From Terriglobus albidus (lineage in GTDB: Bacteria > Acidobacteriota > Terriglobia > Terriglobales > Acidobacteriaceae), in contig NZ_CP042806.1 of assembly GCF_008000815.1 (NCBI RefSeq), positions 2,604,001 to 2,668,000 on the forward strand: DNA of 64,000 nucleotides, in the 5' to 3' direction. A program made the translations under genes and the position numbers. Under the pieces are notes generated by a model. The model saw only the letters and a program-made list of their open reading frames with translations. It was not told the origin of the DNA and made no database searches. Below are positions 1 through 64,000 of this stretch, piece after piece. Numbering within the stretch: position 1 is the first letter of the stretch; the number at the start of each line of letters is the position of its first letter.

Positions 1-2572
1 CTCGATACGCAGTCACTTCATCCAGGTTATGGCTCCAGGTGTAGGCAGCTTGTGTCATCAGTCCATGCCAGTGCATGACACGTAGCTGCGCCTGCAGCGA
101 GTTGTAGTTCGAGGTGCCGATGCTCTCGATCTGGTTGATGTTGCCGTACTGAGCATAGGTGTCGTGGTATGGGAGGAGCGTGGCACCGGCGGTAACATTG
201 AGCTGATTCAGATCAAGCAGGCTGAGCAGCCGGCGTCCTTCGCTGCCCACATAGCCAAGTTGCGCGATCATGTTCGATCCGATCGTGTGTTCAAGATTCA
301 GGCTGTAGTTCTGGTTGTAGGGCGTGCGGAAATTGCGATCGACAGAGAAGACCCCACACGGAGTGGCTTCCTTGCAGGGGTAGCCGATTGTTGAAGGAAA
401 GATCGCCTGGCCGCCCACAATCGTGGTCTTACCGGCACTGATGGTGTAGACAGGGTTGGGGCCAGCTGGATTGCCTTCCACACCGTTCGGCGCCTGGTTG
501 CCGGGACGGTTGTCAAGGAACGGATTCAGGTTTGGCGTATCGAAGTAGAAGCCATAGCCGGCACGGATCACTGTTTTGTCGTCCAGGCCATACGTGATAC
601 CCAGACGTGGGCTGAAGTTCTTGTAGTACTGCTGATAGAGAGAACTGATCTGGTTGCCCTGGAAGGCGATGCCCTGGAGCGCGGTCAACTCCGGACGGAA
701 GACAGAAAGATCTTTGTTGCCGTTATGCAGCGGGCCAACGTAGTCGTAGCGCACACCATAGTTGAAGCTCAGCTTTCTTGTAAGCTGCCATGAATCTCCC
801 GCGTTCAGCTCCCAGGTGTTGACGAAAACCTGACGCTCCGGATCTCCAATGGCAATCGTGGCTGCCGATGTATAGCCGGCGAGGAAGTCTGCCAGCGCGC
901 CGGCAAGTCCGGATCCACCGACACGCGTGCCATCAAAGGTGAACGATCCGACGGAGTGCCGCTTGTAGAACTCATCGAGCTGAGCCTGCCGGAACTCGCC
1001 ACCCAGACGAATCTGATGTTTACCCTTGACCCAGCTCAATTGGTCGGTCAGGTGCCCGGTGATGTCGTTACGGCCCTCAGGTGGTGTCATGCCAACCGGG
1101 TCGAAACCAGTGATAGTGATATTTGGAGCGTTACCGAAAGGCGCTCCGGTCATGAAGCCCAGGGACTGGACGTTGAAGTTGGTATTCGCGTCATTGAAGA
1201 CCTGGTTGAAATAGTTCACACCTACCAGCAACTGGTTCGAGATGGAAGGTGAGAGCATGCGGTTATAGACGACCGCGACGTTCTGCACATGGATTGGCGC
1301 CACTTCGAAGTAGTCGTAGATCTGCGATCCGACTGGCGCCACCTGGTTGCCCTGACCGACGAACCAGTGGGCGCTCAGGCTGTCTTTGTCGGTGATGTGA
1401 TAGTCCACCTTACCAAGCCCGTTATAGCTGTAGCCAAATTCGGGAACGTTCGAATGGAAGTTATTGACATTGCCGACCGTATCGGCGGATAGATTGCCGC
1501 CAGCCCAAAGCGTATTCAATACCTTCTGCATCGTGCCATTCACGGGGATATTCTTTGCGGCCAGAATGGCCTTTGCCTGGTTCTGCCAGCCGATGGATGG
1601 TTCGGTGGCACTGCCGGACTCGCCAATCACAAAGCGCTGCTTCTCAAAAGTCAAAAACCCAAAGAGCTTGTCCTTCAGGATTGGTGCGCCGACTGAGAAG
1701 CCCCAGTTGTAGTTGCGCACCTTCTGCTTCGTATCGCTGAACGGGCTTTTGGCTCCGAAGAGTTCATTGCGGTCAAAGTAGTAGGCAGAACCGTGCAGAT
1801 GATTGGTGCCCGACTTGAGAGTCAGATTGATGGTTCCACCTGGGTTACGTCCGCCCTCAGGGCCAGATTGCGTCTGGGCCGAGAACTGTTCAACAGCATC
1901 GATAGGTAGAACAATGCCGGCGATGCCGGAGACACCGCCCTGGTTGACGGCAGGTACGTTATGCCAGAGATCGTTGTTATCCACGCCATCAATCTGCCAG
2001 TTCATCTGATTGGCGCGAGTTCCGTTGAGAGAACCGTATCCGCCGCCTGTATATCCGGCAAAGCCGGGTGTGAGCTGGATCATCTGGGTGAAGTCACGAC
2101 CATTCAGCGGCATATCGGCCACTGCTTGAGATTCGAGAACGATGTTCTGTGTCACGGTGGTTGTATCGAGCGTGATGTCTGAGGCCTGTACCTCAACCGT
2201 TTGTGTTGCTGCCGCGCTTAGCTTGATGGATGGAAGCGTATAGATCACACCGGCGGAGACGGGGATCTTATCGACCTTAACCGTGCTGAATCCTGAATCG
2301 GTGACCGTCAGTGTGTAAGCGCCCAGTGGCAGATCATTGAACAGGAAGCTGCCGGCACTTGAGGTCACCGAGGCATACGTACTCTTTGTTGCTTCATTGG
2401 TGAGAGAGACTGTTGCTCCAGAGACGGTGGCTCCCGTCGCGTCAGTGACATCTCCATTGATGCCACCACGAAATGTCTGTGCTGAAAGTGGAGAAGAAAG
2501 TACACATACCGCTGTAAGTACTAAAAGGAAAATTGCTTTTTGAAAACGAATACACGACTGCCAGAACGTCAT
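1..2572 (-). CDS. Oar-like TonB-dependent receptor, C-terminus cut by window edge
   Basis: Outer-membrane receptor of the acidobacterial Oar type, expected to import a large or scarce substrate using TonB energy; substrate unknown. It reads open from an ATG at 2572 to the window edge (857 codons without a stop). The start is preceded by GGAGG with an 8-base spacer. Residues 1-31 are a signal peptide ending SPLSAQ. A carboxypeptidase-regulatory-like (CarboxypepD_reg) beta-sandwich follows (about 35-120, GDVTDATGATVSGATV). Next comes a plug domain with MPLNGRDFTQMIQLTPGF and WQIDGVDNNDLWHN, then a beta-barrel rich in aromatic residues (NYGVRYDYVGPL, NFSPRLGITYG). The family is usually 1000-1200 residues, so 150-350 residues are missing. 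No substrate-specific partner gene is adjacent. Family call is firm. Confidence 0.93.
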   Translation of the reverse strand, partial: MTFWQSCIRFQKAIFLLVLTAVCVLSSPLSAQTFRGGINGDVTDATGATVSGATVSLTNEATKSTYASVTSSAGSFLFNDLPLGAYTLTVTDSGFSTVKVDKIPVSAGVIYTLPSIKLSAAATQTVEVQASDITLDTTTVTQNIVLESQAVADMPLNGRDFTQMIQLTPGFAGYTGGGYGSLNGTRANQMNWQIDGVDNNDLWHNVPAVNQGGVSGIAGIVLPIDAVEQFSAQTQSGPEGGRNPGGTINLTLKSGTNHLHGSAYYFDRNELFGAKSPFSDTKQKVRNYNWGFSVGAPILKDKLFGFLTFEKQRFVIGESGSATEPSIGWQNQAKAILAAKNIPVNGTMQKVLNTLWAGGNLSADTVGNVNNFHSNVPEFGYSYNGLGKVDYHITDKDSLSAHWFVGQGNQVAPVGSQIYDYFEVAPIHVQNVAVVYNRMLSPSISNQLLVGVNYFNQVFNDANTNFNVQSLGFMTGAPFGNAPNITITGFDPVGMTPPEGRNDITGHLTDQLSWVKGKHQIRLGGEFRQAQLDEFYKRHSVGSFTFDGTRVGGSGLAGALADFLAGYTSAATIAIGDPERQVFVNTWELNAGDSWQLTRKLSFNYGVRYDYVGPLHNGNKDLSVFRPELTALQGIAFQGNQISSLYQQYYKNFSPRLGITYGLDDKTVIRAGYGFYFDTPNLNPFLDNRPGNQAPNGVEGNPAGPNPVYTISAGKTTIVGGQAIFPSTIGYPCKEATPCGVFSVDRNFRTPYNQNYSLNLEHTIGSNMIAQLGYVGSEGRRLLSLLDLNQLNVTAGATLLPYHDTYAQYGNINQIESIGTSNYNSLQAQLRVMHWHGLMTQAAYTWSHNLDEVTAYR

Positions 2573-3412
2573 GAACCTTACCTCCATGCGTGATACAGCT
2601 ATAGGTCGGCGTGCCGGCGTAATGCGGCCGCAACCTTGCCTACTTTTCAGTTACGAGTACGAAAAGACTTGCGAACTACTGCTTCAACTAAGTGACAAGG
2701 ACCGCAAAGGGCCTGGCAGAAGAGAAGGGGAAACGACTGTAGGGAACAGCGGGGAGCTCCAGCTTCTTGCGCCGGAGTCGTCTTTTGAAGAGATATTCAC
2801 CTATTGCAAGCATTCCTGCAATAAAAAATATTGAATCAATCAACGGGATCTTTTCTATCAGAAGGCGGAATAGCTATGGCCGATACCATGCGGCAGTGCG
2901 CAGAATCGTCTTAGCCAGCCGACAATTTCACTGAGCCCAAGTTCCTTTGTGTCTCTTCTGCTGACGGTATGTAGAGGCTTGGTGTAACGCCAGTTTGGTG
3001 TGTTGTACCAAGTTGGATTTCGCTCTCTGGCAGCCCGTCTTCGTATCGCTGAAGCCCTTGAGGGGATCGCTCTCTGGTACCAGCAGCACAAACGAGACAT
3101 GGACATGCAGGCGGATATGTTGAGTCAAATCGCAGCCTACGAAAATCGCCTCTAATGTCTCGTTCCGTACATACTCGGGGTGTCGATATGTCTTTGTACG
3201 GTAGTCGACGGTGCAGGGGGAAAGCGATTTATCGCTCGCCCATCGATGCCGTAAATGCATTATGCTTTGAGTCAAGACGGAAGTAGGCCGCTTCTGGTGA
3301 CGTTCGCTCCCGCGGTCCGCCGTTCCCCCTGAATCGTTGCACGCCTTGTTTTTATTACTGCCTGTATTGCTTTAACTTCTCCGTGTTTTCTTGCGGATCT
3401 CCCGAGGTTGCG
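2573..3412. other. Gene-poor stretch of 840 bases
   Basis: No convincing gene is present. The left part must hold the promoter of the receptor that starts at 2572. A short plus-strand reading frame without a start codon (about 2989-3153, ending ADMLSQIAAYENRL) has a protein-like composition and could be the tail of a decayed gene, but I do not recognise it. Minus-strand frames over 2858-3275 have no ribosome binding site and unnatural composition. Confidence 0.5.
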
Positions 3413-3784
3413 ATGCAGTCTACACATAACGATTTTCTGGTCCTGTCGATCGGCGACGATGCCGCCCTTCTCCACAACAGGGCAGACATCCTGATGCGTG
3501 CCGGTTATAACGTGCTTTCGTTGCCCAGCTCCGTTTGGTTGGACGAAGCCCTATATCCCGGGTATGGAACCGTGATTCTCTGCCATACGGTGCCGACTGC
3601 CCGGCAGATTTTGATGGGCAGCGCTCTGGCAAGGGCCGGTGTGCCGATTGTGTGCATGACTGACAAATTAAGCACAACTGCGCTTGGAGCTATGTACTCG
3701 GAAGACTTCACAAGCCTGTTTAACTTCCTGGAACAGGCAGCAGCCCACTACGAGACAAAAACATTGCGTAGCGCTGCCGCGTAA
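3413..3784 (+). CDS. Degenerate receiver-domain protein (pseudo-receiver)
   Basis: Single-domain protein of 123 residues with the CheY-like fold pattern. It has a beta1 strand ending in an acidic pair (FLVLSIGDDAALL, D15 D16), a beta3 strand TVILCH, a beta4 strand VPIVCMT and a C-terminal helix. The phosphoacceptor Asp expected at the end of beta3 is replaced by Cys57-His58, so it probably cannot be phosphorylated in the normal way. The ATG at 3413 is preceded by GAGG 6 bases upstream; an upstream GTG at 3383 has no ribosome binding site. It lies 106 bases before a GT2 gene on the same strand, at the edge of the polysaccharide locus. A structural or protein-interaction role is possible but not shown. 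Confidence 0.6.
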   Translation: MQSTHNDFLVLSIGDDAALLHNRADILMRAGYNVLSLPSSVWLDEALYPGYGTVILCHTVPTARQILMGSALARAGVPIVCMTDKLSTTALGAMYSEDFTSLFNFLEQAAAHYETKTLRSAAA

Positions 3785-3890
3785 TCAGAGCTGCCGCATG
3801 AATTTTCGATCGGCCATCCCTGTGATTTCAGGGACGAGGGAAGTCCTGCGCCTTCCACGAATCCAACGCTGTCTCGGATAGACTGCGTAT

Positions 3891-4895
3891 GTGATCCCTC
3901 GTTCCTCCGATCCAGAGCCCGAGATCAGCGTCGTCATGACGACGTGCAGCCGTGCGCACCTTCTGCCAGGTGTTCTGGATGCACTCCTCGGGCAATCGCT
4001 TCTCGCGAATGTTTCGGTCGAGATGGTGATCGTCGACGACCAATCAACGGACAATACGCCTGAGGTGCTGGCGCGCTATCAGGCGGAAGCAGCGATTCCT
4101 GTCCGCATACTGCAGGGCGCCAAACAGGGGGTTGCTGCTGCCCGGAATCTGGCCGTACAACACGCGCGTGGCCGTTGGCTGGCGAGCTTTGACGATGATG
4201 AGATCGCTCCTCCGCACTGGCTGCAGACCCTCTATGGTGTCGCCCAGCAGAATCATGCCGTCTGCGTGGGAGGGGCGACCGCGCTCTCACTCCCCGAAGG
4301 ACGGTCTTTTAGTGAGGTAGGCCCGCGAGCCCGCCGGCTGCTCGGCGAGATTCTGTTCTCGGAAGAGCGGAGTATGCAGTTTCACGAGCTTCCCTCGACC
4401 AACAATGTGCTCATCCGGCGCGATGTCTTCGAATCCCTGGGTGGATTCGACCTGAACTTCACCGAAGGTGGAGAAGATACGGATCTTTTCCAGCGGATGC
4501 ACCGGGCAGGCCATCGCATGTGGCTCGCTCCCGAGGCGAAGGTGTTGCACCTGATTCCGCCCCGCAGACTGGATCCGCATGTCTTGAGCCAGTCGGCCAT
4601 GCGCACCGGAGCGATCGAAGCGCGGCTGGCCGGAGCAAGAAACAGTCTCCCCAGCCTTCTGTATAACCTGACCGGACGTTTGGTACTCGCAGTGGCGCGG
4701 GATCTTCCGCAGCTGGCGGCAGGGCGTCTCTCACGACAACCGGCAAAGGTGCTGGATGCTCAGCTGAGTCTGGCGGTCACTGCCGGTCTATACCGGGGCT
4801 TGTCTGCAGCGCGAGGTGGCTCGTCACAGTTCCTCAGTCGGATGGATTTCCGTAGCCGTCATGGGGAACGGCCCGATACACCACCGCGGCAATAG
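3891..4895 (+). CDS. Family 2 glycosyltransferase
   Basis: Cytosolic or membrane-associated inverting glycosyltransferase of 334 residues, likely adding one sugar to a lipid-linked polysaccharide intermediate. The GT-A fold is visible: ISVVMTTCSRAHLL at the N-terminus, VIVDDQSTDN (about 46-55), GVAAARNLAV (80-89) and the nucleotide-sugar/metal motif SFDDDE (99-104). Further on, FESLGGFDLNFTEGGEDTDLF is the usual acceptor-side ED motif. The start is GTG at 3891; an ATG lies out of frame two bases before it, and I see no better in-frame start that keeps the first strand. It is convergent with the GH26 gene: the stop codons are only 2 bases apart and no hairpin separates them. Confidence 0.88.
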   Translation: MIPRSSDPEPEISVVMTTCSRAHLLPGVLDALLGQSLLANVSVEMVIVDDQSTDNTPEVLARYQAEAAIPVRILQGAKQGVAAARNLAVQHARGRWLASFDDDEIAPPHWLQTLYGVAQQNHAVCVGGATALSLPEGRSFSEVGPRARRLLGEILFSEERSMQFHELPSTNNVLIRRDVFESLGGFDLNFTEGGEDTDLFQRMHRAGHRMWLAPEAKVLHLIPPRRLDPHVLSQSAMRTGAIEARLAGARNSLPSLLYNLTGRLVLAVARDLPQLAAGRLSRQPAKVLDAQLSLAVTAGLYRGLSAARGGSSQFLSRMDFRSRHGERPDTPPRQ

Positions 4896-4897
4896 TT

Positions 4898-6034
4898 TTA
4901 TCTTCCGTCGAGGCGCAGGATGCCGCGTGTCGTGACACGGTCGGCTCCCCCGGAGAGCCACGGTGCGGCCCCAGATGCATTGAGAACCTGCGATCGGTAG
5001 AACGCGAGTACTGTAGCATCGCTCTCAATGCGCGCATCGCCCCAATCTGCCCACTGTGGATAGATACGCCAGTCCCAGTCGATGTAGCAGAAAGCCTTGA
5101 TGCCTTTTGTCCCGCGGAGCAGGCCGAAGTAGGGTGCGAACCACTGATCGATGGCGGCATGTGGATCATGTACGGAGGCGCCTCGTAGCGTTGATTCCGC
5201 AATCATGACGGGGAAGCGGCGGCTGTCTGCCTCGGCAAGAAATTCGCGCGTTGCCGCAGACGAGAGAGTTGGAGGAGAGAAGAGGTTCACCCCCCACCAG
5301 TCGACATATGCATCGCCGGGATAGAACTGCTGCCAGCGCGCGGCGGCGAATCCTGCCGGAGCGCCTGCTCGCTGCTGATCGAGTTCGGCATCCGGGGACC
5401 AGTCCCAAACCACCGCTGCCTCCTGCGGCAGGCAACGATGGATAGCGTCTGCGATACGCCGAAAGGCTGCAACGTAACTCGGCGCGGCGTATCCGTTCCA
5501 CGGTCCGTTGAACTCGTATCCGGGACGGACGAAGACAGGACGGGCAAGAGTCTGCAGTCCGGAACAGATCTGTTCCAGCGCGGCATCGTCCTTACCCGCT
5601 GCGGTCGCGGCCTCGTAGTGGTGTGTCCCACCACCTTCATTAAGCGAGATACCGATCTGAGGAATCAGATAATCCTGTGCTGTGCCAAGGTCCGCTCGAA
5701 GGCGCTCAAAGAACTTCGGCAAGTCGTCATGCAGGTCGACATAACGCATCATCAGCATCGGCCGGGCCGGCGCTACCGCCTTGGAATAGGCATCGAAGCT
5801 CTGCCGGTCGCTTTGGCCTGCTCCATGCAGGACTGTGTCGCGTGGCTCCAGCCTTCTGCCGTAAAAAGCACGTTTGACCGGGGGAGCCTTCGCCCATGCC
5901 TGTAATGGTGTGGCAGCGCTTGCGGCGTTTGCCGTAATGCTCTCATCCACGGCTCGCCGTTGCCAGCGATGCCATGCCCATATGCCCGCCAGAATCAGGC
6001 AAAGCAGCAGCATGATGCGTGCGGCGAGCTTCAT
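4898..6034 (-). CDS. Membrane-anchored GH26-like glycoside hydrolase
   Basis: Probable endo-beta-mannanase-type glycosidase of 378 residues, held in the inner membrane by an N-terminal segment (about residues 5-22, IMLLLCLILAGIWAWH) with the catalytic domain outside. It shows the two GH26-like catalytic glutamates: E174 in FVRPGYEFNGPWNGY (acid/base) and E280 in FPVMIAES (nucleophile), as well as VVWDWSPD and YVDWWGVNLF. The start is the ATG at 6034, which overlaps the stop of the upstream glycosyltransferase as ATGA. This implies translational coupling and membership of the operon that begins at 15348. Hydrolases inside export operons usually trim or release the polymer, so the product may contain beta-mannosyl or related links. 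The exact specificity is inference. Confidence 0.8.
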   Translation of the reverse strand: MKLAARIMLLLCLILAGIWAWHRWQRRAVDESITANAASAATPLQAWAKAPPVKRAFYGRRLEPRDTVLHGAGQSDRQSFDAYSKAVAPARPMLMMRYVDLHDDLPKFFERLRADLGTAQDYLIPQIGISLNEGGGTHHYEAATAAGKDDAALEQICSGLQTLARPVFVRPGYEFNGPWNGYAAPSYVAAFRRIADAIHRCLPQEAAVVWDWSPDAELDQQRAGAPAGFAAARWQQFYPGDAYVDWWGVNLFSPPTLSSAATREFLAEADSRRFPVMIAESTLRGASVHDPHAAIDQWFAPYFGLLRGTKGIKAFCYIDWDWRIYPQWADWGDARIESDATVLAFYRSQVLNASGAAPWLSGGADRVTTRGILRLDGR

Positions 6035-7008
6035 GACGCCGTCTGCCCAGCCTGGTGCGAGCTCTCGAGAGACTTCTTCCATAGGTGGTGTAATACCTGT
6101 CCAGGCAGCAGCCAGATGCCGGCCAAAAATGCGAGTTCCAGCCAGCCCGGACGACTCGCCATGACCAGTCGGCCTATCTGCTGGAGCGCTCCCTTATCCT
6201 GGCTGCGCTTTGCCTTAAGTGCAACTTTGGTGCTCAGGAACGAGGCGAAGGCGCGGTCGCCAATCCATCGGCGGTATTGCTGCGCCCACTCCAGAGAGTC
6301 TTTCCAATTAGTGCGTCTCGATCGGGAGATGCTGTCGACCACGATGTTGTAAACCACCAGCGGTTCCCACGCGAATTTAACGCGGGCGCCGGCAAGATGC
6401 CATGCCTCCAGCAGCCATGCCCAGTCCTCATGGTCGGCATGCGTGGTGAAGGGAACTTTCTTGAGCAGGCTGCGGTGCAGCAGCAGTGACTGCAACGGAA
6501 GAACACCGGGGCGCTGGGTTAAGGATGGCCGTAACAGGATGTAGTCAGCCACATCCTCCGATGGACCAATGGGCCGTTCAGGATGGATGTTGTCTTTGCC
6601 TTGGGCACGATAGATCGCGCGGCAGGAGATCATCGTCTGGGGTGAGTTGCGATCAGCCAGGGCAAGCTGTTTCTCAATCTTTCCCGGAAGAATCAGGTCA
6701 TCATCGTCCAGGAAGGTAAGCCACTCGCCGCAGCTTAGAGCTACGCCTTCATTTCTCGCAGCGGCCGGACCGCGGTTTGTGGGGAGCTCCGCGTAGTGAA
6801 CGCGTGGATCGATGCCCTCGACAGCCGCCCGCGCTGCGGGATCGGGCCCATCGGAGACGATCACGATCTCAATGTGGTCGTAGGTTTGCGCCAGAGCGCT
6901 CTCGACCGCTTTTCGCATATCATCGGGTCGTTTGTACGTAGGGATGATGATGCTTACAAGCCCCGGCTCGCACTGACCAAAATCGCTGCGCACCGTCGTA
7001 TCAACCAT
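6031..7008 (-). CDS. Family 2 glycosyltransferase
   Basis: GT-A type glycosyltransferase of 325 residues. Motifs: VSIIIPTYKRPDDM, IEIVIVSDGPDP, NRGPAAARNEGV and the metal/nucleotide-sugar motif TFLDDDDLILPGK. HEDWAWLLEAW corresponds to the ED acceptor motif seen in the family. The C-terminal segment WLELAFLAGIWLLPG is hydrophobic and could anchor the protein to the membrane. The ATG at 7008 lies inside the last codons of the upstream O-antigen ligase gene (8-base overlap), and the downstream GH26 gene overlaps its stop, so it is an internal gene of the minus-strand operon. An upstream in-frame start at 7107 would intrude about 100 bases into the ligase gene and is unlikely. Confidence 0.88.
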   Translation of the reverse strand: MVDTTVRSDFGQCEPGLVSIIIPTYKRPDDMRKAVESALAQTYDHIEIVIVSDGPDPAARAAVEGIDPRVHYAELPTNRGPAAARNEGVALSCGEWLTFLDDDDLILPGKIEKQLALADRNSPQTMISCRAIYRAQGKDNIHPERPIGPSEDVADYILLRPSLTQRPGVLPLQSLLLHRSLLKKVPFTTHADHEDWAWLLEAWHLAGARVKFAWEPLVVYNIVVDSISRSRRTNWKDSLEWAQQYRRWIGDRAFASFLSTKVALKAKRSQDKGALQQIGRLVMASRPGWLELAFLAGIWLLPGQVLHHLWKKSLESSHQAGQTAS

Positions 7009-8458
7009 GACTGCTCTCCATCGCTGTCTGCGCTTCAGCCCGCAGGTTCGGCGATAACTTCTCCAGTAACGCCGGTGTGACACCGCCCAGAAGCTGGTCG
7101 GGTTCAAGCCATGTATCCTGCTCGGCCTCAGAACCTTCAGCGAAGCACATCTTCACGATGCAGGCATACGCTAGCGTCGTTGGCAGATAGGGATCGATCG
7201 GTACGGACTCGGCGAGACCCTCCAAAGCAAGCCATGTGAGCATTGCGGCCATCAACAGATCGGTCGCCTGGCGACTGCGCCGATAACGCTTCCACGCCAG
7301 AACAAGGGCTCCCCAGAGGACGCCCGCATATAGTAGCGCTCCAACAAATCCGAGGGACAAGGTCTGGTCCAGATAGTTCTCGTGGGCATGGGGCACTGTC
7401 CACCCCTGATGTCCCGAGATCAGGCTTACGCGGCTTGGCGACCAGAACCCGGCATATCCAAAGCCTTGCAGCGGACGTGTCTTCACATAGTCGGAGAGCT
7501 CTGCCCAGAGCGGCGCACGATTGGAGAGATTCGACGTGTTCTGGGTATCGGTGCGGCCCATCATGAAAGCGGACTGCGCCGCTCCTAGTCCCTTTTGCCC
7601 CACAACGTAGACCATGACTGGAAGCACAACCGCCAGGCACGCCACAGCCAGCATAGCGCGTGCAGATGCGCTGAGAATCTTCCGTGCCAGACGGAACATC
7701 ATGATGCCCGCCATCATCAGGCAGATGATCGTGCTGACACGCGAACGGGTGAGATAGAGCAGGATAAACGCGGCGAACAGGGCTGGAGCCAGAAACTTAC
7801 GCCATGTGGGCCTGCGATCGAAGAGCGTAAGCCCAGAGAAGATACAGACCACAAGACTCATGGCCTGATAGTTTGCTTCGGCGACGCCCTGGAAACGGTA
7901 GTCGGCATTGCGCGGATCGAAGATATGCTGCATCACCACATCGCCATACAAGGCAAGAACAGCTACCGTTCCCGTGACAAAGAAGGCGAGGACAGAAATC
8001 TCAACAAGAGAGAAGCGTCGAGCAAAAGTGTAGATAGCAAGAATATTGATGAGGAAGACGACCAGCCGCTTGAGCGTAAGGGAGGGATCGTCACTCCAGA
8101 CAACACTCATCACTGCCCAGATAACATACGCTGCGGCGAAGTATCGCAGATGGCCTGAGAAGCGTCCACGACGGGGAAGTTCCCGCAGAAGGAGGAGGCA
8201 GAAGAACGCGATGACAGGCATCGCCAACTGGCGGCTGGCGCTGCCCTGGAAGGCTGCCGATTCCGCTGCTGCCGACTCCGCGGTTGCCCCATGGACAATG
8301 AAGGGCAACACATAAGGAACGGAGTACCAGTAGCAGATAGCAAGCGCGATGCCGCAGACGATCTTCACAAGCATCAACCGTTTGGTGATGTGCGACAGCT
8401 CAAGGCGGACTCGCGCCAGCCGGTAGGGTGTGAAGGTCGTGGGACGGGCGGTGCTCAC
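7001..8458 (-). CDS. O-antigen ligase / Wzy-like polymerase
   Basis: Integral membrane protein of 485 residues with about ten to twelve hydrophobic segments, of the Wzy_C / O-antigen ligase superfamily. The diagnostic feature is the large periplasmic loop before the last membrane segments: RAPLWAELSDYVKTRPLQGFGYAGFW, then VPHAHENYLDQTLSLGFVG, where the His of AHENYLD is the family's signature. It would polymerise repeat units or transfer the finished chain on the periplasmic face. The GTG start overlaps the stop of the ATP-grasp gene as GTGA. Whether this is the polymerase (Wzy) or a ligase cannot be decided from sequence; with Wzx, Wzz and OPX in the same operon, polymerase is the more likely role. 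Confidence 0.85.
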   Translation of the reverse strand: MSTARPTTFTPYRLARVRLELSHITKRLMLVKIVCGIALAICYWYSVPYVLPFIVHGATAESAAAESAAFQGSASRQLAMPVIAFFCLLLLRELPRRGRFSGHLRYFAAAYVIWAVMSVVWSDDPSLTLKRLVVFLINILAIYTFARRFSLVEISVLAFFVTGTVAVLALYGDVVMQHIFDPRNADYRFQGVAEANYQAMSLVVCIFSGLTLFDRRPTWRKFLAPALFAAFILLYLTRSRVSTIICLMMAGIMMFRLARKILSASARAMLAVACLAVVLPVMVYVVGQKGLGAAQSAFMMGRTDTQNTSNLSNRAPLWAELSDYVKTRPLQGFGYAGFWSPSRVSLISGHQGWTVPHAHENYLDQTLSLGFVGALLYAGVLWGALVLAWKRYRRSRQATDLLMAAMLTWLALEGLAESVPIDPYLPTTLAYACIVKMCFAEGSEAEQDTWLEPDQLLGGVTPALLEKLSPNLRAEAQTAMESSHG

Positions 8459-9693
8459 GCATCACCCCGCGCAGGAAGCAGAGAAGAGTTCAGCTTCTTC
8501 CCGCCTGTCTCCAAAGCGAAATCGATAAGAGCGGGCGACTCCCAGGGGACATCCATCCAGGCATCCCTGACCCATGAGCTTGCTGCATCGCGCCGTAACT
8601 CCTGTGGGAAAAGTGCGATGAATGGATTGTTCGTGGCTGCGGGTCGATCCTCGACCTGTTTCCCCAGAACCTCGCGCACATAGGCGGCCACCAGGTCTTT
8701 CCCTTTGCCGAACGAGAGATGACTCACTTGCGTCGGACGGGTATTCATCTCGATCAACAACGGGTTCCGTGTACCTGGTTCGCAGATGAAATCGAAGCCG
8801 CAGAATCCGTTGATCCCAAGATGCGCGACGATGCGCGCCATGGCGTGGCGAAGCCTGGCGTCATCCAGAACGCGAAGCACACTGGATGGTCCGCGGCTCT
8901 CCGTGGTTTGCACCACCTCAAACTCAACGCTTGCGAGCAGCCGGCCCTGATGCGCCATCGCCATGCTGGTGGCCTCTCGGCCGGCGATCCACTGCTGTGC
9001 GCTGACTGCCGACTTCAGGCGCCGTGTCCAGGCGCGAAGATGCATCCACTCCCCGTCCATCAGGCCACGCTTCAGCACACGGGGAAGACTTGGGGTGCGA
9101 TGCAACTTGTCCCAAAGCTGCTCCGCTTCCTCCATGGACCGAGCGACGCGCACTCCCTGACCACCTGCACTTCCATCAGACTTCAACACTAACGGGAGCC
9201 CCAGATGCGCAGCCGCGCGCGGCAGGTCATCCGGTGTTGGTATGGGTTCTGTTGCCGGAACAGGCACCTGGAGTTGGCGCGCTTGATGCAGCAAGTCGAA
9301 TCGCGTCCGTGCCAGCCTCAGCGCTGCCGATCCCGCGGTGGTTGACTCAATCAGATGCCGCAGGCGCAAGCCATACTCGTTGTTTTTTCCGGCCAGCAGC
9401 AATCCGTAATGGAGTACGACTTCGTCGGCCAGAATCAGGCTGTCCGGTTGTGTAGCATCCAGGGCACGCTCGAAGCTGCGGAAGGGGCGCATCTGCCAGA
9501 AGTGTGTCCACTGTGAGATAACCCCGGTCAGCCGCGCGGGATGATCTGCCGGCGAGAGCAGGCTTACGTCGCAGCCGAAGCTGTGTAAGGCAAGGGCAAG
9601 ACGCGCGCCGGAGAGCCACTCACGAGCTGTAGCGATCAGCACACGAGGAGCCCTCGTGCCGTTGCCAAACTCATTTGTTCCCGGTGCTGTCAC
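8455..9693 (-). CDS. ATP-grasp ligase in polysaccharide operon
   Basis: ATP-dependent carboxylate-amine (or thiol) ligase of 412 residues. After a Rossmann-like N-terminal part (VLIATAREWLSGARLALALHSFGCDVSLLSP) come the ATP-grasp features: LPLVLKSDGSAGGQGV (about 166-181, nucleotide-binding loop) and FCGFDFICEPG followed by LLIEMNTRPTQ (313-322), whose Glu315, Asn317 and Arg319 are the Mg-ATP ligands. The substrate is unknown. Because it sits between Wzx and the polymerase with coupled junctions, I infer that it attaches an amino acid or other carboxylate to a sugar nucleotide or lipid-linked unit. The GTG at 9693 is the chosen start; 48 bases separate it from the upstream gene. Confidence 0.82.
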   Translation of the reverse strand: MTAPGTNEFGNGTRAPRVLIATAREWLSGARLALALHSFGCDVSLLSPADHPARLTGVISQWTHFWQMRPFRSFERALDATQPDSLILADEVVLHYGLLLAGKNNEYGLRLRHLIESTTAGSAALRLARTRFDLLHQARQLQVPVPATEPIPTPDDLPRAAAHLGLPLVLKSDGSAGGQGVRVARSMEEAEQLWDKLHRTPSLPRVLKRGLMDGEWMHLRAWTRRLKSAVSAQQWIAGREATSMAMAHQGRLLASVEFEVVQTTESRGPSSVLRVLDDARLRHAMARIVAHLGINGFCGFDFICEPGTRNPLLIEMNTRPTQVSHLSFGKGKDLVAAYVREVLGKQVEDRPAATNNPFIALFPQELRRDAASSWVRDAWMDVPWESPALIDFALETGGKKLNSSLLPARGDA

Positions 9694-9741
9694 AATCTGC
9701 GTGCCCCCATCATATGAATTTCGACCAAAGGACGTCGTCCC

Positions 9742-11061
9742 TTACGGGCTCGTGATTTCACGCCTGTAAAAGATCTGCCTGATGATCACAACCACAATGC
9801 TGCCGGGCAACATCGCCAGGGCCACCCCGGCAACATTCAATTTGCCTACCAGGGCAATCGCGAGGAGCACCTGCACCACGAATCCAGCGAGGTTGGCATA
9901 GAAGACCAGGCCCGCCCTATCCAAAGCAGTCAGACCATAGCTCTGAGCCAATGTTGCGGCGACTGCAATGAAGTTGAGCGCAAGAAAGAGCAGAATCAGA
10001 CGACCGTTGTCGGGAAAGGCTTTAAAGATCAGTCGGGCGACCCATGGTCCCAGAGCAAGCACTCCGGTGGCGCATACAGCCGAGCCCAGCAGCAGGGCAC
10101 GATCGTAGCGGGCGATCACCTGCCGCAGGCCCGTTTTTCCATCCTTCGCCAGAGAGCGTGCCACCACCGGGGCCATTGCATTCTGCAGGCTGTTTAACGC
10201 TACTCGTGGAATGTTGACGACGCTCTCGCAGATGGCATAAGCGCCCACGCTGGCCGGCCCCAGAACGGCCCCCAGCAGCCACGGGTTGCACTGGGCGCTG
10301 GCCATCGAGATCATGTTGCCGCCCAGCAGCCATCCGCCGAGACGAAGGTCCCGCCGAAAGTCTTCATACACGTCGCGCAAACGGATATTGAAGGTCTTCC
10401 ATTCCGTCAAAATCCAGTACAGAGAAACCACCCCGGCCCCAAACGAAAGCACTTGCAATGTCTCGGGTACGTGCAGCCGGCCGACGCGGTACAGAAACTC
10501 CACGCCTGCGATCTGCAGGCCAACGGTCGCTACCTCAGTCCAGAAAGCGGCTTTGAAGCGGAGCTCCGCAAAGTACATGCGCCGGGTGAACTCACGGAAC
10601 AGAATAGCCATGGAAGTGACAGCCAGCGGAACCATGACATTCGCATAGAGATCATAGTGGTGGCCCGCCGTCCACCAGCCGGCCATCCATAAAAGCAATG
10701 CGAACACAAGGCAGGCGCATACCTGTTGCCCGACGATGCTTCCCAGAAAGATATGCTGCCGTTCCCTTGGCGTTGAGGGCAGCCGGAACATAAAGGGCGC
10801 CCAGGAGAAGACACTGCAGATCTGGATAAAGATATCCATGGCCCGCTGGGTAAGGATGTAGGTCCCAAACTCTGAGCGGCCGGCATGCCGGCTAAGAATG
10901 GCAGCGACCACCATGTTGCCGAAGCTGTAAGTTACCTGGTCGGCCAGGGCATACGTCAGGCGGCCGCTGGCAGCCGAGAGTCCGCGGCTCCACATTGCAC
11001 CCAACTTTCCCGGTGGCGGCAACGGCTCCTCGGGCCCAATGCTCGATGCTGGAAGGCTCAT
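9742..11061 (-). CDS. Wzx-like polysaccharide flippase
   Basis: Inner-membrane protein of 439 residues with about twelve to fourteen predicted membrane segments, of the MOP/MATE superfamily (polysaccharide biosynthesis protein). It would flip the undecaprenyl-linked repeat unit to the periplasmic side. Typical features are an amphipathic N-terminus followed by YSFGNMVVAAILSRHAGRSEFGTYIL, and the mid-protein ASVGAYAICESVVNIPRVALNSLQNAMAPVVARSLA. The ATG overlaps the stop of the upstream GT4 gene as ATGA, so the two are likely co-translated. The next gene (ATP-grasp) follows after 48 bases. Substrate specificity cannot be read from the sequence. Confidence 0.88.
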   Translation of the reverse strand: MSLPASSIGPEEPLPPPGKLGAMWSRGLSAASGRLTYALADQVTYSFGNMVVAAILSRHAGRSEFGTYILTQRAMDIFIQICSVFSWAPFMFRLPSTPRERQHIFLGSIVGQQVCACLVFALLLWMAGWWTAGHHYDLYANVMVPLAVTSMAILFREFTRRMYFAELRFKAAFWTEVATVGLQIAGVEFLYRVGRLHVPETLQVLSFGAGVVSLYWILTEWKTFNIRLRDVYEDFRRDLRLGGWLLGGNMISMASAQCNPWLLGAVLGPASVGAYAICESVVNIPRVALNSLQNAMAPVVARSLAKDGKTGLRQVIARYDRALLLGSAVCATGVLALGPWVARLIFKAFPDNGRLILLFLALNFIAVAATLAQSYGLTALDRAGLVFYANLAGFVVQVLLAIALVGKLNVAGVALAMLPGSIVVVIIRQIFYRREITSP

Positions 11062-12362
11062 GCGTACGCGCTCTGATTGAGCTTCAACCTTTTCTCCATG
11101 TTGGTTCGGCCAAGTTCCAGATACGCCTCGTTCACCACGTCTCCGTTACGCGACCACAGGAACTCACGTGCACGCACGGGGGCAGCCCAACTCATCGCAA
11201 GTAGCTTTTCGGCATTCTCAGCCAATTCAATCAGTGCCCGGCGCCAGTCTTCAATCGCCCGTTTGGGGGAGATGACTGGCAGCCTGACTCCGCAGGTCGC
11301 GTCCACCATATCTTCGGCGCCCTGATGGCCAAAGCATAAGACCGGTGCACCTGCGGCCATCGCCTCAAGCACCACGTTGCCGCTGGTGTCCCGCAGACTC
11401 GTAAAGCAGAAGAGATCGGCATGGTGCATCGCTGCAACGGCTTCAGGGAAGGGAAGACGCCCGGCAAACCTGACGATATCCCGCAGGCCGAGTCTTTCTG
11501 CCTCGGCGGTCCACAACTCCCGCATAGGCCCATCGCCAAGCACGGTCAGCCGGAACTCAGCCTGCTTACGCGCCTTACTGAGGGCACGCAGAAGAATCGG
11601 GAGAGCCTTGCGTGTCTGCAATTCGCCACTCCACAGCAGCTCCAGCGGGCCCGTTTGTTCCCCACGCCGTTTTTCGTCCAGGCGGCGCTCAAAGCGGGAA
11701 TGATCCGGCTCCGGCACCTCTCTCAGCCCCGTCTCCAGCAGCAGGTCGACCTTTCGGCCCCAGGCACGCTCGTAATCACGCTGGTTAGTGGAGTTAGAGG
11801 CATAGATCTTCGCCGCATGGCGCGCCGCTCGCCTGACCCGCGAATCACGATAGAGCGTGTACTTGTTCGCGATTGCCCTTGCAGCCTCTTTGGCGGCTTC
11901 CTTAGGAGGTAGCAGCGATAGAAAGCTCATCGGATAATTCTGCGATCCCCCTACCGGCCCCCAGAGAAACGGAATACCGAGCTCGTATCCATAACCGGGT
12001 TCTCGAAACGTATTCACGGTCGCCTGGTGTACCAGGTCGAAGTGTTCCTGCGCGTGCAGGCTCCTTGCCAGCTCGATCGCCAGTTTGTGCCAGTGATGAT
12101 ACGCACTGTAGTTATACGCAAAGGCTCCATGAGCAGGAGATTCGGCGCGGAGCCTGGCATCCGGCTCCGGGGTATAAAACCGCACTTCCGGAGGGAGTAG
12201 ACCTTCCTCCTGTGCCCGCTTGAGTGCGCCGAAGTTTTCTTCGCTAGTAAGGACGTGCATCTGGGCTACGCGTGAACCCTCAAGCAGCCTGCCCCAGCCG
12301 ACAGCCCACTCCGAGCCGCGGTATGGGCTGCACTCATAGGCGATGAGTAGGACTTTCAGCAC
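11058..12362 (-). CDS. Family 4 glycosyltransferase
   Basis: Retaining GT-B glycosyltransferase of 434 residues. The N-terminal domain starts LKVLLIAYECSPYRGSEWAVGWG, typical of this subgroup, followed by LWGPVGGSQNYP. The C-terminal donor domain carries LELLWSGELQTRKALPILLRAL, TVLGDGPMRELW, VRFAGRLPFPEAVAAMHHADLFCFTSLRDTSGNVVLEAMAAGAPVL, the last being the region of the sugar-nucleotide E-x7-E motif. The start is GTG at 12362 with GGAG 10 bases upstream. It lies 41 bases downstream of the OPX gene and overlaps the flippase gene by 4 bases. Likely builds the repeat unit on the cytoplasmic side; the donor sugar is unknown. Confidence 0.9.
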   Translation of the reverse strand: MLKVLLIAYECSPYRGSEWAVGWGRLLEGSRVAQMHVLTSEENFGALKRAQEEGLLPPEVRFYTPEPDARLRAESPAHGAFAYNYSAYHHWHKLAIELARSLHAQEHFDLVHQATVNTFREPGYGYELGIPFLWGPVGGSQNYPMSFLSLLPPKEAAKEAARAIANKYTLYRDSRVRRAARHAAKIYASNSTNQRDYERAWGRKVDLLLETGLREVPEPDHSRFERRLDEKRRGEQTGPLELLWSGELQTRKALPILLRALSKARKQAEFRLTVLGDGPMRELWTAEAERLGLRDIVRFAGRLPFPEAVAAMHHADLFCFTSLRDTSGNVVLEAMAAGAPVLCFGHQGAEDMVDATCGVRLPVISPKRAIEDWRRALIELAENAEKLLAMSWAAPVRAREFLWSRNGDVVNEAYLELGRTNMEKRLKLNQSAYA

Positions 12363-12403
12363 GCGCGGTAGTCTCCCGAGTGGGAAGCTGTCGCATCCCC
12401 GGC

Positions 12404-13147
12404 CTAGAATACCGGACTTGAGCTTAGCGGCTGTAGATAGATGCCAAGATTTGCCGTCTTGATGTAACGGCCGATCGTCTGCAGGTGATCGTGGCCTACC
12501 AGGACCAGATCGTCCGGCTGCAGCACCATGTCGTTCTGCGCGCGCGTTACAGTCTTAAGGCTGCTCAGCTTCAGAATATGGACTTCTGACATTTCAGAGT
12601 CTATCCTGCGGAACAGGACCACGCGTCCCATGGCGGCATCTTCCTTCGGACCTCCCGCGGCAAGCACCGCCTGCATGGCCGTAATCGGTCTGCGGAGATC
12701 CTGCCTTCCCGGGGTGATGACCTCTCCGGCGACGAAGATGTGGGGGCGCTCGAAATCTTTCAGGGTTACCGTGAACTCCGGATTCACCAGCTTCGAGGTC
12801 GACTCCGCAAGGATGAGTGCCCGCACCTCGGAAATAGTCAGGCCCTCGAGCTTCAGATCGCCCGCCGACCTGAACTGGCCATGACCGTCAGGCTGAACCG
12901 TAACCTCATCATTGAACTCGGGAGTAAATCGGAAGTTCACCACGAGCTGATCGCCGGAGTGAAGATGGTATGCCCCGGTTCCTGCAGGAGCCTCGGCGGT
13001 CCTCCTCGTCAGCCCTGTAGGCGCATCTCCCGCACCTCTGATCTGGGCATGTACAGGCAGAACCATGAGGGGCGTCGCCAGCACGATCACAGCGGCTGCC
13101 GGCAACAGATGTCTCGTCTTCAGACGAGTGCTCGGCATAGTGTTCAC
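12404..13147 (-). CDS. Polysaccharide export protein, OPX/Wza family
   Basis: Periplasmic or outer-membrane exporter subunit of 247 residues, which would form the exit channel or its periplasmic part. It has a signal peptide (about 1-35, LPAAAVIVLATPLMVLPVHAQ). A Poly_export domain follows (YHLHSGDQLVVNFRFTPEFNDEVTVQPDGHG at about 59-89), then an SLBB domain (PHIFVAGEVITPGRQDLRRPITAMQAVLAAGG). The signal peptide has no lipobox cysteine, unlike classical Wza. It is also shorter than E. coli Wza and lacks an obvious C-terminal membrane helix, as in short OPX proteins. Two starts are possible, GTG at 13147 or ATG at 13138, neither with a strong ribosome binding site. It follows the Wzz/kinase-like gene after 38 bases. 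Confidence 0.9.
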   Translation of the reverse strand: MNTMPSTRLKTRHLLPAAAVIVLATPLMVLPVHAQIRGAGDAPTGLTRRTAEAPAGTGAYHLHSGDQLVVNFRFTPEFNDEVTVQPDGHGQFRSAGDLKLEGLTISEVRALILAESTSKLVNPEFTVTLKDFERPHIFVAGEVITPGRQDLRRPITAMQAVLAAGGPKEDAAMGRVVLFRRIDSEMSEVHILKLSSLKTVTRAQNDMVLQPDDLVLVGHDHLQTIGRYIKTANLGIYLQPLSSSPVF

Positions 13148-13185
13148 GGCATCAGCCTACCAAAGCTGAATCGCGGAAAGTACGG

Positions 13186-15348
13186 TCAAATCAGGCGATG
13201 TAGCCAGGTAGGTACCGGGTACCGGCGTCGAGTCAGCACATATCCCAGCACTGGCGCGCTGGCTTCTTCGAACATCGCGGCCATGCCATGGATGTTCTGC
13301 TTGCGGGAATATCCCGCGCCCACGACACCGACGTATCCATCCACCACACGGTCCAGTTCGCCGCTCAGGGTCGACTCGGCAAGGCTCGGGCAATCGAGCA
13401 ACACATAGTCGAAGTCCAGCCGGAGTTGCGCCATCATCGGACGCAGCCTCCAGGAAAAGACCTCCTGCAGGCTGGTGCCGCGCGGGATATGGTTCTTACT
13501 GTCCGGGACTTCAATTGTCGTATCAAGCTCCCAGTAGCCCGCGCGCTTGTCCTTCTTCAGCGCAAAACCGGCATCTCCCTTTTCCGCGAACTGGCGCAGC
13601 AGTAAGGCGGCATCAATCACTACGACGCGGAAGGATGCCTGCCGTGCGGCCTCTTCGGCCAGGTGGTTCACGATATAGGTCACACCTTCGCCCTGCAGGG
13701 GAGATACAAATGCGATGCAGCGCCCATAAGACATCGGCTCCGCCGACCCGTTCTGCCCCGGCGGTGCATTTTCGGGCGTGGGACCGCCCAGTAGTCCCTT
13801 CGTCTGCGCGACGATCTCCTGTTCCCGATGGCGAAGCGCATTGCGGATGGCGAGCAGAATCCTGCGGTATGCGATGGCATTCGCCGAAGACGCGTTTGCC
13901 TGATCGTCTTCCGCGACCGTCGCCACAGTCCGCACTCCGGTCAGGCCGTCCAGTTGTGACGGAAGGTAGACCATTTCGGACGAGGTGTCGACGTAGATTG
14001 CCAGCAGGGTCGCCAGCATAAACCCGAAGACGAGGCCGGCTGCCATATACAACTTTGGCCGAGGTCGAATCTGGTTGGACTGGCTGATCGGAGGCTGCAC
14101 GACCGAGACGTCGAACATGCGGGCCTTGTCCAGCTCCTCCGAAACCCGTGCTTCGTCTCTCTTCTGGGCGTAGACATCGAAATCCCGCTGAGCCTCAGCG
14201 ACATCCCGCTTCAGGGCGTCATACTGCGAGGTGGCCACGTTCAGCTCCTCCAGCCTGTGCCGGGCGTCTTCGAGGTGTTCGTTGATCTTTGCCACCTCGG
14301 CTGCCCCGGCACTCATCTCTCCAGCGGATGCTGCCAGGGCTGCACTGAGCTGCTGATAGATGGGATTTACGTCGGTAGCCTCTTCCGTGGCGGGGGCAGA
14401 ACGGGCGCCCGCTTCGGCCTTTTTGACCGTTTCAATCTTTTCCTTAGTCTCAATGACCTGACGGTCGGTCTCTGGATAACGTTTCTGCAGCTCGGTGAGG
14501 TGGTTCTGCAGGTCTACCAGTTCCGTACCCAGATGCTCCTGGGAGTACTGGTTGGTGATGGAGCGCTGGATCGTACTCGACCTCGTTGGGGTGAGGACGA
14601 GCTGCCGGCGGTTCGTCTCCGCCCTGCTTCGCTGTGCCGCAAGCTGGGTCTGGGCAAGCAGGGATTGGTTAATGAGGGAGGATATCCGCTCCGTCTGCAG
14701 CTTCTTCTCTTCGTCCAGGTCAGAGATGCCATGTTTTACCTGGAAGTCGGAAAGCAATTCCTGGTCTACCTGGAGCTGCCTCTGCTTGAAGCGCAACTGT
14801 TCGTCGAAAAAGGATGCAGCACCGGCAGACAGCCCCGACCCTGCCCGCTCCGTGAAATAGGCATCAATCAACCGGCGTAACTGATCCGCGGCCTGTTCGG
14901 GCGAGTCGCCTAGCAGTTTCAGCTCAATCAGGTTGGTCTGGTGAACAGCCTCGACGGTGAGCGCCTTCTCCAGCTTTTCCGCCTCGCGGCTCTTCTCGCG
15001 GCTTACGCTTCCGGCCGGCCCGGCCCCAAGCGCCCGCAGCGCTACGACCGAACTTTGCAGCAGCTCCACCTGCGTCGATATCTGTTCGGCGGAAACCGTG
15101 CCGGAGGTAACCAGGCGATCGGAGGCCGTGGTGGTCAACGGCGAGGACGAACGCACGTTCTGCACCATTAACTTGGCATCGGCCTGGTATTTTTTGGGGG
15201 TAAGGTAGGTTCCCACTGCTACCAGCAGCATAATGCCGGCGATCGTCAGCCAGAAGAGCCGTTCGTGCCGGAAGATAGCCTCCAGAACAATCTGGCGGAT
15301 CTTCGGCTGCGAATAGTTCGGCGAAGGCTGCGGCGGCATTTCCTGCAA
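13186..15348 (-). CDS. Wzz-type co-polymerase fused to a degenerate BY-kinase domain
   Basis: Chain-length regulator of 720 residues in the inner membrane. It has an N-terminal cytoplasmic tail, a first membrane segment (about 31-49), a Wzz domain (PKKYQADAKLMVQN), a long periplasmic coiled coil (about 180-415), a PNKG-like second segment (about 433-452), and a C-terminal cytoplasmic domain resembling a bacterial tyrosine kinase. In this last domain the Walker A is altered: SPLQGEGVTY (549-558) has Val where the essential Lys of GEGKS/T stands. Walker A' (VVVIDAAL) lacks its second acidic residue; Walker B (FDYVLLDCPS) is kept. There is no C-terminal tyrosine cluster (it ends VPTWLHRLI). ATP binding and autophosphorylation are therefore doubtful. 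It is the first gene of the eight-gene operon; ATG at 15348. Confidence 0.9.
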   Translation of the reverse strand: MQEMPPQPSPNYSQPKIRQIVLEAIFRHERLFWLTIAGIMLLVAVGTYLTPKKYQADAKLMVQNVRSSSPLTTTASDRLVTSGTVSAEQISTQVELLQSSVVALRALGAGPAGSVSREKSREAEKLEKALTVEAVHQTNLIELKLLGDSPEQAADQLRRLIDAYFTERAGSGLSAGAASFFDEQLRFKQRQLQVDQELLSDFQVKHGISDLDEEKKLQTERISSLINQSLLAQTQLAAQRSRAETNRRQLVLTPTRSSTIQRSITNQYSQEHLGTELVDLQNHLTELQKRYPETDRQVIETKEKIETVKKAEAGARSAPATEEATDVNPIYQQLSAALAASAGEMSAGAAEVAKINEHLEDARHRLEELNVATSQYDALKRDVAEAQRDFDVYAQKRDEARVSEELDKARMFDVSVVQPPISQSNQIRPRPKLYMAAGLVFGFMLATLLAIYVDTSSEMVYLPSQLDGLTGVRTVATVAEDDQANASSANAIAYRRILLAIRNALRHREQEIVAQTKGLLGGPTPENAPPGQNGSAEPMSYGRCIAFVSPLQGEGVTYIVNHLAEEAARQASFRVVVIDAALLLRQFAEKGDAGFALKKDKRAGYWELDTTIEVPDSKNHIPRGTSLQEVFSWRLRPMMAQLRLDFDYVLLDCPSLAESTLSGELDRVVDGYVGVVGAGYSRKQNIHGMAAMFEEASAPVLGYVLTRRRYPVPTWLHRLI

Positions 15349-15571
15349 GAGTGTAACAATTCTTTGCTTGCGGATACTTAGGCTTTTATTCCAGTTGCTT
15401 CGGTATTTGAACTGGCTATACTGGCGTGGAGCATTTCCTGGGCCGGATTGCTACCACTCCAAGGTAACCGTCTGACCCGAAAGGTGCATGTACTCCCCCC
15501 GTCCTCTGCTGGTCTTCTATAGCTGCCCGGGGGGATCTGAACCCGGAACTGAGCAGTACAGAGGGTGACAG

Positions 15572-17101
15572 ATGAAGGACGACATTCTTAAATCTGGTGT
15601 TGACGAAGCCGCCCGGGTCCCCGTAGCTCAATCCCCATCGGCCAGGGCGACAGCAGCATCGACCGTCCCTGCAGGAGACACCCTACTCATGCGCCGGTTC
15701 TCCAAGGGGGCAGTACGCATTGCTGATACCGTAAGCCTTTCTATCGCTCTGCTGGTTTCGTTATTCGGTTCTTCTCTGGCAGCCGGGCAATCTTTCAAGC
15801 AGATTCTGGCCCTGCGTGTCTCCATCCAGACTTTGATCGTAGGCACGGCCTTACTGGTAGTCTGGAGAGTCTTTTTCTGGGCGACCGGCATGTACCGGCC
15901 TCGCCAGAGCTCCTCTCAGCTCGGCTTTCTGCTGCGCGGCCCGGTCGCTGTCAGCCTGTCCTCACTGCCTGTCGCGCTGACGATGTTTCTCGGCAAGTAC
16001 ACCTTCAGCCAAATCTGGCACATCAGCCTTCTCTTCGCGGTTACCGGCCTGCTGCTGATGGGGCTGAATCGGGTGGTCTTGTTCACTTTCTACGACAGCG
16101 TTCAGCCGGCGCTGCGTAAGAAGCGGAATGTGGTTGTGGTTGGAACCGGTCCGCGTGCCTTCATGCTGACCCAGCAGTTGCTAGCCCATCCTTCGTTTGA
16201 CTATCAGATCTGCGGCTTTGTGGACTCTGACCCGCAGCCTGACTGCAAAGGCCTCGCTCCGGTCCTGGGACCGCTGGATGACCTCGAGAACATTCTCATG
16301 CGCCGTCCCGTGGATGAAGTTCTCATCGCTCTGCCGCTCAAGAGCGCCTTTGCCGACGTACAACAGGCTGTTGCCATGTGCGGCCATGCCGGCGTAAAAG
16401 CCCTGTACTCCGTCGATCTCTTTCAATCGAAGATTGCCAAAAATCATACCGTCGATGAAGAGACCGGGGTTCGCGGCATGGAGATGGTGCATAGCGACCA
16501 ACGCCTGATCCTGAAAGATATCTTTGACCGTACCGCGGCGCTGTTTGGCATCATCCTGCTGCTGCCGGTCTTCTTCGCCATCGCCGTGGCGATCAAGCTG
16601 ACCAGCAAAGGGCCGGTTCTGTTTAGGCAGGAACGGTGGGGCAAGAACAAACGGACTTTCGGCATGATGAAGTTCCGTTCCATGGTGGTTGACGCCGAGG
16701 CCCGGATGGCTGCGCTCGAAAAGCACAATGAGTTCGGCGGGCCAATGTTCAAGATGAAGAACGACCCCCGCGTCACCAAGGTAGGTCAGTTCCTGCGCCG
16801 CACCTCGCTGGACGAGTTGCCGCAGCTGTTCAACGTGCTGCGTGGAGAGATGTCTCTCGTAGGCCCGCGGCCTCTTCCTAATCGCGACGTCGCGCTCTTC
16901 TCCGAACCATGGCTGATGCGCCGTTTCTCGGTCAAGCCCGGAATTACTGGCCTGTGGCAGGTCTCCGGCCGTTCAGAGACGGACTTCGATCAGACCATTC
17001 GTCTGGATCTCCACTACATCGATCACTGGAATCTCCCGATGGACCTCAAGATCCTGGCCAAGACAGTCAGCGTGGTCTTTCGCGGTAAGGGCGCCTACTA
17101 A
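15572..17101 (+). CDS. Undecaprenyl-phosphate sugar-1-phosphate transferase (WbaP-type)
   Basis: Polyisoprenyl-phosphate hexose-1-phosphate transferase of 509 residues that starts repeat-unit assembly by moving a sugar-1-phosphate to undecaprenyl phosphate. It has four N-terminal membrane segments (about 48-175), a Rossmann-like CoA_binding_3 domain (VVVVGTGPRAFMLTQQLL, 187-204), a membrane re-entrant helix (GIILLLPVFFAIAVAIKL) and the catalytic bacterial sugar transferase domain. The latter has GPVLFRQERWGKN, MMKFRSM, the catalytic Asp414-Glu415 in SLDELPQL, and MSLVGPRPLP. The ATG at 15572 has GAGG upstream. It is divergent from the eight-gene operon across a 223-base region that must hold both promoters. 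Confidence 0.93.
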   Translation: MKDDILKSGVDEAARVPVAQSPSARATAASTVPAGDTLLMRRFSKGAVRIADTVSLSIALLVSLFGSSLAAGQSFKQILALRVSIQTLIVGTALLVVWRVFFWATGMYRPRQSSSQLGFLLRGPVAVSLSSLPVALTMFLGKYTFSQIWHISLLFAVTGLLLMGLNRVVLFTFYDSVQPALRKKRNVVVVGTGPRAFMLTQQLLAHPSFDYQICGFVDSDPQPDCKGLAPVLGPLDDLENILMRRPVDEVLIALPLKSAFADVQQAVAMCGHAGVKALYSVDLFQSKIAKNHTVDEETGVRGMEMVHSDQRLILKDIFDRTAALFGIILLLPVFFAIAVAIKLTSKGPVLFRQERWGKNKRTFGMMKFRSMVVDAEARMAALEKHNEFGGPMFKMKNDPRVTKVGQFLRRTSLDELPQLFNVLRGEMSLVGPRPLPNRDVALFSEPWLMRRFSVKPGITGLWQVSGRSETDFDQTIRLDLHYIDHWNLPMDLKILAKTVSVVFRGKGAY

Positions 17102-17458
17102 ACTCTTCTTTGAATGGAAGACTCCAGAATCTCTGGCGGCCTTGAGGGTGATCGGATTCGTTTGACACGCCCAGGATGTCTAAGCTGCTTCGATCTGATC
17201 GAGGACAGCATAGAGTCCCTTGACCAGCCGATCTTCCACGAAATCCGTCATGCCTTCGCGATTGCCGGCGGGATTGGACAGAACTCGTCGGTGAGTCCGG
17301 ATGATGCTCCAGGCCAGTATGCCCGTTCGGCGATGTCCTGAGGGCTACACTATTAGCCTCTCGAAACGCTGGCAGCTACAAAACATCGTGCAGCTATGTG
17401 TTCCTGCATTGCGCGAAGAGGATAATTCGAATGTAGCGACAGGAAGGAGGTCTGCAAT
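17102..17458. other. Intergenic stretch with a possible decayed small gene
   Basis: On the minus strand between about 17175 and 17345 two partial frames look protein-like. One reads QDIAERAYW, and after a shift of frame comes REGMTDFVEDRLVKGLYAVLDQIEAA with a stop. Together they could be one small frameshifted gene, but I do not recognise the product. The plus-strand frame over 17114-17341 shows no ribosome binding site. The right end holds the leader of the phosphoesterase gene. Confidence 0.3.
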
Positions 17459-18022
17459 ATGGAAGCAGAGCCCAGACGTCATGTTTTTCGTGAGCGCGCC
17501 TATGCGATGAAGAAACATGATGCAACCCGCCTCCATTACGACCTTAGGCTTGAGTGGAATGGTGTGCTTTTGAGCTGGGCTCTTCCGGTCGGACCTAGCT
17601 GTTACGCCGGAGTGTATCGAGAAGCCATCGAGATGGAAGATCACCGTCTGGCATATCTTCTGTTCGAAGGCGTTCATGAGACAGGGCCGATCATGCGCTG
17701 GGATTGCGGAACCTGGGAGCCGCACCCGGAATCCGATGATGCCGCGGGTAGTTTGAGCAGGGGCATACTTAGATTCACGTTGCGCGGAGAGAAACTCAAA
17801 GGTAGCTGGACGCTCACCAGAACAAACGCGAGAACCAGTACATCAAAGCCCATCTGGATGCTTTGTAAAGACCGTGACGCGTTCGCCGAAAGCCGCCCAG
17901 GCAAGTGCATCCTTGAGGAACAGCCGAACAGTATTACGAAGAAGACGATGGTGCAAATTGTTCAGGCATGGACGAGTCCCAGAGACAAGCACGAGCGACA
18001 AACGAAACTTTTCGATATGTAG
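17459..18022 (+). CDS. Stand-alone LigD-type 3'-phosphoesterase domain protein
   Basis: Predicted DNA-end processing enzyme of 187 residues, like the phosphoesterase module of bacterial non-homologous end-joining ligase LigD, which removes 3'-phosphates and 3'-ribonucleotides. The motif KKHDATRLHYDLRLEWNG holds His20, His26, Asp28 and Arg30; EMEDHRLAY holds His62 and Tyr66. These six have the same spacing as the catalytic residues described for Pseudomonas aeruginosa LigD (H42, H48, D50, R52, H84, Y88). LRFTLRGEKLKGSWTLTRT and the WMLCKDRDAFA end are also typical. The usual glycine-rich loop of FEGVIPEGxYGxG is shortened here to FEGVHETGPIMRWDCGTW. A GGAGG sits 8 bases before the ATG. No ligase, polymerase or Ku gene is nearby. 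Confidence 0.85.
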   Translation: MEAEPRRHVFRERAYAMKKHDATRLHYDLRLEWNGVLLSWALPVGPSCYAGVYREAIEMEDHRLAYLLFEGVHETGPIMRWDCGTWEPHPESDDAAGSLSRGILRFTLRGEKLKGSWTLTRTNARTSTSKPIWMLCKDRDAFAESRPGKCILEEQPNSITKKTMVQIVQAWTSPRDKHERQTKLFDM

Positions 18023-18085
18023 CTGCTCCAAGCGAGTCTATGCGCATGATGATTTGGCCGATTCTGGCAAACCATCATGCGGGAC

Positions 18086-19951
18086 CTACATATTACTCAG
18101 CAGGGACTTCCCACTACTCTGCTTGACCACATGCAGGTGCGCTTCGCCCACCAGCTCGCGAAGATGCGGCAGGTCGCCGTTATCCGTTAGCAGGTAGTAC
18201 CGCTCGCCCGACTCCCATCTGCGGACGAACCCTGCGTCATCGATGAAGACCTGCGGTGCATTCGGTGCATACGACCCATATTCCAGGTTGGCGCTTCTGC
18301 CATTCAGGAGCAGCGCCTCGCGATTCGTGTAGAAGAAGACCGATGAGAAGGCGTAATACGCATCCGCCTCAATTAGCGTGCCCGGCGGGCTCTCCAGCAG
18401 TGCTGTCGCCAGTTGGTACGACCCCATATATGGATCGAATCGCACCAGAGCCAGCCGTGCCGCTTGAAAGAACACCACCATGCCTGCCACCATGACGGCA
18501 ACCATCAGACCTACCCGTCGCCGTGCAATCGCGGCTCCCACGGCCACAATCGCAAATGCCGCAACCGCCAACGCCAGCGGCAGTTTCAAATAAGCGAACG
18601 CCCCCAGCGTTAGATCCAACATATGGCCCAGCGAAAGCGTGTACATCTCCGGATGCTGTGCCAACGCATCGGCAAGTTCACCCTTCGCCGGCAGCCTCGC
18701 CGCCATGAAAAGCACCGTTCCGAGCACAATTGCCAACGAGCCGAAGATCGCGACGGTAAACCAGCGCCCTGCGCGGACCCACCGGCCCTCTGCAATCGCC
18801 GCCCCTGCCAGCAACGCCAGCGCTGGGTAGATCGGCATGGAGTAGTACTCCTGCGTGGTCGAGAAGGTGAAGAACACCATCACCACGCCGATCCAGCACA
18901 GCAGCATTAGCCGCAGCCGTCCGGCGCGGGATCCACGGTTGTAACTCAGCTTCACTGCGCCTGGCAGAAATGCCGACCACGGAAATAGCCACGCCAGGTT
19001 GAGCACCCAGAACAGAGCTCGCGGCACGGTGTTGTAGTCTCGCGGATACCGCAGGTTCAGAAATCGCAGCAGATGTTCATTGAAGAAGTAGAACCAGAAG
19101 AACCCGTGATACTCACCGGGGCCGCTGTGCATGGAGAAGGCAAAGTATGGCGGATTCCAAAGCGTTGCCAGCACATGCCACGGCGCGGCAACTACCATCA
19201 TCACAAGCAGTACCAGCCATGGCTGCAGCCTTTTCCATGTGGCGCCGGACCACAACTGCCGCGTCGCTGCCATATACAACAGGCCGGCGCCCAGTGGGAA
19301 CACGATGGCAATCAGCCCCTTTAGCAGCAGGCCGCATCCCAGGGCGAACCCCATCAGTATCGCCCACGCGCGCGGGTTCGCTTCCTCAGGCTCCTGCAAC
19401 CGCATCCAGGCCCATAGTGTCACCGCGATCGTCAGTGTCAGCACTGCATCCGGAATCTGGATCCGGGTGAACAGATATAACCCGACCGATGTGGCCAAAG
19501 CCACGCCTGAGAAGACGCCCGCCTGCTCGCCCATTGCCCAGCGACCGAACCGGTACGTCACCCAGCACAGCAGCACTACAGAAAGGGCCAGCGGAATGCG
19601 TGCGGCCCAGTCATGGACGCCGAATACCCGGAATGATCCTGCCATCATCCAGTAGATGAGCGGTGATTTCTCCAGGTATGCCACCCCATCCAGCCTGGCC
19701 GTTACCCAGTCGCCGGACTCCAGCATTGTGCGAGCAATCTGCGCCTGAACTGCGTCTACATCGTCCATCAGTCGCGGTGGACTGATTACGTTTCCACAGA
19801 ACACGAGACAGGCTGCCAGGACGACGAGGAGTCCTCCACGACCGGCTCTTCCTCCACGGACGGAACCGGTACGTGTGCCGTCGGCAGTTCCACGTTCCAC
19901 CGCTTCATCCAGATCGTTAGCGTCAGCAGACCCCAAAGGTGATACCCCCAA
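18086..19951 (-). CDS. GT39-type (ArnT/PMT-like) membrane glycosyltransferase
   Basis: Polytopic transferase that would take a sugar from a polyprenyl-phosphate carrier and add it to a lipid or protein on the periplasmic side. Up to 621 residues. The N-terminal GT39 signature is present: PPRLMDDVDAVQAQIARTMLESGDWVTARLDGVAYLEKSPLIYWMMAG, with the catalytic acidic pair in the first periplasmic loop. About twelve membrane segments follow, then a soluble C-terminal domain (IEADAYYAFSSVFFYTNREALLLNGRSANLEYGS). The start is unclear: TTG at 19951, GTG at 19900 and GTG at 19804 are in frame. The first would overlap the asparagine synthetase gene by 166 bases and the last by 19; the first membrane helix argues against the last. 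Translation is probably coupled to asparagine synthetase. Confidence 0.85.
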   Translation of the reverse strand: MGVSPLGSADANDLDEAVERGTADGTRTGSVRGGRAGRGGLLVVLAACLVFCGNVISPPRLMDDVDAVQAQIARTMLESGDWVTARLDGVAYLEKSPLIYWMMAGSFRVFGVHDWAARIPLALSVVLLCWVTYRFGRWAMGEQAGVFSGVALATSVGLYLFTRIQIPDAVLTLTIAVTLWAWMRLQEPEEANPRAWAILMGFALGCGLLLKGLIAIVFPLGAGLLYMAATRQLWSGATWKRLQPWLVLLVMMVVAAPWHVLATLWNPPYFAFSMHSGPGEYHGFFWFYFFNEHLLRFLNLRYPRDYNTVPRALFWVLNLAWLFPWSAFLPGAVKLSYNRGSRAGRLRLMLLCWIGVVMVFFTFSTTQEYYSMPIYPALALLAGAAIAEGRWVRAGRWFTVAIFGSLAIVLGTVLFMAARLPAKGELADALAQHPEMYTLSLGHMLDLTLGAFAYLKLPLALAVAAFAIVAVGAAIARRRVGLMVAVMVAGMVVFFQAARLALVRFDPYMGSYQLATALLESPPGTLIEADAYYAFSSVFFYTNREALLLNGRSANLEYGSYAPNAPQVFIDDAGFVRRWESGERYYLLTDNGDLPHLRELVGEAHLHVVKQSSGKSLLSNM

Positions 19952-21741
19952 TTCGCCTTCCGCTTCTGGTGCTGGTCCATCAGCGTTCGCACCATCGGCC
20001 AGTTGAATACGCCGGACTCACGCAGCCACGTCTCCGTCAGTGTCTCCTCCAGCAACGGTCGCAACACTCCGCGGAACCACGCGTGAATCGGAATATCGAG
20101 CCCCACTTTCGATCGCTGCAGGACCGATTGCGGCAGCGCGTCGTGCATCAGGACTCGAAGAATCCGTTTCGTCTCCAGCCCGTTCAGTTTCCACTTCATC
20201 GGGAGCCGGTTCGCAAACTGCACAATCCGGTCATCCAGGAAAGGCGGTCGTACCTCCACCGAATGCGCCATGCTCATCCGGTCCACCTTGTACAACAGCG
20301 CGTCCTGCAATGAGTATCGCTGATCGAAATCCAGGAACCGCTCCATCGCGTTTCCGCCCTGCATGGTGCCCAGCAGATCCGTCATCGGTCCCTTACGCGC
20401 ATACCGGAAGACCTGTTGCTTCTCAAGCTCCGTGAACGTGCCGTTCCAGAATACGTGTGCGGCTTCCGCCGAAAGCAGAGATCCCTCCAGGAAGCGCTTC
20501 AGCTTGTAGTCCAGGCCGATCTTTCGGTCGCTCGCGGGCATGCGCTGCGCTGCCGTCAGCGCTCCCTTCAATAAGGGCTTCGGCAGCCACGCAACAGCGT
20601 TCCGCAGCCGGTTCGCCTTATACGTCAGATATCCGCCGAAGAGCTCGTCCGAGCCCTCGCCGCTTAGGGCGACCGTAACCTGCTGCCGGCTCATCTTGGC
20701 CAGATACCAGACCGGAATGGCGCCGGCATCCGCGCTTGGCTCGTCCGAGTAGTAGCTTAGCTCTGCAATCGTCTCTGCCAGGTCAGCGTCTTCATTCAGG
20801 TCGAACTCGGTATGGTTCGTTCCATAATGCTCTGCCATGGCCCGCACATAATTGCTTTCATCGAACTCCCGCCCGCGGAAGGTCACCGAAAACGTCCGCA
20901 AAGGCTCGGAACTTATCTGGGCCGCATAGTGCGTGATGGTCGAGGAGTCCAGACCACCGCTTAGCCATATCCCCGACGGCACCTCGCTGTGCAACTGCTC
21001 CCGTACAGCGCTCTTTAGCAGGCCATCCAACTCCTCACAAGCCTCGCCCAGGTCTTCCGGCGCCGGTTTCTGCCGTTCAACCGGAAGATACGACCGCAGC
21101 TCTATCCCGCTTTCGCACCATTCAAGCGCATGCCCCGCAGGCAATTTCTTAATGCCTTCAATCAGGGTGAACGGCCCGGGGACGTAGTTCAACGACAGAT
21201 AGCAGTTCAACCCATGCAGATCCAGGCGCCGTGGTACTTCCGGGTGCGCAAAAATCGCCTTCAGCTCCGACCCGAAGAAGATCTCTCCATCCTGGCACCG
21301 ATAGTACAGCGGCTTTATTCCAACCCGGTCCCGCGCCAGCGTCAGTCTGCGTTCGCGCTCATTCCAGATTCCGACAGCGAACATTCCGCGGAATCGCGCG
21401 AAACTCTCCAGCCCCCACTCCAGGAACGCATTCAGCACTACCTCGGTATCGCAATGTGTGCGGAAAGTCCACCCTCTACGTTCCAGGTCTTCGCGAATCT
21501 CCCCGTGGTTGTATACCTCGCCGTTGAAGACGATCGTGCACTGGTGTTCGGCATTGTGCATCGGCTGGTTGCCGTGCTCTACATCCACAATGCGCAGCCG
21601 TGTCGCTCCCACGGATGCGTGCCTCGTCACAAACCCCTGCTGGCTGTCCGGTCCGCGATGTGTCAGGCTTCTTAGGCCCCGCGCGAGCACACCTTCTGGC
21701 AGTGGCCTGCGAACATGAGAGTATCCAACGATTCCACACAT
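19786..21741 (-). CDS. asnB: Asparagine synthetase (glutamine-hydrolysing), AsnB-like
   Basis: Two-domain amidotransferase of 651 residues, converting aspartate (or a related carboxylate), glutamine and ATP to the amide, glutamate, AMP and PPi. The N-terminal class II glutaminase domain starts MCGIVGY with the Cys2 nucleophile and has HRGPDSQQG and FNGEVYNHGEIREDL. The synthetase domain has the PPi loop SGGLDSS at 261-267, SGEGSDELFGGY and VEVRPPFLDDRIVQFANRLP. The C-terminal tail after about 625 is extra and acidic (VEEEPVVEDSSSSW), and is also the part that overlaps the GT39 gene. AsnB paralogues often sit in exopolysaccharide loci and may amidate sugars, so the substrate need not be free aspartate. 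Confidence 0.9.
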   Translation of the reverse strand: MCGIVGYSHVRRPLPEGVLARGLRSLTHRGPDSQQGFVTRHASVGATRLRIVDVEHGNQPMHNAEHQCTIVFNGEVYNHGEIREDLERRGWTFRTHCDTEVVLNAFLEWGLESFARFRGMFAVGIWNERERRLTLARDRVGIKPLYYRCQDGEIFFGSELKAIFAHPEVPRRLDLHGLNCYLSLNYVPGPFTLIEGIKKLPAGHALEWCESGIELRSYLPVERQKPAPEDLGEACEELDGLLKSAVREQLHSEVPSGIWLSGGLDSSTITHYAAQISSEPLRTFSVTFRGREFDESNYVRAMAEHYGTNHTEFDLNEDADLAETIAELSYYSDEPSADAGAIPVWYLAKMSRQQVTVALSGEGSDELFGGYLTYKANRLRNAVAWLPKPLLKGALTAAQRMPASDRKIGLDYKLKRFLEGSLLSAEAAHVFWNGTFTELEKQQVFRYARKGPMTDLLGTMQGGNAMERFLDFDQRYSLQDALLYKVDRMSMAHSVEVRPPFLDDRIVQFANRLPMKWKLNGLETKRILRVLMHDALPQSVLQRSKVGLDIPIHAWFRGVLRPLLEETLTETWLRESGVFNWPMVRTLMDQHQKRKANWGYHLWGLLTLTIWMKRWNVELPTAHVPVPSVEEEPVVEDSSSSWQPVSCSVET

Positions 21742-21884
21742 CAGTAGGCCGGCCCCTGCGACTCCAGTCCGCCATGCACAACAGTTCGGCCAACTCCTTC
21801 ATCAAAAAGAAGTAAGGTCACTCATCGCACAGACCCACTACTGGACCGCGTGTAAAGTTGTCTGTCATTATGCCTGACTGTCCT

Positions 21885-21907
21885 AACTTTTTGCTCGGGA
21901 AAAAGTT
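21885..21907. other. 8-bp inverted repeat in the asnB upstream region
   Basis: Perfect arms AACTTTTT and AAAAAGTT around GCTCGGG, about 145 bases upstream of the asnB start. It could be an operator or a weak terminator; nothing in the sequence decides between them. Confidence 0.3.
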
Positions 21908-22154
21908 TTCAACCGAAACTTTTCTGGGAAAAGGACGTCTAAAGCCTGTCATCTCTACTGATGAAGGGGCCGGGGAGCGCCGGCAGCGCTGCAATGCAGA
22001 TGCAGCGGCGGTCTTCGGCGGTTCTGCATCTTGGACGAGCGGCCAGAACCGGTCTCTTAAAGTATTCCAGTGAAAGCGTGGATTCTTCCCGAACCTATCG
22101 AAAGATAGTCAACTGGATTACCAGAATAGGAAGGGAAGCACGGAGCCTGGGCTT

Positions 22155-22269
22155 AGGGCATTTTCCTGTAAGTGTAGTGGAGGGCTTGTGCATCTATGGG
22201 CGTTTTCCTCAATGAAAACGCCCCCTGCACGCCCCTTCCGGAATACCCAGCAACAGGAAAAATGCTCCA
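22155..22269 (+). repeat. Interspersed hairpin repeat, copy A
   Basis: About 115 bases. The ends form an imperfect terminal inverted repeat (GGGCATTTTCCTGT at the left, ACAGGAAAAATGCTCC at the right). The centre is a perfect 10-bp stem GGGCGTTTTC / GAAAACGCCC (22198-22223, loop CTCAAT). The right half contains TACCCAGCAACAGGAAAA, shared with the other copies. Copies B (31875), C (33648) and D (41391, opposite orientation) have the same architecture. Copy A is the only one not touching a stop codon. Confidence 0.85.
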
Positions 22270-22382
22270 GACAGACCCCCGGCCGCATTTTAGCGACTTC
22301 GCGAGATCCATCTTCTGTTCTTCAGCTAAGCTTTTGAGGCGTATCAACTCCGCCAGATTTTGTGCCAGGAAGAAGATTCATC

Positions 22383-23432
22383 ATGCTGAAGTTCAGAGTT
22401 CCTGTTTTCGCCGGGATGCTGCTTGCCGCCTCCATGGGAAATGCCACCGCGCAGACAAACGACCTTAAGTTTTTGAATGACAATCGTTCCATGCTGGATG
22501 CCCATAACTGCTATCCCTACGAGGGCCAATGGCAGGACCGCGTCAGCCGCGCCCTGAACTCGGGTTTCCCGGTATCCATCGAGCAGGACCTGGCCTGGTA
22601 TTCCGACCCGGCGACGGGCAAAGGACGCGTCGTTGTTTCGCACACTCCGAAGACAACCGGAACGGAACCGACGCTCAAGGCTTATTTCTTCGAACAGGTG
22701 AAGCCGGTTGTCGAGAAGATCCTCAAAGAAAACAAGCAGAACGAATGGCCGCTCATTGTGTTGCACTTCGATTTCAAGGACAATCAGCCGGCGTTGCATG
22801 AAGCCGTGTGGAATCTGCTCGGTGAGTACGAGCCTTGGCTGTCGACGGCGGTAAAGACCCCGGATCCGCATCAGCTTTCGCCCATTCAGAAGAAGCCGAT
22901 TCTCGTCATTACGGAAGACAACGACGCGCAGGAGAACGCCTTCTTCGATCGCGTGCCGGTGGGTGCAAAACTGCGGATCTTCGGTTCGGCACATAGCGCT
23001 TCCCATCCTGAGAATCTTTCCCGTGCGGAGCTAGCCCATTGGGAAGCGACCACTTCACCCGCGAATCTACTGACTGAGACTCCGACGAACTATCGCCGCT
23101 GGTGGAATAACTCCTGGGCTGTGGTCGAAGAGGGAGGGCAGGCGAACGCCGGTGAGTGGACTGCGCAGGATGACAAGCGGCTGCGCGAGATCGTCGACCA
23201 TGCTCATCGCATGGGATTCTGGATCCGCTTCTACACGCTCGATGGCTTTGATCAGCAGAAGAACCAGGGATGGGGCGCCAGTTATAATTTCGGATCTCGC
23301 GAAGCAGTTCTTCCACGCTGGAAGGCCGCCATCAGTGCAGGCGTGAACTTCGTTGCGACCGATCAGTATGAAGACTTCGCCACAATGGTTCCGCAGATAG
23401 AGAAGTCATTGCGGCCGGGAGCCATCCACTAA
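22383..23432 (+). CDS. Secreted PLC-like phosphodiesterase
   Basis: Exported protein of 349 residues with a TIM-barrel pattern like phosphatidylinositol-specific phospholipase C and glycerophosphodiesterases. A signal peptide covers 1-24 (VFAGMLLAASMGNATAQ). Likely active-site residues are His41 in LDAHNCYPYEG, Glu67 and Asp69 in VSIEQDLAW, and His87 in VVVSHTPK, which match the H...E.D...H pattern of the superfamily. HRMGFWIRFYTLDG and AGVNFVATDQYEDF close the barrel. The ATG at 22383 is chosen because it begins the signal peptide and AGGAAGAAG lies upstream; a GTG 21 bases earlier would spoil the signal. It stands alone, downstream of repeat A. Substrate unknown. Confidence 0.75.
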   Translation: MLKFRVPVFAGMLLAASMGNATAQTNDLKFLNDNRSMLDAHNCYPYEGQWQDRVSRALNSGFPVSIEQDLAWYSDPATGKGRVVVSHTPKTTGTEPTLKAYFFEQVKPVVEKILKENKQNEWPLIVLHFDFKDNQPALHEAVWNLLGEYEPWLSTAVKTPDPHQLSPIQKKPILVITEDNDAQENAFFDRVPVGAKLRIFGSAHSASHPENLSRAELAHWEATTSPANLLTETPTNYRRWWNNSWAVVEEGGQANAGEWTAQDDKRLREIVDHAHRMGFWIRFYTLDGFDQQKNQGWGASYNFGSREAVLPRWKAAISAGVNFVATDQYEDFATMVPQIEKSLRPGAIH

Positions 23433-23669
23433 ACCTCCAAGTCGGATGGCTTGCCTTCGTGTTTTCATTTTGAGAGGGCACTTCACGACGCGACTCGCCA
23501 GAAGGAAGATCCGCTGCGACTCGCGTTTCAGTTCAGCCAGCTGCGACTACCGGTGGCCCCTGGTCGTCATAGCATCTGCGTATGCGGCTCAGCGTTTGCT
23601 GCAACTACCTCAAAAATCGAGCCAAAAATCTGGCAAGCAGCAGTTTAGAGTTGGATTTATAGTCCAGCT

Positions 23670-24764
23670 ATGCGTCCGTCAGAGAAAACCATCCTTCTTG
23701 TCAGTGTAGCAACCCTCTATGGAGGCGCCGAGGCGTATTATGTGAAGCTGGCAAAAATTCTGCAGCTTCAATTCAAGGTAGTTGCAGTTGTCTGCTGCGA
23801 GCGTTTACGGGACGAACTGGTTGGCCACGGCATCGACACCGTCTTGGCCGAGATTGGTACACGCTGGATAGGACCGCGCCGTTATTTGACAGCCTTTGCA
23901 GCATGTCGAAAGATGAAGGCGCACTATGCCCCCCGAGTGGCGCATTTGAATGGCCAGCCAGAGTCGTATCTGGCTTTGTTTCTGCGCCTGCTAGGTATGC
24001 GCTTGTTGACCACCCGGCACACTCCGTTCACCGATCTATATCTGCGCGAAGGTTCGCGGTTGCCAGTGTTTTTCAAGCGATTCATGGTATTGTTTTCGCT
24101 GCGTCTCTGCCACGCTACGGTATGTGTATCCAAATTGCTACAGGAGCAGCTTGGCCAGTATCTTGCATCCAGCAAGCTGGTATATCTGCCTACATGGGTG
24201 AGCGATAAATTTCTTGAACGTGGCATAAGGCCTATGCCTTCCGATCCACTGAAAGTGTTGTTTGTGGGTCGAGTTGTACGCAACAAAGGGATCTTTACCG
24301 CTATTGAAACTGCACGCCGTTGCCCCTGGCTCCAGTTAACTGTAGTGGGCGATGGCGACGACTTGCCAGTGGCGCGAGAAAAAGCTCGGGGACTCAACGT
24401 ATTCTTTGCAGGATTTCAACGCGACTGTCGGCCGATGTATCGTGCTGCCGATCTATTTTTGTTTCCGTCGCCAGAAGGATTTGAAGGTCTGCCGCAGGTG
24501 TTGCTGGAGGCTATGGCCCAGGAGCTTCCATGTCTGGCTGCCGACATACATTCTGTTCTTGAAATTGCCGGCCCGGACGGCGTCGTTGCTACGTACAAGC
24601 AGGGTGATGGCGATGCGCTGGTAGCCCAACTGGAGAAGTTCCGCCGCGATCCTCAGAGATTGTTAGAGCTAGGGCAAGCTGGTAGGCTTGAGGTTGAGCG
24701 GCATTATACGGTTGCGTCTGTTGCCAGCGGTTATCTGCAGATATTTAACCTGGCATTCCTATAA
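23670..24764 (+). CDS. Family 4 glycosyltransferase
   Basis: GT-B glycosyltransferase of 364 residues, first gene of the second polysaccharide cluster. It opens with ILLVSVATLYGGAEAYYVKLA, the usual glycine-rich acceptor-side loop. The donor domain has LKVLFVGRVVRNKGIFTAIE (about 194-213), LTVVGDGDDLP, VFFAGFQRDCRPMYRAADLFLFPSPEGFEGLPQVLLEAMAQELP, with the E-x7-E pair at Glu272 and Glu280. The product is expected to add one sugar to the growing lipid-linked repeat unit in the cytoplasm. The preceding 237 bases hold no gene and probably contain the promoter of the plus-strand operon that runs to 31278. Donor sugar unknown. Confidence 0.9.
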   Translation: MRPSEKTILLVSVATLYGGAEAYYVKLAKILQLQFKVVAVVCCERLRDELVGHGIDTVLAEIGTRWIGPRRYLTAFAACRKMKAHYAPRVAHLNGQPESYLALFLRLLGMRLLTTRHTPFTDLYLREGSRLPVFFKRFMVLFSLRLCHATVCVSKLLQEQLGQYLASSKLVYLPTWVSDKFLERGIRPMPSDPLKVLFVGRVVRNKGIFTAIETARRCPWLQLTVVGDGDDLPVAREKARGLNVFFAGFQRDCRPMYRAADLFLFPSPEGFEGLPQVLLEAMAQELPCLAADIHSVLEIAGPDGVVATYKQGDGDALVAQLEKFRRDPQRLLELGQAGRLEVERHYTVASVASGYLQIFNLAFL

Positions 24765-24886
24765 ATCGTGTATTTCGCAACCTCTGCATCCACGGGCATT
24801 CTCCTTCTGGTTGTCGAGAGGTTCATCAATTGGCAAGGTGTAATCCCTGCTCATTGAGTTCATCTGCTAGAACTGGAGTTTCTCGT

Positions 24887-26335
24887 TTGACCGTTGCTGA
24901 TCCCCATGTTCACTTGGCGCGCAAAGCTGCTCGTGGTGCCATCGCATTAGGCATTCGCCAGTTGCTGGCACACGGGAGCAATGTGTTGGGAGGCGTGTTA
25001 CTAGCCCGCCTGCTGACACCGGGACAGTTTGGCTTCTTCGCGCTAGTCACGCTCTTCCTTACGTTTTTGAATATTTTTGGCGGCACTGGCTTCGCGGGGA
25101 ATCTGATCCGCGTACCAGAAGAGCCGGGACTGCGCACCTATCGGGTGATCTTCACAGGGCAGCAAATTCTAGTCGGTTCGCTCTGTACCGCGATTGCGTT
25201 TGCGGCGCCTTGGATTGCCTCTCTTTATCATCTGGCCGATCACGGGACTACCTTTTTCCGGTTAACTGCGCTCTCGCTGTTTTTCACCTCGCTGATGGTG
25301 ATACCGCAGGTACGAATGGAGCGGGAGCTCGAGTTCGATAAACTGGCGCTTATTGAAGTGTCGCAGGCGGTTAGCTTTAATCTCACTACTGTTCTGCTGG
25401 CATGGAAGGGATTCGGAATTCTCTCTTTCGCCGTTGGCATGATCGTCCGATCCTGTCTCGGGGCCATTCTGGCAAATCTGATCTCGCCTTGGAAGACCGG
25501 ATTCCAATGGGATTGGCCCTTGTTACGTGCCAACGTGCACTATGGTGTTGCACTGCAGACAGGCCAGGTTTTGGCCATGGCCAAAGACAGCATCACGCCT
25601 CTGTTTGTAGGGCTGTACTTGGGAAGCACACAGATGGGGTATGCCACCTGGGCTATGACATTTGCCAGCTTTCCCATCATGATTCTAATGCCTCTGCAGC
25701 GGCTGTATCTGCCCTTCTACGCGCGGTTGCAGCATGCCCCAGAGGCACTTGCACATTACCTGAGACACACATTCCTGCTAGTGAACGGCATCGCCGCACC
25801 GTTATCGGTGATCTGTGTGGCACTGGCACATCCCATCACGCGGTTGGTTTTTGGCGAGAAGTGGGTTGTGGCGATTCCACTGTTCTTCTGCTTCTCGTTT
25901 GCCAATCTATTCGGTCCCAGCGTTACGCCGATCCTTGGCCTTTTCAATGCCCTTGGAAAATCGCATACCACCATGCAAGTCATTCTGGCTGTGATGATAA
26001 TGACCTGGATATTCGGTGTGCCGCTGATGATTCATTTTGGGCTGATGGGATTCGGCTTCACGATTGTTTGCACACAGTTTGTGAATATATGGCTCTACTG
26101 GTTTGTGAAGAAGCTGGTCCCCGTCCGACCATTCGCTTCATACTGGCCTGCATGGCCCTTGAGCTTCGCTATCGGGCTGGGTTTGTTTGCGATTGAGTCG
26201 CAATTTCCAGCACGCAACCTCGTCGTTCTACTTTCCTATGGAGCAGTGGGACTTATTTGTTACCTAGGCATCTTCGCAACATTCTTTCAAAATCGTGTAC
26301 GGGTTGCTCTGCAGTTGCTCAGGAAGAATGCCTGA
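24887..26335 (+). CDS. Wzx-like flippase of the second cluster
   Basis: Membrane protein of about 482 residues of the MOP superfamily (lipopolysaccharide/oligosaccharide flippase), translocating the lipid-linked repeat unit. Characteristic features are AARGAIALGIRQLLAHGSNVLGGVLLARLLTPGQFGFFALV at the N-terminus and ITPLFVGLYLGSTQMGYATWAMTFASFPIMI in the middle, with about fourteen hydrophobic segments overall. I prefer the TTG at 24887 because GGAG lies 8 bases upstream; the open frame goes back to another TTG at 24830, which would add 19 residues that do not look like part of the family. It is a different subgroup from the flippase at 9742. Confidence 0.87.
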   Translation: MTVADPHVHLARKAARGAIALGIRQLLAHGSNVLGGVLLARLLTPGQFGFFALVTLFLTFLNIFGGTGFAGNLIRVPEEPGLRTYRVIFTGQQILVGSLCTAIAFAAPWIASLYHLADHGTTFFRLTALSLFFTSLMVIPQVRMERELEFDKLALIEVSQAVSFNLTTVLLAWKGFGILSFAVGMIVRSCLGAILANLISPWKTGFQWDWPLLRANVHYGVALQTGQVLAMAKDSITPLFVGLYLGSTQMGYATWAMTFASFPIMILMPLQRLYLPFYARLQHAPEALAHYLRHTFLLVNGIAAPLSVICVALAHPITRLVFGEKWVVAIPLFFCFSFANLFGPSVTPILGLFNALGKSHTTMQVILAVMIMTWIFGVPLMIHFGLMGFGFTIVCTQFVNIWLYWFVKKLVPVRPFASYWPAWPLSFAIGLGLFAIESQFPARNLVVLLSYGAVGLICYLGIFATFFQNRVRVALQLLRKNA

Positions 26336-26392
26336 AGAGGTTTCTTTGCTGAGGGTTCGAGTTTTCAGGTCTAAAAAGAGGACGTATTCTCC

Positions 26393-27400
26393 ATGCCGCA
26401 AGAATTGATTTCAAATCCATCTCAGCCAGGTTCGAGTACAACGTCTAAGCCTCGCGTCTCAGTCATCATCGTCACCTACCGTTCGACACACGAATTACCA
26501 GCCTGCATTGATAGCCTGATGTTGCAGAATGTGCCACTGGAAATCTTTTTGGTCGATAACGCATCTCCGGATGCTACGCCGCAGATGGTGTTGGATTACG
26601 CAGCGCGGAACAGCAATATCCACGCCATATTGAACAACGAAAACATCGGTCTGGCGGCGGCCAACAACTGCCCTCTCGGTCAGTGCCGCGGTGAGTACAT
26701 TCTGATCCTCAATCCAGATACGGTGTTGCCGGAGAATTGCCTTGCACAGCTGGAGAATTATCTGAATGCGCATACCGATGTTGGCATTGTTGGCCCCAAG
26801 AATCTCTATGAGGATGGGTCGCCACTGCTCAGCTATAATCGAGCCTGGGGTTTCTGGCAGATTATTGTCTGGCGCATACTGCCCAATCGCATTCCGCGCG
26901 TGCTTTGGGATCGCTATTCGAGCTATAAGAATCAGGATGTACTGGTGGTCTCTGGCTCTTGTCTGCTGATCCGTACAGCGATCTTCGAGCAGATTCGCGG
27001 ATACGATCCTGAGTATTTCCTCACCTATGATGACGTGGTAGATTTATGCATCCGCACCCGCAATGCGGGCCATCGGGTAGTGTTTCTGGGTGACGTAGAA
27101 ATGTATCATCTTCTCGGCCGAAGCGGCGCGCAGGTTCCCTTCATCGGCGTTTGGGAAGGAAATCGCTGCACGGTATATCACTTCCTGAAGCATAAGGGCC
27201 TGATCTCTGCGCTTCTGATCGCTGGAATACTGATTCTTGCCTGTTCCTTTCGCATGGCGATAGCCGGGCTGTTGTATCCGTTCAGCAAACGCTACCGGAA
27301 TGTTTTCCGTGTATACGCCAAAGTCGTTTGGTATATGTTCGTGAAAACTCCTCTATTGGCAAGGAACCGCTATTTCAAGACGCTTTCCTCGAGCACTTAA
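26393..27400 (+). CDS. Family 2 glycosyltransferase, rhamnosyltransferase-like
   Basis: GT-A protein of 335 residues. Motifs: VSVIIVTYRSTHELPACIDSL, EIFLVDNASPDATPQMV, NENIGLAAANNCPL, and the metal-binding ILNPDTVLPENCL. VSGSCLLIRTAIFEQIRGYDPEYFLTYDDVVDLCIR is the acceptor/base region found in rhamnosyl- and related transferases. A hydrophobic stretch near the C-terminus (LISALLIAGILILACSF) suggests membrane association. ATG at 26393, 57 bases after the flippase gene, in the same direction as the rest of the second cluster. The sugar is not determined by sequence. Confidence 0.9.
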   Translation: MPQELISNPSQPGSSTTSKPRVSVIIVTYRSTHELPACIDSLMLQNVPLEIFLVDNASPDATPQMVLDYAARNSNIHAILNNENIGLAAANNCPLGQCRGEYILILNPDTVLPENCLAQLENYLNAHTDVGIVGPKNLYEDGSPLLSYNRAWGFWQIIVWRILPNRIPRVLWDRYSSYKNQDVLVVSGSCLLIRTAIFEQIRGYDPEYFLTYDDVVDLCIRTRNAGHRVVFLGDVEMYHLLGRSGAQVPFIGVWEGNRCTVYHFLKHKGLISALLIAGILILACSFRMAIAGLLYPFSKRYRNVFRVYAKVVWYMFVKTPLLARNRYFKTLSSST

Positions 27401-27459
27401 ATGATGCACTCATGTGCAGCAGATGCAATGCGTCAAAAGGATTTGATGGAGCAACGTTG

Positions 27460-28683
27460 ATGGAAACTGAGCAAACAGCATCGCACACAAGTGTGCAGAG
27501 CGATGGGATTGATCTGACGGACATTCTGTGCTTCCTGTTTGAATTCCGGCGTCAGATTGTGGTAGGTACCTGCATCGCCTTTGTGGCGGGTGTCATTACA
27601 GCATTCTTTATACTCAAACCGGTTTTTACTGCAACCACCATAATCTTGCCGCCGCAGCAGGATCACACAGCCAATAATCTGTTGGTTGGTCAGTTAGGAG
27701 CACTGGGAGGCTTGGGCGGCGCCACTTCGGCCTTTGGCTTGAAGAATCCTGCTGACATGTACGTGGGCATCCTCGGCAGCCGTGAAATCGCGGATCATAT
27801 AGTCAGCCGCTTCCATTTAATGGACGTCTATCGCAAGAAAATGCGGCTGGATGCACGCAAAATGCTGCGCAGTAACTCAGATTTCGAAGCTGCAAAGGAT
27901 GGCCTGATCTACATCAACGTAAAGGACCACGATCCACAGCGTGCAGCTGCATTGGCCAATGCCTATGTCGACGAACTGCATGATGCCAACACACGCCTGG
28001 CTATTTCGCAGGCTTCCCAGCGCAGGCTGTTTTACGATAACAGGCTGGCAGAGGAGAAAAAGGCGCTTGTCGCAGCCGAAGATGATCTGAAGCAGACTCA
28101 GGAGCGCACCGGTCTGGTCCAGTTAAGCGGCCAGGCTGAGATGACAATTCGCAATATCGCAAGTATTCAGGCGCAGATTGCAGCACGCGAAGTTGAACTG
28201 AGCCGAGTTCGGACGTATGCCACTGACGAGAATCCCGAGGCAGAGCGACTGCGGGAAGAGATTGCAACTGAGCGAGCACAGCTGGCAAGGCTCCAGGATT
28301 CTGAACCGTCTCCTACTCCAGGCAACACGCAGGTTCCGGCAGCTAAGGTTCCCGCAATCGGCCTGGACTATTTGCGCAAGCTGCGTGAGGAACGCACCCA
28401 CGAGGAGCTGTACGTATTAATGACAAAGCAACGCGAGATGGCTAGTCTGGAAGAGGCTAAAAGCGCGCCTGTCATTCAGGTAGTGGATCACGCTGAGGTG
28501 CCCGAACGTAAGTCAGGTCCCGTGCGCACTCTGATTGTGCTTTCATGTACGATCGCCGGTTTCGTGCTTACCTGCTGTGGTGTGATTGCGCGCAACCTTC
28601 TTCGCAAAGCGATTGGAAACGACTTACGGAGCCGTCTTGCAGCGATCCGCTTGAAGAATACTCAAAAACTTCAGACTTCGTAA
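27460..28683 (+). CDS. Wzz-type chain-length determinant without kinase domain
   Basis: Polysaccharide co-polymerase of 407 residues. A short cytoplasmic head (to about 33) is followed by a first membrane segment (IVVGTCIAFVAGVITAFFIL) and the Wzz domain (VFTATTIILPPQQ). Then comes a Gly/Ala-rich stretch (LVGQLGALGGLGGATSAFGL), common in this family, a periplasmic coiled coil (about 190-290), a GNVR-like region, the conserved VVDHAEVPERKSGPVR, and a second membrane segment (TLIVLSCTIAGFVLTCCGV). It ends soon after, so it carries no tyrosine-kinase module. The ATG at 27460 is chosen because GGAG stands upstream and the first membrane segment follows at the usual distance; the frame extends back into the preceding gene. 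Confidence 0.9.
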   Translation: METEQTASHTSVQSDGIDLTDILCFLFEFRRQIVVGTCIAFVAGVITAFFILKPVFTATTIILPPQQDHTANNLLVGQLGALGGLGGATSAFGLKNPADMYVGILGSREIADHIVSRFHLMDVYRKKMRLDARKMLRSNSDFEAAKDGLIYINVKDHDPQRAAALANAYVDELHDANTRLAISQASQRRLFYDNRLAEEKKALVAAEDDLKQTQERTGLVQLSGQAEMTIRNIASIQAQIAAREVELSRVRTYATDENPEAERLREEIATERAQLARLQDSEPSPTPGNTQVPAAKVPAIGLDYLRKLREERTHEELYVLMTKQREMASLEEAKSAPVIQVVDHAEVPERKSGPVRTLIVLSCTIAGFVLTCCGVIARNLLRKAIGNDLRSRLAAIRLKNTQKLQTS

Positions 28684-28710
28684 GAATCTGGCTTCGGGAA
28701 GGAACTCGGG

Positions 28711-29967
28711 TTGCCATCAGCAAGCACAATTGATAACAGCATCGTTCTGGCATCACTGCTTATCTTTGTCTTTGCCTATCTCCTGATTGTGCGCAGGGAC
28801 GGAAGCTGGGTGAACTGGGCGACTCCGTTCTTCATAATTCAGCTTGGCCAGCGGTATGTCCTTCCTCCGGTTTATACGTTGCTTGTGCATATGCCCAACG
28901 GAAGCGAGTTTGCCTACTGGTACTGCTACGCAACCTACGCGCTTTCGTTTCTTTCTGCTGCTCTAGCTTATTCTTTCCTTAAACCACTGCGACTGCGTAC
29001 TGTGGGTGTTGAAATTGCCGATAGTCGATTGTTGATTACATCCTGGGCATTGTTCGGGATCGGCGTGCTGTTTTATCTTCCTGTTCTGGTCGAGTTCCGG
29101 GCCTATCTGAATGACCCACGCCGCATCTACGAGATGACACGCAGCGGCTATGGAGTTTACTTTCTCTCCTCAACACTATTTGCTACTCTCGGCTTCATCA
29201 CTTATATGTTCTGCCGGCAGAAGGGCATAGTGAATTCGTTTGTTTTTTATGCCTCAATCGCGGTGTTCACGTACTGGCACGGCAGCAAGGGGCAACTGAT
29301 CAATTATCTTCTGATCTGGCTTCTGTATCGCGTTTACGTGCTGCGTCGGCAAATCCGCGCGGTGTCGGCGATGGCGATTGCTGGGATAATTGTTGTAGTT
29401 TTAACGACAATGTTCGCGTTGTTTTCTAACGTCGCGGACCTTGCAGAGCTGGCTAACCAACTCTCCGGCTATGCCGATACGGTACGCAACTCGATGACGG
29501 TGATCGACGATCCACGCCAAGACTACTACTATGGCATGCTGACGTTCGAAAACGAAGTATATGCGCGCATTCCTCGCTTTCTGATGCCTAACAAGCCTAA
29601 GGACTACGGGCCTTTTCGCATTGCCAAGAAGTATGATCCAGCAGCTCATCGCTCAGATGTCGGCGATCCAAACTACGACATCGGTGTAACCTATGCCGAT
29701 TTTGGTCCGTTCACCATCGCATTGCTGTGTATCGTATGGGCGCTCACTGGATGGGTAATCGTATCCCTGGCGGAGGACCAGAAACGGACACCATCAATCG
29801 GAAGATTTCTTCTCCTATTGTTCTTTTCCGGAGTGAATATCATTCCAATATCAGGACTGTTTTTATTTCCTGAGACCTTATTACTGGGCCTGCTTTTGAC
29901 AGCTATTCTCCGGCCTGCCAGCGTTACAATCCGACCGAATGCCATAGCCACACTGAAAGGCAAGTAG
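28711..29967 (+). CDS. Wzy-like oligosaccharide repeat-unit polymerase
   Basis: Very hydrophobic protein of 418 residues with about eleven to twelve membrane segments and two hydrophilic loops. The larger loop (roughly 255-320) has DDPRQDYYYGMLTFENEVYARIPRFLMPNKPKDYGPFRIAKKYDP, typical of the O-antigen polysaccharide polymerase family that joins repeat units on the periplasmic face. FTYWHGSKGQLINYLLIWLLY is also characteristic. The start is TTG at 28711 with AAGGA upstream, 27 bases after the Wzz gene. Its place between Wzz and a glycosyltransferase supports the role. Such polymerases diverge quickly, so family assignment rests on topology and context more than on identity. Confidence 0.75.
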   Translation: MPSASTIDNSIVLASLLIFVFAYLLIVRRDGSWVNWATPFFIIQLGQRYVLPPVYTLLVHMPNGSEFAYWYCYATYALSFLSAALAYSFLKPLRLRTVGVEIADSRLLITSWALFGIGVLFYLPVLVEFRAYLNDPRRIYEMTRSGYGVYFLSSTLFATLGFITYMFCRQKGIVNSFVFYASIAVFTYWHGSKGQLINYLLIWLLYRVYVLRRQIRAVSAMAIAGIIVVVLTTMFALFSNVADLAELANQLSGYADTVRNSMTVIDDPRQDYYYGMLTFENEVYARIPRFLMPNKPKDYGPFRIAKKYDPAAHRSDVGDPNYDIGVTYADFGPFTIALLCIVWALTGWVIVSLAEDQKRTPSIGRFLLLLFFSGVNIIPISGLFLFPETLLLGLLLTAILRPASVTIRPNAIATLKGK

Positions 29968-30189
29968 CTTCAGCGATGATCGCATCGAACTGTTCACCGA
30001 AAGCTGCGTCTTTTTTGCACGCTCACCTTGGTCCAGGTCGTCGAGCAATGCGAAATTTGACTACATCATTTTCGATATAAAATTGTACTAACGGGACTTT
30101 CTACTGGCCGCATCCGTTCGGTCACGTTAGACGGACGAGAAGGTTCCTCCATTGTCTGTTTCACGGCAGTATCGGTTTGGAGCTTGTAG

Positions 30190-31278
30190 GTGAGGAACAG
30201 GTCTGGAAAACTGCTAATCAATGGTTCGCGAATTGGTGAATTGGGCGGCCTTCGCACGTTTACCGAGGGATTGATTCAATGTTTTGAAGGATGTTCCGAC
30301 GTGGAAGTGCTGGCGCCTGCCGGTGTACAGCTGAAGACCTCACTTCGGAGAATTGATGTTCCTGCCAGGCTGGCAAGCTCCGCAAAAGTTTCGCGTCTAC
30401 GGCCTATACTTTGGTGGATCTATAGCTTTTTTGAGTTCCCGGCTGACGGTCAGGTCAAGATCTTGTGCACAACGCATCATGTCGTTCCGCGACATAGGGG
30501 ACAGGTGGTTGTTGTACATGACCTTCGCCCGTACTTCTATCCTGATACGGAAGTTCAGCGTCTAAACTTTCGATACCTGTTGCCGCGCGCTCTTCGAAAG
30601 TGTGACGGCATTCTGACGGTGTCGGAAGCAAGTAGAGACCTTATTGCGGCGACGTACGGCATCGACCGCGTGAAAATATACGTTATTCCTCAGACAGTCG
30701 ATATCGATGTTCCCTCTGATTCGGTTCCTCTTCCCCGGGAGCCGTATTTGCTGACGGTTGGAAGCACGTGGCCCCATAAGAATGTCGAAGAACTGTTGAG
30801 AATGAGCCGCTATTGGGCGTCGAAATACCGTTTGCGAATAGTAGGCGGCCGCGGTCAATACATGGAGATATTGCGTGAATTGACCAACTCATTGGGGTTG
30901 CAGAGCAGGGTCGATCTACTGAGTGACGTTCCCAAAGAGGACCTCGCTTCACTCTTTGGTGGATGTACGGCTCTGGTCTATCCATCGAAGATGGAAGGGT
31001 TCGGGCTACCCCCATTTGAAGCGATGGCTTTCGGGAAGCCGGTAATCCTCTCTGATATTCCCGTCTTCCGTGAGCTACATGGCGGCCTCCCCATCTACGT
31101 CAAACTTGGAGACGAGTACTCTTGGGAGATTGGCTTCAAGGAGCTTGACTTCTTCGATGAAGAAAGACGTATGCAGGGAGTTGTGCACGCGCGATCGTAC
31201 TCAAGGGAGAGGCTCAAAGCCACACTCTTTCAGGCACTTGAGGAGATTTGGGGCGCCGGCTTCCTAAAATGCCACTAA
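30190..31278 (+). CDS. Family 4 glycosyltransferase, mannosyltransferase-like
   Basis: GT-B glycosyltransferase of 362 residues ending the second cluster. It starts KLLINGSRIGELGGLRTFTEGL (acceptor-side loop). VVVVHDLRPYFYPDTEVQRLNFRYLLPRALRKCDGILTVSEASRDLI is typical of the mannosyltransferase B-like group. The donor domain follows: PREPYLLTVGSTWPHKNVEELL, LRIVGGRGQY, and CTALVYPSKMEGFGLPPFEAMAFGKPVILS with the E-x7-E pair. The start is GTG at 30190 with GGAG 8 bases upstream. A 222-base gap separates it from the polymerase gene, so it may have its own promoter. The donor sugar is inferred only loosely. Confidence 0.9.
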   Translation: MRNRSGKLLINGSRIGELGGLRTFTEGLIQCFEGCSDVEVLAPAGVQLKTSLRRIDVPARLASSAKVSRLRPILWWIYSFFEFPADGQVKILCTTHHVVPRHRGQVVVVHDLRPYFYPDTEVQRLNFRYLLPRALRKCDGILTVSEASRDLIAATYGIDRVKIYVIPQTVDIDVPSDSVPLPREPYLLTVGSTWPHKNVEELLRMSRYWASKYRLRIVGGRGQYMEILRELTNSLGLQSRVDLLSDVPKEDLASLFGGCTALVYPSKMEGFGLPPFEAMAFGKPVILSDIPVFRELHGGLPIYVKLGDEYSWEIGFKELDFFDEERRMQGVVHARSYSRERLKATLFQALEEIWGAGFLKCH

Positions 31279-31396
31279 CATTCCTGCTACGGTGCGATGA
31301 TCTTATTTGTTAACGGATTTTGGATAAGGAATCGGGTATCTGTCTCATTCGTGCCGCAGGGAGCCTTCAAAATGCGATTGGATACTTGATGTGAAT

Positions 31397-31748
31397 TGGT
31401 GGAGGCGGCGGGAGTCGAACCCGCGTCCGAAACTACTGTCGACGAAGAGCTTTCATGCTTTTTCCTGTTCTATATCTCGTAACGAGCGCTAAGAACGGAC
31501 AAAGATACGCTCGAAACTAGCCTGATCGATCTCACCCTCTGCGTCCAGGCGGAACGCTTTGGGCCAGCCTACTGTGCGACGACCGGTATGGGCCCATAGG
31601 CGAAGCCCAAGCGGTCGGCTACTTAGTTAATTAAGCAGCAAGAGCCAGGTTGTTGTTGGCACTTATAGTTTTTGTGATCGATTACGGGTGTTCACACCCC
31701 GGCATGCCTCTCAGCCGCACGCAATCCCGTCGAAACCGTGACGCCCCC
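31397..31748 (-). ncRNA. ssrA: tmRNA (ssrA)
   Basis: Transfer-messenger RNA that rescues stalled ribosomes and tags the nascent chain for proteolysis. The 5' end GGGGGCG pairs with CGCCTCC before the encoded ACCA at the 3' end (7-bp acceptor stem with one G-U). The T arm is GCGGG-TTCGACT-CCCGC. Next to the 5' end is the conserved tmRNA stretch CACGGTTTCGACGGGATT. The tag frame GCC-AAC-AAC-AAC-CTG-GCT-CTT-GCT-GCT-TAA (31660 down to 31631) encodes ANNNLALAA, ending in the ALAA degron. Length about 352 nt, normal for the family. One-piece form, not permuted. Confidence 0.97.
31631..31660 (-). other. tmRNA proteolysis-tag reading frame
   Basis: Nine codons plus TAA: A-N-N-N-L-A-L-A-A. The C-terminal LAA is the ClpXP-type recognition end known from other bacteria. 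Several in-frame or near stop codons follow (TTAATTAACTAAGTAG), a usual safety arrangement. Confidence 0.9.
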
Positions 31749-31801
31749 ATCTTGTGAAAGACCCATCTGCGGCTCCCTGGGAAGCCGCCTTGAGACGCGA
31801 A

Positions 31802-31832
31802 AGCCAGCCCCAAGGGTTCCAAGGGGCTGGCT
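31802..31832 (-). terminator. Strong hairpin between the PCYCGC gene and tmRNA
   Basis: Perfect 10-bp stem AGCCAGCCCC / GGGGCTGGCT with an 11-base loop. Read on the minus strand it is followed by TTTCGC, so it could end transcription of the gene at 31988-32428 before the tmRNA promoter. The T-tract is poor, so termination is not certain. Confidence 0.5.
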
Positions 31833-31874
31833 CATCACTCCTCAGCTATTGATTTTACCACTTTTCTTCGCCCT

Positions 31875-31990
31875 TAAAGCTTTTCCCTGTAGGTGGGATG
31901 TAAGGCTTCCGCATCTATGGTCGTTTTCCGCAACGAGAACGCCGCTGCACGCCTCTTTCGGGATACCCAGCAACAGGGAAAATGCCCTTA
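31875..31990 (+). repeat. Interspersed hairpin repeat, copy B
   Basis: Same architecture as copies A, C and D. The right end GGGAAAATGCCCTTA is the inverted partner of the left end TTAAAGCTTTTCCC. The central stem is imperfect here (TCGTTTTCCGCAACGAGAACG). The last three bases on the plus strand (31988-31990) are the stop codon TAA of the minus-strand gene that ends there. Confidence 0.85.
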
Positions 31991-32428
31991 CAGGCTGGCC
32001 TTCTCCAGGTCGAGGTTCATCCACTCGCCCCGTTCAATCGCGGCCCGGATCTGCGCCGGTGTTTTGCCAAGCTTGGTCTGCTGATAGGCAAAGGCGGCTT
32101 CCTTCATGCAGGTGGAGCAGGCAGCTCCGTGGGTCCCTTCAAAACAGCTATGCAGGCTGTTGTGCCCCATGGAACGGTCGCAACGGCAGTAGCAGGGAAG
32201 TTGATGCAATACCGGTGAAACTTTCGCGGCCATCTGATACGCCTTCACCTGATAGGGATGCGAGAAGTACTCGCCGGTAAGCTGCTTGCCGGCCATGATC
32301 GGCGGCAGGGCTCCCTTGGGTGGCGCTGCGTTGTACGCAGGAATGTCATTGGCAGGGTTAGACCACTGGGCATAGGCGGCCAGGGTAAAAACAGCGATAC
32401 CGATTACGGTCAGAACGCGCTTCTTCAT
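31988..32428 (-). CDS. Secreted PCYCGC-motif protein
   Basis: Exported protein of 146 residues with a signal peptide (about 1-21, VLTVIGIAVFTLAAYAQ). The core is LPCYCRCDRSMGHNSLHSCF, a variant of the PCYCGC signature, with cysteines 79, 81, 83 and 95, then ACSTCMKEA with cysteines 104 and 107. Six clustered cysteines and nearby histidines suggest metal binding or redox chemistry outside the cytoplasm; the family's function is not established. There is no lipobox. The C-terminal half has KLGKTPAQIRAAIERGEW, typical of the family. Its stop codon coincides with the end of repeat copy B, and its leader carries a hairpin plus terminator-like element. Start ATG at 32428, weak ribosome binding site. 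Confidence 0.8.
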   Translation of the reverse strand: MKKRVLTVIGIAVFTLAAYAQWSNPANDIPAYNAAPPKGALPPIMAGKQLTGEYFSHPYQVKAYQMAAKVSPVLHQLPCYCRCDRSMGHNSLHSCFEGTHGAACSTCMKEAAFAYQQTKLGKTPAQIRAAIERGEWMNLDLEKASL

Positions 32429-32465
32429 AAGGAAAGATCGATCTCTGAGGGGTTAGACGGCAGGC

Positions 32466-32503
32466 AAAGAAAAAAGACGGCACGAACATTGCTGCTCGTG
32501 CCG
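32466..32503 (-). terminator. Terminator-like hairpin in the leader of the PCYCGC gene
   Basis: On the minus strand the stem CGGCACGA / TCGTGCCG (8 bp, 32478-32503) is followed directly by TCTTTTTTCTTT, the form of an intrinsic terminator. It lies only about 38 bases before the start codon, and no minus-strand gene lies upstream for over 1 kb, so it is better explained as an attenuator than as the end of another gene. Confidence 0.6.
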
Positions 32504-32527
32504 GGAGGCCAGTGACGCAACTTGTTT

Positions 32528-32542
32528 CCGAACCTTGTTCGG
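32528..32542 (-). promoter_or_regulatory. Leader hairpin upstream of the attenuator
   Basis: Perfect 6-bp stem CCGAAC / GTTCGG with a three-base loop, 24 bases upstream of the terminator-like hairpin on the same strand. It may be part of a ligand-sensing or protein-binding leader. I cannot match it to a known riboswitch class. Confidence 0.4.
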
Positions 32543-32702
32543 ATAAATCTTTACTCCACGAGAATAGCACATCGTGGGCGTTACATTACCTAGGACGCAA
32601 ATTTAAAGCTGAAGTTGCGTCTACACTAAAGAAAAGTTGCCGGCGACGGAAAATAGAAATTGAGGCGGGCTCTCCCTCCCCCCACTTCGGAAGGTTAGTG
32701 AG

Positions 32703-33164
32703 TTGAATTTTCGATTGGCGCTCTCCATCATCCTGGTCGTATCCGAGTTTCTGGCATCGGATATCTTCTATGTTTTCAATCCATTAGGACCGGTTTGCTC
32801 CCGTTTCGCAACCAAATGGGACTACATTAATGAGCATTTTGTCGTTGTCGCCGGCATCTGGGCGCTGATCGCCCTGGTCACAGCCTTTCTTACCAGCCCC
32901 CTCACCTGGCAGAACCTTCGGCGTTCAGACGAGATGCAGAAGGGATTTTTTTACGCCGGGCTTGTAGGGCTGGCGGTTGACGGGGTCGGATCCGCCTATC
33001 AGCGCTGGGTGGCTACCATTGATATGTCCGTTCACACCTGGACGCGGTGGGGTCTGATTATGAATGCCAGCCTTCGGACCCTGCTTTGGTTGGTTATTTA
33101 TACCGGTATGTCGATCGCGTTTGTTATCTGGGCCAAGAAGCGCGAAGCAGATTTCCTGGAATAG
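32703..33164 (+). CDS. Small four-helix membrane protein of unknown function
   Basis: Protein of 153 residues with four hydrophobic segments: LALSIILVVSEFLASDIFYV (about 5-24), FVVVAGIWALIALVTAFL (46-63), GFFYAGLVGLAVDGVGSAY (81-99) and SLRTLLWLVIYTGMSIAFVIWA (122-143), ending KKREADFLE. I do not recognise a family. The start is TTG at 32703 with AAGG upstream; no ATG keeps the first segment. It is divergent from the PCYCGC gene, with 274 bases between them. Confidence 0.6.
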   Translation: MNFRLALSIILVVSEFLASDIFYVFNPLGPVCSRFATKWDYINEHFVVVAGIWALIALVTAFLTSPLTWQNLRRSDEMQKGFFYAGLVGLAVDGVGSAYQRWVATIDMSVHTWTRWGLIMNASLRTLLWLVIYTGMSIAFVIWAKKREADFLE

Positions 33165-33344
33165 AACCAGAACCCCTTTCGGTTCCCTGCAGAGGCCAAC
33201 TTTCATTTGACAGGCAGTTATGTGCCTGTATTCTTGCACCAAACAAGGTGCAGCCGGTACTTCCCGGCTGTGCCCGCCGCACTTCCCCGAAACAGCAAGC
33301 GAGGCTAGCCAAAGGTACGTTGGAACAACGGAAAGAGGCAGGCA

Positions 33345-33614
33345 ATGGTCGTGACGGAGTTGGAATTCCTGGAAGCATGGATCCCCGAGCAGATGGCCCC
33401 TGGAACTGTCTTTGTCCTGGACGGAGAAGGGCGTTTTGGCTCAGAGGAAAACCCTTATTTTGCCGTTCTGGCGTGCCCCCGCTGTGGTTGCATGGGCCTT
33501 ATCAAGCGGAGCCAGTATTTTGGCCTGGAGCCGATGATTTGCGGTGGAGACAGCTGTTCAGCTGAGTATTTCGTAGACGAAGACAACCACATTGCTTTCA
33601 GGCGATCACAATAA
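33345..33614 (+). CDS. Small protein with zinc-ribbon-like cysteines
   Basis: 89 residues, hypothetical. LACPRCGCMGLI and, 20 residues on, MICGGDSCSAEYFV give a Cys-x2-Cys ... Cys-x4-Cys arrangement that could bind zinc. The ATG at 33345 has AGAGG 8 bases upstream. No recognisable partner; the next feature is repeat copy C. Coding is supported by the start signal and natural composition rather than by family membership. Confidence 0.6.
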   Translation: MVVTELEFLEAWIPEQMAPGTVFVLDGEGRFGSEENPYFAVLACPRCGCMGLIKRSQYFGLEPMICGGDSCSAEYFVDEDNHIAFRRSQ

Positions 33615-33647
33615 CGCCCCTCAATTCCAATTCTCAGCTCTCCGGCT

Positions 33648-33757
33648 GAGCCATTTTCTCTGTAGGGCAGTGGGCTTGTGAATCTATGGGCGTTTTCCTC
33701 AATGAAAACGCCGTTGCACGCTCCTCCCGGGATACCCAGCAACAGGAAAATGCTCTA
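33648..33757 (+). repeat. Interspersed hairpin repeat, copy C
   Basis: About 110 bases. The left end is GAGCCATTTTCTCTG and the right end CAGGAAAATGCTCTA. The central stem GGGCGTTTTC / GAAAACGCC (from 33688, loop CTCAAT) is identical to copy A over its whole length. The right terminus, read on the minus strand, begins TAGAGCATTTTCC, and its first three bases are the stop codon of the HtrA-like gene. Confidence 0.88.
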
Positions 33758-35179
33758 GCCCGGAGGCACGACGACATACGACAGGTTTCCATCGCGCTCA
33801 ATCTGCAGCACCAGGGACTCGCGATTTGGAATCTGAGCCAGCTCGCGGCGTAGTGTCTCAACCGAAGTGACAGGCTTTCCGTTTACGGCATGAATCACGT
33901 CATGCGGGCGCAGGCTGCTTTCGGCGACACGCAGTGCGCTTGAACGAGCAACAACCATCACCCCCTGCGGACTGCGGATGGGATTCCACTCATTTGGCGT
34001 ATCGGGATCGACCGTCACGCCGAAGATCTCCAGCCGAGGAATCAGGTTGCGTCCAAAACTAATGTCCGAGGTCAGGGAGCGGGCACGGGAACCAGCACGA
34101 TCTGGCTCGACCGTAAGATTCAGGATCTTGTCGCCACGCGCGATTGTAATGGGAACCTGCTTCTTCGGCTCCAGTGCGGAGATCGCCTGCGTGTAGTTAA
34201 CGATCGACGTGATCTTCTTGCCGTTTACTTCCTGGACAATATCTCCCGGAAGAATTCCGGCGCGCTCGCCACTGCCTGCCGGCCACACATCTTCCACCAG
34301 AACGCCCTGCGTCCCGGTCAGCCCCAGTCCGCGCGTCAGATCGCGTGACAGCGTATGTGTCGTAATCGAGAGCGTGGACCGCGTGACGTGGCCACTTTTC
34401 CGGATGGCGTTGAACACGGTGCGGGCCGTATCTGCGGGGATCGCCAGGGCAATCCCCTCATTACCGCCGCTTTCGGAATAGATCAAGGTATTGATGCCGA
34501 GAAGACGGCCGCGGACATCGACCAGCGGCCCGCCGGAGTTACCGGGGTTCACCGCCGCATCCGTCTGGATCCACAACCTGGGATCGTCCGGTGAGGACTG
34601 CCGGCGGACTGCGGAGACGATACCCATGGTGACCGAGCGTTCAAATCCGAAGGGGCTTCCGAAGGCAATCGCAACCTGGCCCTGGTGTGCCGGGGGAAGG
34701 TGGGTAATGTCCAGAAAGGCGAGCTCTTCACCCTCCGGAGCATTAATCTTCAGGACTGCCAGATCGGTGTCTTCATCCAGGCCAACACGGGTCGCGGGTA
34801 GAACGCGGAGTTTGCCTGAGACCATGCGAACCTCGGCGCGCAGGCTTGCGCTTCCGGCGATGACGTGAGCATTGGTCAGAATGTAGCCATCGTCGGAGAC
34901 CAGTACGCCGGACCCCTGAGCGGTGCCGGCCGTGACCAGACCCGTATCGGGCAGGTTGCTATTGCTGCTATTTGCCGTCGGGTTGATCGGTGTGCTGTCC
35001 TCGTGGTCGCCGACGTAGACCTGCGCTGTAATCCGCACAACGGTTGGCATAACCCGCGAGGAAAGTGCCTCAAGATCGTCGGAAAACTGTACCAGAGGCG
35101 ACTTCGAGGCGAGGGCCTGTGCATGCGCCGTAGAAAAGGGCAACAGAAGAAAGATGGCCAGGGATGCGCGGGAACGCAT
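33755..35179 (-). CDS. HtrA/DegP-like serine protease with two PDZ domains
   Basis: Periplasmic protein-quality-control protease of about 474 residues. A signal peptide covers 1-20 (LAIFLLLPFSTAHAQ). The trypsin-like domain carries the full triad: His105 in LTNAHVI, Asp139 in EDTDLAVLK, and Ser215 in NPGNSGGPL. The oxyanion and activation segments look normal (AIAFGSPFGFERSVTMGIVSAV). Two PDZ domains follow (about 295-375, GVLVEDVWPAGSGERAGILPGDIVQEVNGK, and about 415-470, SLRPHDVIHAVNGKPV). The ATG at 35179 begins the signal peptide; the longer frame to 35323 lacks one. The stop codon is supplied by repeat copy C. Confidence 0.92.
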   Translation of the reverse strand: MRSRASLAIFLLLPFSTAHAQALASKSPLVQFSDDLEALSSRVMPTVVRITAQVYVGDHEDSTPINPTANSSNSNLPDTGLVTAGTAQGSGVLVSDDGYILTNAHVIAGSASLRAEVRMVSGKLRVLPATRVGLDEDTDLAVLKINAPEGEELAFLDITHLPPAHQGQVAIAFGSPFGFERSVTMGIVSAVRRQSSPDDPRLWIQTDAAVNPGNSGGPLVDVRGRLLGINTLIYSESGGNEGIALAIPADTARTVFNAIRKSGHVTRSTLSITTHTLSRDLTRGLGLTGTQGVLVEDVWPAGSGERAGILPGDIVQEVNGKKITSIVNYTQAISALEPKKQVPITIARGDKILNLTVEPDRAGSRARSLTSDISFGRNLIPRLEIFGVTVDPDTPNEWNPIRSPQGVMVVARSSALRVAESSLRPHDVIHAVNGKPVTSVETLRRELAQIPNRESLVLQIERDGNLSYVVVPPG

Positions 35180-35243
35180 GCACCAACGGTAGCAGGTGAC
35201 ACGGTGTAGCGGGAGTGAAATGTTGCGCGACGACCGTGTGGCC

Positions 35244-36362
35244 TTAGCGCTTCGAGGGGATCGGTTTCCTGGGAAAGTCGGCGGGGTTGAGTTTCCCGAT
35301 ACGCCCCTTTGGTCCCACAACAAAGGGAAGCGAGAGCGCGTTCCAGTCGTTACTCTGCTCGATATCGGTGCTCACCGGCTGCCAGATCTTTCCGTTGTCA
35401 TACGAAATGTCTGTGCCGTTCGGGCCGACAGTGAGAAAGGCTTGCAGGCGGTTCGACCAGGCGACCGAACTGCGATAGCCGTGCGGGGGCTTTGTCGCTG
35501 GGGTCCACGTCTTGCCATAATCCGCAGACCACGCTGCAGTCTTTACCGGTGATTCTGGCGTTTTATAGTCGCCGCCAACAGCTACGAGCGTTTTATCCGG
35601 ACGGAAGGCCAGTGAAAAGATACCCGCGGTGGAGACTCCATGGGCCATCGGAACCTCGACCTTGTCGGTGAACTCGCGGCATGGTCTGCACGTGGCTTTG
35701 TTCTCCTCGCGAAGGCGGTAGACATAGGCGTGTTCGGGAATATCACCAGCCCACCAGCGCGAGTACTTCCAGCCGGGCTCTTGTACCGCTTTGTTCAAAA
35801 CCAAGAGGGTTGAGTTGCTGGCAGCGAAGCTGGAGGTTCCGCGATCCACCTCACGATTCGAAAGAGACATTTCCAGCTCTGGCTCTGCATCGTCGAGTGC
35901 GCGAACCTCCAGCAGCACGCTCTTACCGTTAATGGAATCTCCCATTACCCAGGCGTGATCGCTGGAGTCACTGTAGAGCGCATCCCAAAAGCCTTCCGGC
36001 TCCGTGTTCGTCATTGCCAGTTTCCAGTGTTTGCATCCATCACTGGTTTTATAGATCCTAGATGCGTCTCCCTTGCCGCTGGACATCACAATGGCCGTCT
36101 TGTCGTCGAATGCCTGAATTCCACGGAAGTCCAGCTTCTCTGCGTCCGGAGGGACGGTACACGCCAGCCAGTGTTCGCCTCCGTCAACCGTGCGCAGTAC
36201 AGTGCCATTCGTGCCGGATGCCCATGCAACCTTATCGCTCACGGCGTGAATACCACGGAAGCTGGCGGTGGAGTTAGACTGCTGCAGCGTGAACTGGGCG
36301 GAGGCTGTGGCCGTAAGAAGCGCGAAAACGAGCGTAAGGCGCATGAATAGCGTAAGGCGCAT
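35244..36362 (-). CDS. Secreted Ycf48-like / BNR-repeat beta-propeller protein
   Basis: Exported protein of 372 residues resembling photosystem-II-assembly-factor (Ycf48/HCF136)-like and sialidase-type propellers common in non-photosynthetic bacteria. Signal peptide MRLTLVFALLTATASAQ. Repeated blades end in Asp-box-like motifs: VLRTVDGGEHWLAC, IYKTSDGCKHWKLA, AAWSADYGKTWTPA, DISYDNGKIWQPV. Role unknown; such propellers usually bind partners. Two tandem starts exist: an 18-base in-frame duplication gives MRLTLF-MRLTLV, so translation may begin at 36362 or 36344. The HtrA-like gene starts 64 bases downstream on the same strand and may be co-transcribed. Confidence 0.8.
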   Translation of the reverse strand: MRLTLFMRLTLVFALLTATASAQFTLQQSNSTASFRGIHAVSDKVAWASGTNGTVLRTVDGGEHWLACTVPPDAEKLDFRGIQAFDDKTAIVMSSGKGDASRIYKTSDGCKHWKLAMTNTEPEGFWDALYSDSSDHAWVMGDSINGKSVLLEVRALDDAEPELEMSLSNREVDRGTSSFAASNSTLLVLNKAVQEPGWKYSRWWAGDIPEHAYVYRLREENKATCRPCREFTDKVEVPMAHGVSTAGIFSLAFRPDKTLVAVGGDYKTPESPVKTAAWSADYGKTWTPATKPPHGYRSSVAWSNRLQAFLTVGPNGTDISYDNGKIWQPVSTDIEQSNDWNALSLPFVVGPKGRIGKLNPADFPRKPIPSKR

Positions 36363-36364
36363 GA
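36331..36364. repeat. 18-base tandem duplication at the propeller gene start
   Basis: The 16-base word AGCGTAAGGCGCATGA occurs at 36331-36346 and 36349-36364 (period 18). Being a multiple of three, the copy adds six in-frame codons and a second start codon. Confidence 0.85.
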
Positions 36365-36401
36365 GCCACGTTAGCAGCAGGTGGGGTCCGCCATCCAGCC
36401 G

Positions 36402-37661
36402 TTACTCGTGCCGCAGTGCCGCAACAGGGTCCAGACGACTTGCGCGCCAGGCAGGTAGAAGGCCCGAGACCAGACCTACAATCGCCAGGATGCCGAAAGA
36501 GATCAGCGCGATCATCAGGTTAGGCCGCAGAATGATGTCGCCTTCGCTGTTCGCCGTCTTGTACATATCCGAGTAAAGCGGCATGGGCGGGATGATATGG
36601 GCGATGGCGATCGCGGCGAGCATTCCGAGCATGCCCGCAAGGAAGGTCAGGGTAAGGCTTTCGAGCAGAAATTGGGCGAGGATATCGCGCCGTCTTGCGC
36701 CGAGCGCCTTCTGCAGCCCGATCTCGCGCGTCCGCTCTGTCACAGAGACCAGCATGATGTTCATGACGCCCACACCGCCAACCCCGAGCGTCATCGCTCC
36801 AATGATGCCCAGTAGCACCTCAAGCGCGGTGGAGAACTGCATGATCTCTCCCGAGTCTTCGATCGTGTCCCACGTGGAGAATGCCTTATCGTCAGCTGGA
36901 TTGAAGTGGTGGCGCGAGGCAAGAATGGCGCGAACAGCACTGGTCGCCTTCTTATGCAACTCTGGCGAGAGCGGTTGATAGACCAGCGACGAGGGATCGC
37001 GGACGTTCTCCAGATCGCGCAGTGTAAAGAAGGGGAGGAAGACGTTCTCGTTGTCGGGACCGTTGTTGGAGGAGTCCTGAATCTTGTTCCGTAAGACGCC
37101 GATGACGGTGAAGGTCTGTCCGTTCACCTGGACGGTCTGACCCACGGGCGGGTATCCGTTGAAGAGCTTTTGCGCGGCATGAGGCCCGAAGATCGCGACC
37201 TTGCGATGCTCTGTGAAATCGTCTGGGGCGAAGTATCGGCCTTCCTCTACAACAAGCCTGCGCATGCCGTCGTACGGGAGCTCGACGGCTTTGACCTGGA
37301 TGTTGACCGCCTTGGCGTTCCACTTAAAACTGTACGACGTGTCGTTCTCAACGGAGAAGGCGCGAATCAGCGGCATCTGTTCACGAACTGCATCGGCGTC
37401 TTCGGCAGTGAGGTGAATCCGCTTGCCGGACCGTTCCCCGCCGGCCTGCATGGAGGTCTGCCCGCCCCAGCCCATGATGACGTTGTTGCCGATACCGAGA
37501 AAGCCCATCAGCACGGTCTGACCGAGAGCCGCACCGTAGCTGATTAAGAGGACTACGGTCACCAGGCCCCAGGCGATGCCCAGCATGGTCAGGCCCGAAC
37601 GTAGGCGGTTGCGCAGAAGCGACTGGATGGATTGCTGAACGGTTTCCTTGATCTGCATCAT
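36402..37661 (-). CDS. MacB-like ABC transporter permease
   Basis: Inner-membrane permease of 419 residues of the MacB/FtsX type. A first membrane helix (about 19-45, RSGLTMLGIAWGLVTVVLLISYGAAL) is followed by a large periplasmic MacB_PCD domain (about 50-275) and three C-terminal helices with the FtsX core VGVMNIMLVSVTERTREIGLQKALGARRRDIL. Such permeases couple to a separate ATPase and act in mechanotransmission, efflux or lipoprotein handling rather than classical pumping. No ATPase or periplasmic adaptor gene is adjacent. It is about 28% different in layout from the permease at 38675 only in loops; the overall topology is the same. ATG at 37661 (a second Met follows). Confidence 0.88.
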   Translation of the reverse strand: MMQIKETVQQSIQSLLRNRLRSGLTMLGIAWGLVTVVLLISYGAALGQTVLMGFLGIGNNVIMGWGGQTSMQAGGERSGKRIHLTAEDADAVREQMPLIRAFSVENDTSYSFKWNAKAVNIQVKAVELPYDGMRRLVVEEGRYFAPDDFTEHRKVAIFGPHAAQKLFNGYPPVGQTVQVNGQTFTVIGVLRNKIQDSSNNGPDNENVFLPFFTLRDLENVRDPSSLVYQPLSPELHKKATSAVRAILASRHHFNPADDKAFSTWDTIEDSGEIMQFSTALEVLLGIIGAMTLGVGGVGVMNIMLVSVTERTREIGLQKALGARRRDILAQFLLESLTLTFLAGMLGMLAAIAIAHIIPPMPLYSDMYKTANSEGDIILRPNLMIALISFGILAIVGLVSGLLPAWRASRLDPVAALRHE

Positions 37662-37708
37662 GGCGCGTGATGCAAGATACGCAGATCAGGGGAGGAGAGT
37701 TCCCCCAA

Positions 37709-38656
37709 TCAGGCGGTTACAGAATCAAACGAAAGCGACGGATACCGTTCATCCGCGGTAATCAGTGCTTCAATCGCATCGCGCGAATCGATCGCTCCGC
37801 GAGCACCTACTGCAGTACAGTTGCGGGCTGCCGCGGCGCAGGCGAAATCGAGCTGCCGGGTCAGAGCCCAGCCCTGTAGCATGCCGTAGATAAAGCCTGC
37901 ATGGAAGATGTCACCGGCGCCGGTTGTGTCGACAGCATGGACACGATAAGCAGGCCGATAGCAAAAGCTCTTTCCGTCGAAGGCCAGCACGCCATCTGGC
38001 CCCAGGGTCGCGGCGGCCAGAGTGTTTCCATAACGGCGCTGCATCTTCTGGAGTGCGGTCTCGAGGTCAGGCTCGTTCATCAAGCGGGAGGGGAAGTCGC
38101 GGCTGACGATCAGGTAATCGATGTTGATAAGAAGGTCGTCAATGCCGGGAAACTGAAGATCCAGGTCGGCAACGACGGGAATGTTAGCCTCGCGAGCCCA
38201 CTGGGCCGCCTGCGTCGCGGCCGCTGTGTCCTGCCCATCGACATGGAGTGCGCGGGCGTCGGTGATCCACTCGCGGCGAATCTCCTCCGATTTCAGTGTC
38301 AGCCGATCATCACGACGGACGAGGACCGTGCGTTCGCCACTGGGATCTACCAGAATGAGCGATTGCGGCGAGTGGGCATCAGGTACAGTGACGATTCTGG
38401 TTTCGACGCCGGCATCGGCGAAGGCTCGGTGGTGCAGATCGGCCGCCTGGTCATCGCCCAGCTTGCCGACATAGCGGGTCGTGAGTCCCCAGTTCTGGCA
38501 TGCAACGACAGTGCTGGCGACCTGGCCGCCGGGAAGAACGACGGAGTCGTGATATTCCACCTTGGAGCCAAATACGGGGAAGGTAGGAAGGGTTAGGACG
38601 GTGTCAGTAGCATTCAGGCCAACACCAACCAGGTCGACCTTCCGAGTACTCTCCAT
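37709..38656 (-). CDS. PfkB-family carbohydrate kinase
   Basis: Ribokinase-like sugar or nucleoside kinase of 315 residues. Signature 1 region: LPGGQVASTVVACQNWG (41-57) and RYVGKLGDDQAADLH. Signature 2: VDTTGAGDIFHAGFIYG (242-258) with the catalytic base Asp249 and the anion hole GAGD. PVVADLDLQFPG and DYLIVSRDFPSRL are usual central-strand elements. The substrate cannot be set from sequence. It lies between two MacB-like permeases on the same strand (18 bases downstream of one, 47 bases upstream of the other), so the three may form one transcript, although the functional link is not evident. ATG at 38656. Confidence 0.9.
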   Translation of the reverse strand: MESTRKVDLVGVGLNATDTVLTLPTFPVFGSKVEYHDSVVLPGGQVASTVVACQNWGLTTRYVGKLGDDQAADLHHRAFADAGVETRIVTVPDAHSPQSLILVDPSGERTVLVRRDDRLTLKSEEIRREWITDARALHVDGQDTAAATQAAQWAREANIPVVADLDLQFPGIDDLLINIDYLIVSRDFPSRLMNEPDLETALQKMQRRYGNTLAAATLGPDGVLAFDGKSFCYRPAYRVHAVDTTGAGDIFHAGFIYGMLQGWALTRQLDFACAAAARNCTAVGARGAIDSRDAIEALITADERYPSLSFDSVTA

Positions 38657-38674
38657 CTTCCTAGTGTAAACGCC

Positions 38675-39928
38675 TTACTCGGTTCGGAGGCATTCCATTG
38701 GGCTCAACATCGCGGCCCGGCGGGCAGGATAGGTGCCGGCAAACAGGGTTATCGCGGTAAGTGTGAGCAGGGAAAGCACAACGGCGATCGGCGAAATGAC
38801 CGGGTGTGGCACAAAATCCGGCATGGGGATATAGCGCATCACGACGCAGACACCGGCTCCGAGAAGGAAACCGATGGTGCCGGAGACCAGAGTAATAATG
38901 GCCGATTCGGCCAGGAACTGCCTGTGGATATCGACGGCGCGGGCGCCCAGAGCCTTGCGGACACCGATCTCCCGGGTCCGTTCGGTCACGGCCACCAGCA
39001 TGATGTTCATCACCCCAATGCCGCCCAGGGCAAGGGTCAGCAGGGCTACGGCTCCCAGAAAGATGGTCATGACGCCGAAGATGCGGTCCACGAACTTGGC
39101 GCCCTCCAGGGTGTCCCAGACCCAGAGAGCCTCCTTATCGTCCGGATTGAAGTGGTGGCGCTCGCCCAGAATGCGATAGACCTCTTTAACCGCGGCCTCA
39201 TGCTTGTCGGGAGAGACCGGTTGAACAACGATATCGTTCAGCCAGCCCGGGAAGACTCCTTTACGCGCCGGCGGGAAGTCACGCTCCATCGACGAGTAGG
39301 GGACGAAGAGCTGTGTGCCGTCGCGGCCGGAGCCATACGAGCCGTTTTGCTTCTTCTTTTCCAGGATGCCGATCACCACGTAGGGATAGCCCGCGATGGA
39401 GATAATCTGCCCGACGGCCTGGTTGGAGCGAAAGAGCTGCTGCTTGGTGTCATCGCCAAGTAGGACCACGCGCGCGCCGTCGGCCTCGTCTCGTTCGGTC
39501 ATCAGGCGGCCCTCTGAGACCTTGATGGAGCGGAAGGCCTGATACTCCGGCCATACACCGCGCACAGCGCGGTTAGCAGCGTTGTACTGCGAAACCTCGT
39601 TGACGGTCCGATTGATCTCTGGGGAGACGTGCTGGACCAGCGCTGCCTGATCCCGGATGGCGACCGCGTCGCCATACTCCAGCCGGATATCGCGTCCAGC
39701 AACGTAACCGCCGGCCTGTGCTCCGGTCTTGCCGCCCCAGATGATGGCGATATCGGTTCCCAATCCCTTCATACGCTCATGCTGGTCTTTACTGAAGCCG
39801 ATGCCTAACCCAACCAGCAGAATCACTGAGGTGATGCCCCACACGATGCCGAACATGGTGAGAAAGCTGCGAAGTTTGGTAGCCCACAGGGCGGCGAGCG
39901 TTTGCAGGAAGATCTCGCGAATCGGCAT
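38675..39928 (-). CDS. MacB-like ABC transporter permease
   Basis: Second MacB/FtsX-type permease (417 residues). First helix RSFLTMFGIVWGITSVILLVGLGIGF, MacB_PCD periplasmic domain up to about 285, then the FtsX core IGVMNIMLVAVTERTREIGVRKALGARAVDIHRQFLAESAII and two further helices. It is a paralogue of the permease at 36402, sharing RHHFNPDDKEA and the TERTREIG core. The ATG at 39928 (MPIREIFLQTL) is chosen: a longer frame to 39991 would run into the start of the divergent GH125 gene and adds an unlikely N-terminus. No ATPase gene is present nearby. Confidence 0.88.
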   Translation of the reverse strand: MPIREIFLQTLAALWATKLRSFLTMFGIVWGITSVILLVGLGIGFSKDQHERMKGLGTDIAIIWGGKTGAQAGGYVAGRDIRLEYGDAVAIRDQAALVQHVSPEINRTVNEVSQYNAANRAVRGVWPEYQAFRSIKVSEGRLMTERDEADGARVVLLGDDTKQQLFRSNQAVGQIISIAGYPYVVIGILEKKKQNGSYGSGRDGTQLFVPYSSMERDFPPARKGVFPGWLNDIVVQPVSPDKHEAAVKEVYRILGERHHFNPDDKEALWVWDTLEGAKFVDRIFGVMTIFLGAVALLTLALGGIGVMNIMLVAVTERTREIGVRKALGARAVDIHRQFLAESAIITLVSGTIGFLLGAGVCVVMRYIPMPDFVPHPVISPIAVVLSLLTLTAITLFAGTYPARRAAMLSPMECLRTE

Positions 39929-39985
39929 GCCAGATAGGTACGATGTCCATGGCTGGAAAGTTCCTTCTGGAGCAGAATCAGGAAT

Positions 39986-41392
39986 ATGCATTGGACACGC
40001 AGGGAAGTAGTGAAGCTGGGCACGTTGGCCCTTGCCGGGAAGAGCGTTGGGCTGCAGGCAGAGGTGCTGGATCGCAGGCCGGCGCCGGCGGACCGCAAGT
40101 TTACCTCGGAGGGCGTTGAGCGCTATATCGCCGAGACCGCGAAGCGGATCAACGATCCGGAGCTGCGGCAGCTCTTCGTCAACTGCTTCCCCAACACACT
40201 GGATACAACGGTGCAGCCGGGGACCTCGGATGGTAAGCCCGATACGGTCGTACTGACCGGTGATATCCCCGCGATGTGGCTGCGGGATTCTTCCGCCCAG
40301 GTCTGGCCCTATGTTCCGCTGGCAAAACAGGACGAGAAACTACGTGCGCTGCTTGAAGGCGTCATCCGCCGCCAGGCCCGCTGCCTCCTGATCGATCCCT
40401 ATGCCAATGCCTTTATGGCGAACCTGGATGACCCGCCGCTGGAGTGGGGCCGTACTGACCAGACTGAGATGAAACGCGGCGTAGGCGAGCGCAAGTATGA
40501 GCTCGACTCGTTGTGCTATCCGATCCGCCTCAGCTATGGCTATTGGAAGGCGACAGGAGATACGAAGCCATTTGATAGCGCGTGGACGGAAGCCATGCGC
40601 ACCGTGGTGAGCACCATGAGGGTACAGCAGCGCAAGAATGGCGATGGACCATATACCTTCCTGCGTAAGTCAGATCGCTCGACTGAGACGCTGCCACGAG
40701 CTGGTAAAGGCAATCCGATCAAGCCGGTGGGCCTCATCTTCTCCGGTTTCCGCCCAAGCGACGACGCATGTGTCTTTCCGTTTCTTGTGCCCTCGAATCT
40801 CTTCGCGGTGACCTCGCTGCGCCAACTCGCCGAGATGATGAACACGATCACGCATGACAGCGCGACAGCGCAGGAGGCGCAGAGCCTCGCCACCGAGGTC
40901 GAAGTTGCCCTGCGTCAATACGCGGTGGCGAAGCTCGACACCGGTACGATCTGGGCTTTTGAGGTTGACGGTTTCGGCAGCCAACTGCTGATGGATGATG
41001 CCAACGTGCCCAGCCTGCTGGCGCTGCCGTATCTCAACGCATCGCCGGATGCGGCGATGTATGCGCGCACGCGCGCCTTTGTGTGGAGCGAGCGCAATCC
41101 CTGGTTCTTCCGTGGATCGGCAGGCGAGGGAATCGGCGGACCACATATCGGCGACGACATGATCTGGCCGATGTCGCAGACCATCTATGCGCTGACCAGT
41201 ACAAAGAAGGAAGAGGCTGGACCCGCGCTGACGATGTTGAAGACGGCAGCCCGCGCGACTGGATTCATCCACGAGAGCTACTTCAAGAGCGATCCTGCAA
41301 AGTTCACCCGCTCATGGTTCGCCTGGGCGAATACCTTATTTGGCGAGATGGTGGCGCACATGGTCTACAACCATCCTGATTGGATCGCTTAG
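39986..41392 (+). CDS. GH125 exo-alpha-1,6-mannosidase with Tat signal
   Basis: Metal-independent exo-acting alpha-mannosidase family protein of 468 residues, releasing mannose from alpha-1,6-linked mannosides. The N-terminus WTRREVVKLGTLALAG is a twin-arginine signal, so the enzyme is probably exported folded. Family signatures: GDIPAMWLRDSSAQVWPY (about 92-109), IDPYANAF, ERKYELDSLCYPIRLSYGYW, FSGFRPSDDACVFPFLVPSNLFA, and FRGSAGEGIGGPHIGDDMIWPMSQTIYALTS. It is nearly full length for the family. ATG at 39986. The stop codon TAG at 41390-41392 is fused with the first bases of repeat copy D. Together with the GH26 enzyme this points to mannose-containing glycans. Confidence 0.92.
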   Translation: MHWTRREVVKLGTLALAGKSVGLQAEVLDRRPAPADRKFTSEGVERYIAETAKRINDPELRQLFVNCFPNTLDTTVQPGTSDGKPDTVVLTGDIPAMWLRDSSAQVWPYVPLAKQDEKLRALLEGVIRRQARCLLIDPYANAFMANLDDPPLEWGRTDQTEMKRGVGERKYELDSLCYPIRLSYGYWKATGDTKPFDSAWTEAMRTVVSTMRVQQRKNGDGPYTFLRKSDRSTETLPRAGKGNPIKPVGLIFSGFRPSDDACVFPFLVPSNLFAVTSLRQLAEMMNTITHDSATAQEAQSLATEVEVALRQYAVAKLDTGTIWAFEVDGFGSQLLMDDANVPSLLALPYLNASPDAAMYARTRAFVWSERNPWFFRGSAGEGIGGPHIGDDMIWPMSQTIYALTSTKKEEAGPALTMLKTAARATGFIHESYFKSDPAKFTRSWFAWANTLFGEMVAHMVYNHPDWIA

Positions 41393-41504
41393 AGCATTTT
41401 CCCTGTTGCTGGGTATCCCGGAGGAAGTGTGCAGCGGCGTTTTCATTGCGGAAAACGCCTATAGATGTGAAAAGCGCTACATCACACCCGCAGGGAAATG
41501 CTCT
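41391..41504 (-). repeat. Interspersed hairpin repeat, copy D (opposite orientation)
   Basis: About 114 bases with the best-preserved terminal inverted repeats: AGAGCATTTTCCCTG at the left and CAGGGAAATGCTCT at the right (14-15 bp, one base different in length). The central stem GGCGTTTTC / GAAAACGCC is interrupted by ATTGCG. Orientation is inverted relative to A, B and C. Its left end completes the stop codon of the GH125 gene; its right end is 25 bases before tRNA-Leu. Confidence 0.9.
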
Positions 41505-41529
41505 AGTTGCGATAGCATCTAAGAGGCGT

Positions 41530-41618
41530 GCCCGGATGGTGGAATCGGCAGACACAGCGGACTTAAAATCCGCAGTTGCGAAAGCGACGTGGGGGTTCAA
41601 GTCCCCCTCCGGGCACCA
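41530..41618 (+). tRNA. tRNA-Leu (anticodon UAA)
   Basis: Acceptor stem GCCCGGA / TCCGGGC, discriminator A and encoded CCA. Anticodon stem GCGGA / TCCGC around CTTAAAA, anticodon TAA at 41564-41566. The long variable arm GTTGCG-AAA-GCGAC is typical of tRNA-Leu. T arm GGGGG-TTCAAGT-CCCCC. Confidence 0.98.
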
Positions 41619-41696
41619 CAATGACATTTTCCCTGCGCGTGATGTGAGTAGCCCAGAGAGAACTAGAGTGGGATTGGCACTGAACACGGATGGAGG

Positions 41697-43856
41697 TTAG
41701 AACTTCATCTCTGCCTCCGTATGCTTTGCTAATTCGGATGGCGTCCGCCAGAAGGTACGAAACTTCTTCTCCGACAGTAGAGAAAGCTGATCTCCGCGAT
41801 GAGGGGAAGCGGGCTGCGACGATTCCCCGTAGGTGGTGATACCGACCGCCTTCGCGTGGTCGGAGAACTCTACAAGTGCGATGAAGGTCTCACCGTGAAT
41901 TGGGTTTCGCTCGCCCTGTGCGAGCGGACTCCAGGTAATGACGCGGAAGATGCCGGTGTTGCCAAAGCCTCCGTTTCCGGGAACGTTGACGTCGGCGATA
42001 TGGAAACGGGAGACCTCCCCAAAGGGACGGTCAAGCGCACCATACTTCGCGATCGTGTCACGCGCGGCGTCCGCCAGCATAGCCACGGCCTGCTGAGGAT
42101 CTTTGAGGCCCTTCGGTGTCCCAAGAGGATCGCTCATGCTCCAGGGGGATTGATAATTCTTGTCGCTGCTGAACTGCGGTCCAGCAAACTTGCCGGCCCA
42201 GGTCTCGAATAACAACGCCCCGCGCGCGTCATTGTCGTCATGGTGGTTCCAGGCACGCAGTACTGCTGCTGCCTGTTTCACAAGAGGATCGCTGCTGGAA
42301 GATGCTCCCTCCAGTAACTCCGGTAACAGACGGTCTGCCATCAGCGAACGTGTTGAAAGCTTGAGAGCAACGAAGTCATCGAAGGTGAGTTTGTTCTTTT
42401 GCTCCAAGAGAAGCGCCGATTGTTCTGATCGCAGGGACAGTGAGACAGGCGACATGTACGGCGGATATTTGGTTGGGTCAAGCGCCGGTAGCGCAGTATT
42501 GACCCACGGCGGATTATTTGTGTTCTGGATCCATCCGGCTGGAGGGTCAAGCACTCTCGGTAAATCTTCATAGGGATGAACCTTGGTCCAGAGGTTGTCA
42601 GAAGAATCTCCAGGCACAAGGCCGGACCAGTACGGGAAGTTACCGTGTGTCCGTACGGGAACGACGCCGTTGAACTGATAAAGGATATGGCCATCACGCC
42701 CGGCGTAAAGAATGTTGAAGGTCGGCACCTGCAGGCGCTTCAACTCCGCCTCTACGGCAGCAAAGCCTTTGGCCTTGTCAATATTCCAGTACTCTTCAAT
42801 GCCGAAAGGGCGGTCGAGTCCGGCAACACGCGTTGCAATGGTGGTTCCATCTTTGCGGGTGAAGACCGGCCCATGAACGGAAGCTCGGACCTGGAAGCTC
42901 TCTTCCTTGAGTGAGCCGTCAGCCTGGCGAACTTTGATCGATTTCGTCTTGACGTCGAATTTGTGGACTGTACCGTCATAGAGATATCCATCATCGCGTA
43001 GCGTGAGTTTGTAGATCGTGCCGGCCGAGATGGTGTTCACGGTATTGGTGATTCCGTGATCGTCCGTGAAGCAAAAACGAAGAACGGGGAAGCCAACCTG
43101 TGTGGCTCCGTACATGTCAATGCCTGGAGCGCTCAACTGTGCTTCGAAATAGGTTTGGTAGGACGGCGCCCACCCCAGATGCGGATTCATCAGCAGCATC
43201 GGATGCCCGTTGGCAGACTTGACCGGAGCGATCGCCCAGCCGTTGGATCCATCATCATCTCTGGCGGCCTCAAGGGCGTTCGGCAGGTGCAGCGCTGCTT
43301 CTGTGGTCGTGTTTCCGGAGGGAAGCGCCTTGAGCTCAGGCATGATGTAGTTGAATTCCATCACCCGTTCCCAGTGCGTGATGACGTCAACTCCAGTGAC
43401 AGGGAGCACACGCTTCGACTCGTCGCTGAGTTCATCCGGATGCTGCGCTGCGAAATCGTTGATGCCCTGGGCAAATGCATCGAGGTAAGATTTCATCTCT
43501 GCGCTCTGCTGGCGGTACCAGTCAGCGCCGCGCTCAGCCACATCATTGGCGGCATAGTAGCGATCGGTGGCGGCAAATGCTGTGCCCCAGTACTCGGCGG
43601 CACGGCCGCGAGATTCTCCATAAAGATGAAGCAGCAGATTGCCGTGCCCTTTGGCCTGCGCGTATCCGAACCCGTAGAACAGTCCGGGTGTGTTGCTGGC
43701 GAAGATGTGTGGAACGCCGTAGGTATCCCACACCACTTTGCCGTGTGGTGTGCTCTCAGTCTTTGAATGATGCTGCGCCGCAATACTGATGCTTGCCGTA
43801 AGTGACAGTGTGATGGCCGTCAGCGTACGGCAGAGACCTTGTCGTCGATTGATCAC
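41697..43856 (-). CDS. Penicillin acylase family protein (secreted)
   Basis: Ntn-hydrolase of 719 residues that would cleave N-acyl amides (beta-lactams, acyl-homoserine lactones or N-acyl amino acids) in the periplasm. A signal peptide (about 1-27) is followed by the alpha region (VVWDTYGVPHIFASNTPGLFYGFGYAQAKGHGNLLLH). The autoproteolytic site has nucleophile Ser204 in DGSNGWAIAP; classical members have GSNNW. Beta-region motifs: LLMNPHLGW, GFPVLRFCFTDDHGITNT, HGPVFTR and GGFGNTGIFRVITW. The GTG at 43856 is chosen because GGAAGGAAG precedes it and it begins the signal peptide. It is divergent from the receptor at 44132, sharing a 275-base control region. Substrate unknown. Confidence 0.9.
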   Translation of the reverse strand: MINRRQGLCRTLTAITLSLTASISIAAQHHSKTESTPHGKVVWDTYGVPHIFASNTPGLFYGFGYAQAKGHGNLLLHLYGESRGRAAEYWGTAFAATDRYYAANDVAERGADWYRQQSAEMKSYLDAFAQGINDFAAQHPDELSDESKRVLPVTGVDVITHWERVMEFNYIMPELKALPSGNTTTEAALHLPNALEAARDDDGSNGWAIAPVKSANGHPMLLMNPHLGWAPSYQTYFEAQLSAPGIDMYGATQVGFPVLRFCFTDDHGITNTVNTISAGTIYKLTLRDDGYLYDGTVHKFDVKTKSIKVRQADGSLKEESFQVRASVHGPVFTRKDGTTIATRVAGLDRPFGIEEYWNIDKAKGFAAVEAELKRLQVPTFNILYAGRDGHILYQFNGVVPVRTHGNFPYWSGLVPGDSSDNLWTKVHPYEDLPRVLDPPAGWIQNTNNPPWVNTALPALDPTKYPPYMSPVSLSLRSEQSALLLEQKNKLTFDDFVALKLSTRSLMADRLLPELLEGASSSSDPLVKQAAAVLRAWNHHDDNDARGALLFETWAGKFAGPQFSSDKNYQSPWSMSDPLGTPKGLKDPQQAVAMLADAARDTIAKYGALDRPFGEVSRFHIADVNVPGNGGFGNTGIFRVITWSPLAQGERNPIHGETFIALVEFSDHAKAVGITTYGESSQPASPHRGDQLSLLSEKKFRTFWRTPSELAKHTEAEMKF

Positions 43857-43975
43857 GAGCTTCCTTCCATGGACTGCGAATGGTTTCTGCAAGCACCTGG
43901 CCGATAGGCAATGAAGGTGGAGGAGCGCAGATACCATCCACTATCCAATGGTCATCGGACGAGAGGTAATCGTTT

Positions 43976-43998
43976 GTTTCTATCGAGGGATAGGAAAC
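43976..43998. promoter_or_regulatory. Palindrome between divergent acylase and receptor genes
   Basis: GTTTC-TATC and GATAGGAAAC form a near-perfect inverted repeat (one bulged C) around GAGG, roughly midway between the two divergent starts. It has the size of a repressor operator; the binding protein is unknown. Confidence 0.35.
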
Positions 43999-44131
43999 TT
44001 CTATTACAGCCAGAACAAAACGCCGCTTACACTCCCGCTTACAGTTATCAATCTCTACGACGAAGGGCAACCGGTCGCACGGCATGCTGGTGCTCCGTTC
44101 TTTTCAGGTATCAGAAACTGGAGGTCTCCCC

Positions 44132-46999
44132 GTGACGGGTAAGCGTCTTCTGTTATTGCTCAGTTCTATCTTTTTGGCCGTCTCCGCATATGCACAGACG
44201 GCTGAAATTCGTGTGGATGTGACCGATGCTACCGGTTCGGTCATTGTCGGCGCCAAGGTCAACGTCAGGAACACTGAGACCGGCCTGACCCAGGCGCTGA
44301 CGACAGACCAGTCAGGTCTTTCGCGTGCGGCAGCTCTGCCGCCTGGCCCTTATGAAGTGGTCACGGCCATGGAGGGCTTCAGCAATGACCGCAGTGCTAT
44401 CAATCTTACGGTTGGCCAGATCGGGGAACTGCATGTGCGTCTTGCTGCGGGCAGCGACACGCAAACCATCTCCGTTGAGGCCTCTGCTCCAGGCCTTGCC
44501 GTAGAGACCTCCACGACAACTGTCTCCGGTGTTATCACCCGCCAGCAACTACTGGATCTTCCTGTCATCAACCGCAGCTTTATCGCTCTGGCGCAGCTTC
44601 TGCCGGGCGGCGCGCCATCGCTCTCCGGCGATGCACGCTTCGGTACACAGACGGCCGTGGGAGGTAGCAACGTGCGTAGCGGCTACTCCACGCTGGTTGA
44701 CGGAGCCTCGCTCGATCACCCGATCTATGGATTCTCGATTGTTGACGTAAATCAGGACTCAGTGCGTGAATTTCGCGTTCTGCGAAATCAGTTTGATGCG
44801 GAGTATGGCCGCGCCGGAACCGCCGTTGTCGATGTGGTTACACGTTCCGGAACCAACAAGTACGATGCACTCTTCAATTATTTCGGCCGCCGCGATGCGC
44901 TCAATGCGCGCAACTATTTCAACAGCGGTAACCAGCCGCCGTTCTCTCTCAATCGTTACAGTACCGCGGTTGGAGGGCCAGTCGTCAGAGACAGAACCCA
45001 TTTCTTTGTCGCCGATGAGTACATAAAACAAACCTCTGCCTACTACCAGGCGCTGGCGGCAAGCAACCCCTTTGCCTCTCAGGTGAATGGAACCTATCCG
45101 AACAACACCACGGAAAAGACGCTCCAGGCAAAGCTCGATCACCAGATCAACGAGAAGAACTCAGGGTATCTGCGCTACCTGTGGGAGCAGCAGGACATCA
45201 ACGAGACGTACGCCTATAACGACAACTACTCGATCGCCTTCCATGATGTGATGGGGCAGTGGAGCCACATCTTCACGCCGTCAATGCTGAACAGCTTTCA
45301 GCTGGAGTTCCTTGACCAGAATACATATCGCTTCATCCTGGCTCAGGGAGCGCAGCAGGTACGGCCGTCATTCACGCTGGGAGCGCAGCCCAACAAACCT
45401 CAAGGGTATCCACGTAAGCGTGTCGGTCTGAATGACACCTTTTACATCACGAAGGGCCGGAACACTATCAAGCTGGGTACCCGCCTTACATACGAAGTGC
45501 TGCACTTTGACTCGAACTACTACGGTCAGGGCGTGTGGAACTTCAATACCGATGCGGCGTTCGACATCAACAACTCCGCCACCTGGCCAACCCGGCTCAC
45601 CATCGGGTCAGGTTTCTCGACGAAGGTCTACAAAAACTCCGAGCAGAGCTATTTCATCCAGGATGATGTCAAGCTGTCGCCACGTCTGACGATGAACGCC
45701 GGCCTGCGCTATGACTTCGAAACCGATCTACGCAGCCAGCGGTATGTAGCACATCTTCTGAACAACTCTGCCTATGCGGGGCTCTCCAATTACGTTTCAG
45801 CAGATCGCGGGAATGACTGGAATAATGTCCAGCCGCGTGTCGGTTTTGCCTATGATCTGATGGGCAAGGGAACAACGGTGCTGCGTGCGGCATATGGCGG
45901 TTACTCGGTCCGCAATCGTCCGTTCTTCAATATGCAGGGACAGACGGTGACCGACAACTTCACTGTCCAAATCAGCGATCCGAACTTGTTGAAGTACTAT
46001 CCCAACACCACCGCTGTGCTCGGCGGCCTGAGCCTGCAACAATACGTGGCGCTGCAGGGTGGGCGTCTAATCTATCTGCCCGGCGATCATTTGAACATTC
46101 CCTACGTACACGAGCTGACGGCTGGTGTACAACACGGGTTTGGCCGGAACTCTGTGCTGGTGGTGGACTTCGTCCGGCAGATCCAGACCGGCCTGCAGAC
46201 TGGGCACGACGCCAATCTTCCGGCCATCGGGCCGCTCAATAGCGCGCATCCGCGGCCGTTGAAGCAGTTCAGCACGGTAACGTTGTTTGATAGCACAACC
46301 ACGTCCTGGAATACGGCGCTGCAGGTGCAGTTCCGTACCCGCTATCGCCGCGCGAGTGTGCAGACTTCCTATGCGCTGGGGAAGGTCGTTTCCGATGGTC
46401 TGAACGACAATACGGCCGCTCCCTCGGATCCATTTCACCTCATGGGCAATGCTGACCGTGGTCTGGATGAGCTTGACCGCCGTCAGGTTCTGACAGTAGC
46501 TCCGATGTTCTATTTCCCATGGGGCATTCAGATCTCCGGCGTTGCCGCGGTCTTGACGACGACGCCGTTCAATATCACTTATGGACGCGACCTCGATGGC
46601 GATGGCAATACCAGCGATCGCCCAGCAGGTTTGACCAAGTTCGCCGGCGGCCACGCCAACCAGCACAATCTCGATCTGATCAACGCAGCGCGCACCCTCA
46701 AAACTGCCACGTCCTTCAATGGAGTTACCTTGCCGGCACTGAACCTGTCTCCGGTAACCATGAGCCAGCTCGCACAGGGCTCTGGAGGATCTCGCGTTGA
46801 TGTGCGAGGCGCGAAAGAGTTCAGCTTTCGCGAAGTCTTTAAGGTCAATCTCTTCGCCGAAGCCTACAACATCTTCAATACACCGGTCTTCAACGCACCG
46901 ACAGCGACCATCTCATCGACTGCCTTTCTTACTCGCAGCTCAGCGGCAGATCCTCGCCAACTGCAATTTGGTGTCCGGGTGACCTGGAACAACCGCTAA
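44132..46999 (+). CDS. Oar-like TonB-dependent receptor
   Basis: Outer-membrane receptor of 955 residues. Signal peptide VTGKRLLLLLSSIFLAVSAYAQ, CarboxypepD_reg domain (about 24-105, VDVTDATGSVIVGAKVNVRNTETG), plug domain (LDLPVINRSFIALAQLLPG; YSTLVDGASLDHPIYGFS), then a beta-barrel (FRVLRNQFDAEYGRAGTAVVDVVTRSGTN; MNAGLRYDFET; VQPRVGFAYDLM) ending QLQFGVRVTWNNR with a terminal aromatic-like barrel strand. It is shorter than the receptor at 57118. The GTG at 44132 is preceded by GGAGGT with an 8-base spacer, which decides the start over an upstream in-frame ATG at 44084. The acylase-VCBS fusion follows after 24 bases, so the two are probably one operon. Confidence 0.93.
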   Translation: MTGKRLLLLLSSIFLAVSAYAQTAEIRVDVTDATGSVIVGAKVNVRNTETGLTQALTTDQSGLSRAAALPPGPYEVVTAMEGFSNDRSAINLTVGQIGELHVRLAAGSDTQTISVEASAPGLAVETSTTTVSGVITRQQLLDLPVINRSFIALAQLLPGGAPSLSGDARFGTQTAVGGSNVRSGYSTLVDGASLDHPIYGFSIVDVNQDSVREFRVLRNQFDAEYGRAGTAVVDVVTRSGTNKYDALFNYFGRRDALNARNYFNSGNQPPFSLNRYSTAVGGPVVRDRTHFFVADEYIKQTSAYYQALAASNPFASQVNGTYPNNTTEKTLQAKLDHQINEKNSGYLRYLWEQQDINETYAYNDNYSIAFHDVMGQWSHIFTPSMLNSFQLEFLDQNTYRFILAQGAQQVRPSFTLGAQPNKPQGYPRKRVGLNDTFYITKGRNTIKLGTRLTYEVLHFDSNYYGQGVWNFNTDAAFDINNSATWPTRLTIGSGFSTKVYKNSEQSYFIQDDVKLSPRLTMNAGLRYDFETDLRSQRYVAHLLNNSAYAGLSNYVSADRGNDWNNVQPRVGFAYDLMGKGTTVLRAAYGGYSVRNRPFFNMQGQTVTDNFTVQISDPNLLKYYPNTTAVLGGLSLQQYVALQGGRLIYLPGDHLNIPYVHELTAGVQHGFGRNSVLVVDFVRQIQTGLQTGHDANLPAIGPLNSAHPRPLKQFSTVTLFDSTTTSWNTALQVQFRTRYRRASVQTSYALGKVVSDGLNDNTAAPSDPFHLMGNADRGLDELDRRQVLTVAPMFYFPWGIQISGVAAVLTTTPFNITYGRDLDGDGNTSDRPAGLTKFAGGHANQHNLDLINAARTLKTATSFNGVTLPALNLSPVTMSQLAQGSGGSRVDVRGAKEFSFREVFKVNLFAEAYNIFNTPVFNAPTATISSTAFLTRSSAADPRQLQFGVRVTWNNR

Positions 47000-47023
47000 C
47001 CGCTGCGTGTGAGGAGACGAGTG

Positions 47024-50000
47024 ATGAAAAACTGGGCTATGGCTGCAAGCATCGCCGCGAAGTCAGTCGCGGTAGTTGGGCTGGTATCTGCGATCACCGC
47101 ATCGGCGCAGTATCCTCCACCCGCGCCAATTAACCTGCAGCAGACCACTCCGCAGAAGCTACTGGGTTTGGCCAAGGAGAACCTGCCGGAGACCAGCGGA
47201 ACCGTTCTGGTGAAGGGGGTGAAGCAGCCCGTCCGTATCGTGCGTGACCGGTCTGGCGTGCCCCACATCTACGCGCAGAATACGGCCGACCTGTTCTTCG
47301 CGCAGGGGTATGTCGCTGCGCAGGATCGCATGTGGCAGCTCGAGATGTGGAGGCGCATGGGAGAGGGCAGGCTCTCCGAGGTGCTGGGGCCGCGTTACCT
47401 GGAACGCGACCGCTTTGCCCGCACGCTCCAGTACCGCGGCAATCTGCAGGAGGAGATGGCGAAATACCACCCGGAGGGGCAGGTCATCTTCGAATCGTTT
47501 GCCCGAGGAGTCAACGCGGCAATCGTCGAAACGCTCGAGTCAGGAAAGCTGCCGATTGAGTTTCGCCTGATGGGTTTTAATCCGGAACCCGTATGGACGG
47601 CGACGACACTGCTCAACCGCATGGTGGCTTGGAGCTTGACGCGCAATGTTGCCAGCGAAGTGGCGCGTGCCCTGGCGCTCAAAAAGGCAACTGTTGCGGA
47701 GGTCGATCGCGCTCTGGTCACCGATCCCGTGCATAAGACGGTCGTGCCGGAAGGACTCGATCTGGACGATATTACTCAGGAGATCCTGAACATTACGCGT
47801 GATGCCGGCGATCTCCGTTGGAAGTTTCAGGAGAGCAGTAGTAAATCTTCCACTGCCAGTTCGCCGACGACCGATCAGCAGAAGCTGGCGGACCAGACTC
47901 TGTCAGCACTCACGGAACAGATCGCCGGGAACAGTGATCTCGGCAGCAATAACTGGGTCATCGGCGGAGGTAAATCCGCGACCGGAATGCCGCTGCTCGC
48001 CAACGATCCGCACCGTGAGGTAGTGAACCCGTCACTACGTAGCTTTGTTCATCTGGTCGCTCCCGGCTGGAATGTGATCGGTGCAACCGAACCTGGGCTT
48101 CCAGGAGTCTCCATCGGTCACAACGAGAATGTTGCGTGGGGTTTCACCATCCTCGGTGTGGATCAGGAGGATCTCTACGTCGAGGAGACGAATCCCGAAA
48201 ACACAGCGTACCTCTACAAGGGAAAGTGGATTCCATTGAGCGTGGATCGCCAGTTGATCCGCGTGAAAGGGAAGCCTGCCCCAGAGATCTACGATGTGAG
48301 ATCGACGGAGCACGGCCCGCTGCTGTATCTGGACGCGAAGCGCCACCGCGGATACGCGCTGCGTTGGGTAGGCTCAATGCCGGGTGGTGCGGGATACCTG
48401 GGAAGCCTGAATGTGATGCAGGCGAAGAACTGGGATGAGTTTACGAAGGGCGTCGCAAAGTCCTGGTATCTCCCGTCACACAGCCTTGTATATGCCGATG
48501 TGAAGGGGAACTATGGCTACATTGCCGCAGCTGCGTCTCCGGTTCGTAAGGGTTGGGATGGTCTGCTGCCGGTTCCCGGTAAAGACGGGAGATACGAGTG
48601 GCAGGGCATCGAAGCGATGGAGTCGTTGCCACACGAGTTGAATGGCAGTCGTGGTTACTATGCTTCAGCGAACAACGATGTGGTGAGCCGGTATTTCTCA
48701 AAATACCAAAGCTCGCTCGGCTATGAGTACAGTGCGCCCTATCGCTTCGACCGCATTACGGAGGTACTGAGCCGAAAGCAAAAGTTCAGCCTGGACGATA
48801 TGGAGCACCTTCAGTTCGACCACAAGTCGCTGGTGGCGGAAAAGCTGGTACCGATGCTGAAGAGTGTTCCTGCCTCAGAAGTGGCAACACGAGATGCCAT
48901 CCATATGTTGTTGGGATGGAATTTGGATGTCTCCATGGATTCCACAGCCGCGACGCTGTATGAGTTCTGGTACTACAAGCTGGCGGCAAAGGTGTATACG
49001 GCGAACCTGCCGGAGAGCCTGAAGGGAGAGATCAAAAGTACCGATCCTCGTCAGGTGATCAGTTGGCTGTCCTCGGAAAAGGATCTCACCAAACGCAATA
49101 GCATCGTGACCGCAGCTCTTGATGAGGCTGTAGCGGAGATTCATAAGCGATTCGGAGCCGACCCTTCTGCCTGGGCGTGGGGAAAGGTCCACAAAGCCGA
49201 GCTGCGCCATCCCCTGGAGAATGACAAGACCGCCGTTGTCTTTCATCTGGATCCCGTATCGCGTGGAGGAGATGCGTTTACCATTCAAGCGACAAGTAAC
49301 GTTAGCCCCGCAGGCTCTTCAGAGTTTCATGGGGCCTCTGCCATGTTCGTCCTCGATCCGCAAAACTGGGACAGGTCGGTGGCTCTGAATGCGCCCGGCA
49401 ACCAGGCTAATGCAGGCGCAAAGCATGCAACCGATCTTGCCGCGGGGTGGGGCAATGGGGCGTACTTCCCACTTGCGTTTTCCAAAGCGAAGGTGGATGA
49501 AGTCGCCGAAGAGACGATGACACTCGCTCCTTACAGCGAAGCGGAGGGCAGCGATAAAGATGCCGCCTTTGAACGCGTACAGACGGACATCTTCAACATC
49601 CCTGCTGCTGTGACCATTGTCGTTGGTGATTATGACAATGACGGCTGGCCGGATATGTATGTCGGTTATCGCAGCGACATGAACCGCTTGTATCACAACG
49701 ACCACGGCAGGTTTGTCGACGTAACGTTGTCCAGCGGCATCATCGATACCAACGAGGTTCGCTCCGCCGCATGGGGTGATTACAACGGTGATGGGCTGCT
49801 CGATCTCTATGTCGGCTTTGGAATGACGTCAACGGTGCCAAACAGGCTATATCGAAACGATGGCAACGGGCATTTCACAGAGGTTGCACTTGCAAGCGGT
49901 CTTTACGATACAGGAGAGTCGAGACAGATTAGTTTTGTGGACTACGATAACGATGGCCTGGTTGACCTGGCGGTCGCCTTCCGTGAGAAGGAAAACAAGA

Positions 50001-50968
50001 TCTATCACAACGACGGCAACGGCCACTTCAGCGATACGACCGCGAAAACTGGCCTGGGCGATCCGCGCAAGACCATCGCCGGCGTCTGGTTCGACTATAA
50101 CCAGAGCGGACATCTAAGCCTGTTTGAAGCGAATCAGAACGGCGACGCCAATGGTTTCTACGTCAATGACGGCAACGGCCACTTTACTGACAAGGCAAAA
50201 GAGCTGGGAGTCGCGGCGGAGAACCGTGGCATCAATTATGGAAGCGTCGGCCTTGGCGTAATTGATATCAACAACGATGGTAAGCTCGATGTCTTTGCCG
50301 CCAACTATGGGCCTGCCTGGTTGTTGATGAACGATGGAACCCGGTTCCACGACGTAGCGCCTGAGGTGGGTCTAGGTATTAACGCCCATCTGGTCTCGAC
50401 CGGGTGGGGTGACTATGATAACGACGGCAAGCCTGATCTATATGCCGATGGATACCTGAGCGGCCACGAGAATATCCGCGACTATCTGTGGCACAACAAC
50501 GGCGGCACGTTTACCGATGTAACGCCCGGATACATGCTGAAGCACGATGCCGATCATGCTGTGGTCTGGGTCGACTTTGACAACGACGGCGCACTCGATC
50601 TTGCGTTGGCCGATCATGAGCGCGAAGGCGGAGTCAACCTCTATCGCAATGTGCTGCCGGTAGGCGCTCCCGGCCGATCGCTGGCTGTACTTGTCCTCGA
50701 CGATCAGGGGCATTACTCGCGCCCCGGAGCCGAGGTGAAGGTCTACCGCGCCGGGACAAAAGAGCTGCTTGGCTATCAGCTCGTCGATACTGGAAGTTCC
50801 TACAGCTCACAAAGTGCGTTGCCGCTGTATTTTGGTTTCGCGCAGCCGGCACGTGTTGACGTGGAGGTCATCAACCTCACGCAATCCGGTCGTAAGTCCA
50901 CCTGGGTGCGCAATGTGAACCCGGCGGACTATCACGGGAAAATGCTGCAGGTGAGAGCAATACGTTAG
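47024..50968 (+). CDS. Penicillin acylase fused to VCBS/FG-GAP repeats and a UnbV domain
   Basis: 1314 residues, about 500 longer than a penicillin acylase. Signal peptide to about 30 (SAITASAQ). The acylase domain (about 55-845) has VRIVRDRSGVPHIYAQNTADLFFAQGYVAAQDRMWQLEMWRR, the nucleophile Ser308 in DLGSNNWVIGGGKSATG, and LLANDPHREVVNPS. From about 863 there are seven FG-GAP/VCBS-type repeats with calcium-loop motifs: GDYDNDGWPD, GDYNGDGLLD, VDYDNDGLVD, FDYNQSGHLS (degenerate), IDINNDGKLD, GDYDNDGKPD, VDFDNDGALD. The C-terminal ASPIC/UnbV domain has PGAEVKVYRAGTKELL and SSYSSQSALPLYFGF. GAGGAG stands 8 bases before the ATG. Likely exported; the propeller-like part may bind a ligand or the cell surface. 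Confidence 0.93.
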   Translation: MKNWAMAASIAAKSVAVVGLVSAITASAQYPPPAPINLQQTTPQKLLGLAKENLPETSGTVLVKGVKQPVRIVRDRSGVPHIYAQNTADLFFAQGYVAAQDRMWQLEMWRRMGEGRLSEVLGPRYLERDRFARTLQYRGNLQEEMAKYHPEGQVIFESFARGVNAAIVETLESGKLPIEFRLMGFNPEPVWTATTLLNRMVAWSLTRNVASEVARALALKKATVAEVDRALVTDPVHKTVVPEGLDLDDITQEILNITRDAGDLRWKFQESSSKSSTASSPTTDQQKLADQTLSALTEQIAGNSDLGSNNWVIGGGKSATGMPLLANDPHREVVNPSLRSFVHLVAPGWNVIGATEPGLPGVSIGHNENVAWGFTILGVDQEDLYVEETNPENTAYLYKGKWIPLSVDRQLIRVKGKPAPEIYDVRSTEHGPLLYLDAKRHRGYALRWVGSMPGGAGYLGSLNVMQAKNWDEFTKGVAKSWYLPSHSLVYADVKGNYGYIAAAASPVRKGWDGLLPVPGKDGRYEWQGIEAMESLPHELNGSRGYYASANNDVVSRYFSKYQSSLGYEYSAPYRFDRITEVLSRKQKFSLDDMEHLQFDHKSLVAEKLVPMLKSVPASEVATRDAIHMLLGWNLDVSMDSTAATLYEFWYYKLAAKVYTANLPESLKGEIKSTDPRQVISWLSSEKDLTKRNSIVTAALDEAVAEIHKRFGADPSAWAWGKVHKAELRHPLENDKTAVVFHLDPVSRGGDAFTIQATSNVSPAGSSEFHGASAMFVLDPQNWDRSVALNAPGNQANAGAKHATDLAAGWGNGAYFPLAFSKAKVDEVAEETMTLAPYSEAEGSDKDAAFERVQTDIFNIPAAVTIVVGDYDNDGWPDMYVGYRSDMNRLYHNDHGRFVDVTLSSGIIDTNEVRSAAWGDYNGDGLLDLYVGFGMTSTVPNRLYRNDGNGHFTEVALASGLYDTGESRQISFVDYDNDGLVDLAVAFREKENKIYHNDGNGHFSDTTAKTGLGDPRKTIAGVWFDYNQSGHLSLFEANQNGDANGFYVNDGNGHFTDKAKELGVAAENRGINYGSVGLGVIDINNDGKLDVFAANYGPAWLLMNDGTRFHDVAPEVGLGINAHLVSTGWGDYDNDGKPDLYADGYLSGHENIRDYLWHNNGGTFTDVTPGYMLKHDADHAVVWVDFDNDGALDLALADHEREGGVNLYRNVLPVGAPGRSLAVLVLDDQGHYSRPGAEVKVYRAGTKELLGYQLVDTGSSYSSQSALPLYFGFAQPARVDVEVINLTQSGRKSTWVRNVNPADYHGKMLQVRAIR

Positions 50969-50980
50969 TCTCCGATGATC

Positions 50981-51023
50981 GGAAGGGGCGGAAACGTTCA
51001 ATCGTTCAAGGAAACGCCCTTCC
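50981..51023 (+). terminator. Hairpin after the acylase-VCBS gene
   Basis: GGAAGGGGCG and CGCCCTTCC pair with one bulged base around a 24-base loop, starting 12 bases after the stop codon. There is no T-tract, so it may protect the 3' end rather than terminate. Confidence 0.4.
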
Positions 51024-51254
51024 ATCCAGCACTTGCGCGAAGGATCGAGGGCTTATCGGGCAACGCCCCGCCTGCCTGTGTCCAGGTGGAGGCGATAACC
51101 CTTGTCTTGAAGGAAAGATAAAGGTCGTGTTAAGATCGCGATCAACAGCGCACTTCAGCATCATTTCTAAAGAAATCATTCCTTCCCCATAGTTGTTGGC
51201 TTGGCAGCTCACGCTATCGGCGAAGCTCCATCCATGCGTATGAGGAGAGTTCGA

Positions 51255-52202
51255 ATGGATTTCCGAATTAGCCAGTTCCGATCTTTCCTCGTGCTTGCCG
51301 AGACCCTGAACTACGCCAAGGCAGCCCGGCTGCTGTATATGTCGCAGCCGACACTCACAGCACAGATCAAATCTCTGGAAGACAGTTTTGAGGTGCGTCT
51401 GTTTGAGCGCTCCCGGCAGGGTGTCTCAATCACCGCTGCCGGCAGAGAGTTACTTGGCGTAGCCAGAGGCATTCTTGAGCAGGTGGAACAGGCCGGTAAT
51501 CGCATGAAGCAGGCCGAGGCCTCGCAGCCAGTGCGCATTTGCTGCAGTCAGGCCGGACAGTTTGAAGTGCTTCCAAAGCTGCTTCGGACGATGGCAGAGC
51601 AGCACCCCGAAATCCAGATGGAGTTTAAGGCAATGGTGCCCGGCGAAAGGTTGCAGGCTTTGCAATCGCGCCGTGTCGATCTGTTGATGATGACCTTGCC
51701 GGTTTATGCCGAGGATGTCCAGTTTGAATATCTGTGCTCGGAGTCTATGGTCGCGGTCCTGCCAGATCGTGAGCCCTACTCTTCAATGACAGAGATCTCC
51801 GTCGCGGAGTTTGTCCGTGAACCGCTGCTGACAGTCAGTGCAAAGGAGTGTTTGCGATGCACGCCTCTGGCGCTGGCCGCGCTTGCGCAGCACGGCGTTG
51901 CTCCAGTGCGCCTGGTCGAAGGGCCGATCGATCACAATGCGCGGCTTGCGATCGTGGCCGGCGGCAGAGTAGCTGCCTTGGCGGGCAAGGCCTCGTCACA
52001 ACTTCATTTTCCAGGAGTGATTCGTCTCCCGTTTCGTGAATCGGTGCAGGGATCTCAGATGGGAATGGCGTGGCGCAATGAGGAAGTCTCCGAAGGGCTG
52101 CATCTGGTCATGGAAGAACTTCGGCGTTTGACGGGTGGGCAGCGCGAACCAGTTGTTTCTGTCCGCAACTCCGAAGTGTTTCCAGCGCGCATCAGCGCAT
52201 AG
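51255..52202 (+). CDS. LysR-family transcriptional regulator
   Basis: DNA-binding regulator of 315 residues. The N-terminal winged helix-turn-helix is clear: FRISQFRSFLVLAETLNYAKAARLLYMSQPTLTAQIKSLEDSFEVRLFERSRQGVSITAAGRELL. The effector-binding domain (about 90-295) follows, with VRICCSQAGQFEVLPKLLRTMAEQHPEIQMEF and LAIVAGGRVAALAGKA. The ATG at 51255 has GAGGAGAG upstream; the longer frame begins inside the leader. It lies after the acylase-VCBS gene and before an EamA transporter on the same strand, so it may control one or both. The inducer is unknown. Confidence 0.93.
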   Translation: MDFRISQFRSFLVLAETLNYAKAARLLYMSQPTLTAQIKSLEDSFEVRLFERSRQGVSITAAGRELLGVARGILEQVEQAGNRMKQAEASQPVRICCSQAGQFEVLPKLLRTMAEQHPEIQMEFKAMVPGERLQALQSRRVDLLMMTLPVYAEDVQFEYLCSESMVAVLPDREPYSSMTEISVAEFVREPLLTVSAKECLRCTPLALAALAQHGVAPVRLVEGPIDHNARLAIVAGGRVAALAGKASSQLHFPGVIRLPFRESVQGSQMGMAWRNEEVSEGLHLVMEELRRLTGGQREPVVSVRNSEVFPARISA

Positions 52203-52255
52203 CGCCTCGATTCCCACAGAGGAAGGTAGAGCACGATCAAGGAGAGCGGAAGAGA

Positions 52256-53149
52256 ATGCATTCCCGCAAACATCTCGGTGGATTTCTCCTGCTCTCTTTC
52301 CTGTGGGGAAGCACGTGGGCGGCGATTCGTGTCTCCGTAGAACATATGCCGGTGCTGCGGTCGGTCGCTCTCAGGTTTCTTATCGCGAGTGTTGTGTTGC
52401 TGGCCGGGATGAAATGGCGCCGGGAGGCATTACCGCCCTTGCGTGAGTGGCCGACGCTCGTCGGCTTCAGTCTGCTCACGATTGTGATTCCGTTCTGCAT
52501 AATTGGGTGGTCCGCGGGGCGCGTCTCGACCGGCCTGACCTCCATCCTTTTCTCGGCCTCACCCCTTGTGGTTTTGGTCCTGGAAGTCGTCGCATCTGCG
52601 CCATCACATCGCCGGCGTCTGAGCCGGGGTGTCCTTGTCGGTCTTGTCTGCGGCATCATCGGCATAATGTGTGTCATGCACTCCACCAGGTCGTCGTCCT
52701 CGCAGATCGGCGGTGTGGCGGCAATTGTGCTGGTTGTTTTTCTGGGATCATGGTCGAGCATCACCGCCCAAAAACATCTCAGGCATCTGCCACCGTTAAC
52801 GGTCAGCGGATGTCTTTCCGTAAGTGCTGCAGTCCTGATAGGTTTGGCCAGCCTGCTGTTTGACCGAGGCAAATCCACGAGGTGGGACATAAGTGCCGTC
52901 GAGGCTATCTTGTTTCTCGGCATCTTCAGCAGTGCCGTCGGCTTTTTTCTTTTCTACTGGCTGCTCCGCGAAGTGCGCCCGTACACCCTTGCATCCCGCT
53001 ATTTCCTGATGCCTGTCGTCGCAGTATCGGAAGGGGTCATCTTTCTGGATGAAGCTATTTCGCCCTCTCTCGTTTTGGGCGCGATTTTGATTCTTGGCTC
53101 GCTCGTTCCTGTTCTTCAGGAAAGAAAAGCAAGTTTCGGAACGGAGTGA
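52256..53149 (+). CDS. EamA-family (DMT superfamily) transporter
   Basis: Inner-membrane drug/metabolite transporter of 297 residues with ten predicted helices and two EamA halves. First half: LLLSFLWGSTWAAIRVSVEHMPVLRSVALRFLIASVVLLA. Second half: ILFLGIFSSAVGFFLFYWLLREVRPYTLASRYFLMPVVAVSEGVIFLDEAISPSLVLGAILILGSLVPVL. Members export amino acids or other metabolites; the substrate cannot be read here. It starts 53 bases after the LysR gene, in the same direction, a frequent regulator-exporter pairing. ATG at 52256 with GGAAGAG upstream. Confidence 0.92.
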   Translation: MHSRKHLGGFLLLSFLWGSTWAAIRVSVEHMPVLRSVALRFLIASVVLLAGMKWRREALPPLREWPTLVGFSLLTIVIPFCIIGWSAGRVSTGLTSILFSASPLVVLVLEVVASAPSHRRRLSRGVLVGLVCGIIGIMCVMHSTRSSSSQIGGVAAIVLVVFLGSWSSITAQKHLRHLPPLTVSGCLSVSAAVLIGLASLLFDRGKSTRWDISAVEAILFLGIFSSAVGFFLFYWLLREVRPYTLASRYFLMPVVAVSEGVIFLDEAISPSLVLGAILILGSLVPVLQERKASFGTE

Positions 53150-53203
53150 CAGTCCATCTCCGTTTGCCCTGGCTAGGTTTTACAAGATGGGGGGAGCGTA
53201 GCC

Positions 53204-53968
53204 TTACCGGTTTCCCATCAGACGTTTCAATCCGTCATGTTGATAACGGCTCATTCTGAGTTGCCGGCCGTCTTCCAGCACTACGACATGGAATCCGTTG
53301 AACCAGGGATGAACCTCTTTCACTTTGCACAGGTGCACGATGGTGGAGCGATGGATTCTCACGAAGTGCCTAGGATCAAGCTTCTGTTCGAGTGACGCCA
53401 GAGAATCGCGAATTTCGAACTGGTGTTTACCAGCGAGGATTCGCACGCTGTTTCGCTCAGCCTCGAAATAGCTCACATCCTCAACCTTCACAAACGTCAC
53501 ACGACCGTTTGAGGAGACTGCGATCCGTTCAAGATATTCCTCTTGCCGGCACAGCTTTCGCAGTGCCTCGCGCCACTCAGGCTCCTGGCTCTCGGTGGGT
53601 GTGCGTTTGATTCGATCGAGAGCTCGGCCGAATGCCTTGTTGAAACGTTCTTTCCCAAATGGCTTTAGCACATAGTCGACGGCGTGTGCGTCGAATGCCT
53701 GTACCGCATATTTGTCGTAGGCCGTAATGAAGACAGTTGCTGGCATCCGTTCTTCACCGATCGCCGACACTACGTCCAGTCCAGTCATTCCCGGCATCTG
53801 CATATCGAGGAATACAAGATCTGGTTGATGCCGTTCAATCGCTTCGACGGCTGTAGAGCCATTGACACACTCGGCTACGACCTCGACCTGGTCATGGTCG
53901 CGTAGAAATCCCTGGATGCTGCGCCGTGCCAGTTGCTCGTCGTCTACGATCAGAACTCGAATGCTCAC
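53204..53968 (-). CDS. LytTR-type response regulator
   Basis: Two-domain regulator of 254 residues. Receiver domain: acidic pair Asp9-Asp10 (VLIVDDEQLARRSI), phosphoacceptor Asp55 (LVFLDMQMPGMTG), and Lys101 (YVLKPF). LytTR DNA-binding domain (about 155-250): RIAVSSNGRVTFVKVEDVSYFEAERNSVRI, HFVRIHRSTIVHLCKVKEVHPW, LSRYQHDG-like end. It binds DNA directly as a dimer, typically at paired sites. The GTG start overlaps the stop of the kinase gene as GTGA, so the pair is co-translated. Targets are not evident; the adjacent transport and hydrolase genes are candidates. Confidence 0.95.
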   Translation of the reverse strand: MSIRVLIVDDEQLARRSIQGFLRDHDQVEVVAECVNGSTAVEAIERHQPDLVFLDMQMPGMTGLDVVSAIGEERMPATVFITAYDKYAVQAFDAHAVDYVLKPFGKERFNKAFGRALDRIKRTPTESQEPEWREALRKLCRQEEYLERIAVSSNGRVTFVKVEDVSYFEAERNSVRILAGKHQFEIRDSLASLEQKLDPRHFVRIHRSTIVHLCKVKEVHPWFNGFHVVVLEDGRQLRMSRYQHDGLKRLMGNR

Positions 53969-55155
53969 TCAGATTTACCTGGAATGACTGGAAGAGGAAT
54001 GCGGCGTGCCGGAATCGAGATTCGTGCGGCAACGCCCGTTGGTTCTAACGAATCAAGAGAAAATGTTGCGCGGTCCCGATATAACGTCTGTAAGCGTACG
54101 GTTGTATTCCGCAACCCTATTCCATGCTGAAAGCGGTTCGAACTCTTATCGAGCACCCCGTTTCTATTCACTACATCGAGATGAAGGGAATCTGTCTCCA
54201 GGTAGATTCTCACTTGAATCGCGTCAGGTCCTTCGTGCTTTCCGATGCCATGGCGGATGGCGTTCTCGACCAGCGGTTGAAGGATTAGCGCGGGGACGGC
54301 ATAATCCATAAGGTTCGGCGCTACCTCGATAGAGGAGTGAAGCCGATCACCGAAACGCACCTGCTCGATGCCGAGATGGCACTCCAGGAAGGTGAGCTCT
54401 TTTTCCAGGGGAATCTCGGGCGTCTCTTCCTGCTCCAGAAACGCACGCAACAACTGGCTCAACCGGAGCAACATATCTTCCGCGGCGTCTGGATCATAGC
54501 GAAAGAGTGTAGCGATTGAGTGAAGCGTGTTGAAGAGAAAGTGCGGATGGAGCTGCATCCGCAGGAGGCTCAAACGCGTCTGAGCCAACTCCGCGTGGAG
54601 CTGTGCCGTCTGCAGCTCCCGCCGTCGGGCATCCTCGTAGTAGTACCAGGCCTGCACCAGGCCGATCACCATGCAATAGGTCAGCAGGTTGTAAAGAACA
54701 TAGTTCCAACTCCGCACCAGTCCTGAGAGGATGCGGTACTCGGCATCGCCCTCGTTTGCATAACGGTGAACAATCGCCGCGACTGCCTGATCCTGGAGCG
54801 GACGCCCCGATCTGACCAACTGGAAGGTGAATGCCTGGACGGCGCTGGTGAGCAGGCCGGCTCCGAGAGCCACAACGATGTAGAGGCAAAGTGCTTTGAC
54901 GATTGCCTTTTCGCGCAGGCGATATCGCGCGGCAACGTACAACACGATCGGTGACAAGGCTGCCCGCGTGTACCAGACCGCCATTGACAGAGTCAGATAG
55001 GCCAGTAACGGTGTGGTGTGACCCGCAAACAGATCGTAAATGTACCATTGCCCTGCATTTAGGACGACGACCATATTCCAGGCGACAAAACAAATCACCC
55101 AGAACGAACTGAGTCGCACGAGCGATCGATTGGATGTGGTCGCCGAAGGAGTCAT
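53965..55155 (-). CDS. LytS/YehU-like sensor histidine kinase
   Basis: Membrane sensor kinase of 396 residues. The N-terminal part carries about four membrane segments (FWVICFVAWNMVVVLNAG, TPLLAYLTLSMAVWYT, LCLYIVVALGAGLLTSAV, NYVLYNLLTYCMVIGLVQAWYYY). The His_kinase domain follows with the phosphoacceptor His205 in LHPHFLFNTLHSI, then the ATPase region (ILQPLVENAIRHGIGKHEG; GIGLRNTTVRLQTLY). The sensed signal is unknown, as there is no extracytoplasmic domain of note. It is partner of the LytTR regulator by overlap. ATG at 55155. Confidence 0.94.
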   Translation of the reverse strand: MTPSATTSNRSLVRLSSFWVICFVAWNMVVVLNAGQWYIYDLFAGHTTPLLAYLTLSMAVWYTRAALSPIVLYVAARYRLREKAIVKALCLYIVVALGAGLLTSAVQAFTFQLVRSGRPLQDQAVAAIVHRYANEGDAEYRILSGLVRSWNYVLYNLLTYCMVIGLVQAWYYYEDARRRELQTAQLHAELAQTRLSLLRMQLHPHFLFNTLHSIATLFRYDPDAAEDMLLRLSQLLRAFLEQEETPEIPLEKELTFLECHLGIEQVRFGDRLHSSIEVAPNLMDYAVPALILQPLVENAIRHGIGKHEGPDAIQVRIYLETDSLHLDVVNRNGVLDKSSNRFQHGIGLRNTTVRLQTLYRDRATFSLDSLEPTGVAARISIPARRIPLPVIPGKSE

Positions 55156-55628
55156 GAATGTGCTCCGTATGGTTGCATCATGCGATTGTTGTAGCTTTAA
55201 TGCAAGCCTAACAGCGTCCTAATACGATTCAGCCTCGGATTTCTACGATTCAGCTCAAAGTGCTCGGCAAGATTTGCAGTCTGTTTTAGATTCAAGTCAT
55301 ACACGATGCCAATTAAGTTCTCCAGTGATGCTTTTCGCGTTTTTGGAAGACCCTGGACAGGCTGCTCTTCAGCACAATCAGCCTGGTTTGAGCGTTTTGT
55401 CTCATGCGTCCGTAGAGCCGAGCCACCGCATGGCCGATGTCGTCTGGATAACGGGAAGTAAAGCCCGGTAGAGGACACCTTGATCTCTCCTGCTGAGTGC
55501 CCGTTGAAGCAATGACTTTTTGCAGTGTGTTGTACCTGATGCTGTAGTGTGCCCGCGCACGAGCCGGCGGCAGGTACCGCCTTATCGAAGTCCGAATCAC
55601 TGAAACTGAAGCCCTAAGGAGCCAAGCG
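55156..55628. other. Intergenic region without a clear gene
   Basis: It separates the divergent kinase and amidohydrolase genes and should carry both promoters. Two minus-strand frames (55197-55478 and 55313-55687) exist; the tail GIVYDLNLKQTANLAEHFELN of the first looks protein-like, but there is no ribosome binding site or family match, so I do not call a gene. Confidence 0.4.
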
Positions 55629-57047
55629 TTGTCTTGCGTCCGACGCCGTACTTTCTCTATCGCTGCAGTGTGCTTTTCCGTCAGCACCTTTCTAGCCGGA
55701 GTCCAGGCTCAGGAGAGAGTTGAGGACAGGCGTGCCTTTATCTGGCCACAGGCCGCCACAAGCGACGATCCCCGTCACATCCCGATCCGCCCTGAAGTTA
55801 CGGTAAAAAAGCCTGTACTCGTGCTCCGCGGCGGACGCGTATTTGACTCGGTTAAGACCGATGCCTACGCAGCTACTGTCGTCATGGAAGGGAAGTACAT
55901 CAAAAGCATTCTCCCTCCCCAGGATACGAACTGGCCCACAGACGCGAAGGTAGTCGACGTCACAGATAAAACAGTGATGCCCGGGCTTATCGACCTGCAT
56001 GTCCACATCACTTATCCGGACTCGTCAACACCGGTCGACGAGCAGGCAAGCGAGGGCGCAGGTGTGCTGCGTGGGCTGACCAACCTGCGCTACTTCATTG
56101 AGAGTGGCTTTACTACGGTCCGCGATATGAATGGTGTCTTGAACGCGCCCTTCCTGCTCAGTGAATGGATGGCGGAGGATCGTGCTCCCGGCCCGCGTGT
56201 CTTTGCCGCCGGCCACATCATTACGGGAACCGGTGGACATGCCGCCGATCGGCCTATCAGCCCGATTCATTCATCGGCATTCGCGCAAGAGGTCGATGGT
56301 CCTGACGAATGGCGCAAGGCAGTCCGTCAAAACTTCAAGAACGGCGCGAACGTGATCAAGATCGCGAGCATCTTCTCGCCGGGGGAGGTGCGGGCGGCGG
56401 TGGAAGAGGCCCATGCTCTCGGGCTGCGCGTCACGTGTGACTGCGAGACGTTCTATATCAGGTGGGCAATCGAAGCGGGTGTCGATATGATCGAGCACCC
56501 GCTTCCTCGAACTGATGAAACGATTCGTCTGATGGCGCAGCATCACACCGACGCAGACCCGACGCTGCAGGTCTATCAGAGCCTTCTTGATAGTTCGGGA
56601 GGCTATTACGGTGTCACCTCTCGCAGGTTCACCCTTGGCAGCCAGCAGGACTTCGATGTCTTCAAGAAGATGAAGGCCGCCGGCATTCGCCTGGGAGTCG
56701 GTACTGACACCATCGGCAACGCAAACGCGTTTACTCCAAATACTTACATCGCGGAACTGAAATGGTTTGTAAAGGGAGGCTATACCCCTTCCGGCGCGCT
56801 GATCGCGGCCACTCGAACGAACGCCCAGATGCTCGATGTCGGCGACAAGCTGGGAACCTTGGAGCCCGGAAAGTTGGCCGACGTGATCGTTGTCGATGGA
56901 AAGCCTGACCAGAATCTTGACGATCTGAAGCAGGTCAGCATGGTAATCCGCGACGGCCTGGTCATGGTCGATCACGGTCAGATCAACGTTCCGCCACATG
57001 TTCCAAAACCTCTTTTGAAAGCATCCCCTCCCGAGAATGTGCACTAG
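55629..57047 (+). CDS. Secreted amidohydrolase, Xaa-Pro dipeptidase/imidazolonepropionase-like, altered metal ligand
   Basis: Exported metal-dependent hydrolase of 472 residues, amidohydrolase superfamily. Signal peptide about 1-28 (SIAAVCFSVSTFLAGVQAQ). Metal site: His124 and His126 in GLIDLHVHITYP, Lys244 (bridging carboxylated Lys) in NVIKIASIF, His290 in DMIEHPL and Asp360 in GVGTDTI. The His expected after strand 5 is absent: the aligned place reads TCDCE, with Asp271. PGKLADVIVVDGKP closes the family's composite beta-sandwich. The start is TTG at 55629, with AAGGAG 8 bases upstream. The next gene is an Oar-like receptor. Likely substrate is a dipeptide or N-acyl amino acid, not proven. 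Confidence 0.88.
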   Translation: MSCVRRRTFSIAAVCFSVSTFLAGVQAQERVEDRRAFIWPQAATSDDPRHIPIRPEVTVKKPVLVLRGGRVFDSVKTDAYAATVVMEGKYIKSILPPQDTNWPTDAKVVDVTDKTVMPGLIDLHVHITYPDSSTPVDEQASEGAGVLRGLTNLRYFIESGFTTVRDMNGVLNAPFLLSEWMAEDRAPGPRVFAAGHIITGTGGHAADRPISPIHSSAFAQEVDGPDEWRKAVRQNFKNGANVIKIASIFSPGEVRAAVEEAHALGLRVTCDCETFYIRWAIEAGVDMIEHPLPRTDETIRLMAQHHTDADPTLQVYQSLLDSSGGYYGVTSRRFTLGSQQDFDVFKKMKAAGIRLGVGTDTIGNANAFTPNTYIAELKWFVKGGYTPSGALIAATRTNAQMLDVGDKLGTLEPGKLADVIVVDGKPDQNLDDLKQVSMVIRDGLVMVDHGQINVPPHVPKPLLKASPPENVH

Positions 57048-57117
57048 CAGGGACTGTCAATGCCAGTGCAGTTTTGAAATCTGTCGACGACCACAACCCT
57101 GATTCGGAAAGGACACC

Positions 57118-60100
57118 ATGAAGAACAGTGTTTTTGTTGGGCGGGAAGTTCTTTTGGGCGATGTTGCAGGGGCGAGCAGAAAAGCTCCTCGATGCGTGTT
57201 GCGTGGTTTGGCCATCCTGTTTGCCTTTGTGGTTGCATTCTCCGCGCCGCCCTTGAGCCATGCTCAAACTGGGGGCGCTCTGGCGGGAGAGGTTTCGGAC
57301 GCGAGCAAATCTGTCCTGACCGATGTCACCGTAACCGCGACTGCTGCGACCACCGGCCAAGTGCAGACGGTTAAGACCAATGAGAACGGACTCTATCGGT
57401 TTCCGTTGTTAACGCCTGGATCGTACGAAGTAACATTTATACTTTCCGGCTTCAAGGAGCTAAGGGCCAAGGCGACGGTGGTGGTCAGCGAGACGGCAAC
57501 GCTGGATGCCGTATTGCCCGTAGGAGGTGTGAATGAACAGGTGGAGGTCAGCGCCGCGGATAACAGCGCGCTGCTGCAGACAGATACCTCTACCCTGGGC
57601 CGTGTCGTTGATGAAAAGACGGTGCAGGAGGTTCCCTTATCCACAAGAAACTTCACCCAGTTGATGACGCTTTCCCCGGGAACCTCTTCTAACGTCAATA
57701 ACGCTGGTTCCTTGGGAAGAGGAACGCAGACGATCTATGCCAACGGCGCCAGAGCCGTATCCAACAGCCTCACGATCGACGGAATTGACGCGATCAATAT
57801 TCACAGCAACGGGCTTGCTGAGAACTCGGTTTCGTCAAACGGCGTTGCCGTGCCATCCCCCGAGGCCATCCAGGAGTTCAAGGTTCAGACCGGAATGTAC
57901 GACGCGCAATATGGAAGAAATGGCGGCGCGAACACGGCACTTGTGACCAGGACCGGGACCAGTCGCTTTCATGGATCCATCTATGAGTTCTTCCGCAATG
58001 ACGCATTGAATGCGAATACCTTCCTGTTTCGCCAGAACGGCACAAAAAGAGCAGTTCTGAAACAAAATCAGTTCGGTGTCTCATTGGGAGGACCTGTCAT
58101 CGCAGAGAAGATGTTTTTCTTTGCGAGCTATCAAGGGACGCGGCAGGTGAATGGCCTTGCCGGCTCGAAGACTCTGAGTCTGCCATCCGGTCTTTATGGT
58201 TCCATGCGGACTGCTGCCGCACTTGGCGCCGCATACGGAGGCAAGACGGGGACCAACGGAGGCCTCGCCATCGCGAATGATGGCTCGAATATCTCTCCGG
58301 TTGCACTCGCGCTTCTGAACTACAAGCTACCGAACGGGCAATACGTCATTCCGAGCCCGCAGTCGTCAGCGACAACCAACAACTATTCCGTTTCAATTCC
58401 GTCGCGATACACAGAAGATCAATGGGTTGCGACGATCGACCATAGCTTCAGCACAAGCAATCACTTCACGGTTCGCGGCCTGCTTGCGAATCAGCCTCAG
58501 TTCAATTCATTTACGACTGCAACAGTAGCTGGATTTGGACAAACCCAGGACTTCAAGTCCCGTGCGTTCAATCTGACAGATGTGCATGTGTTCAGCCCCC
58601 GCGTCGTCAATGAGGCCCATGCGGGGCTGATGCGCATTATGGGAGCGCTCGGTGTGGAAAACGTAATTCCAATCGGATCGATCGGAATGAGCCGGTTCAA
58701 TTCATCGATCTTCAATAACATCCCAACGATTGCCGTATCAGGAAGCTCCGGAACGTTCACGCTTGGATATAGCACGGACGGGAATCAGGCAGGACACCAG
58801 AACACCTTTCAATACACGGACACGGTGTCTGTAATCGAAGGAAAGCATAGCGTGCGTATTGGCGCTGAACTGAGACGATATCAGGACAACTACAACACCT
58901 ACAACCGCACGCTGGGTACGATCACGCTGTACTCGTTTCCTGACTTCTTGCTCGGGCGTTCTTCTGGAAGCGTGGCGAGCGGTGGCAACGGCTTGAGTAC
59001 GTACGGGGCATTGAGCAATGCCAGCGTAGCGAGCAATATCGGTGTCCGTAACGACCGGTTGACCGACTATACGCTGTTTGTTCAGGATGATTGGAAGATC
59101 TCCCGTAAACTCACCTTCAATGCCGGACTTCGCTGGGACCGTTATGGTTCTGGTGTTGATCAGGGTGGACGAAACGGGAACTTCGTCCCTTCGCTTTACA
59201 CGGCTCCTCCCTCCGGTGGATACACCAGCGCCGGTTTTGTTCAGTCAGCCAATGCGCGCAAGTTGCTGAACGGGGTTCCGACTGTCAATCCGAGGCTGCT
59301 GAGTCATGAGATGTGGAAGAACTTCGCGCCTCGCGTAGGCTTCTCTTACCAGGCCTTACCCAGCATTGTGGTGCGCGGCGGCTATGGCATCTTCTTTGAT
59401 CGGCTGTCGAACCAGATCAGCCTGAGAACCGCGCTGGCTCCGCCTAACTACATCAAGTCCGATCTGTCGGGGACCAATGCGAATGGGGCGAGCCTCGCCA
59501 ATCCGTTCCCGGCGCTGCCTCTGCCGTCTGCCTTGCCGACCACGCCACTGCTGCCTGACCCCTTCACGTTCCCGGCAAGCAGCCTGTTGGCAACCAATGC
59601 GGTTGATCCGAATATGGGAATGCCTTACATGCACCAATATGTAGGGAATGTCCAGTGGGAGGCACGAAAGTCGTTACTCCTGGAAGTTGATTATGTCGGA
59701 AGCAAGGGAGTGAAGCTTCCGAACCAGATGTATATCAATCAGGCCCGGATTGCGTCCGCGTCCACCCCTGTCAACGGAGTGACTACGACCACAACGGCTT
59801 CAGCCAACCTTGCCCAGCGGGTGCCTTTCCTCGGGATGAGCCCGAACGGCCTGACTTACCTGATGACCAATACGGACTCGCGGTATAACTCGCTCCAAGT
59901 GAGTGTCACCAAGCGGCTCTCGCACGGCTTGCAGTTTCTGGCTTCGTACACGTACTCGAGATCCGTGGATGACAGCTCCGGCAGTAGCGGCTCAACCTTC
60001 GTGAACTCCGATGGCGATCAGATCGATGTTCATCAGGCAACTGGCAGATCGGACTTCGACCGGCCACGCAGGTTTGTTGTTAACTACATCTACGATGTGC

Positions 60101-60612
60101 CGTACGTGGGCTATCATCTGCAGCGCAACGCCTTCACCAACGCCTTGTTTGCGGATTGGCAGCTTACCGGTGTAACCACCCTGCAGGATGGATCGCCCTT
60201 CGATCTGACTGATGCGAATGGGGCGGCGTACTACGGGACCGGTACGTCCCGTGCATCGTTTGCTTCGGGCAAAACAATCGCGGACGCGAAGAAGAACGGT
60301 TCCGTAACAAGCCGCTACAAGGCCTATTTCAATACCTCGGCCTTCGCAAGTGCAGGGAACTATTACGGGAATGTCTCAAGAAACGCTCTTCGGGGCCCGG
60401 GACAGGCGAACTGGGACTTTGCGGCGTTGAAAAGCTTTCAACTCTTCGAGGGCGTCAGGTTCCAGTTCCGCTCTGAGTTTTTCAACGTCTTCAACCATAC
60501 GAACTTCGCGAACCCCTCGTCGGCGATATCAAGCAGCTCCAGCTTTGGTGTGATCTCTTCCATCATTGGAAATCCAAGGGTCATCCAGTTTGCGGGTAAG
60601 GTGACGTTCTAG
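57118..60612 (+). CDS. Oar-like TonB-dependent receptor
   Basis: Outer-membrane receptor of 1164 residues, full length for the acidobacterial Oar type. It has a long signal peptide ending FSAPPLSHAQ (about residue 50), a CarboxypepD_reg domain (about 53-135, GEVSDASKSVLTDVTVTATAATTGQ), and a plug domain (EVPLSTRNFTQLMTLSPGT; NSLTIDGIDAINIH). The barrel includes MYDAQYGRNGGANTALVTRTGTSRFHGSIYEFFRNDALNA, NAGLRWDRYGSG and EFFNVFNHTNFANPSS. AAGGA precedes the ATG. It lies between the two amidohydrolase genes with short gaps, so import and hydrolysis are probably linked. The strong hairpin after it may end or attenuate transcription. Confidence 0.95.
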   Translation: MKNSVFVGREVLLGDVAGASRKAPRCVLRGLAILFAFVVAFSAPPLSHAQTGGALAGEVSDASKSVLTDVTVTATAATTGQVQTVKTNENGLYRFPLLTPGSYEVTFILSGFKELRAKATVVVSETATLDAVLPVGGVNEQVEVSAADNSALLQTDTSTLGRVVDEKTVQEVPLSTRNFTQLMTLSPGTSSNVNNAGSLGRGTQTIYANGARAVSNSLTIDGIDAINIHSNGLAENSVSSNGVAVPSPEAIQEFKVQTGMYDAQYGRNGGANTALVTRTGTSRFHGSIYEFFRNDALNANTFLFRQNGTKRAVLKQNQFGVSLGGPVIAEKMFFFASYQGTRQVNGLAGSKTLSLPSGLYGSMRTAAALGAAYGGKTGTNGGLAIANDGSNISPVALALLNYKLPNGQYVIPSPQSSATTNNYSVSIPSRYTEDQWVATIDHSFSTSNHFTVRGLLANQPQFNSFTTATVAGFGQTQDFKSRAFNLTDVHVFSPRVVNEAHAGLMRIMGALGVENVIPIGSIGMSRFNSSIFNNIPTIAVSGSSGTFTLGYSTDGNQAGHQNTFQYTDTVSVIEGKHSVRIGAELRRYQDNYNTYNRTLGTITLYSFPDFLLGRSSGSVASGGNGLSTYGALSNASVASNIGVRNDRLTDYTLFVQDDWKISRKLTFNAGLRWDRYGSGVDQGGRNGNFVPSLYTAPPSGGYTSAGFVQSANARKLLNGVPTVNPRLLSHEMWKNFAPRVGFSYQALPSIVVRGGYGIFFDRLSNQISLRTALAPPNYIKSDLSGTNANGASLANPFPALPLPSALPTTPLLPDPFTFPASSLLATNAVDPNMGMPYMHQYVGNVQWEARKSLLLEVDYVGSKGVKLPNQMYINQARIASASTPVNGVTTTTTASANLAQRVPFLGMSPNGLTYLMTNTDSRYNSLQVSVTKRLSHGLQFLASYTYSRSVDDSSGSSGSTFVNSDGDQIDVHQATGRSDFDRPRRFVVNYIYDVPYVGYHLQRNAFTNALFADWQLTGVTTLQDGSPFDLTDANGAAYYGTGTSRASFASGKTIADAKKNGSVTSRYKAYFNTSAFASAGNYYGNVSRNALRGPGQANWDFAALKSFQLFEGVRFQFRSEFFNVFNHTNFANPSSAISSSSSFGVISSIIGNPRVIQFAGKVTF

Positions 60613-60620
60613 CACAGGCC

Positions 60621-60657
60621 AGACGGCGGGCGACTTTTGAGAAGTCACCTGTCGTCT
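60621..60657 (+). terminator. Long intergenic hairpin after the receptor gene
   Basis: A 16-base stem with a single mismatch and two G-T pairs (60621-60636 with 60642-60657) around a 5-base loop, followed by CTTTCAG. It starts 9 bases after the receptor stop codon. It can act as a terminator or as a processing/stabilising element between the receptor and the small secreted protein gene. Confidence 0.6.
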
Positions 60658-60686
60658 CTTTCAGCATAAAAACCTAGGGAGGCATG

Positions 60687-61160
60687 ATGAAGGAGCTTGC
60701 TATTGTTGTGGCCGGATGGGCAGTAACCATGTGTGCAGTTGCTCATGCGCAGAACTCCAAGTTCAACGGAAGCTGGAAGATCGTGAATGCCAAGTCGAGC
60801 TGGAGTGATGGGAATTATCCCAAGAATATGAGCTTAGCCATCGATCTTGTTTTTACCGAGGAACAGCTCACCTACCATTCGGTCAACGATACGAATAAGG
60901 ACAAGCCGGCATCCGTTTCATTCACGGCAGGTATCGGCGGTAAAGCCTTTCCGCTATCCGGAAGTCCGCGTTATAACCAGGTGACACTCAAAAAAATCAG
61001 CGATAACGAGTTTGAACTTCTTGAGCTAAAAGATGGAGATGTTATCGTAGGCGCTTTATGGATGTTCTCGCAGGACGGCAAACATCTCGTCCGTTGGGGC
61101 GTGGGCAAATCCCCTGAGGGCAAATCAAAGGCGTACATCGAATACTTTGATCGCCAGTAG
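60687..61160 (+). CDS. Small secreted protein, lipocalin-like composition
   Basis: 157 residues, exported: signal peptide KELAIVVAGWAVTMCAVAHAQ. The mature part is beta-rich: FNGSWKIVNAKSSWSDG, FTEEQLTYHSVNDTNK, QVTLKKISDNEFELLELKDGDVIVGALWMFSQDGKHLVRWGVG. This resembles small lipocalin/DUF-type secreted proteins that accompany hydrolase genes in acidobacteria, but I cannot name a family. Two ATG codons are adjacent (60684 and 60687); GGGAGG is better placed for the second. It lies between the receptor and the second amidohydrolase on the same strand. Confidence 0.7.
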   Translation: MKELAIVVAGWAVTMCAVAHAQNSKFNGSWKIVNAKSSWSDGNYPKNMSLAIDLVFTEEQLTYHSVNDTNKDKPASVSFTAGIGGKAFPLSGSPRYNQVTLKKISDNEFELLELKDGDVIVGALWMFSQDGKHLVRWGVGKSPEGKSKAYIEYFDRQ

Positions 61161-61231
61161 CTTGGCGATCGTTCTTAAGTGCAGCCTTTCCGTGTTGACG
61201 ATTTTCAAAATTGACGAGCAGGAGAAGCACA

Positions 61232-63076
61232 ATGAAGACCGCCGGCCATCTTGTATTGGCTGCCTTACTGAATATCACTGCTTTGGGCAATGCCCAGACG
61301 TTGACCGCGATCAGGAATGCGCGCGTATTCGATGGGACTGGAGCCGCAGCGCAGATCGCAACGGTTCTGATCGCCGATGATCGGATTAAGGCCGTTGGCC
61401 CAGAGATCCAGATTCCTAAGGGGGCACGGGTTATCGATGCTGCCGGCAAGACATTACTGCCGGGTTTCTTTGACCTTCACACCCACCTCAACGCATCTGC
61501 CGGATCATTGTCGGCGGACTGGCAAAAGAGCGCAGCCTCGTATCTCCTCTCCGGCATAACCACCGTCGATGAGTTCAGTGCAAACCGGGAGATGTATGCC
61601 CCCATACGCAAGTTGGTCGCGGATGGAACGCTGGTGGCGCCGAACATCAACTTTGCAACCAGGATAAGTACACCCGGTGGGCATGGTGCAGAAAGTGGCA
61701 TGGGAGAGTTCACAACCGTGGAGGTGAACACGCCCGCAGCAGCCCACCTGGCAATGAAGCAGATCCTGCCCTATCACCCTGATGTCATCAAGATCTTCAC
61801 GGATGGATGGAGATACGGAACCACGCCTGCGCTGAGCAGCATGAACGAAGCTACGATTCACGCGATTGTCGAAGACGCACATGCAGCCGGTATCAAGGTG
61901 CTTACGCATACGCTGACCGTTGAGGGTGCAAAAGCCGCGGCTGGTGGTGGTGTCGACGTCATTGCGCACAGCATTCAGGATGGGCTTATCGACCAGGAAC
62001 TGGTCGCCATCATGAAGGCACATCATACGTCCTATGTGCCAACGATGGCTGTCTATGAGGCAAACAAGCCCGCGGCTCCGACGCCATTGATGCTCTCAAT
62101 CATGGAGCCATTTTTGCAAACGGAGATGGCAAAGGGCTTCGAGACCAAGAAACCTCTCACGCAGGATAGTCCTGGATTCAAACGTTGGAGCCAGCTTCAG
62201 CAGAACCTTCGGACTCTCTATAGCGCGGGAATTCCCGTCGCGCTCGGAACCGATAACGGTATGCCGTCAACCCCTCATGGCTGGGGATCGCTGCGGGAGA
62301 TGGAGCTTATGGTTGCCGCGGGTCTCACACCTTCCCAGGCGCTTCAGGCTGGTACCCGCGTCAGCGCAGAGGTGTTGGGAGTCGACAAAGACAGGGGGAC
62401 AATCGCTCCCGGAAAGTTGGCCGACCTTGTCTTGATTGATGGCAGGCCAGACGAGACCATCGCCGAGGTGGAGAAGACGGATGCGGTTTGGCTCGCCGGC
62501 AAACAGGTTGATCGGCAAAAGCTATTGATGATGTTCCGCACGGATGACCTGGTGCAGTTCCCGGTGATTGTTCCGGACGCTCTCATAGACGATATGGAAC
62601 GGGAGGATGGCCGCAGCAATCTCGCTACTCTTAAATATCCCACCACCGATGCCGGCGCCGACCATAGCCAACTGCTGCTGCAGCAGGTTGTGCGAACTGA
62701 GGGCGGAGGGCATGCATGGCTGGCTACAGCAAAGATGGGGCCGTCATCCCGCAGCTATGTACGCCTCAACCTTCCCCTAACGGCCGGTGAGATTGAAATT
62801 GCCGACGTGTCGAAGTACAAAGGCATCGAGTTCGAGGCGAAGGGTGAGGGAGAGTTTCGTTTGCTGCTGAATTCGTTTAGCGTTCGTGACCGGCACTTCC
62901 CGGAGGCCCCATTTCGTGTAGGCCCTGCATGGACGAAAGTACAGGTCCCGTTTACGGACTTCAAAGTAAATCCCAGCGGGACGGTCAACCTCCGCGTACG
63001 GGGGCTGATGTTTCAACTGGAAGGCGCACCCGGCAGCAGAGAGTGGCTGGAGCTTGATAACGTTCGGCTTTACTAA
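61232..63076 (+). CDS. Secreted amidohydrolase with C-terminal CIA30-like domain
   Basis: 614 residues. Signal peptide about 1-22 (LVLAALLNITALGNAQ). Amidohydrolase domain (about 25-440) with all expected metal ligands: GFFDLHTHLNAS (HxH), VIKIFTDGW (Lys), VLTHTLT (His), VIAHSIQDG (His), ALGTDNG (Asp), then PGKLADLVLIDGRPDET. After it comes a beta-sandwich (about 455-614) of the CIA30 / NADH-dehydrogenase-intermediate-factor type: DDMEREDGRSNL, SRSYVRLNLPL, SKYKGIEFEAKGEGEFRLLLNS, WTKVQVPFTDFKV, LELDNVRLY. Such tails occur in secreted enzymes as carbohydrate-binding-like modules. The ATG at 61232 has GGAGAAG upstream. Likely substrates: dipeptides, N-acyl amino acids or related amides. Confidence 0.9.
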   Translation: MKTAGHLVLAALLNITALGNAQTLTAIRNARVFDGTGAAAQIATVLIADDRIKAVGPEIQIPKGARVIDAAGKTLLPGFFDLHTHLNASAGSLSADWQKSAASYLLSGITTVDEFSANREMYAPIRKLVADGTLVAPNINFATRISTPGGHGAESGMGEFTTVEVNTPAAAHLAMKQILPYHPDVIKIFTDGWRYGTTPALSSMNEATIHAIVEDAHAAGIKVLTHTLTVEGAKAAAGGGVDVIAHSIQDGLIDQELVAIMKAHHTSYVPTMAVYEANKPAAPTPLMLSIMEPFLQTEMAKGFETKKPLTQDSPGFKRWSQLQQNLRTLYSAGIPVALGTDNGMPSTPHGWGSLREMELMVAAGLTPSQALQAGTRVSAEVLGVDKDRGTIAPGKLADLVLIDGRPDETIAEVEKTDAVWLAGKQVDRQKLLMMFRTDDLVQFPVIVPDALIDDMEREDGRSNLATLKYPTTDAGADHSQLLLQQVVRTEGGGHAWLATAKMGPSSRSYVRLNLPLTAGEIEIADVSKYKGIEFEAKGEGEFRLLLNSFSVRDRHFPEAPFRVGPAWTKVQVPFTDFKVNPSGTVNLRVRGLMFQLEGAPGSREWLELDNVRLY

Positions 63077-63105
63077 AGCACGCCATAACCCTATGGAGAA
63101 GTGAA

Positions 63106-64000
63106 ATGCTTTCAAAGTGTATTCAGCGTTGCGCGCTGATGGTGGGTTCTACTGCCTTTGCCACGTTGTTCCTTTGCACTGTATCGATGCGCGCTGAGGA
63201 GCGTAGCGGTATCACGTCTCCGAAGGAGGCGCTGGGCTTCAACATCGGAGACGATTATCACGTAGCGAACTATACCCAGCTTGAGGCTTACTGGAAGCAA
63301 CTGGCCGCCGAGTCCGACCGGATGAAGCTTATTTCCATCGGTAATACTTCGGAGGGCCGGCCGCAGTACATGGCGATCATCTCGTCTCCGGAAAATCTGA
63401 AGAACCTGGATCGCTATCGTGCTATCTCCCAGAAACTCTCCCTGGCAAAAGACTTGAGCGACGCGGAGGCTCATGAGCTGGCAAAGGAAGGGAAGGCTGT
63501 TGTCTGGATCGACGGAGGGCTGCATGCTTCTGAGACTGTCGGTTCACAGCAGATCATGGAGTTGGTCTATGAGTTGAACAGCCGCACGGATGACGAGACA
63601 TTACGATTTCTACGCGACGAGATCATCCTGTGCGTAGCGGCAAATCCGGATGGTCAGGAACTGGTCGCCAACTGGTATATGCGCGAACCGGTCCCGGAAA
63701 AACGGAAGGCGGACGGTTACGGGATGGGCGTGCCGCGCCTCTGGAATAAATACGCCGGCCACGATAATAATCGTGATTTCTTCATGTCTAATCTCGCGGA
63801 GACGACAAACATCAATAAGCAGCTCTTCCGCGTTTGGTACCCACAGATCATGTACAACCATCACCAGACCGGACCGGCCGGAACGGTGATCTTTGTCCCT
63901 CCATTCCGGGATCCGTTCAACTACCATTTCGATCCTCTGGTCCCGATAGGAATTCAGGCGGTGGGAACCGCGATTCACATGCGGTTTTTGGAGGAGGGAA
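63106..64000 (+). CDS. M14-family zinc carboxypeptidase, C-terminus cut by window edge
   Basis: 298 codons are visible, no stop before the edge. A signal peptide covers about 1-32 (ALMVGSTAFATLFLCTVSMRAEE). The metallocarboxypeptidase motifs are present: KLISIGNTSEGRPQYMAIISS, zinc ligands His and Glu in WIDGGLHASETVGSQQI, CVAANPDGQEL, NNRDFFMSN (substrate-binding Arg) and the third ligand in IMYNHHQTG. The subfamily resembles secreted acidobacterial M14 proteins of 800 residues or more. GGAGAAG precedes the ATG at 63106. It follows the amidohydrolase by 29 bases, so it is likely the last visible gene of one operon that digests peptides or amino-acid conjugates. Confidence 0.9.
   Translation, partial: MLSKCIQRCALMVGSTAFATLFLCTVSMRAEERSGITSPKEALGFNIGDDYHVANYTQLEAYWKQLAAESDRMKLISIGNTSEGRPQYMAIISSPENLKNLDRYRAISQKLSLAKDLSDAEAHELAKEGKAVVWIDGGLHASETVGSQQIMELVYELNSRTDDETLRFLRDEIILCVAANPDGQELVANWYMREPVPEKRKADGYGMGVPRLWNKYAGHDNNRDFFMSNLAETTNINKQLFRVWYPQIMYNHHQTGPAGTVIFVPPFRDPFNYHFDPLVPIGIQAVGTAIHMRFLEEG

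Follow-up and report, generated by a model that had tools for sequence, protein, structure and literature searches.

RUP of Streptococcus pneumoniae is a 107-bp repeat attributed to IS630-Spn1 and present in 108 intergenic copies; the repeat of Terriglobus albidus analysed here resembles it in size, in TA ends, in TA-bearing targets and in IS630-like ends (PMC2229807). By the same account, Correia/NEMIS and ERIC are likewise small, with inverted ends and a terminal TA (PMC2229807). These likenesses are by description and not by sequence, the hosts are different, and for RUP so is the genome context; unlike RUP, the present element has a conserved central hairpin, a measured excess at stop codons and no partner insertion sequence found in its genome. 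BOX, also from S. pneumoniae, provides the stop of many genes, as our element does, supplying a stop codon in 36 of 58 overlapping coding sequences (PMC3049150). It is, however, modular and longer, its ends are compared with ISSpn2 and not with IS630, and in its description we found no comparison with TA sites around stops. IS630 of Shigella is said, after Tenzen et al. 1990 and Tenzen and Ohtsubo 1991 (both cited in PMC2170065), to insert preferentially at CTAG, which holds a stop on both strands; it is like our element in its TA target and Y-TA-R bias, but it is autonomous, and the target bias of the element is weaker and wider.

In literature searches that covered subscription journals thinly, we recognised neither a description of this repeat family nor any stop-codon-directed MITEs. 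The family appears to be new, its kind is already known, and its landing pattern is unusual.

Anatomy and abundance of the repeat

A preliminary description of the window, by which we mean the whole analysed stretch of 64,000 nucleotides, had placed four copies in it, and all were found to within 1-2 bases (Table 1). The family unit is 112 bp long, with 14-bp inverted ends GAGCATTTTCCCTG, TA at both flanks and, in the middle, a hairpin with a 9-bp stem. The terminal repeats pair with each other and each element has a single central hairpin; across 184 distinct copies, 96.5% of the terminal-repeat cells (14 bp plus TA) are paired. The 15-base ends proposed earlier hold for the family consensus, but both ends are exact in none of the four copies. 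The central stems, said to be kept in A and C and partly decayed in B and D, are as described in the first three (B has one mismatch and one wobble), whereas that of D is intact.

Table 1. Coordinates of the four copies, their hairpins and two empty target sites in the window
Feature	Position	Strand	Remarks
Copy A with flanking TA/CA	22154..22269	+	junction limits without TA 22156-22267; between two divergently read genes, no stop codon at site
Copy A central hairpin	22199..22222	+	intact
Copy B	31874..31990	+	junction limits without TA about 31876-31987
TAA stop of PCYCGC-family gene, adjoining copy B right end	31988-31990	minus	
Copy C	33647..33757	+	junction limits without TA 33649-33755
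Copy C central hairpin	33689..33712	+	intact
Empty target, TAA stop of gene 35244-36344	35244..35246	-	element present in G008
Empty target, TAA stop of MacB/FtsX-type gene	38675..38677	-	element-filled in G008 and G012
Copy D (reversed)	41390..41505	-	junction limits without TA 41392-41503
Copy D central hairpin, 9-bp stem GGCGTTTTC / GAAAACGCC	41436..41459	-	intact

A systematic sample gave 38 copies in 800 kb, or about 300 per 6.4-Mb T. albidus genome, which bears out the earlier estimate of hundreds. The 14-mer TACCCAGCAACAGG matches the genome 67+76 times, whereas the reversed word, used as a control, has 0+0 matches, and a covariance model matched all 150 of the places scored, out of 2930 loose candidates, the weakest with an E-value of 2.7e-26. 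The family occurs in T. albidus and a few close relatives; the one exact end met in a different genus (in G032) is surrounded by unrelated sequence, with no element present. Searched against Rfam at the gathering threshold, the 64-kb window yielded tmRNA and tRNA only, and the stretch holding copies B and C gave no match up to an E-value of 1; the repeat thus matched no catalogued Rfam model in these searches, and a host RNA family of that collection was rejected. Spread via phages or plasmids was likewise rejected, as copy D matched nothing in the plasmids and phages searched and no exact 24-mer of the element occurs in the viral contigs.

Insertion at TA

Empty alleles in a relative are known for 22 sites. 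At 12 of them the overlap between the flanks is exactly 2 bases, and in 10 of these 12 the empty allele reads TA at that place. A nested copy at locus L105 splits CATC-TA-TGGG and has TA on either side, and TA still stands on both sides at 69 of 116 sites in relatives. The element inserts at TA and doubles it: comparison of filled and empty alleles shows one TA becoming two, a target-site duplication of the kind that the preliminary description had suggested looking for. Orientation agrees in each of the 44 comparisons between filled sites, a count that includes reciprocals, so shared descent is a simpler explanation than independent insertion at shared sites, which we rejected.

The target is also selective beyond the TA. 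None of 34 intergenic insertions lies in R-TA-Y, compared with 1112 of 4260 control TA (p 5e-5), and the preference is palindromic: C at -3 and any base but G at -1 before the TA, mirrored on its other side.

A probable IS630-type element and its missing partner

IS630 transposons of related genomes, from a congener and from other genera of the family, have outer ends TA|GAGCATTTTC, as in the element. We scanned the ends of 32 IS630-transposase-like loci (30 fetched from a search of 150 family genomes, plus two others), and five of them (L113, L235, L236, L246 and L251) have, on at least one side, an end that begins GAGCATTT and adjoins TA. The overlap covers the outer 9-10 bases; the inner CCCTG is not in common. 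Together with the TA duplication and the presence or absence of copies among related genomes, these outer ends support the MITE-like layout noted earlier, and we are highly confident that we are dealing with a MITE of IS630/Tc1-mariner type that is not autonomous.

Several observations count against this reading. The full 14-bp end turned up on no autonomous element among the 150 family genomes searched and the 32 loci scanned. In the T. albidus genome, where a transposase with the same ends had been proposed as a check, both DDE_3 loci have unrelated ends, TTGATTCCTG, and nothing matches the L113 transposase. A central hairpin, moreover, is not known to be needed by MITEs of this type. One need not expect a partner in the same genome where a MITE has lost it.

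The element would have been moved by an IS630 transposase, and the central hairpin may have served mobility or copy maintenance. Such a transposase, acting in trans and now absent from or unrecognised in the genome, would bind the inverted ends, excise the element and paste it into TA sites of palindromic preference, each insertion doubling the target TA.

The preliminary description had also considered a REP-like layout and had seen no transposase in the window; for the two families concerned this is correct, all 2 DDE_3 and 7 Y1_Tnp genome matches lying outside it. REP/REPIN elements, moved by a RAYT (Y1_Tnp) transposase, are like ours in their many short, palindromic, mostly intergenic copies, and among five genomes searched Y1_Tnp occurs in the four that bear the element and not in the element-free G017. 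Of the 8 Y1_Tnp loci fetched, 3 have a full or partial copy no further than 1.5 kb away, but about 1.3 would be expected from density (an estimate, taking one copy per 20 kb), so that proximity is not clearly above chance. REP/REPIN elements are not known to make a target duplication and have a hairpin REP at each end. Ours has a clear TA duplication, IS630-type ends that pair mutually and a single central hairpin, and we rejected the REP-like layout as very improbable.

Conservation of the stems

In the systematic sample the central stem diverges by 1.5% and the spacer by 13.4%, a 9-fold difference. Among 31 pairs of same-site copies, changed positions number 19/551 in the stem, 40/832 in the ends, 200/1391 in the spacer and 499/6807 in the flanks. 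Covariation in the terminal repeats is far stronger than in shuffled alignments. For the other inner helices, including a second helix from RNAalifold and inner minimum-energy helices, covariation was not above shuffles, and these were discarded.

These data bear on whether the element is an RNA or terminator used by the host at gene ends, and on the selection on structure suggested earlier. The predicted fold is strong for the consensus (z -7.0; copies A to D, -5.9, -2.5, -2.9 and -5.9), and stems and ends vary less than spacers and flanks, as such selection would have it; with the covariation of the terminal repeats, this lends the idea of selection on structure partial support. However, of 54 stem pairs changed at the same sites only 1 is doubly compensated, while 13 are one-sided and still paired and 40 are unpaired in one copy; gene conversion between copies would likewise gather the differences in spacers. 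Of 26 terminator-like matches in the region, where 19.3 are expected by chance, two draw on a T-run at the end of an element (one near 22267, one near 33650), but the consensus, inspected by eye, has no T-run behind its own stems. Taking into consideration these points and the lack of covariation in the inner helices, a host function of this kind is unlikely, and the pattern of stem changes fits symmetry at the level of the transposon better than RNA selection in place.

Placement at stop codons

In about 40% of insertions the site is exactly a stop codon: TA|A or TA|G is turned into TA|GAGC, which restores TAG. This placement was absent from the preliminary description. In T. albidus there are 32 stop and 34 intergenic sites, against 436 and 4260 control TA (odds 9.2, p 6e-16), and with the relatives 75 of 181 sites are at stops; TAA or TAG ends 459 of 648 called genes. 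As the element starts with G, insertion into such a stop gives TAG and the gene ends at the same place, so that a gene hit there probably survives; together with the preference for Y-TA-R targets, this makes stop codons a favoured and probably harmless place to land. Many genes in these bacteria thus have transposon sequence as their stop codon. Among the 22 empty alleles, 8 already have a stop exactly at the TA and 2 more have one no further than 1 base away; against this, 10 have no stop within 6 bases.

Stops and the TA a few bases later offer a clean contrast between targeting and selection. The excess may be survivorship, with insertion at TA near random and selection purging genes, promoters and ribosome-binding sites while sparing stops, and we give this reading a substantial chance, somewhat short of probable. 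In-gene insertions are indeed scarce in T. albidus (4 of the 70 sites scored, and 3 of the 9 excluded for a missing TA), TA sites beyond 100 nt past a stop are hit less often than nearer ones, and insertion at the stop visibly keeps the coding sequence. Yet TA up to 25 nt past stops should be equally harmless and received about 5 times fewer insertions per TA (7/461 against 32/436 at stops; odds 4.8, p 5e-5), and the odds are 6.3 when downstream sites, but not the stop class, are limited to those with the next start at least 60 nt off. In relatives the share of stops is also similar in copies nearer to and farther from the consensus (24/59 and 20/57; in T. albidus 7/17 and 7/14).

Alternatively, and we propose this tentatively, target choice itself and not later selection puts copies in the TA of TAA or TAG, where the leading G rebuilds TAG silently; the transposase or a host partner would favour stops via a longer motif or through coupling to translation or transcription termination. 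The peak at the stop is sharp, without a gradient. The excess over downstream TA remains in a model correcting for four bases each side of TA, where the pooled odds are 5.2, an uncertain value (bootstrap median 3.2, range 2.0-6.8) obtained from a set that counts sites common by descent more than once across genomes. The IS630 at L246, with the same end type, also lies in a stop codon, but it is the only one of five that does, and no mechanism for such targeting is known. If target choice is responsible, the repeat is a natural case of harmless DNA insertion, with a two-base target and a third base borne by the element, and shows a route to hundreds of mobile copies in a compact genome; if selection is, it is survivorship well resolved at the scale of a single base.

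Within the window, the right junction of copy C furnishes the stop, TAG, of a minus-strand gene for a trypsin-like/PDZ protease, and the empty allele in the relative G015, which also has copy B, reads TAA there. The contact of copy B with a stop, read by hand and displaced by one base relative to the consensus end, was left out of the stop counts. At the MacB/FtsX-type gene, G008 and G012 have the element in the TA and TAG as the stop; the G008 element at gene 35244-36344, read from the alignment, has a far junction without TA. Copy D, which lies beside a tRNA gene, provides at its junction (41390-41392) the stop, TAG, of a gene for a GH125 alpha-mannosidase. A point against the proposed account is that in the relative G017 this junction has no TA and the TGA of the gene lies three bases further, although in T. 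albidus the TA of copy D, without an element in it, reads TAG.

Anatomy and Copy Number of the Element

The preliminary description placed four copies of an interspersed repeat in the window, and the sequence bears out their positions. An alignment of these four with another 29 from the source genome gives the consensus GAGCATTTTCCCTG ... GGCGTTTTC-CGCAAT-GAAAACGCC ... TACCCAGCAACAGGGAAAATGCTC, bordered by TA on each side. In the source genome of 6,405,582 bases there are 143 occurrences of the word TACCCAGCAACAGG and 0 of the reversed control word. A covariance model built on these 33 copies was run over 864 kb, comprising the window and 40 stretches of 20 kb at even intervals, where 96 matches over both strands were collapsed by hand to 51 places. 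The family consensus is matched at a score of at least 90 in 42 of them, the other nine being six sister-family copies, a derivative of 47 bp, a further partial copy and a weak match at E 0.07; 38 of the 42 lie outside the window, which in this systematic sample implies about 300 copies per genome. Since the median identity to the consensus is 91%, the copies are not recent.

The sister MITE family (six copies in the 864-kb sample, ends GAGCATTTCTCCTAA) has the same layout, and its central hairpin, GCCGTTTTC/GAAAACGGC, is homologous to that of the element with one stem pair swapped; two of the six copies, L046 and L038, are longer and carry an extra hairpin.

Features of the element loci (window positions unless G000, the source genome, or a fetched locus, L, is named)
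Feature	Position	Strand	Remark
Copy A	22154..22269	+	fold z -5.9
Copy B	31874..31990	+	fold z -2.5
Copy C	33647..33757	+	fold z -2.9; no element at the corresponding locus in G015
Copy D	41390..41505	-	fold z -5.9
Site without element	35244-35246		filled in G008
Site without element	38675-38677		filled in G008 and G012
tmRNA gene	31397-31748		about 125 bases from copy B
ACATTTTCCCTGCGCGTGATGTGAGTA	41622-41650		directly after tRNA; similar to the element's left end; possible remnant of the element
Tandem copies	L106 (G000 about 1892381-1892606)
Interrupted copy	L101 (G000 352500-355500), near 353745-354117		split by a MITE-like element of about 250 bp, inverted ends GAGGGTGTGTCATCAAACTC
Cut copy	L059 near 18450		apparently by the same GAGGGTGTGTCATCAAACTC-end family
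Sister MITE copies	L050, L046, L047:10939, L041, L057:7514, L038
Other repeat	L063:9552-9857		about 306 bp; many copies in G008, G012 and G015
IS630-like copies	L116 (G000 1653857), L117 (G000 6035093)		99.9% identical; ends TTGATTCCTG

Distribution Among Genomes

The exact 15-base end was present in five of 61 genomes searched, with 122 occurrences in the source genome, 242 in G008, 102 in G012, 103 in G015 and one in G032, the last not an element. All four true carriers belong to one genus (19 genomes searched), in an exact-word search that diverged copies in other genomes would escape, and the exact end of the sister family is limited to the same four. Across 84,980 species, a scan for exact 24-mers matched 115 stretches; the 80 listed come from Terriglobus albidus DSM 26559, the MAGs Bin6.3 and SH_60_12 and, with one match, a third MAG. 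No element was found in the plasmids, phages and viral contigs searched. The family is apparently stranded in one Terriglobus clade.

Mobility and TA Duplication

Loci that hold the element have empty counterparts in relatives, and the source genome lacks it at two sites where relatives have it. When the flanks of the fetched loci were compared, empty alleles turned up at 22 separate sites, two of them (L137 and L153) being adjacent tandem copies. At 12 sites the overlap of the flanks is exactly two bases, and in 10 of those 12 the empty allele has TA there; at the remaining ten the difference is -1, -3, -5, +1 or +13 bases. Head-to-tail elements at L106, L137 and L153 have one TA in common, and at L105 an element is split by a sister element, again with TA duplicated. 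Where genomes share a filled allele, its orientation was identical in 44 of 44 comparisons (reciprocal comparisons counted), which fits the prediction of shared descent. Judged by these alleles, the element is mobile and duplicates TA on insertion.

At the D locus (window 41390-41520, compared with L267 and L216), the T. albidus element has TAGTTGCGATA at both flanks, an 11-base duplication in place of TA, whereas the source-genome copy D lies in a stop codon; this difference possibly reflects two insertions and recombination.

Insertion at Stop Codons

The element shows a strong excess of insertions at stop codons. Genes were called with a simple hexamer gene caller, and the element was removed in silico before sites were scored. 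Among 51 sampled insertions, sister-family and partial copies included, the empty-site TA lay in a stop codon in 19, between genes in 26 and in genes in 6, with copy B, which ends at TAA with a one-base shift, scored as in-gene. Thirty-one further own copies raised this to 82 sites; removal of three duplicates and nine without TA on either side left 70, of which 32 are stop, 34 intergenic and 4 in genes. The nine dropped no-TA sites are 6 intergenic, 3 in genes and 0 stop, so that with them stop:intergenic is 32:40. The control set, all TA sites of that 864 kb, comprised 436 stop, 4260 intergenic and 17965 in genes, giving own-genome odds for stop versus intergenic of 9.2 (p 6e-16), or 7.0 for Y-TA-R targets alone (p 4e-7), and 4.8 for stop versus TA at most 25 nt downstream (p 5e-5). 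Of the six insertion sites known in the window region, five are stop codons (copies B, C and D and both sites at which relatives carry the element), those of copy B and the 35244 site being read by hand.

Relatives have stops at 44 of 116 sites (104 of 115 fetched loci used), and the pool of own and relatives' sites at 75 of 181. In a pooled regression that included four bases of context on each side, the odds for stops relative to TA 1-25 nt downstream were 5.2 (bootstrap median 3.2, range 2.0-6.8); the pool counts sites shared by descent repeatedly, which makes its p-values too small, while the own-genome figures are free of that. Targets favor C at -3 and have little G at -1, mirrored on the other side, and an R-TA-Y context occurs at 0 of 34 intergenic insertions versus 1112 of 4260 control TA. 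Local base context does not remove the excess, which may reflect either targeting, the transposase itself favoring stop codons, or survivorship, selection sparing harmless insertions. IS630 reportedly prefers CTAG, and as CTAG contains a stop on both strands, the stop-codon insertions are consistent with that preference.

Of the 22 empty alleles, 8 (one a tandem copy) have a stop at that very TA and 2 have one no more than one base away; at those 8 to 10 sites, therefore, the gene end was not made by the element. A stop lies 3-4 bases off in a further 2, and 10 have none near. A literature search found no printed report of a stop-codon excess of such MITE insertions; the nearest precedent is BOX, from which, according to a passage of PMC3049150, 36 of 58 overlapping genes take their stop codon.

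Constraint on the Ends and Central Hairpin

The consensus folds strongly (z -7.0). Across 182 copies, in counts inflated by related copies, the terminal repeats covary clearly (31 double compensations versus 5.4 in shuffles) and the central hairpin slightly (3 versus 0.2), with no covariation in other helices. Divergence from the consensus in the systematic sample is 1.5% in the central stem, 6.2% in the ends and 13.4% in the spacer. Between the members of 31 same-site copy pairs, several with a copy in common and three D-locus pairs possibly not strict orthologues, divergence is 3.4% in the stem, 4.8% in the ends, 14.4% in the spacer and 7.3% in the flanks; because the copies from relatives were retrieved with a right-end word, that end is biased and the central stem is not. 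Gene conversion could be an alternative source of the spacer-concentrated differences. Among the 54 stem pairs that changed between same-site copies, there is 1 double compensation, pairing survives through a change on one side in 13, and in 40 the pair is lost in one copy. We conclude from these patterns that the ends and central hairpin are under constraint, most simply for mobility in source copies; some constraint in place is possible.

Transposon Type and Missing Partner

Inverted ends with TA duplication are given in a passage of PMC2170065 as the mark of Tc1/mariner/IS630. The element is a new MITE family of the IS630 type, belonging to an already known kind. DDE_3 transposases occur in 4 of 19 genomes of the genus, and the two DDE_3 loci of the source genome have ends unrelated to those of the element. 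The DDE_3 locus of G014, another genome searched, has TA-bordered ends GAGCATTTTC...GAAAATGCTC; in a search of 150 genomes from the bacterial family, its transposase had matches in 37 and none in the source genome. Ends beginning GAGCATTT on at least one side were found at five of 32 loci scanned, none continuing with CCCTG, so that the outer ends of the element match an IS630 group, while the exact partner of the element is missing. Among the five, L246 has a perfect 18-bp end pair and a transposase with one internal stop. The IS630-like copies L116 and L117, unrelated to the MITE ends, probably moved recently.
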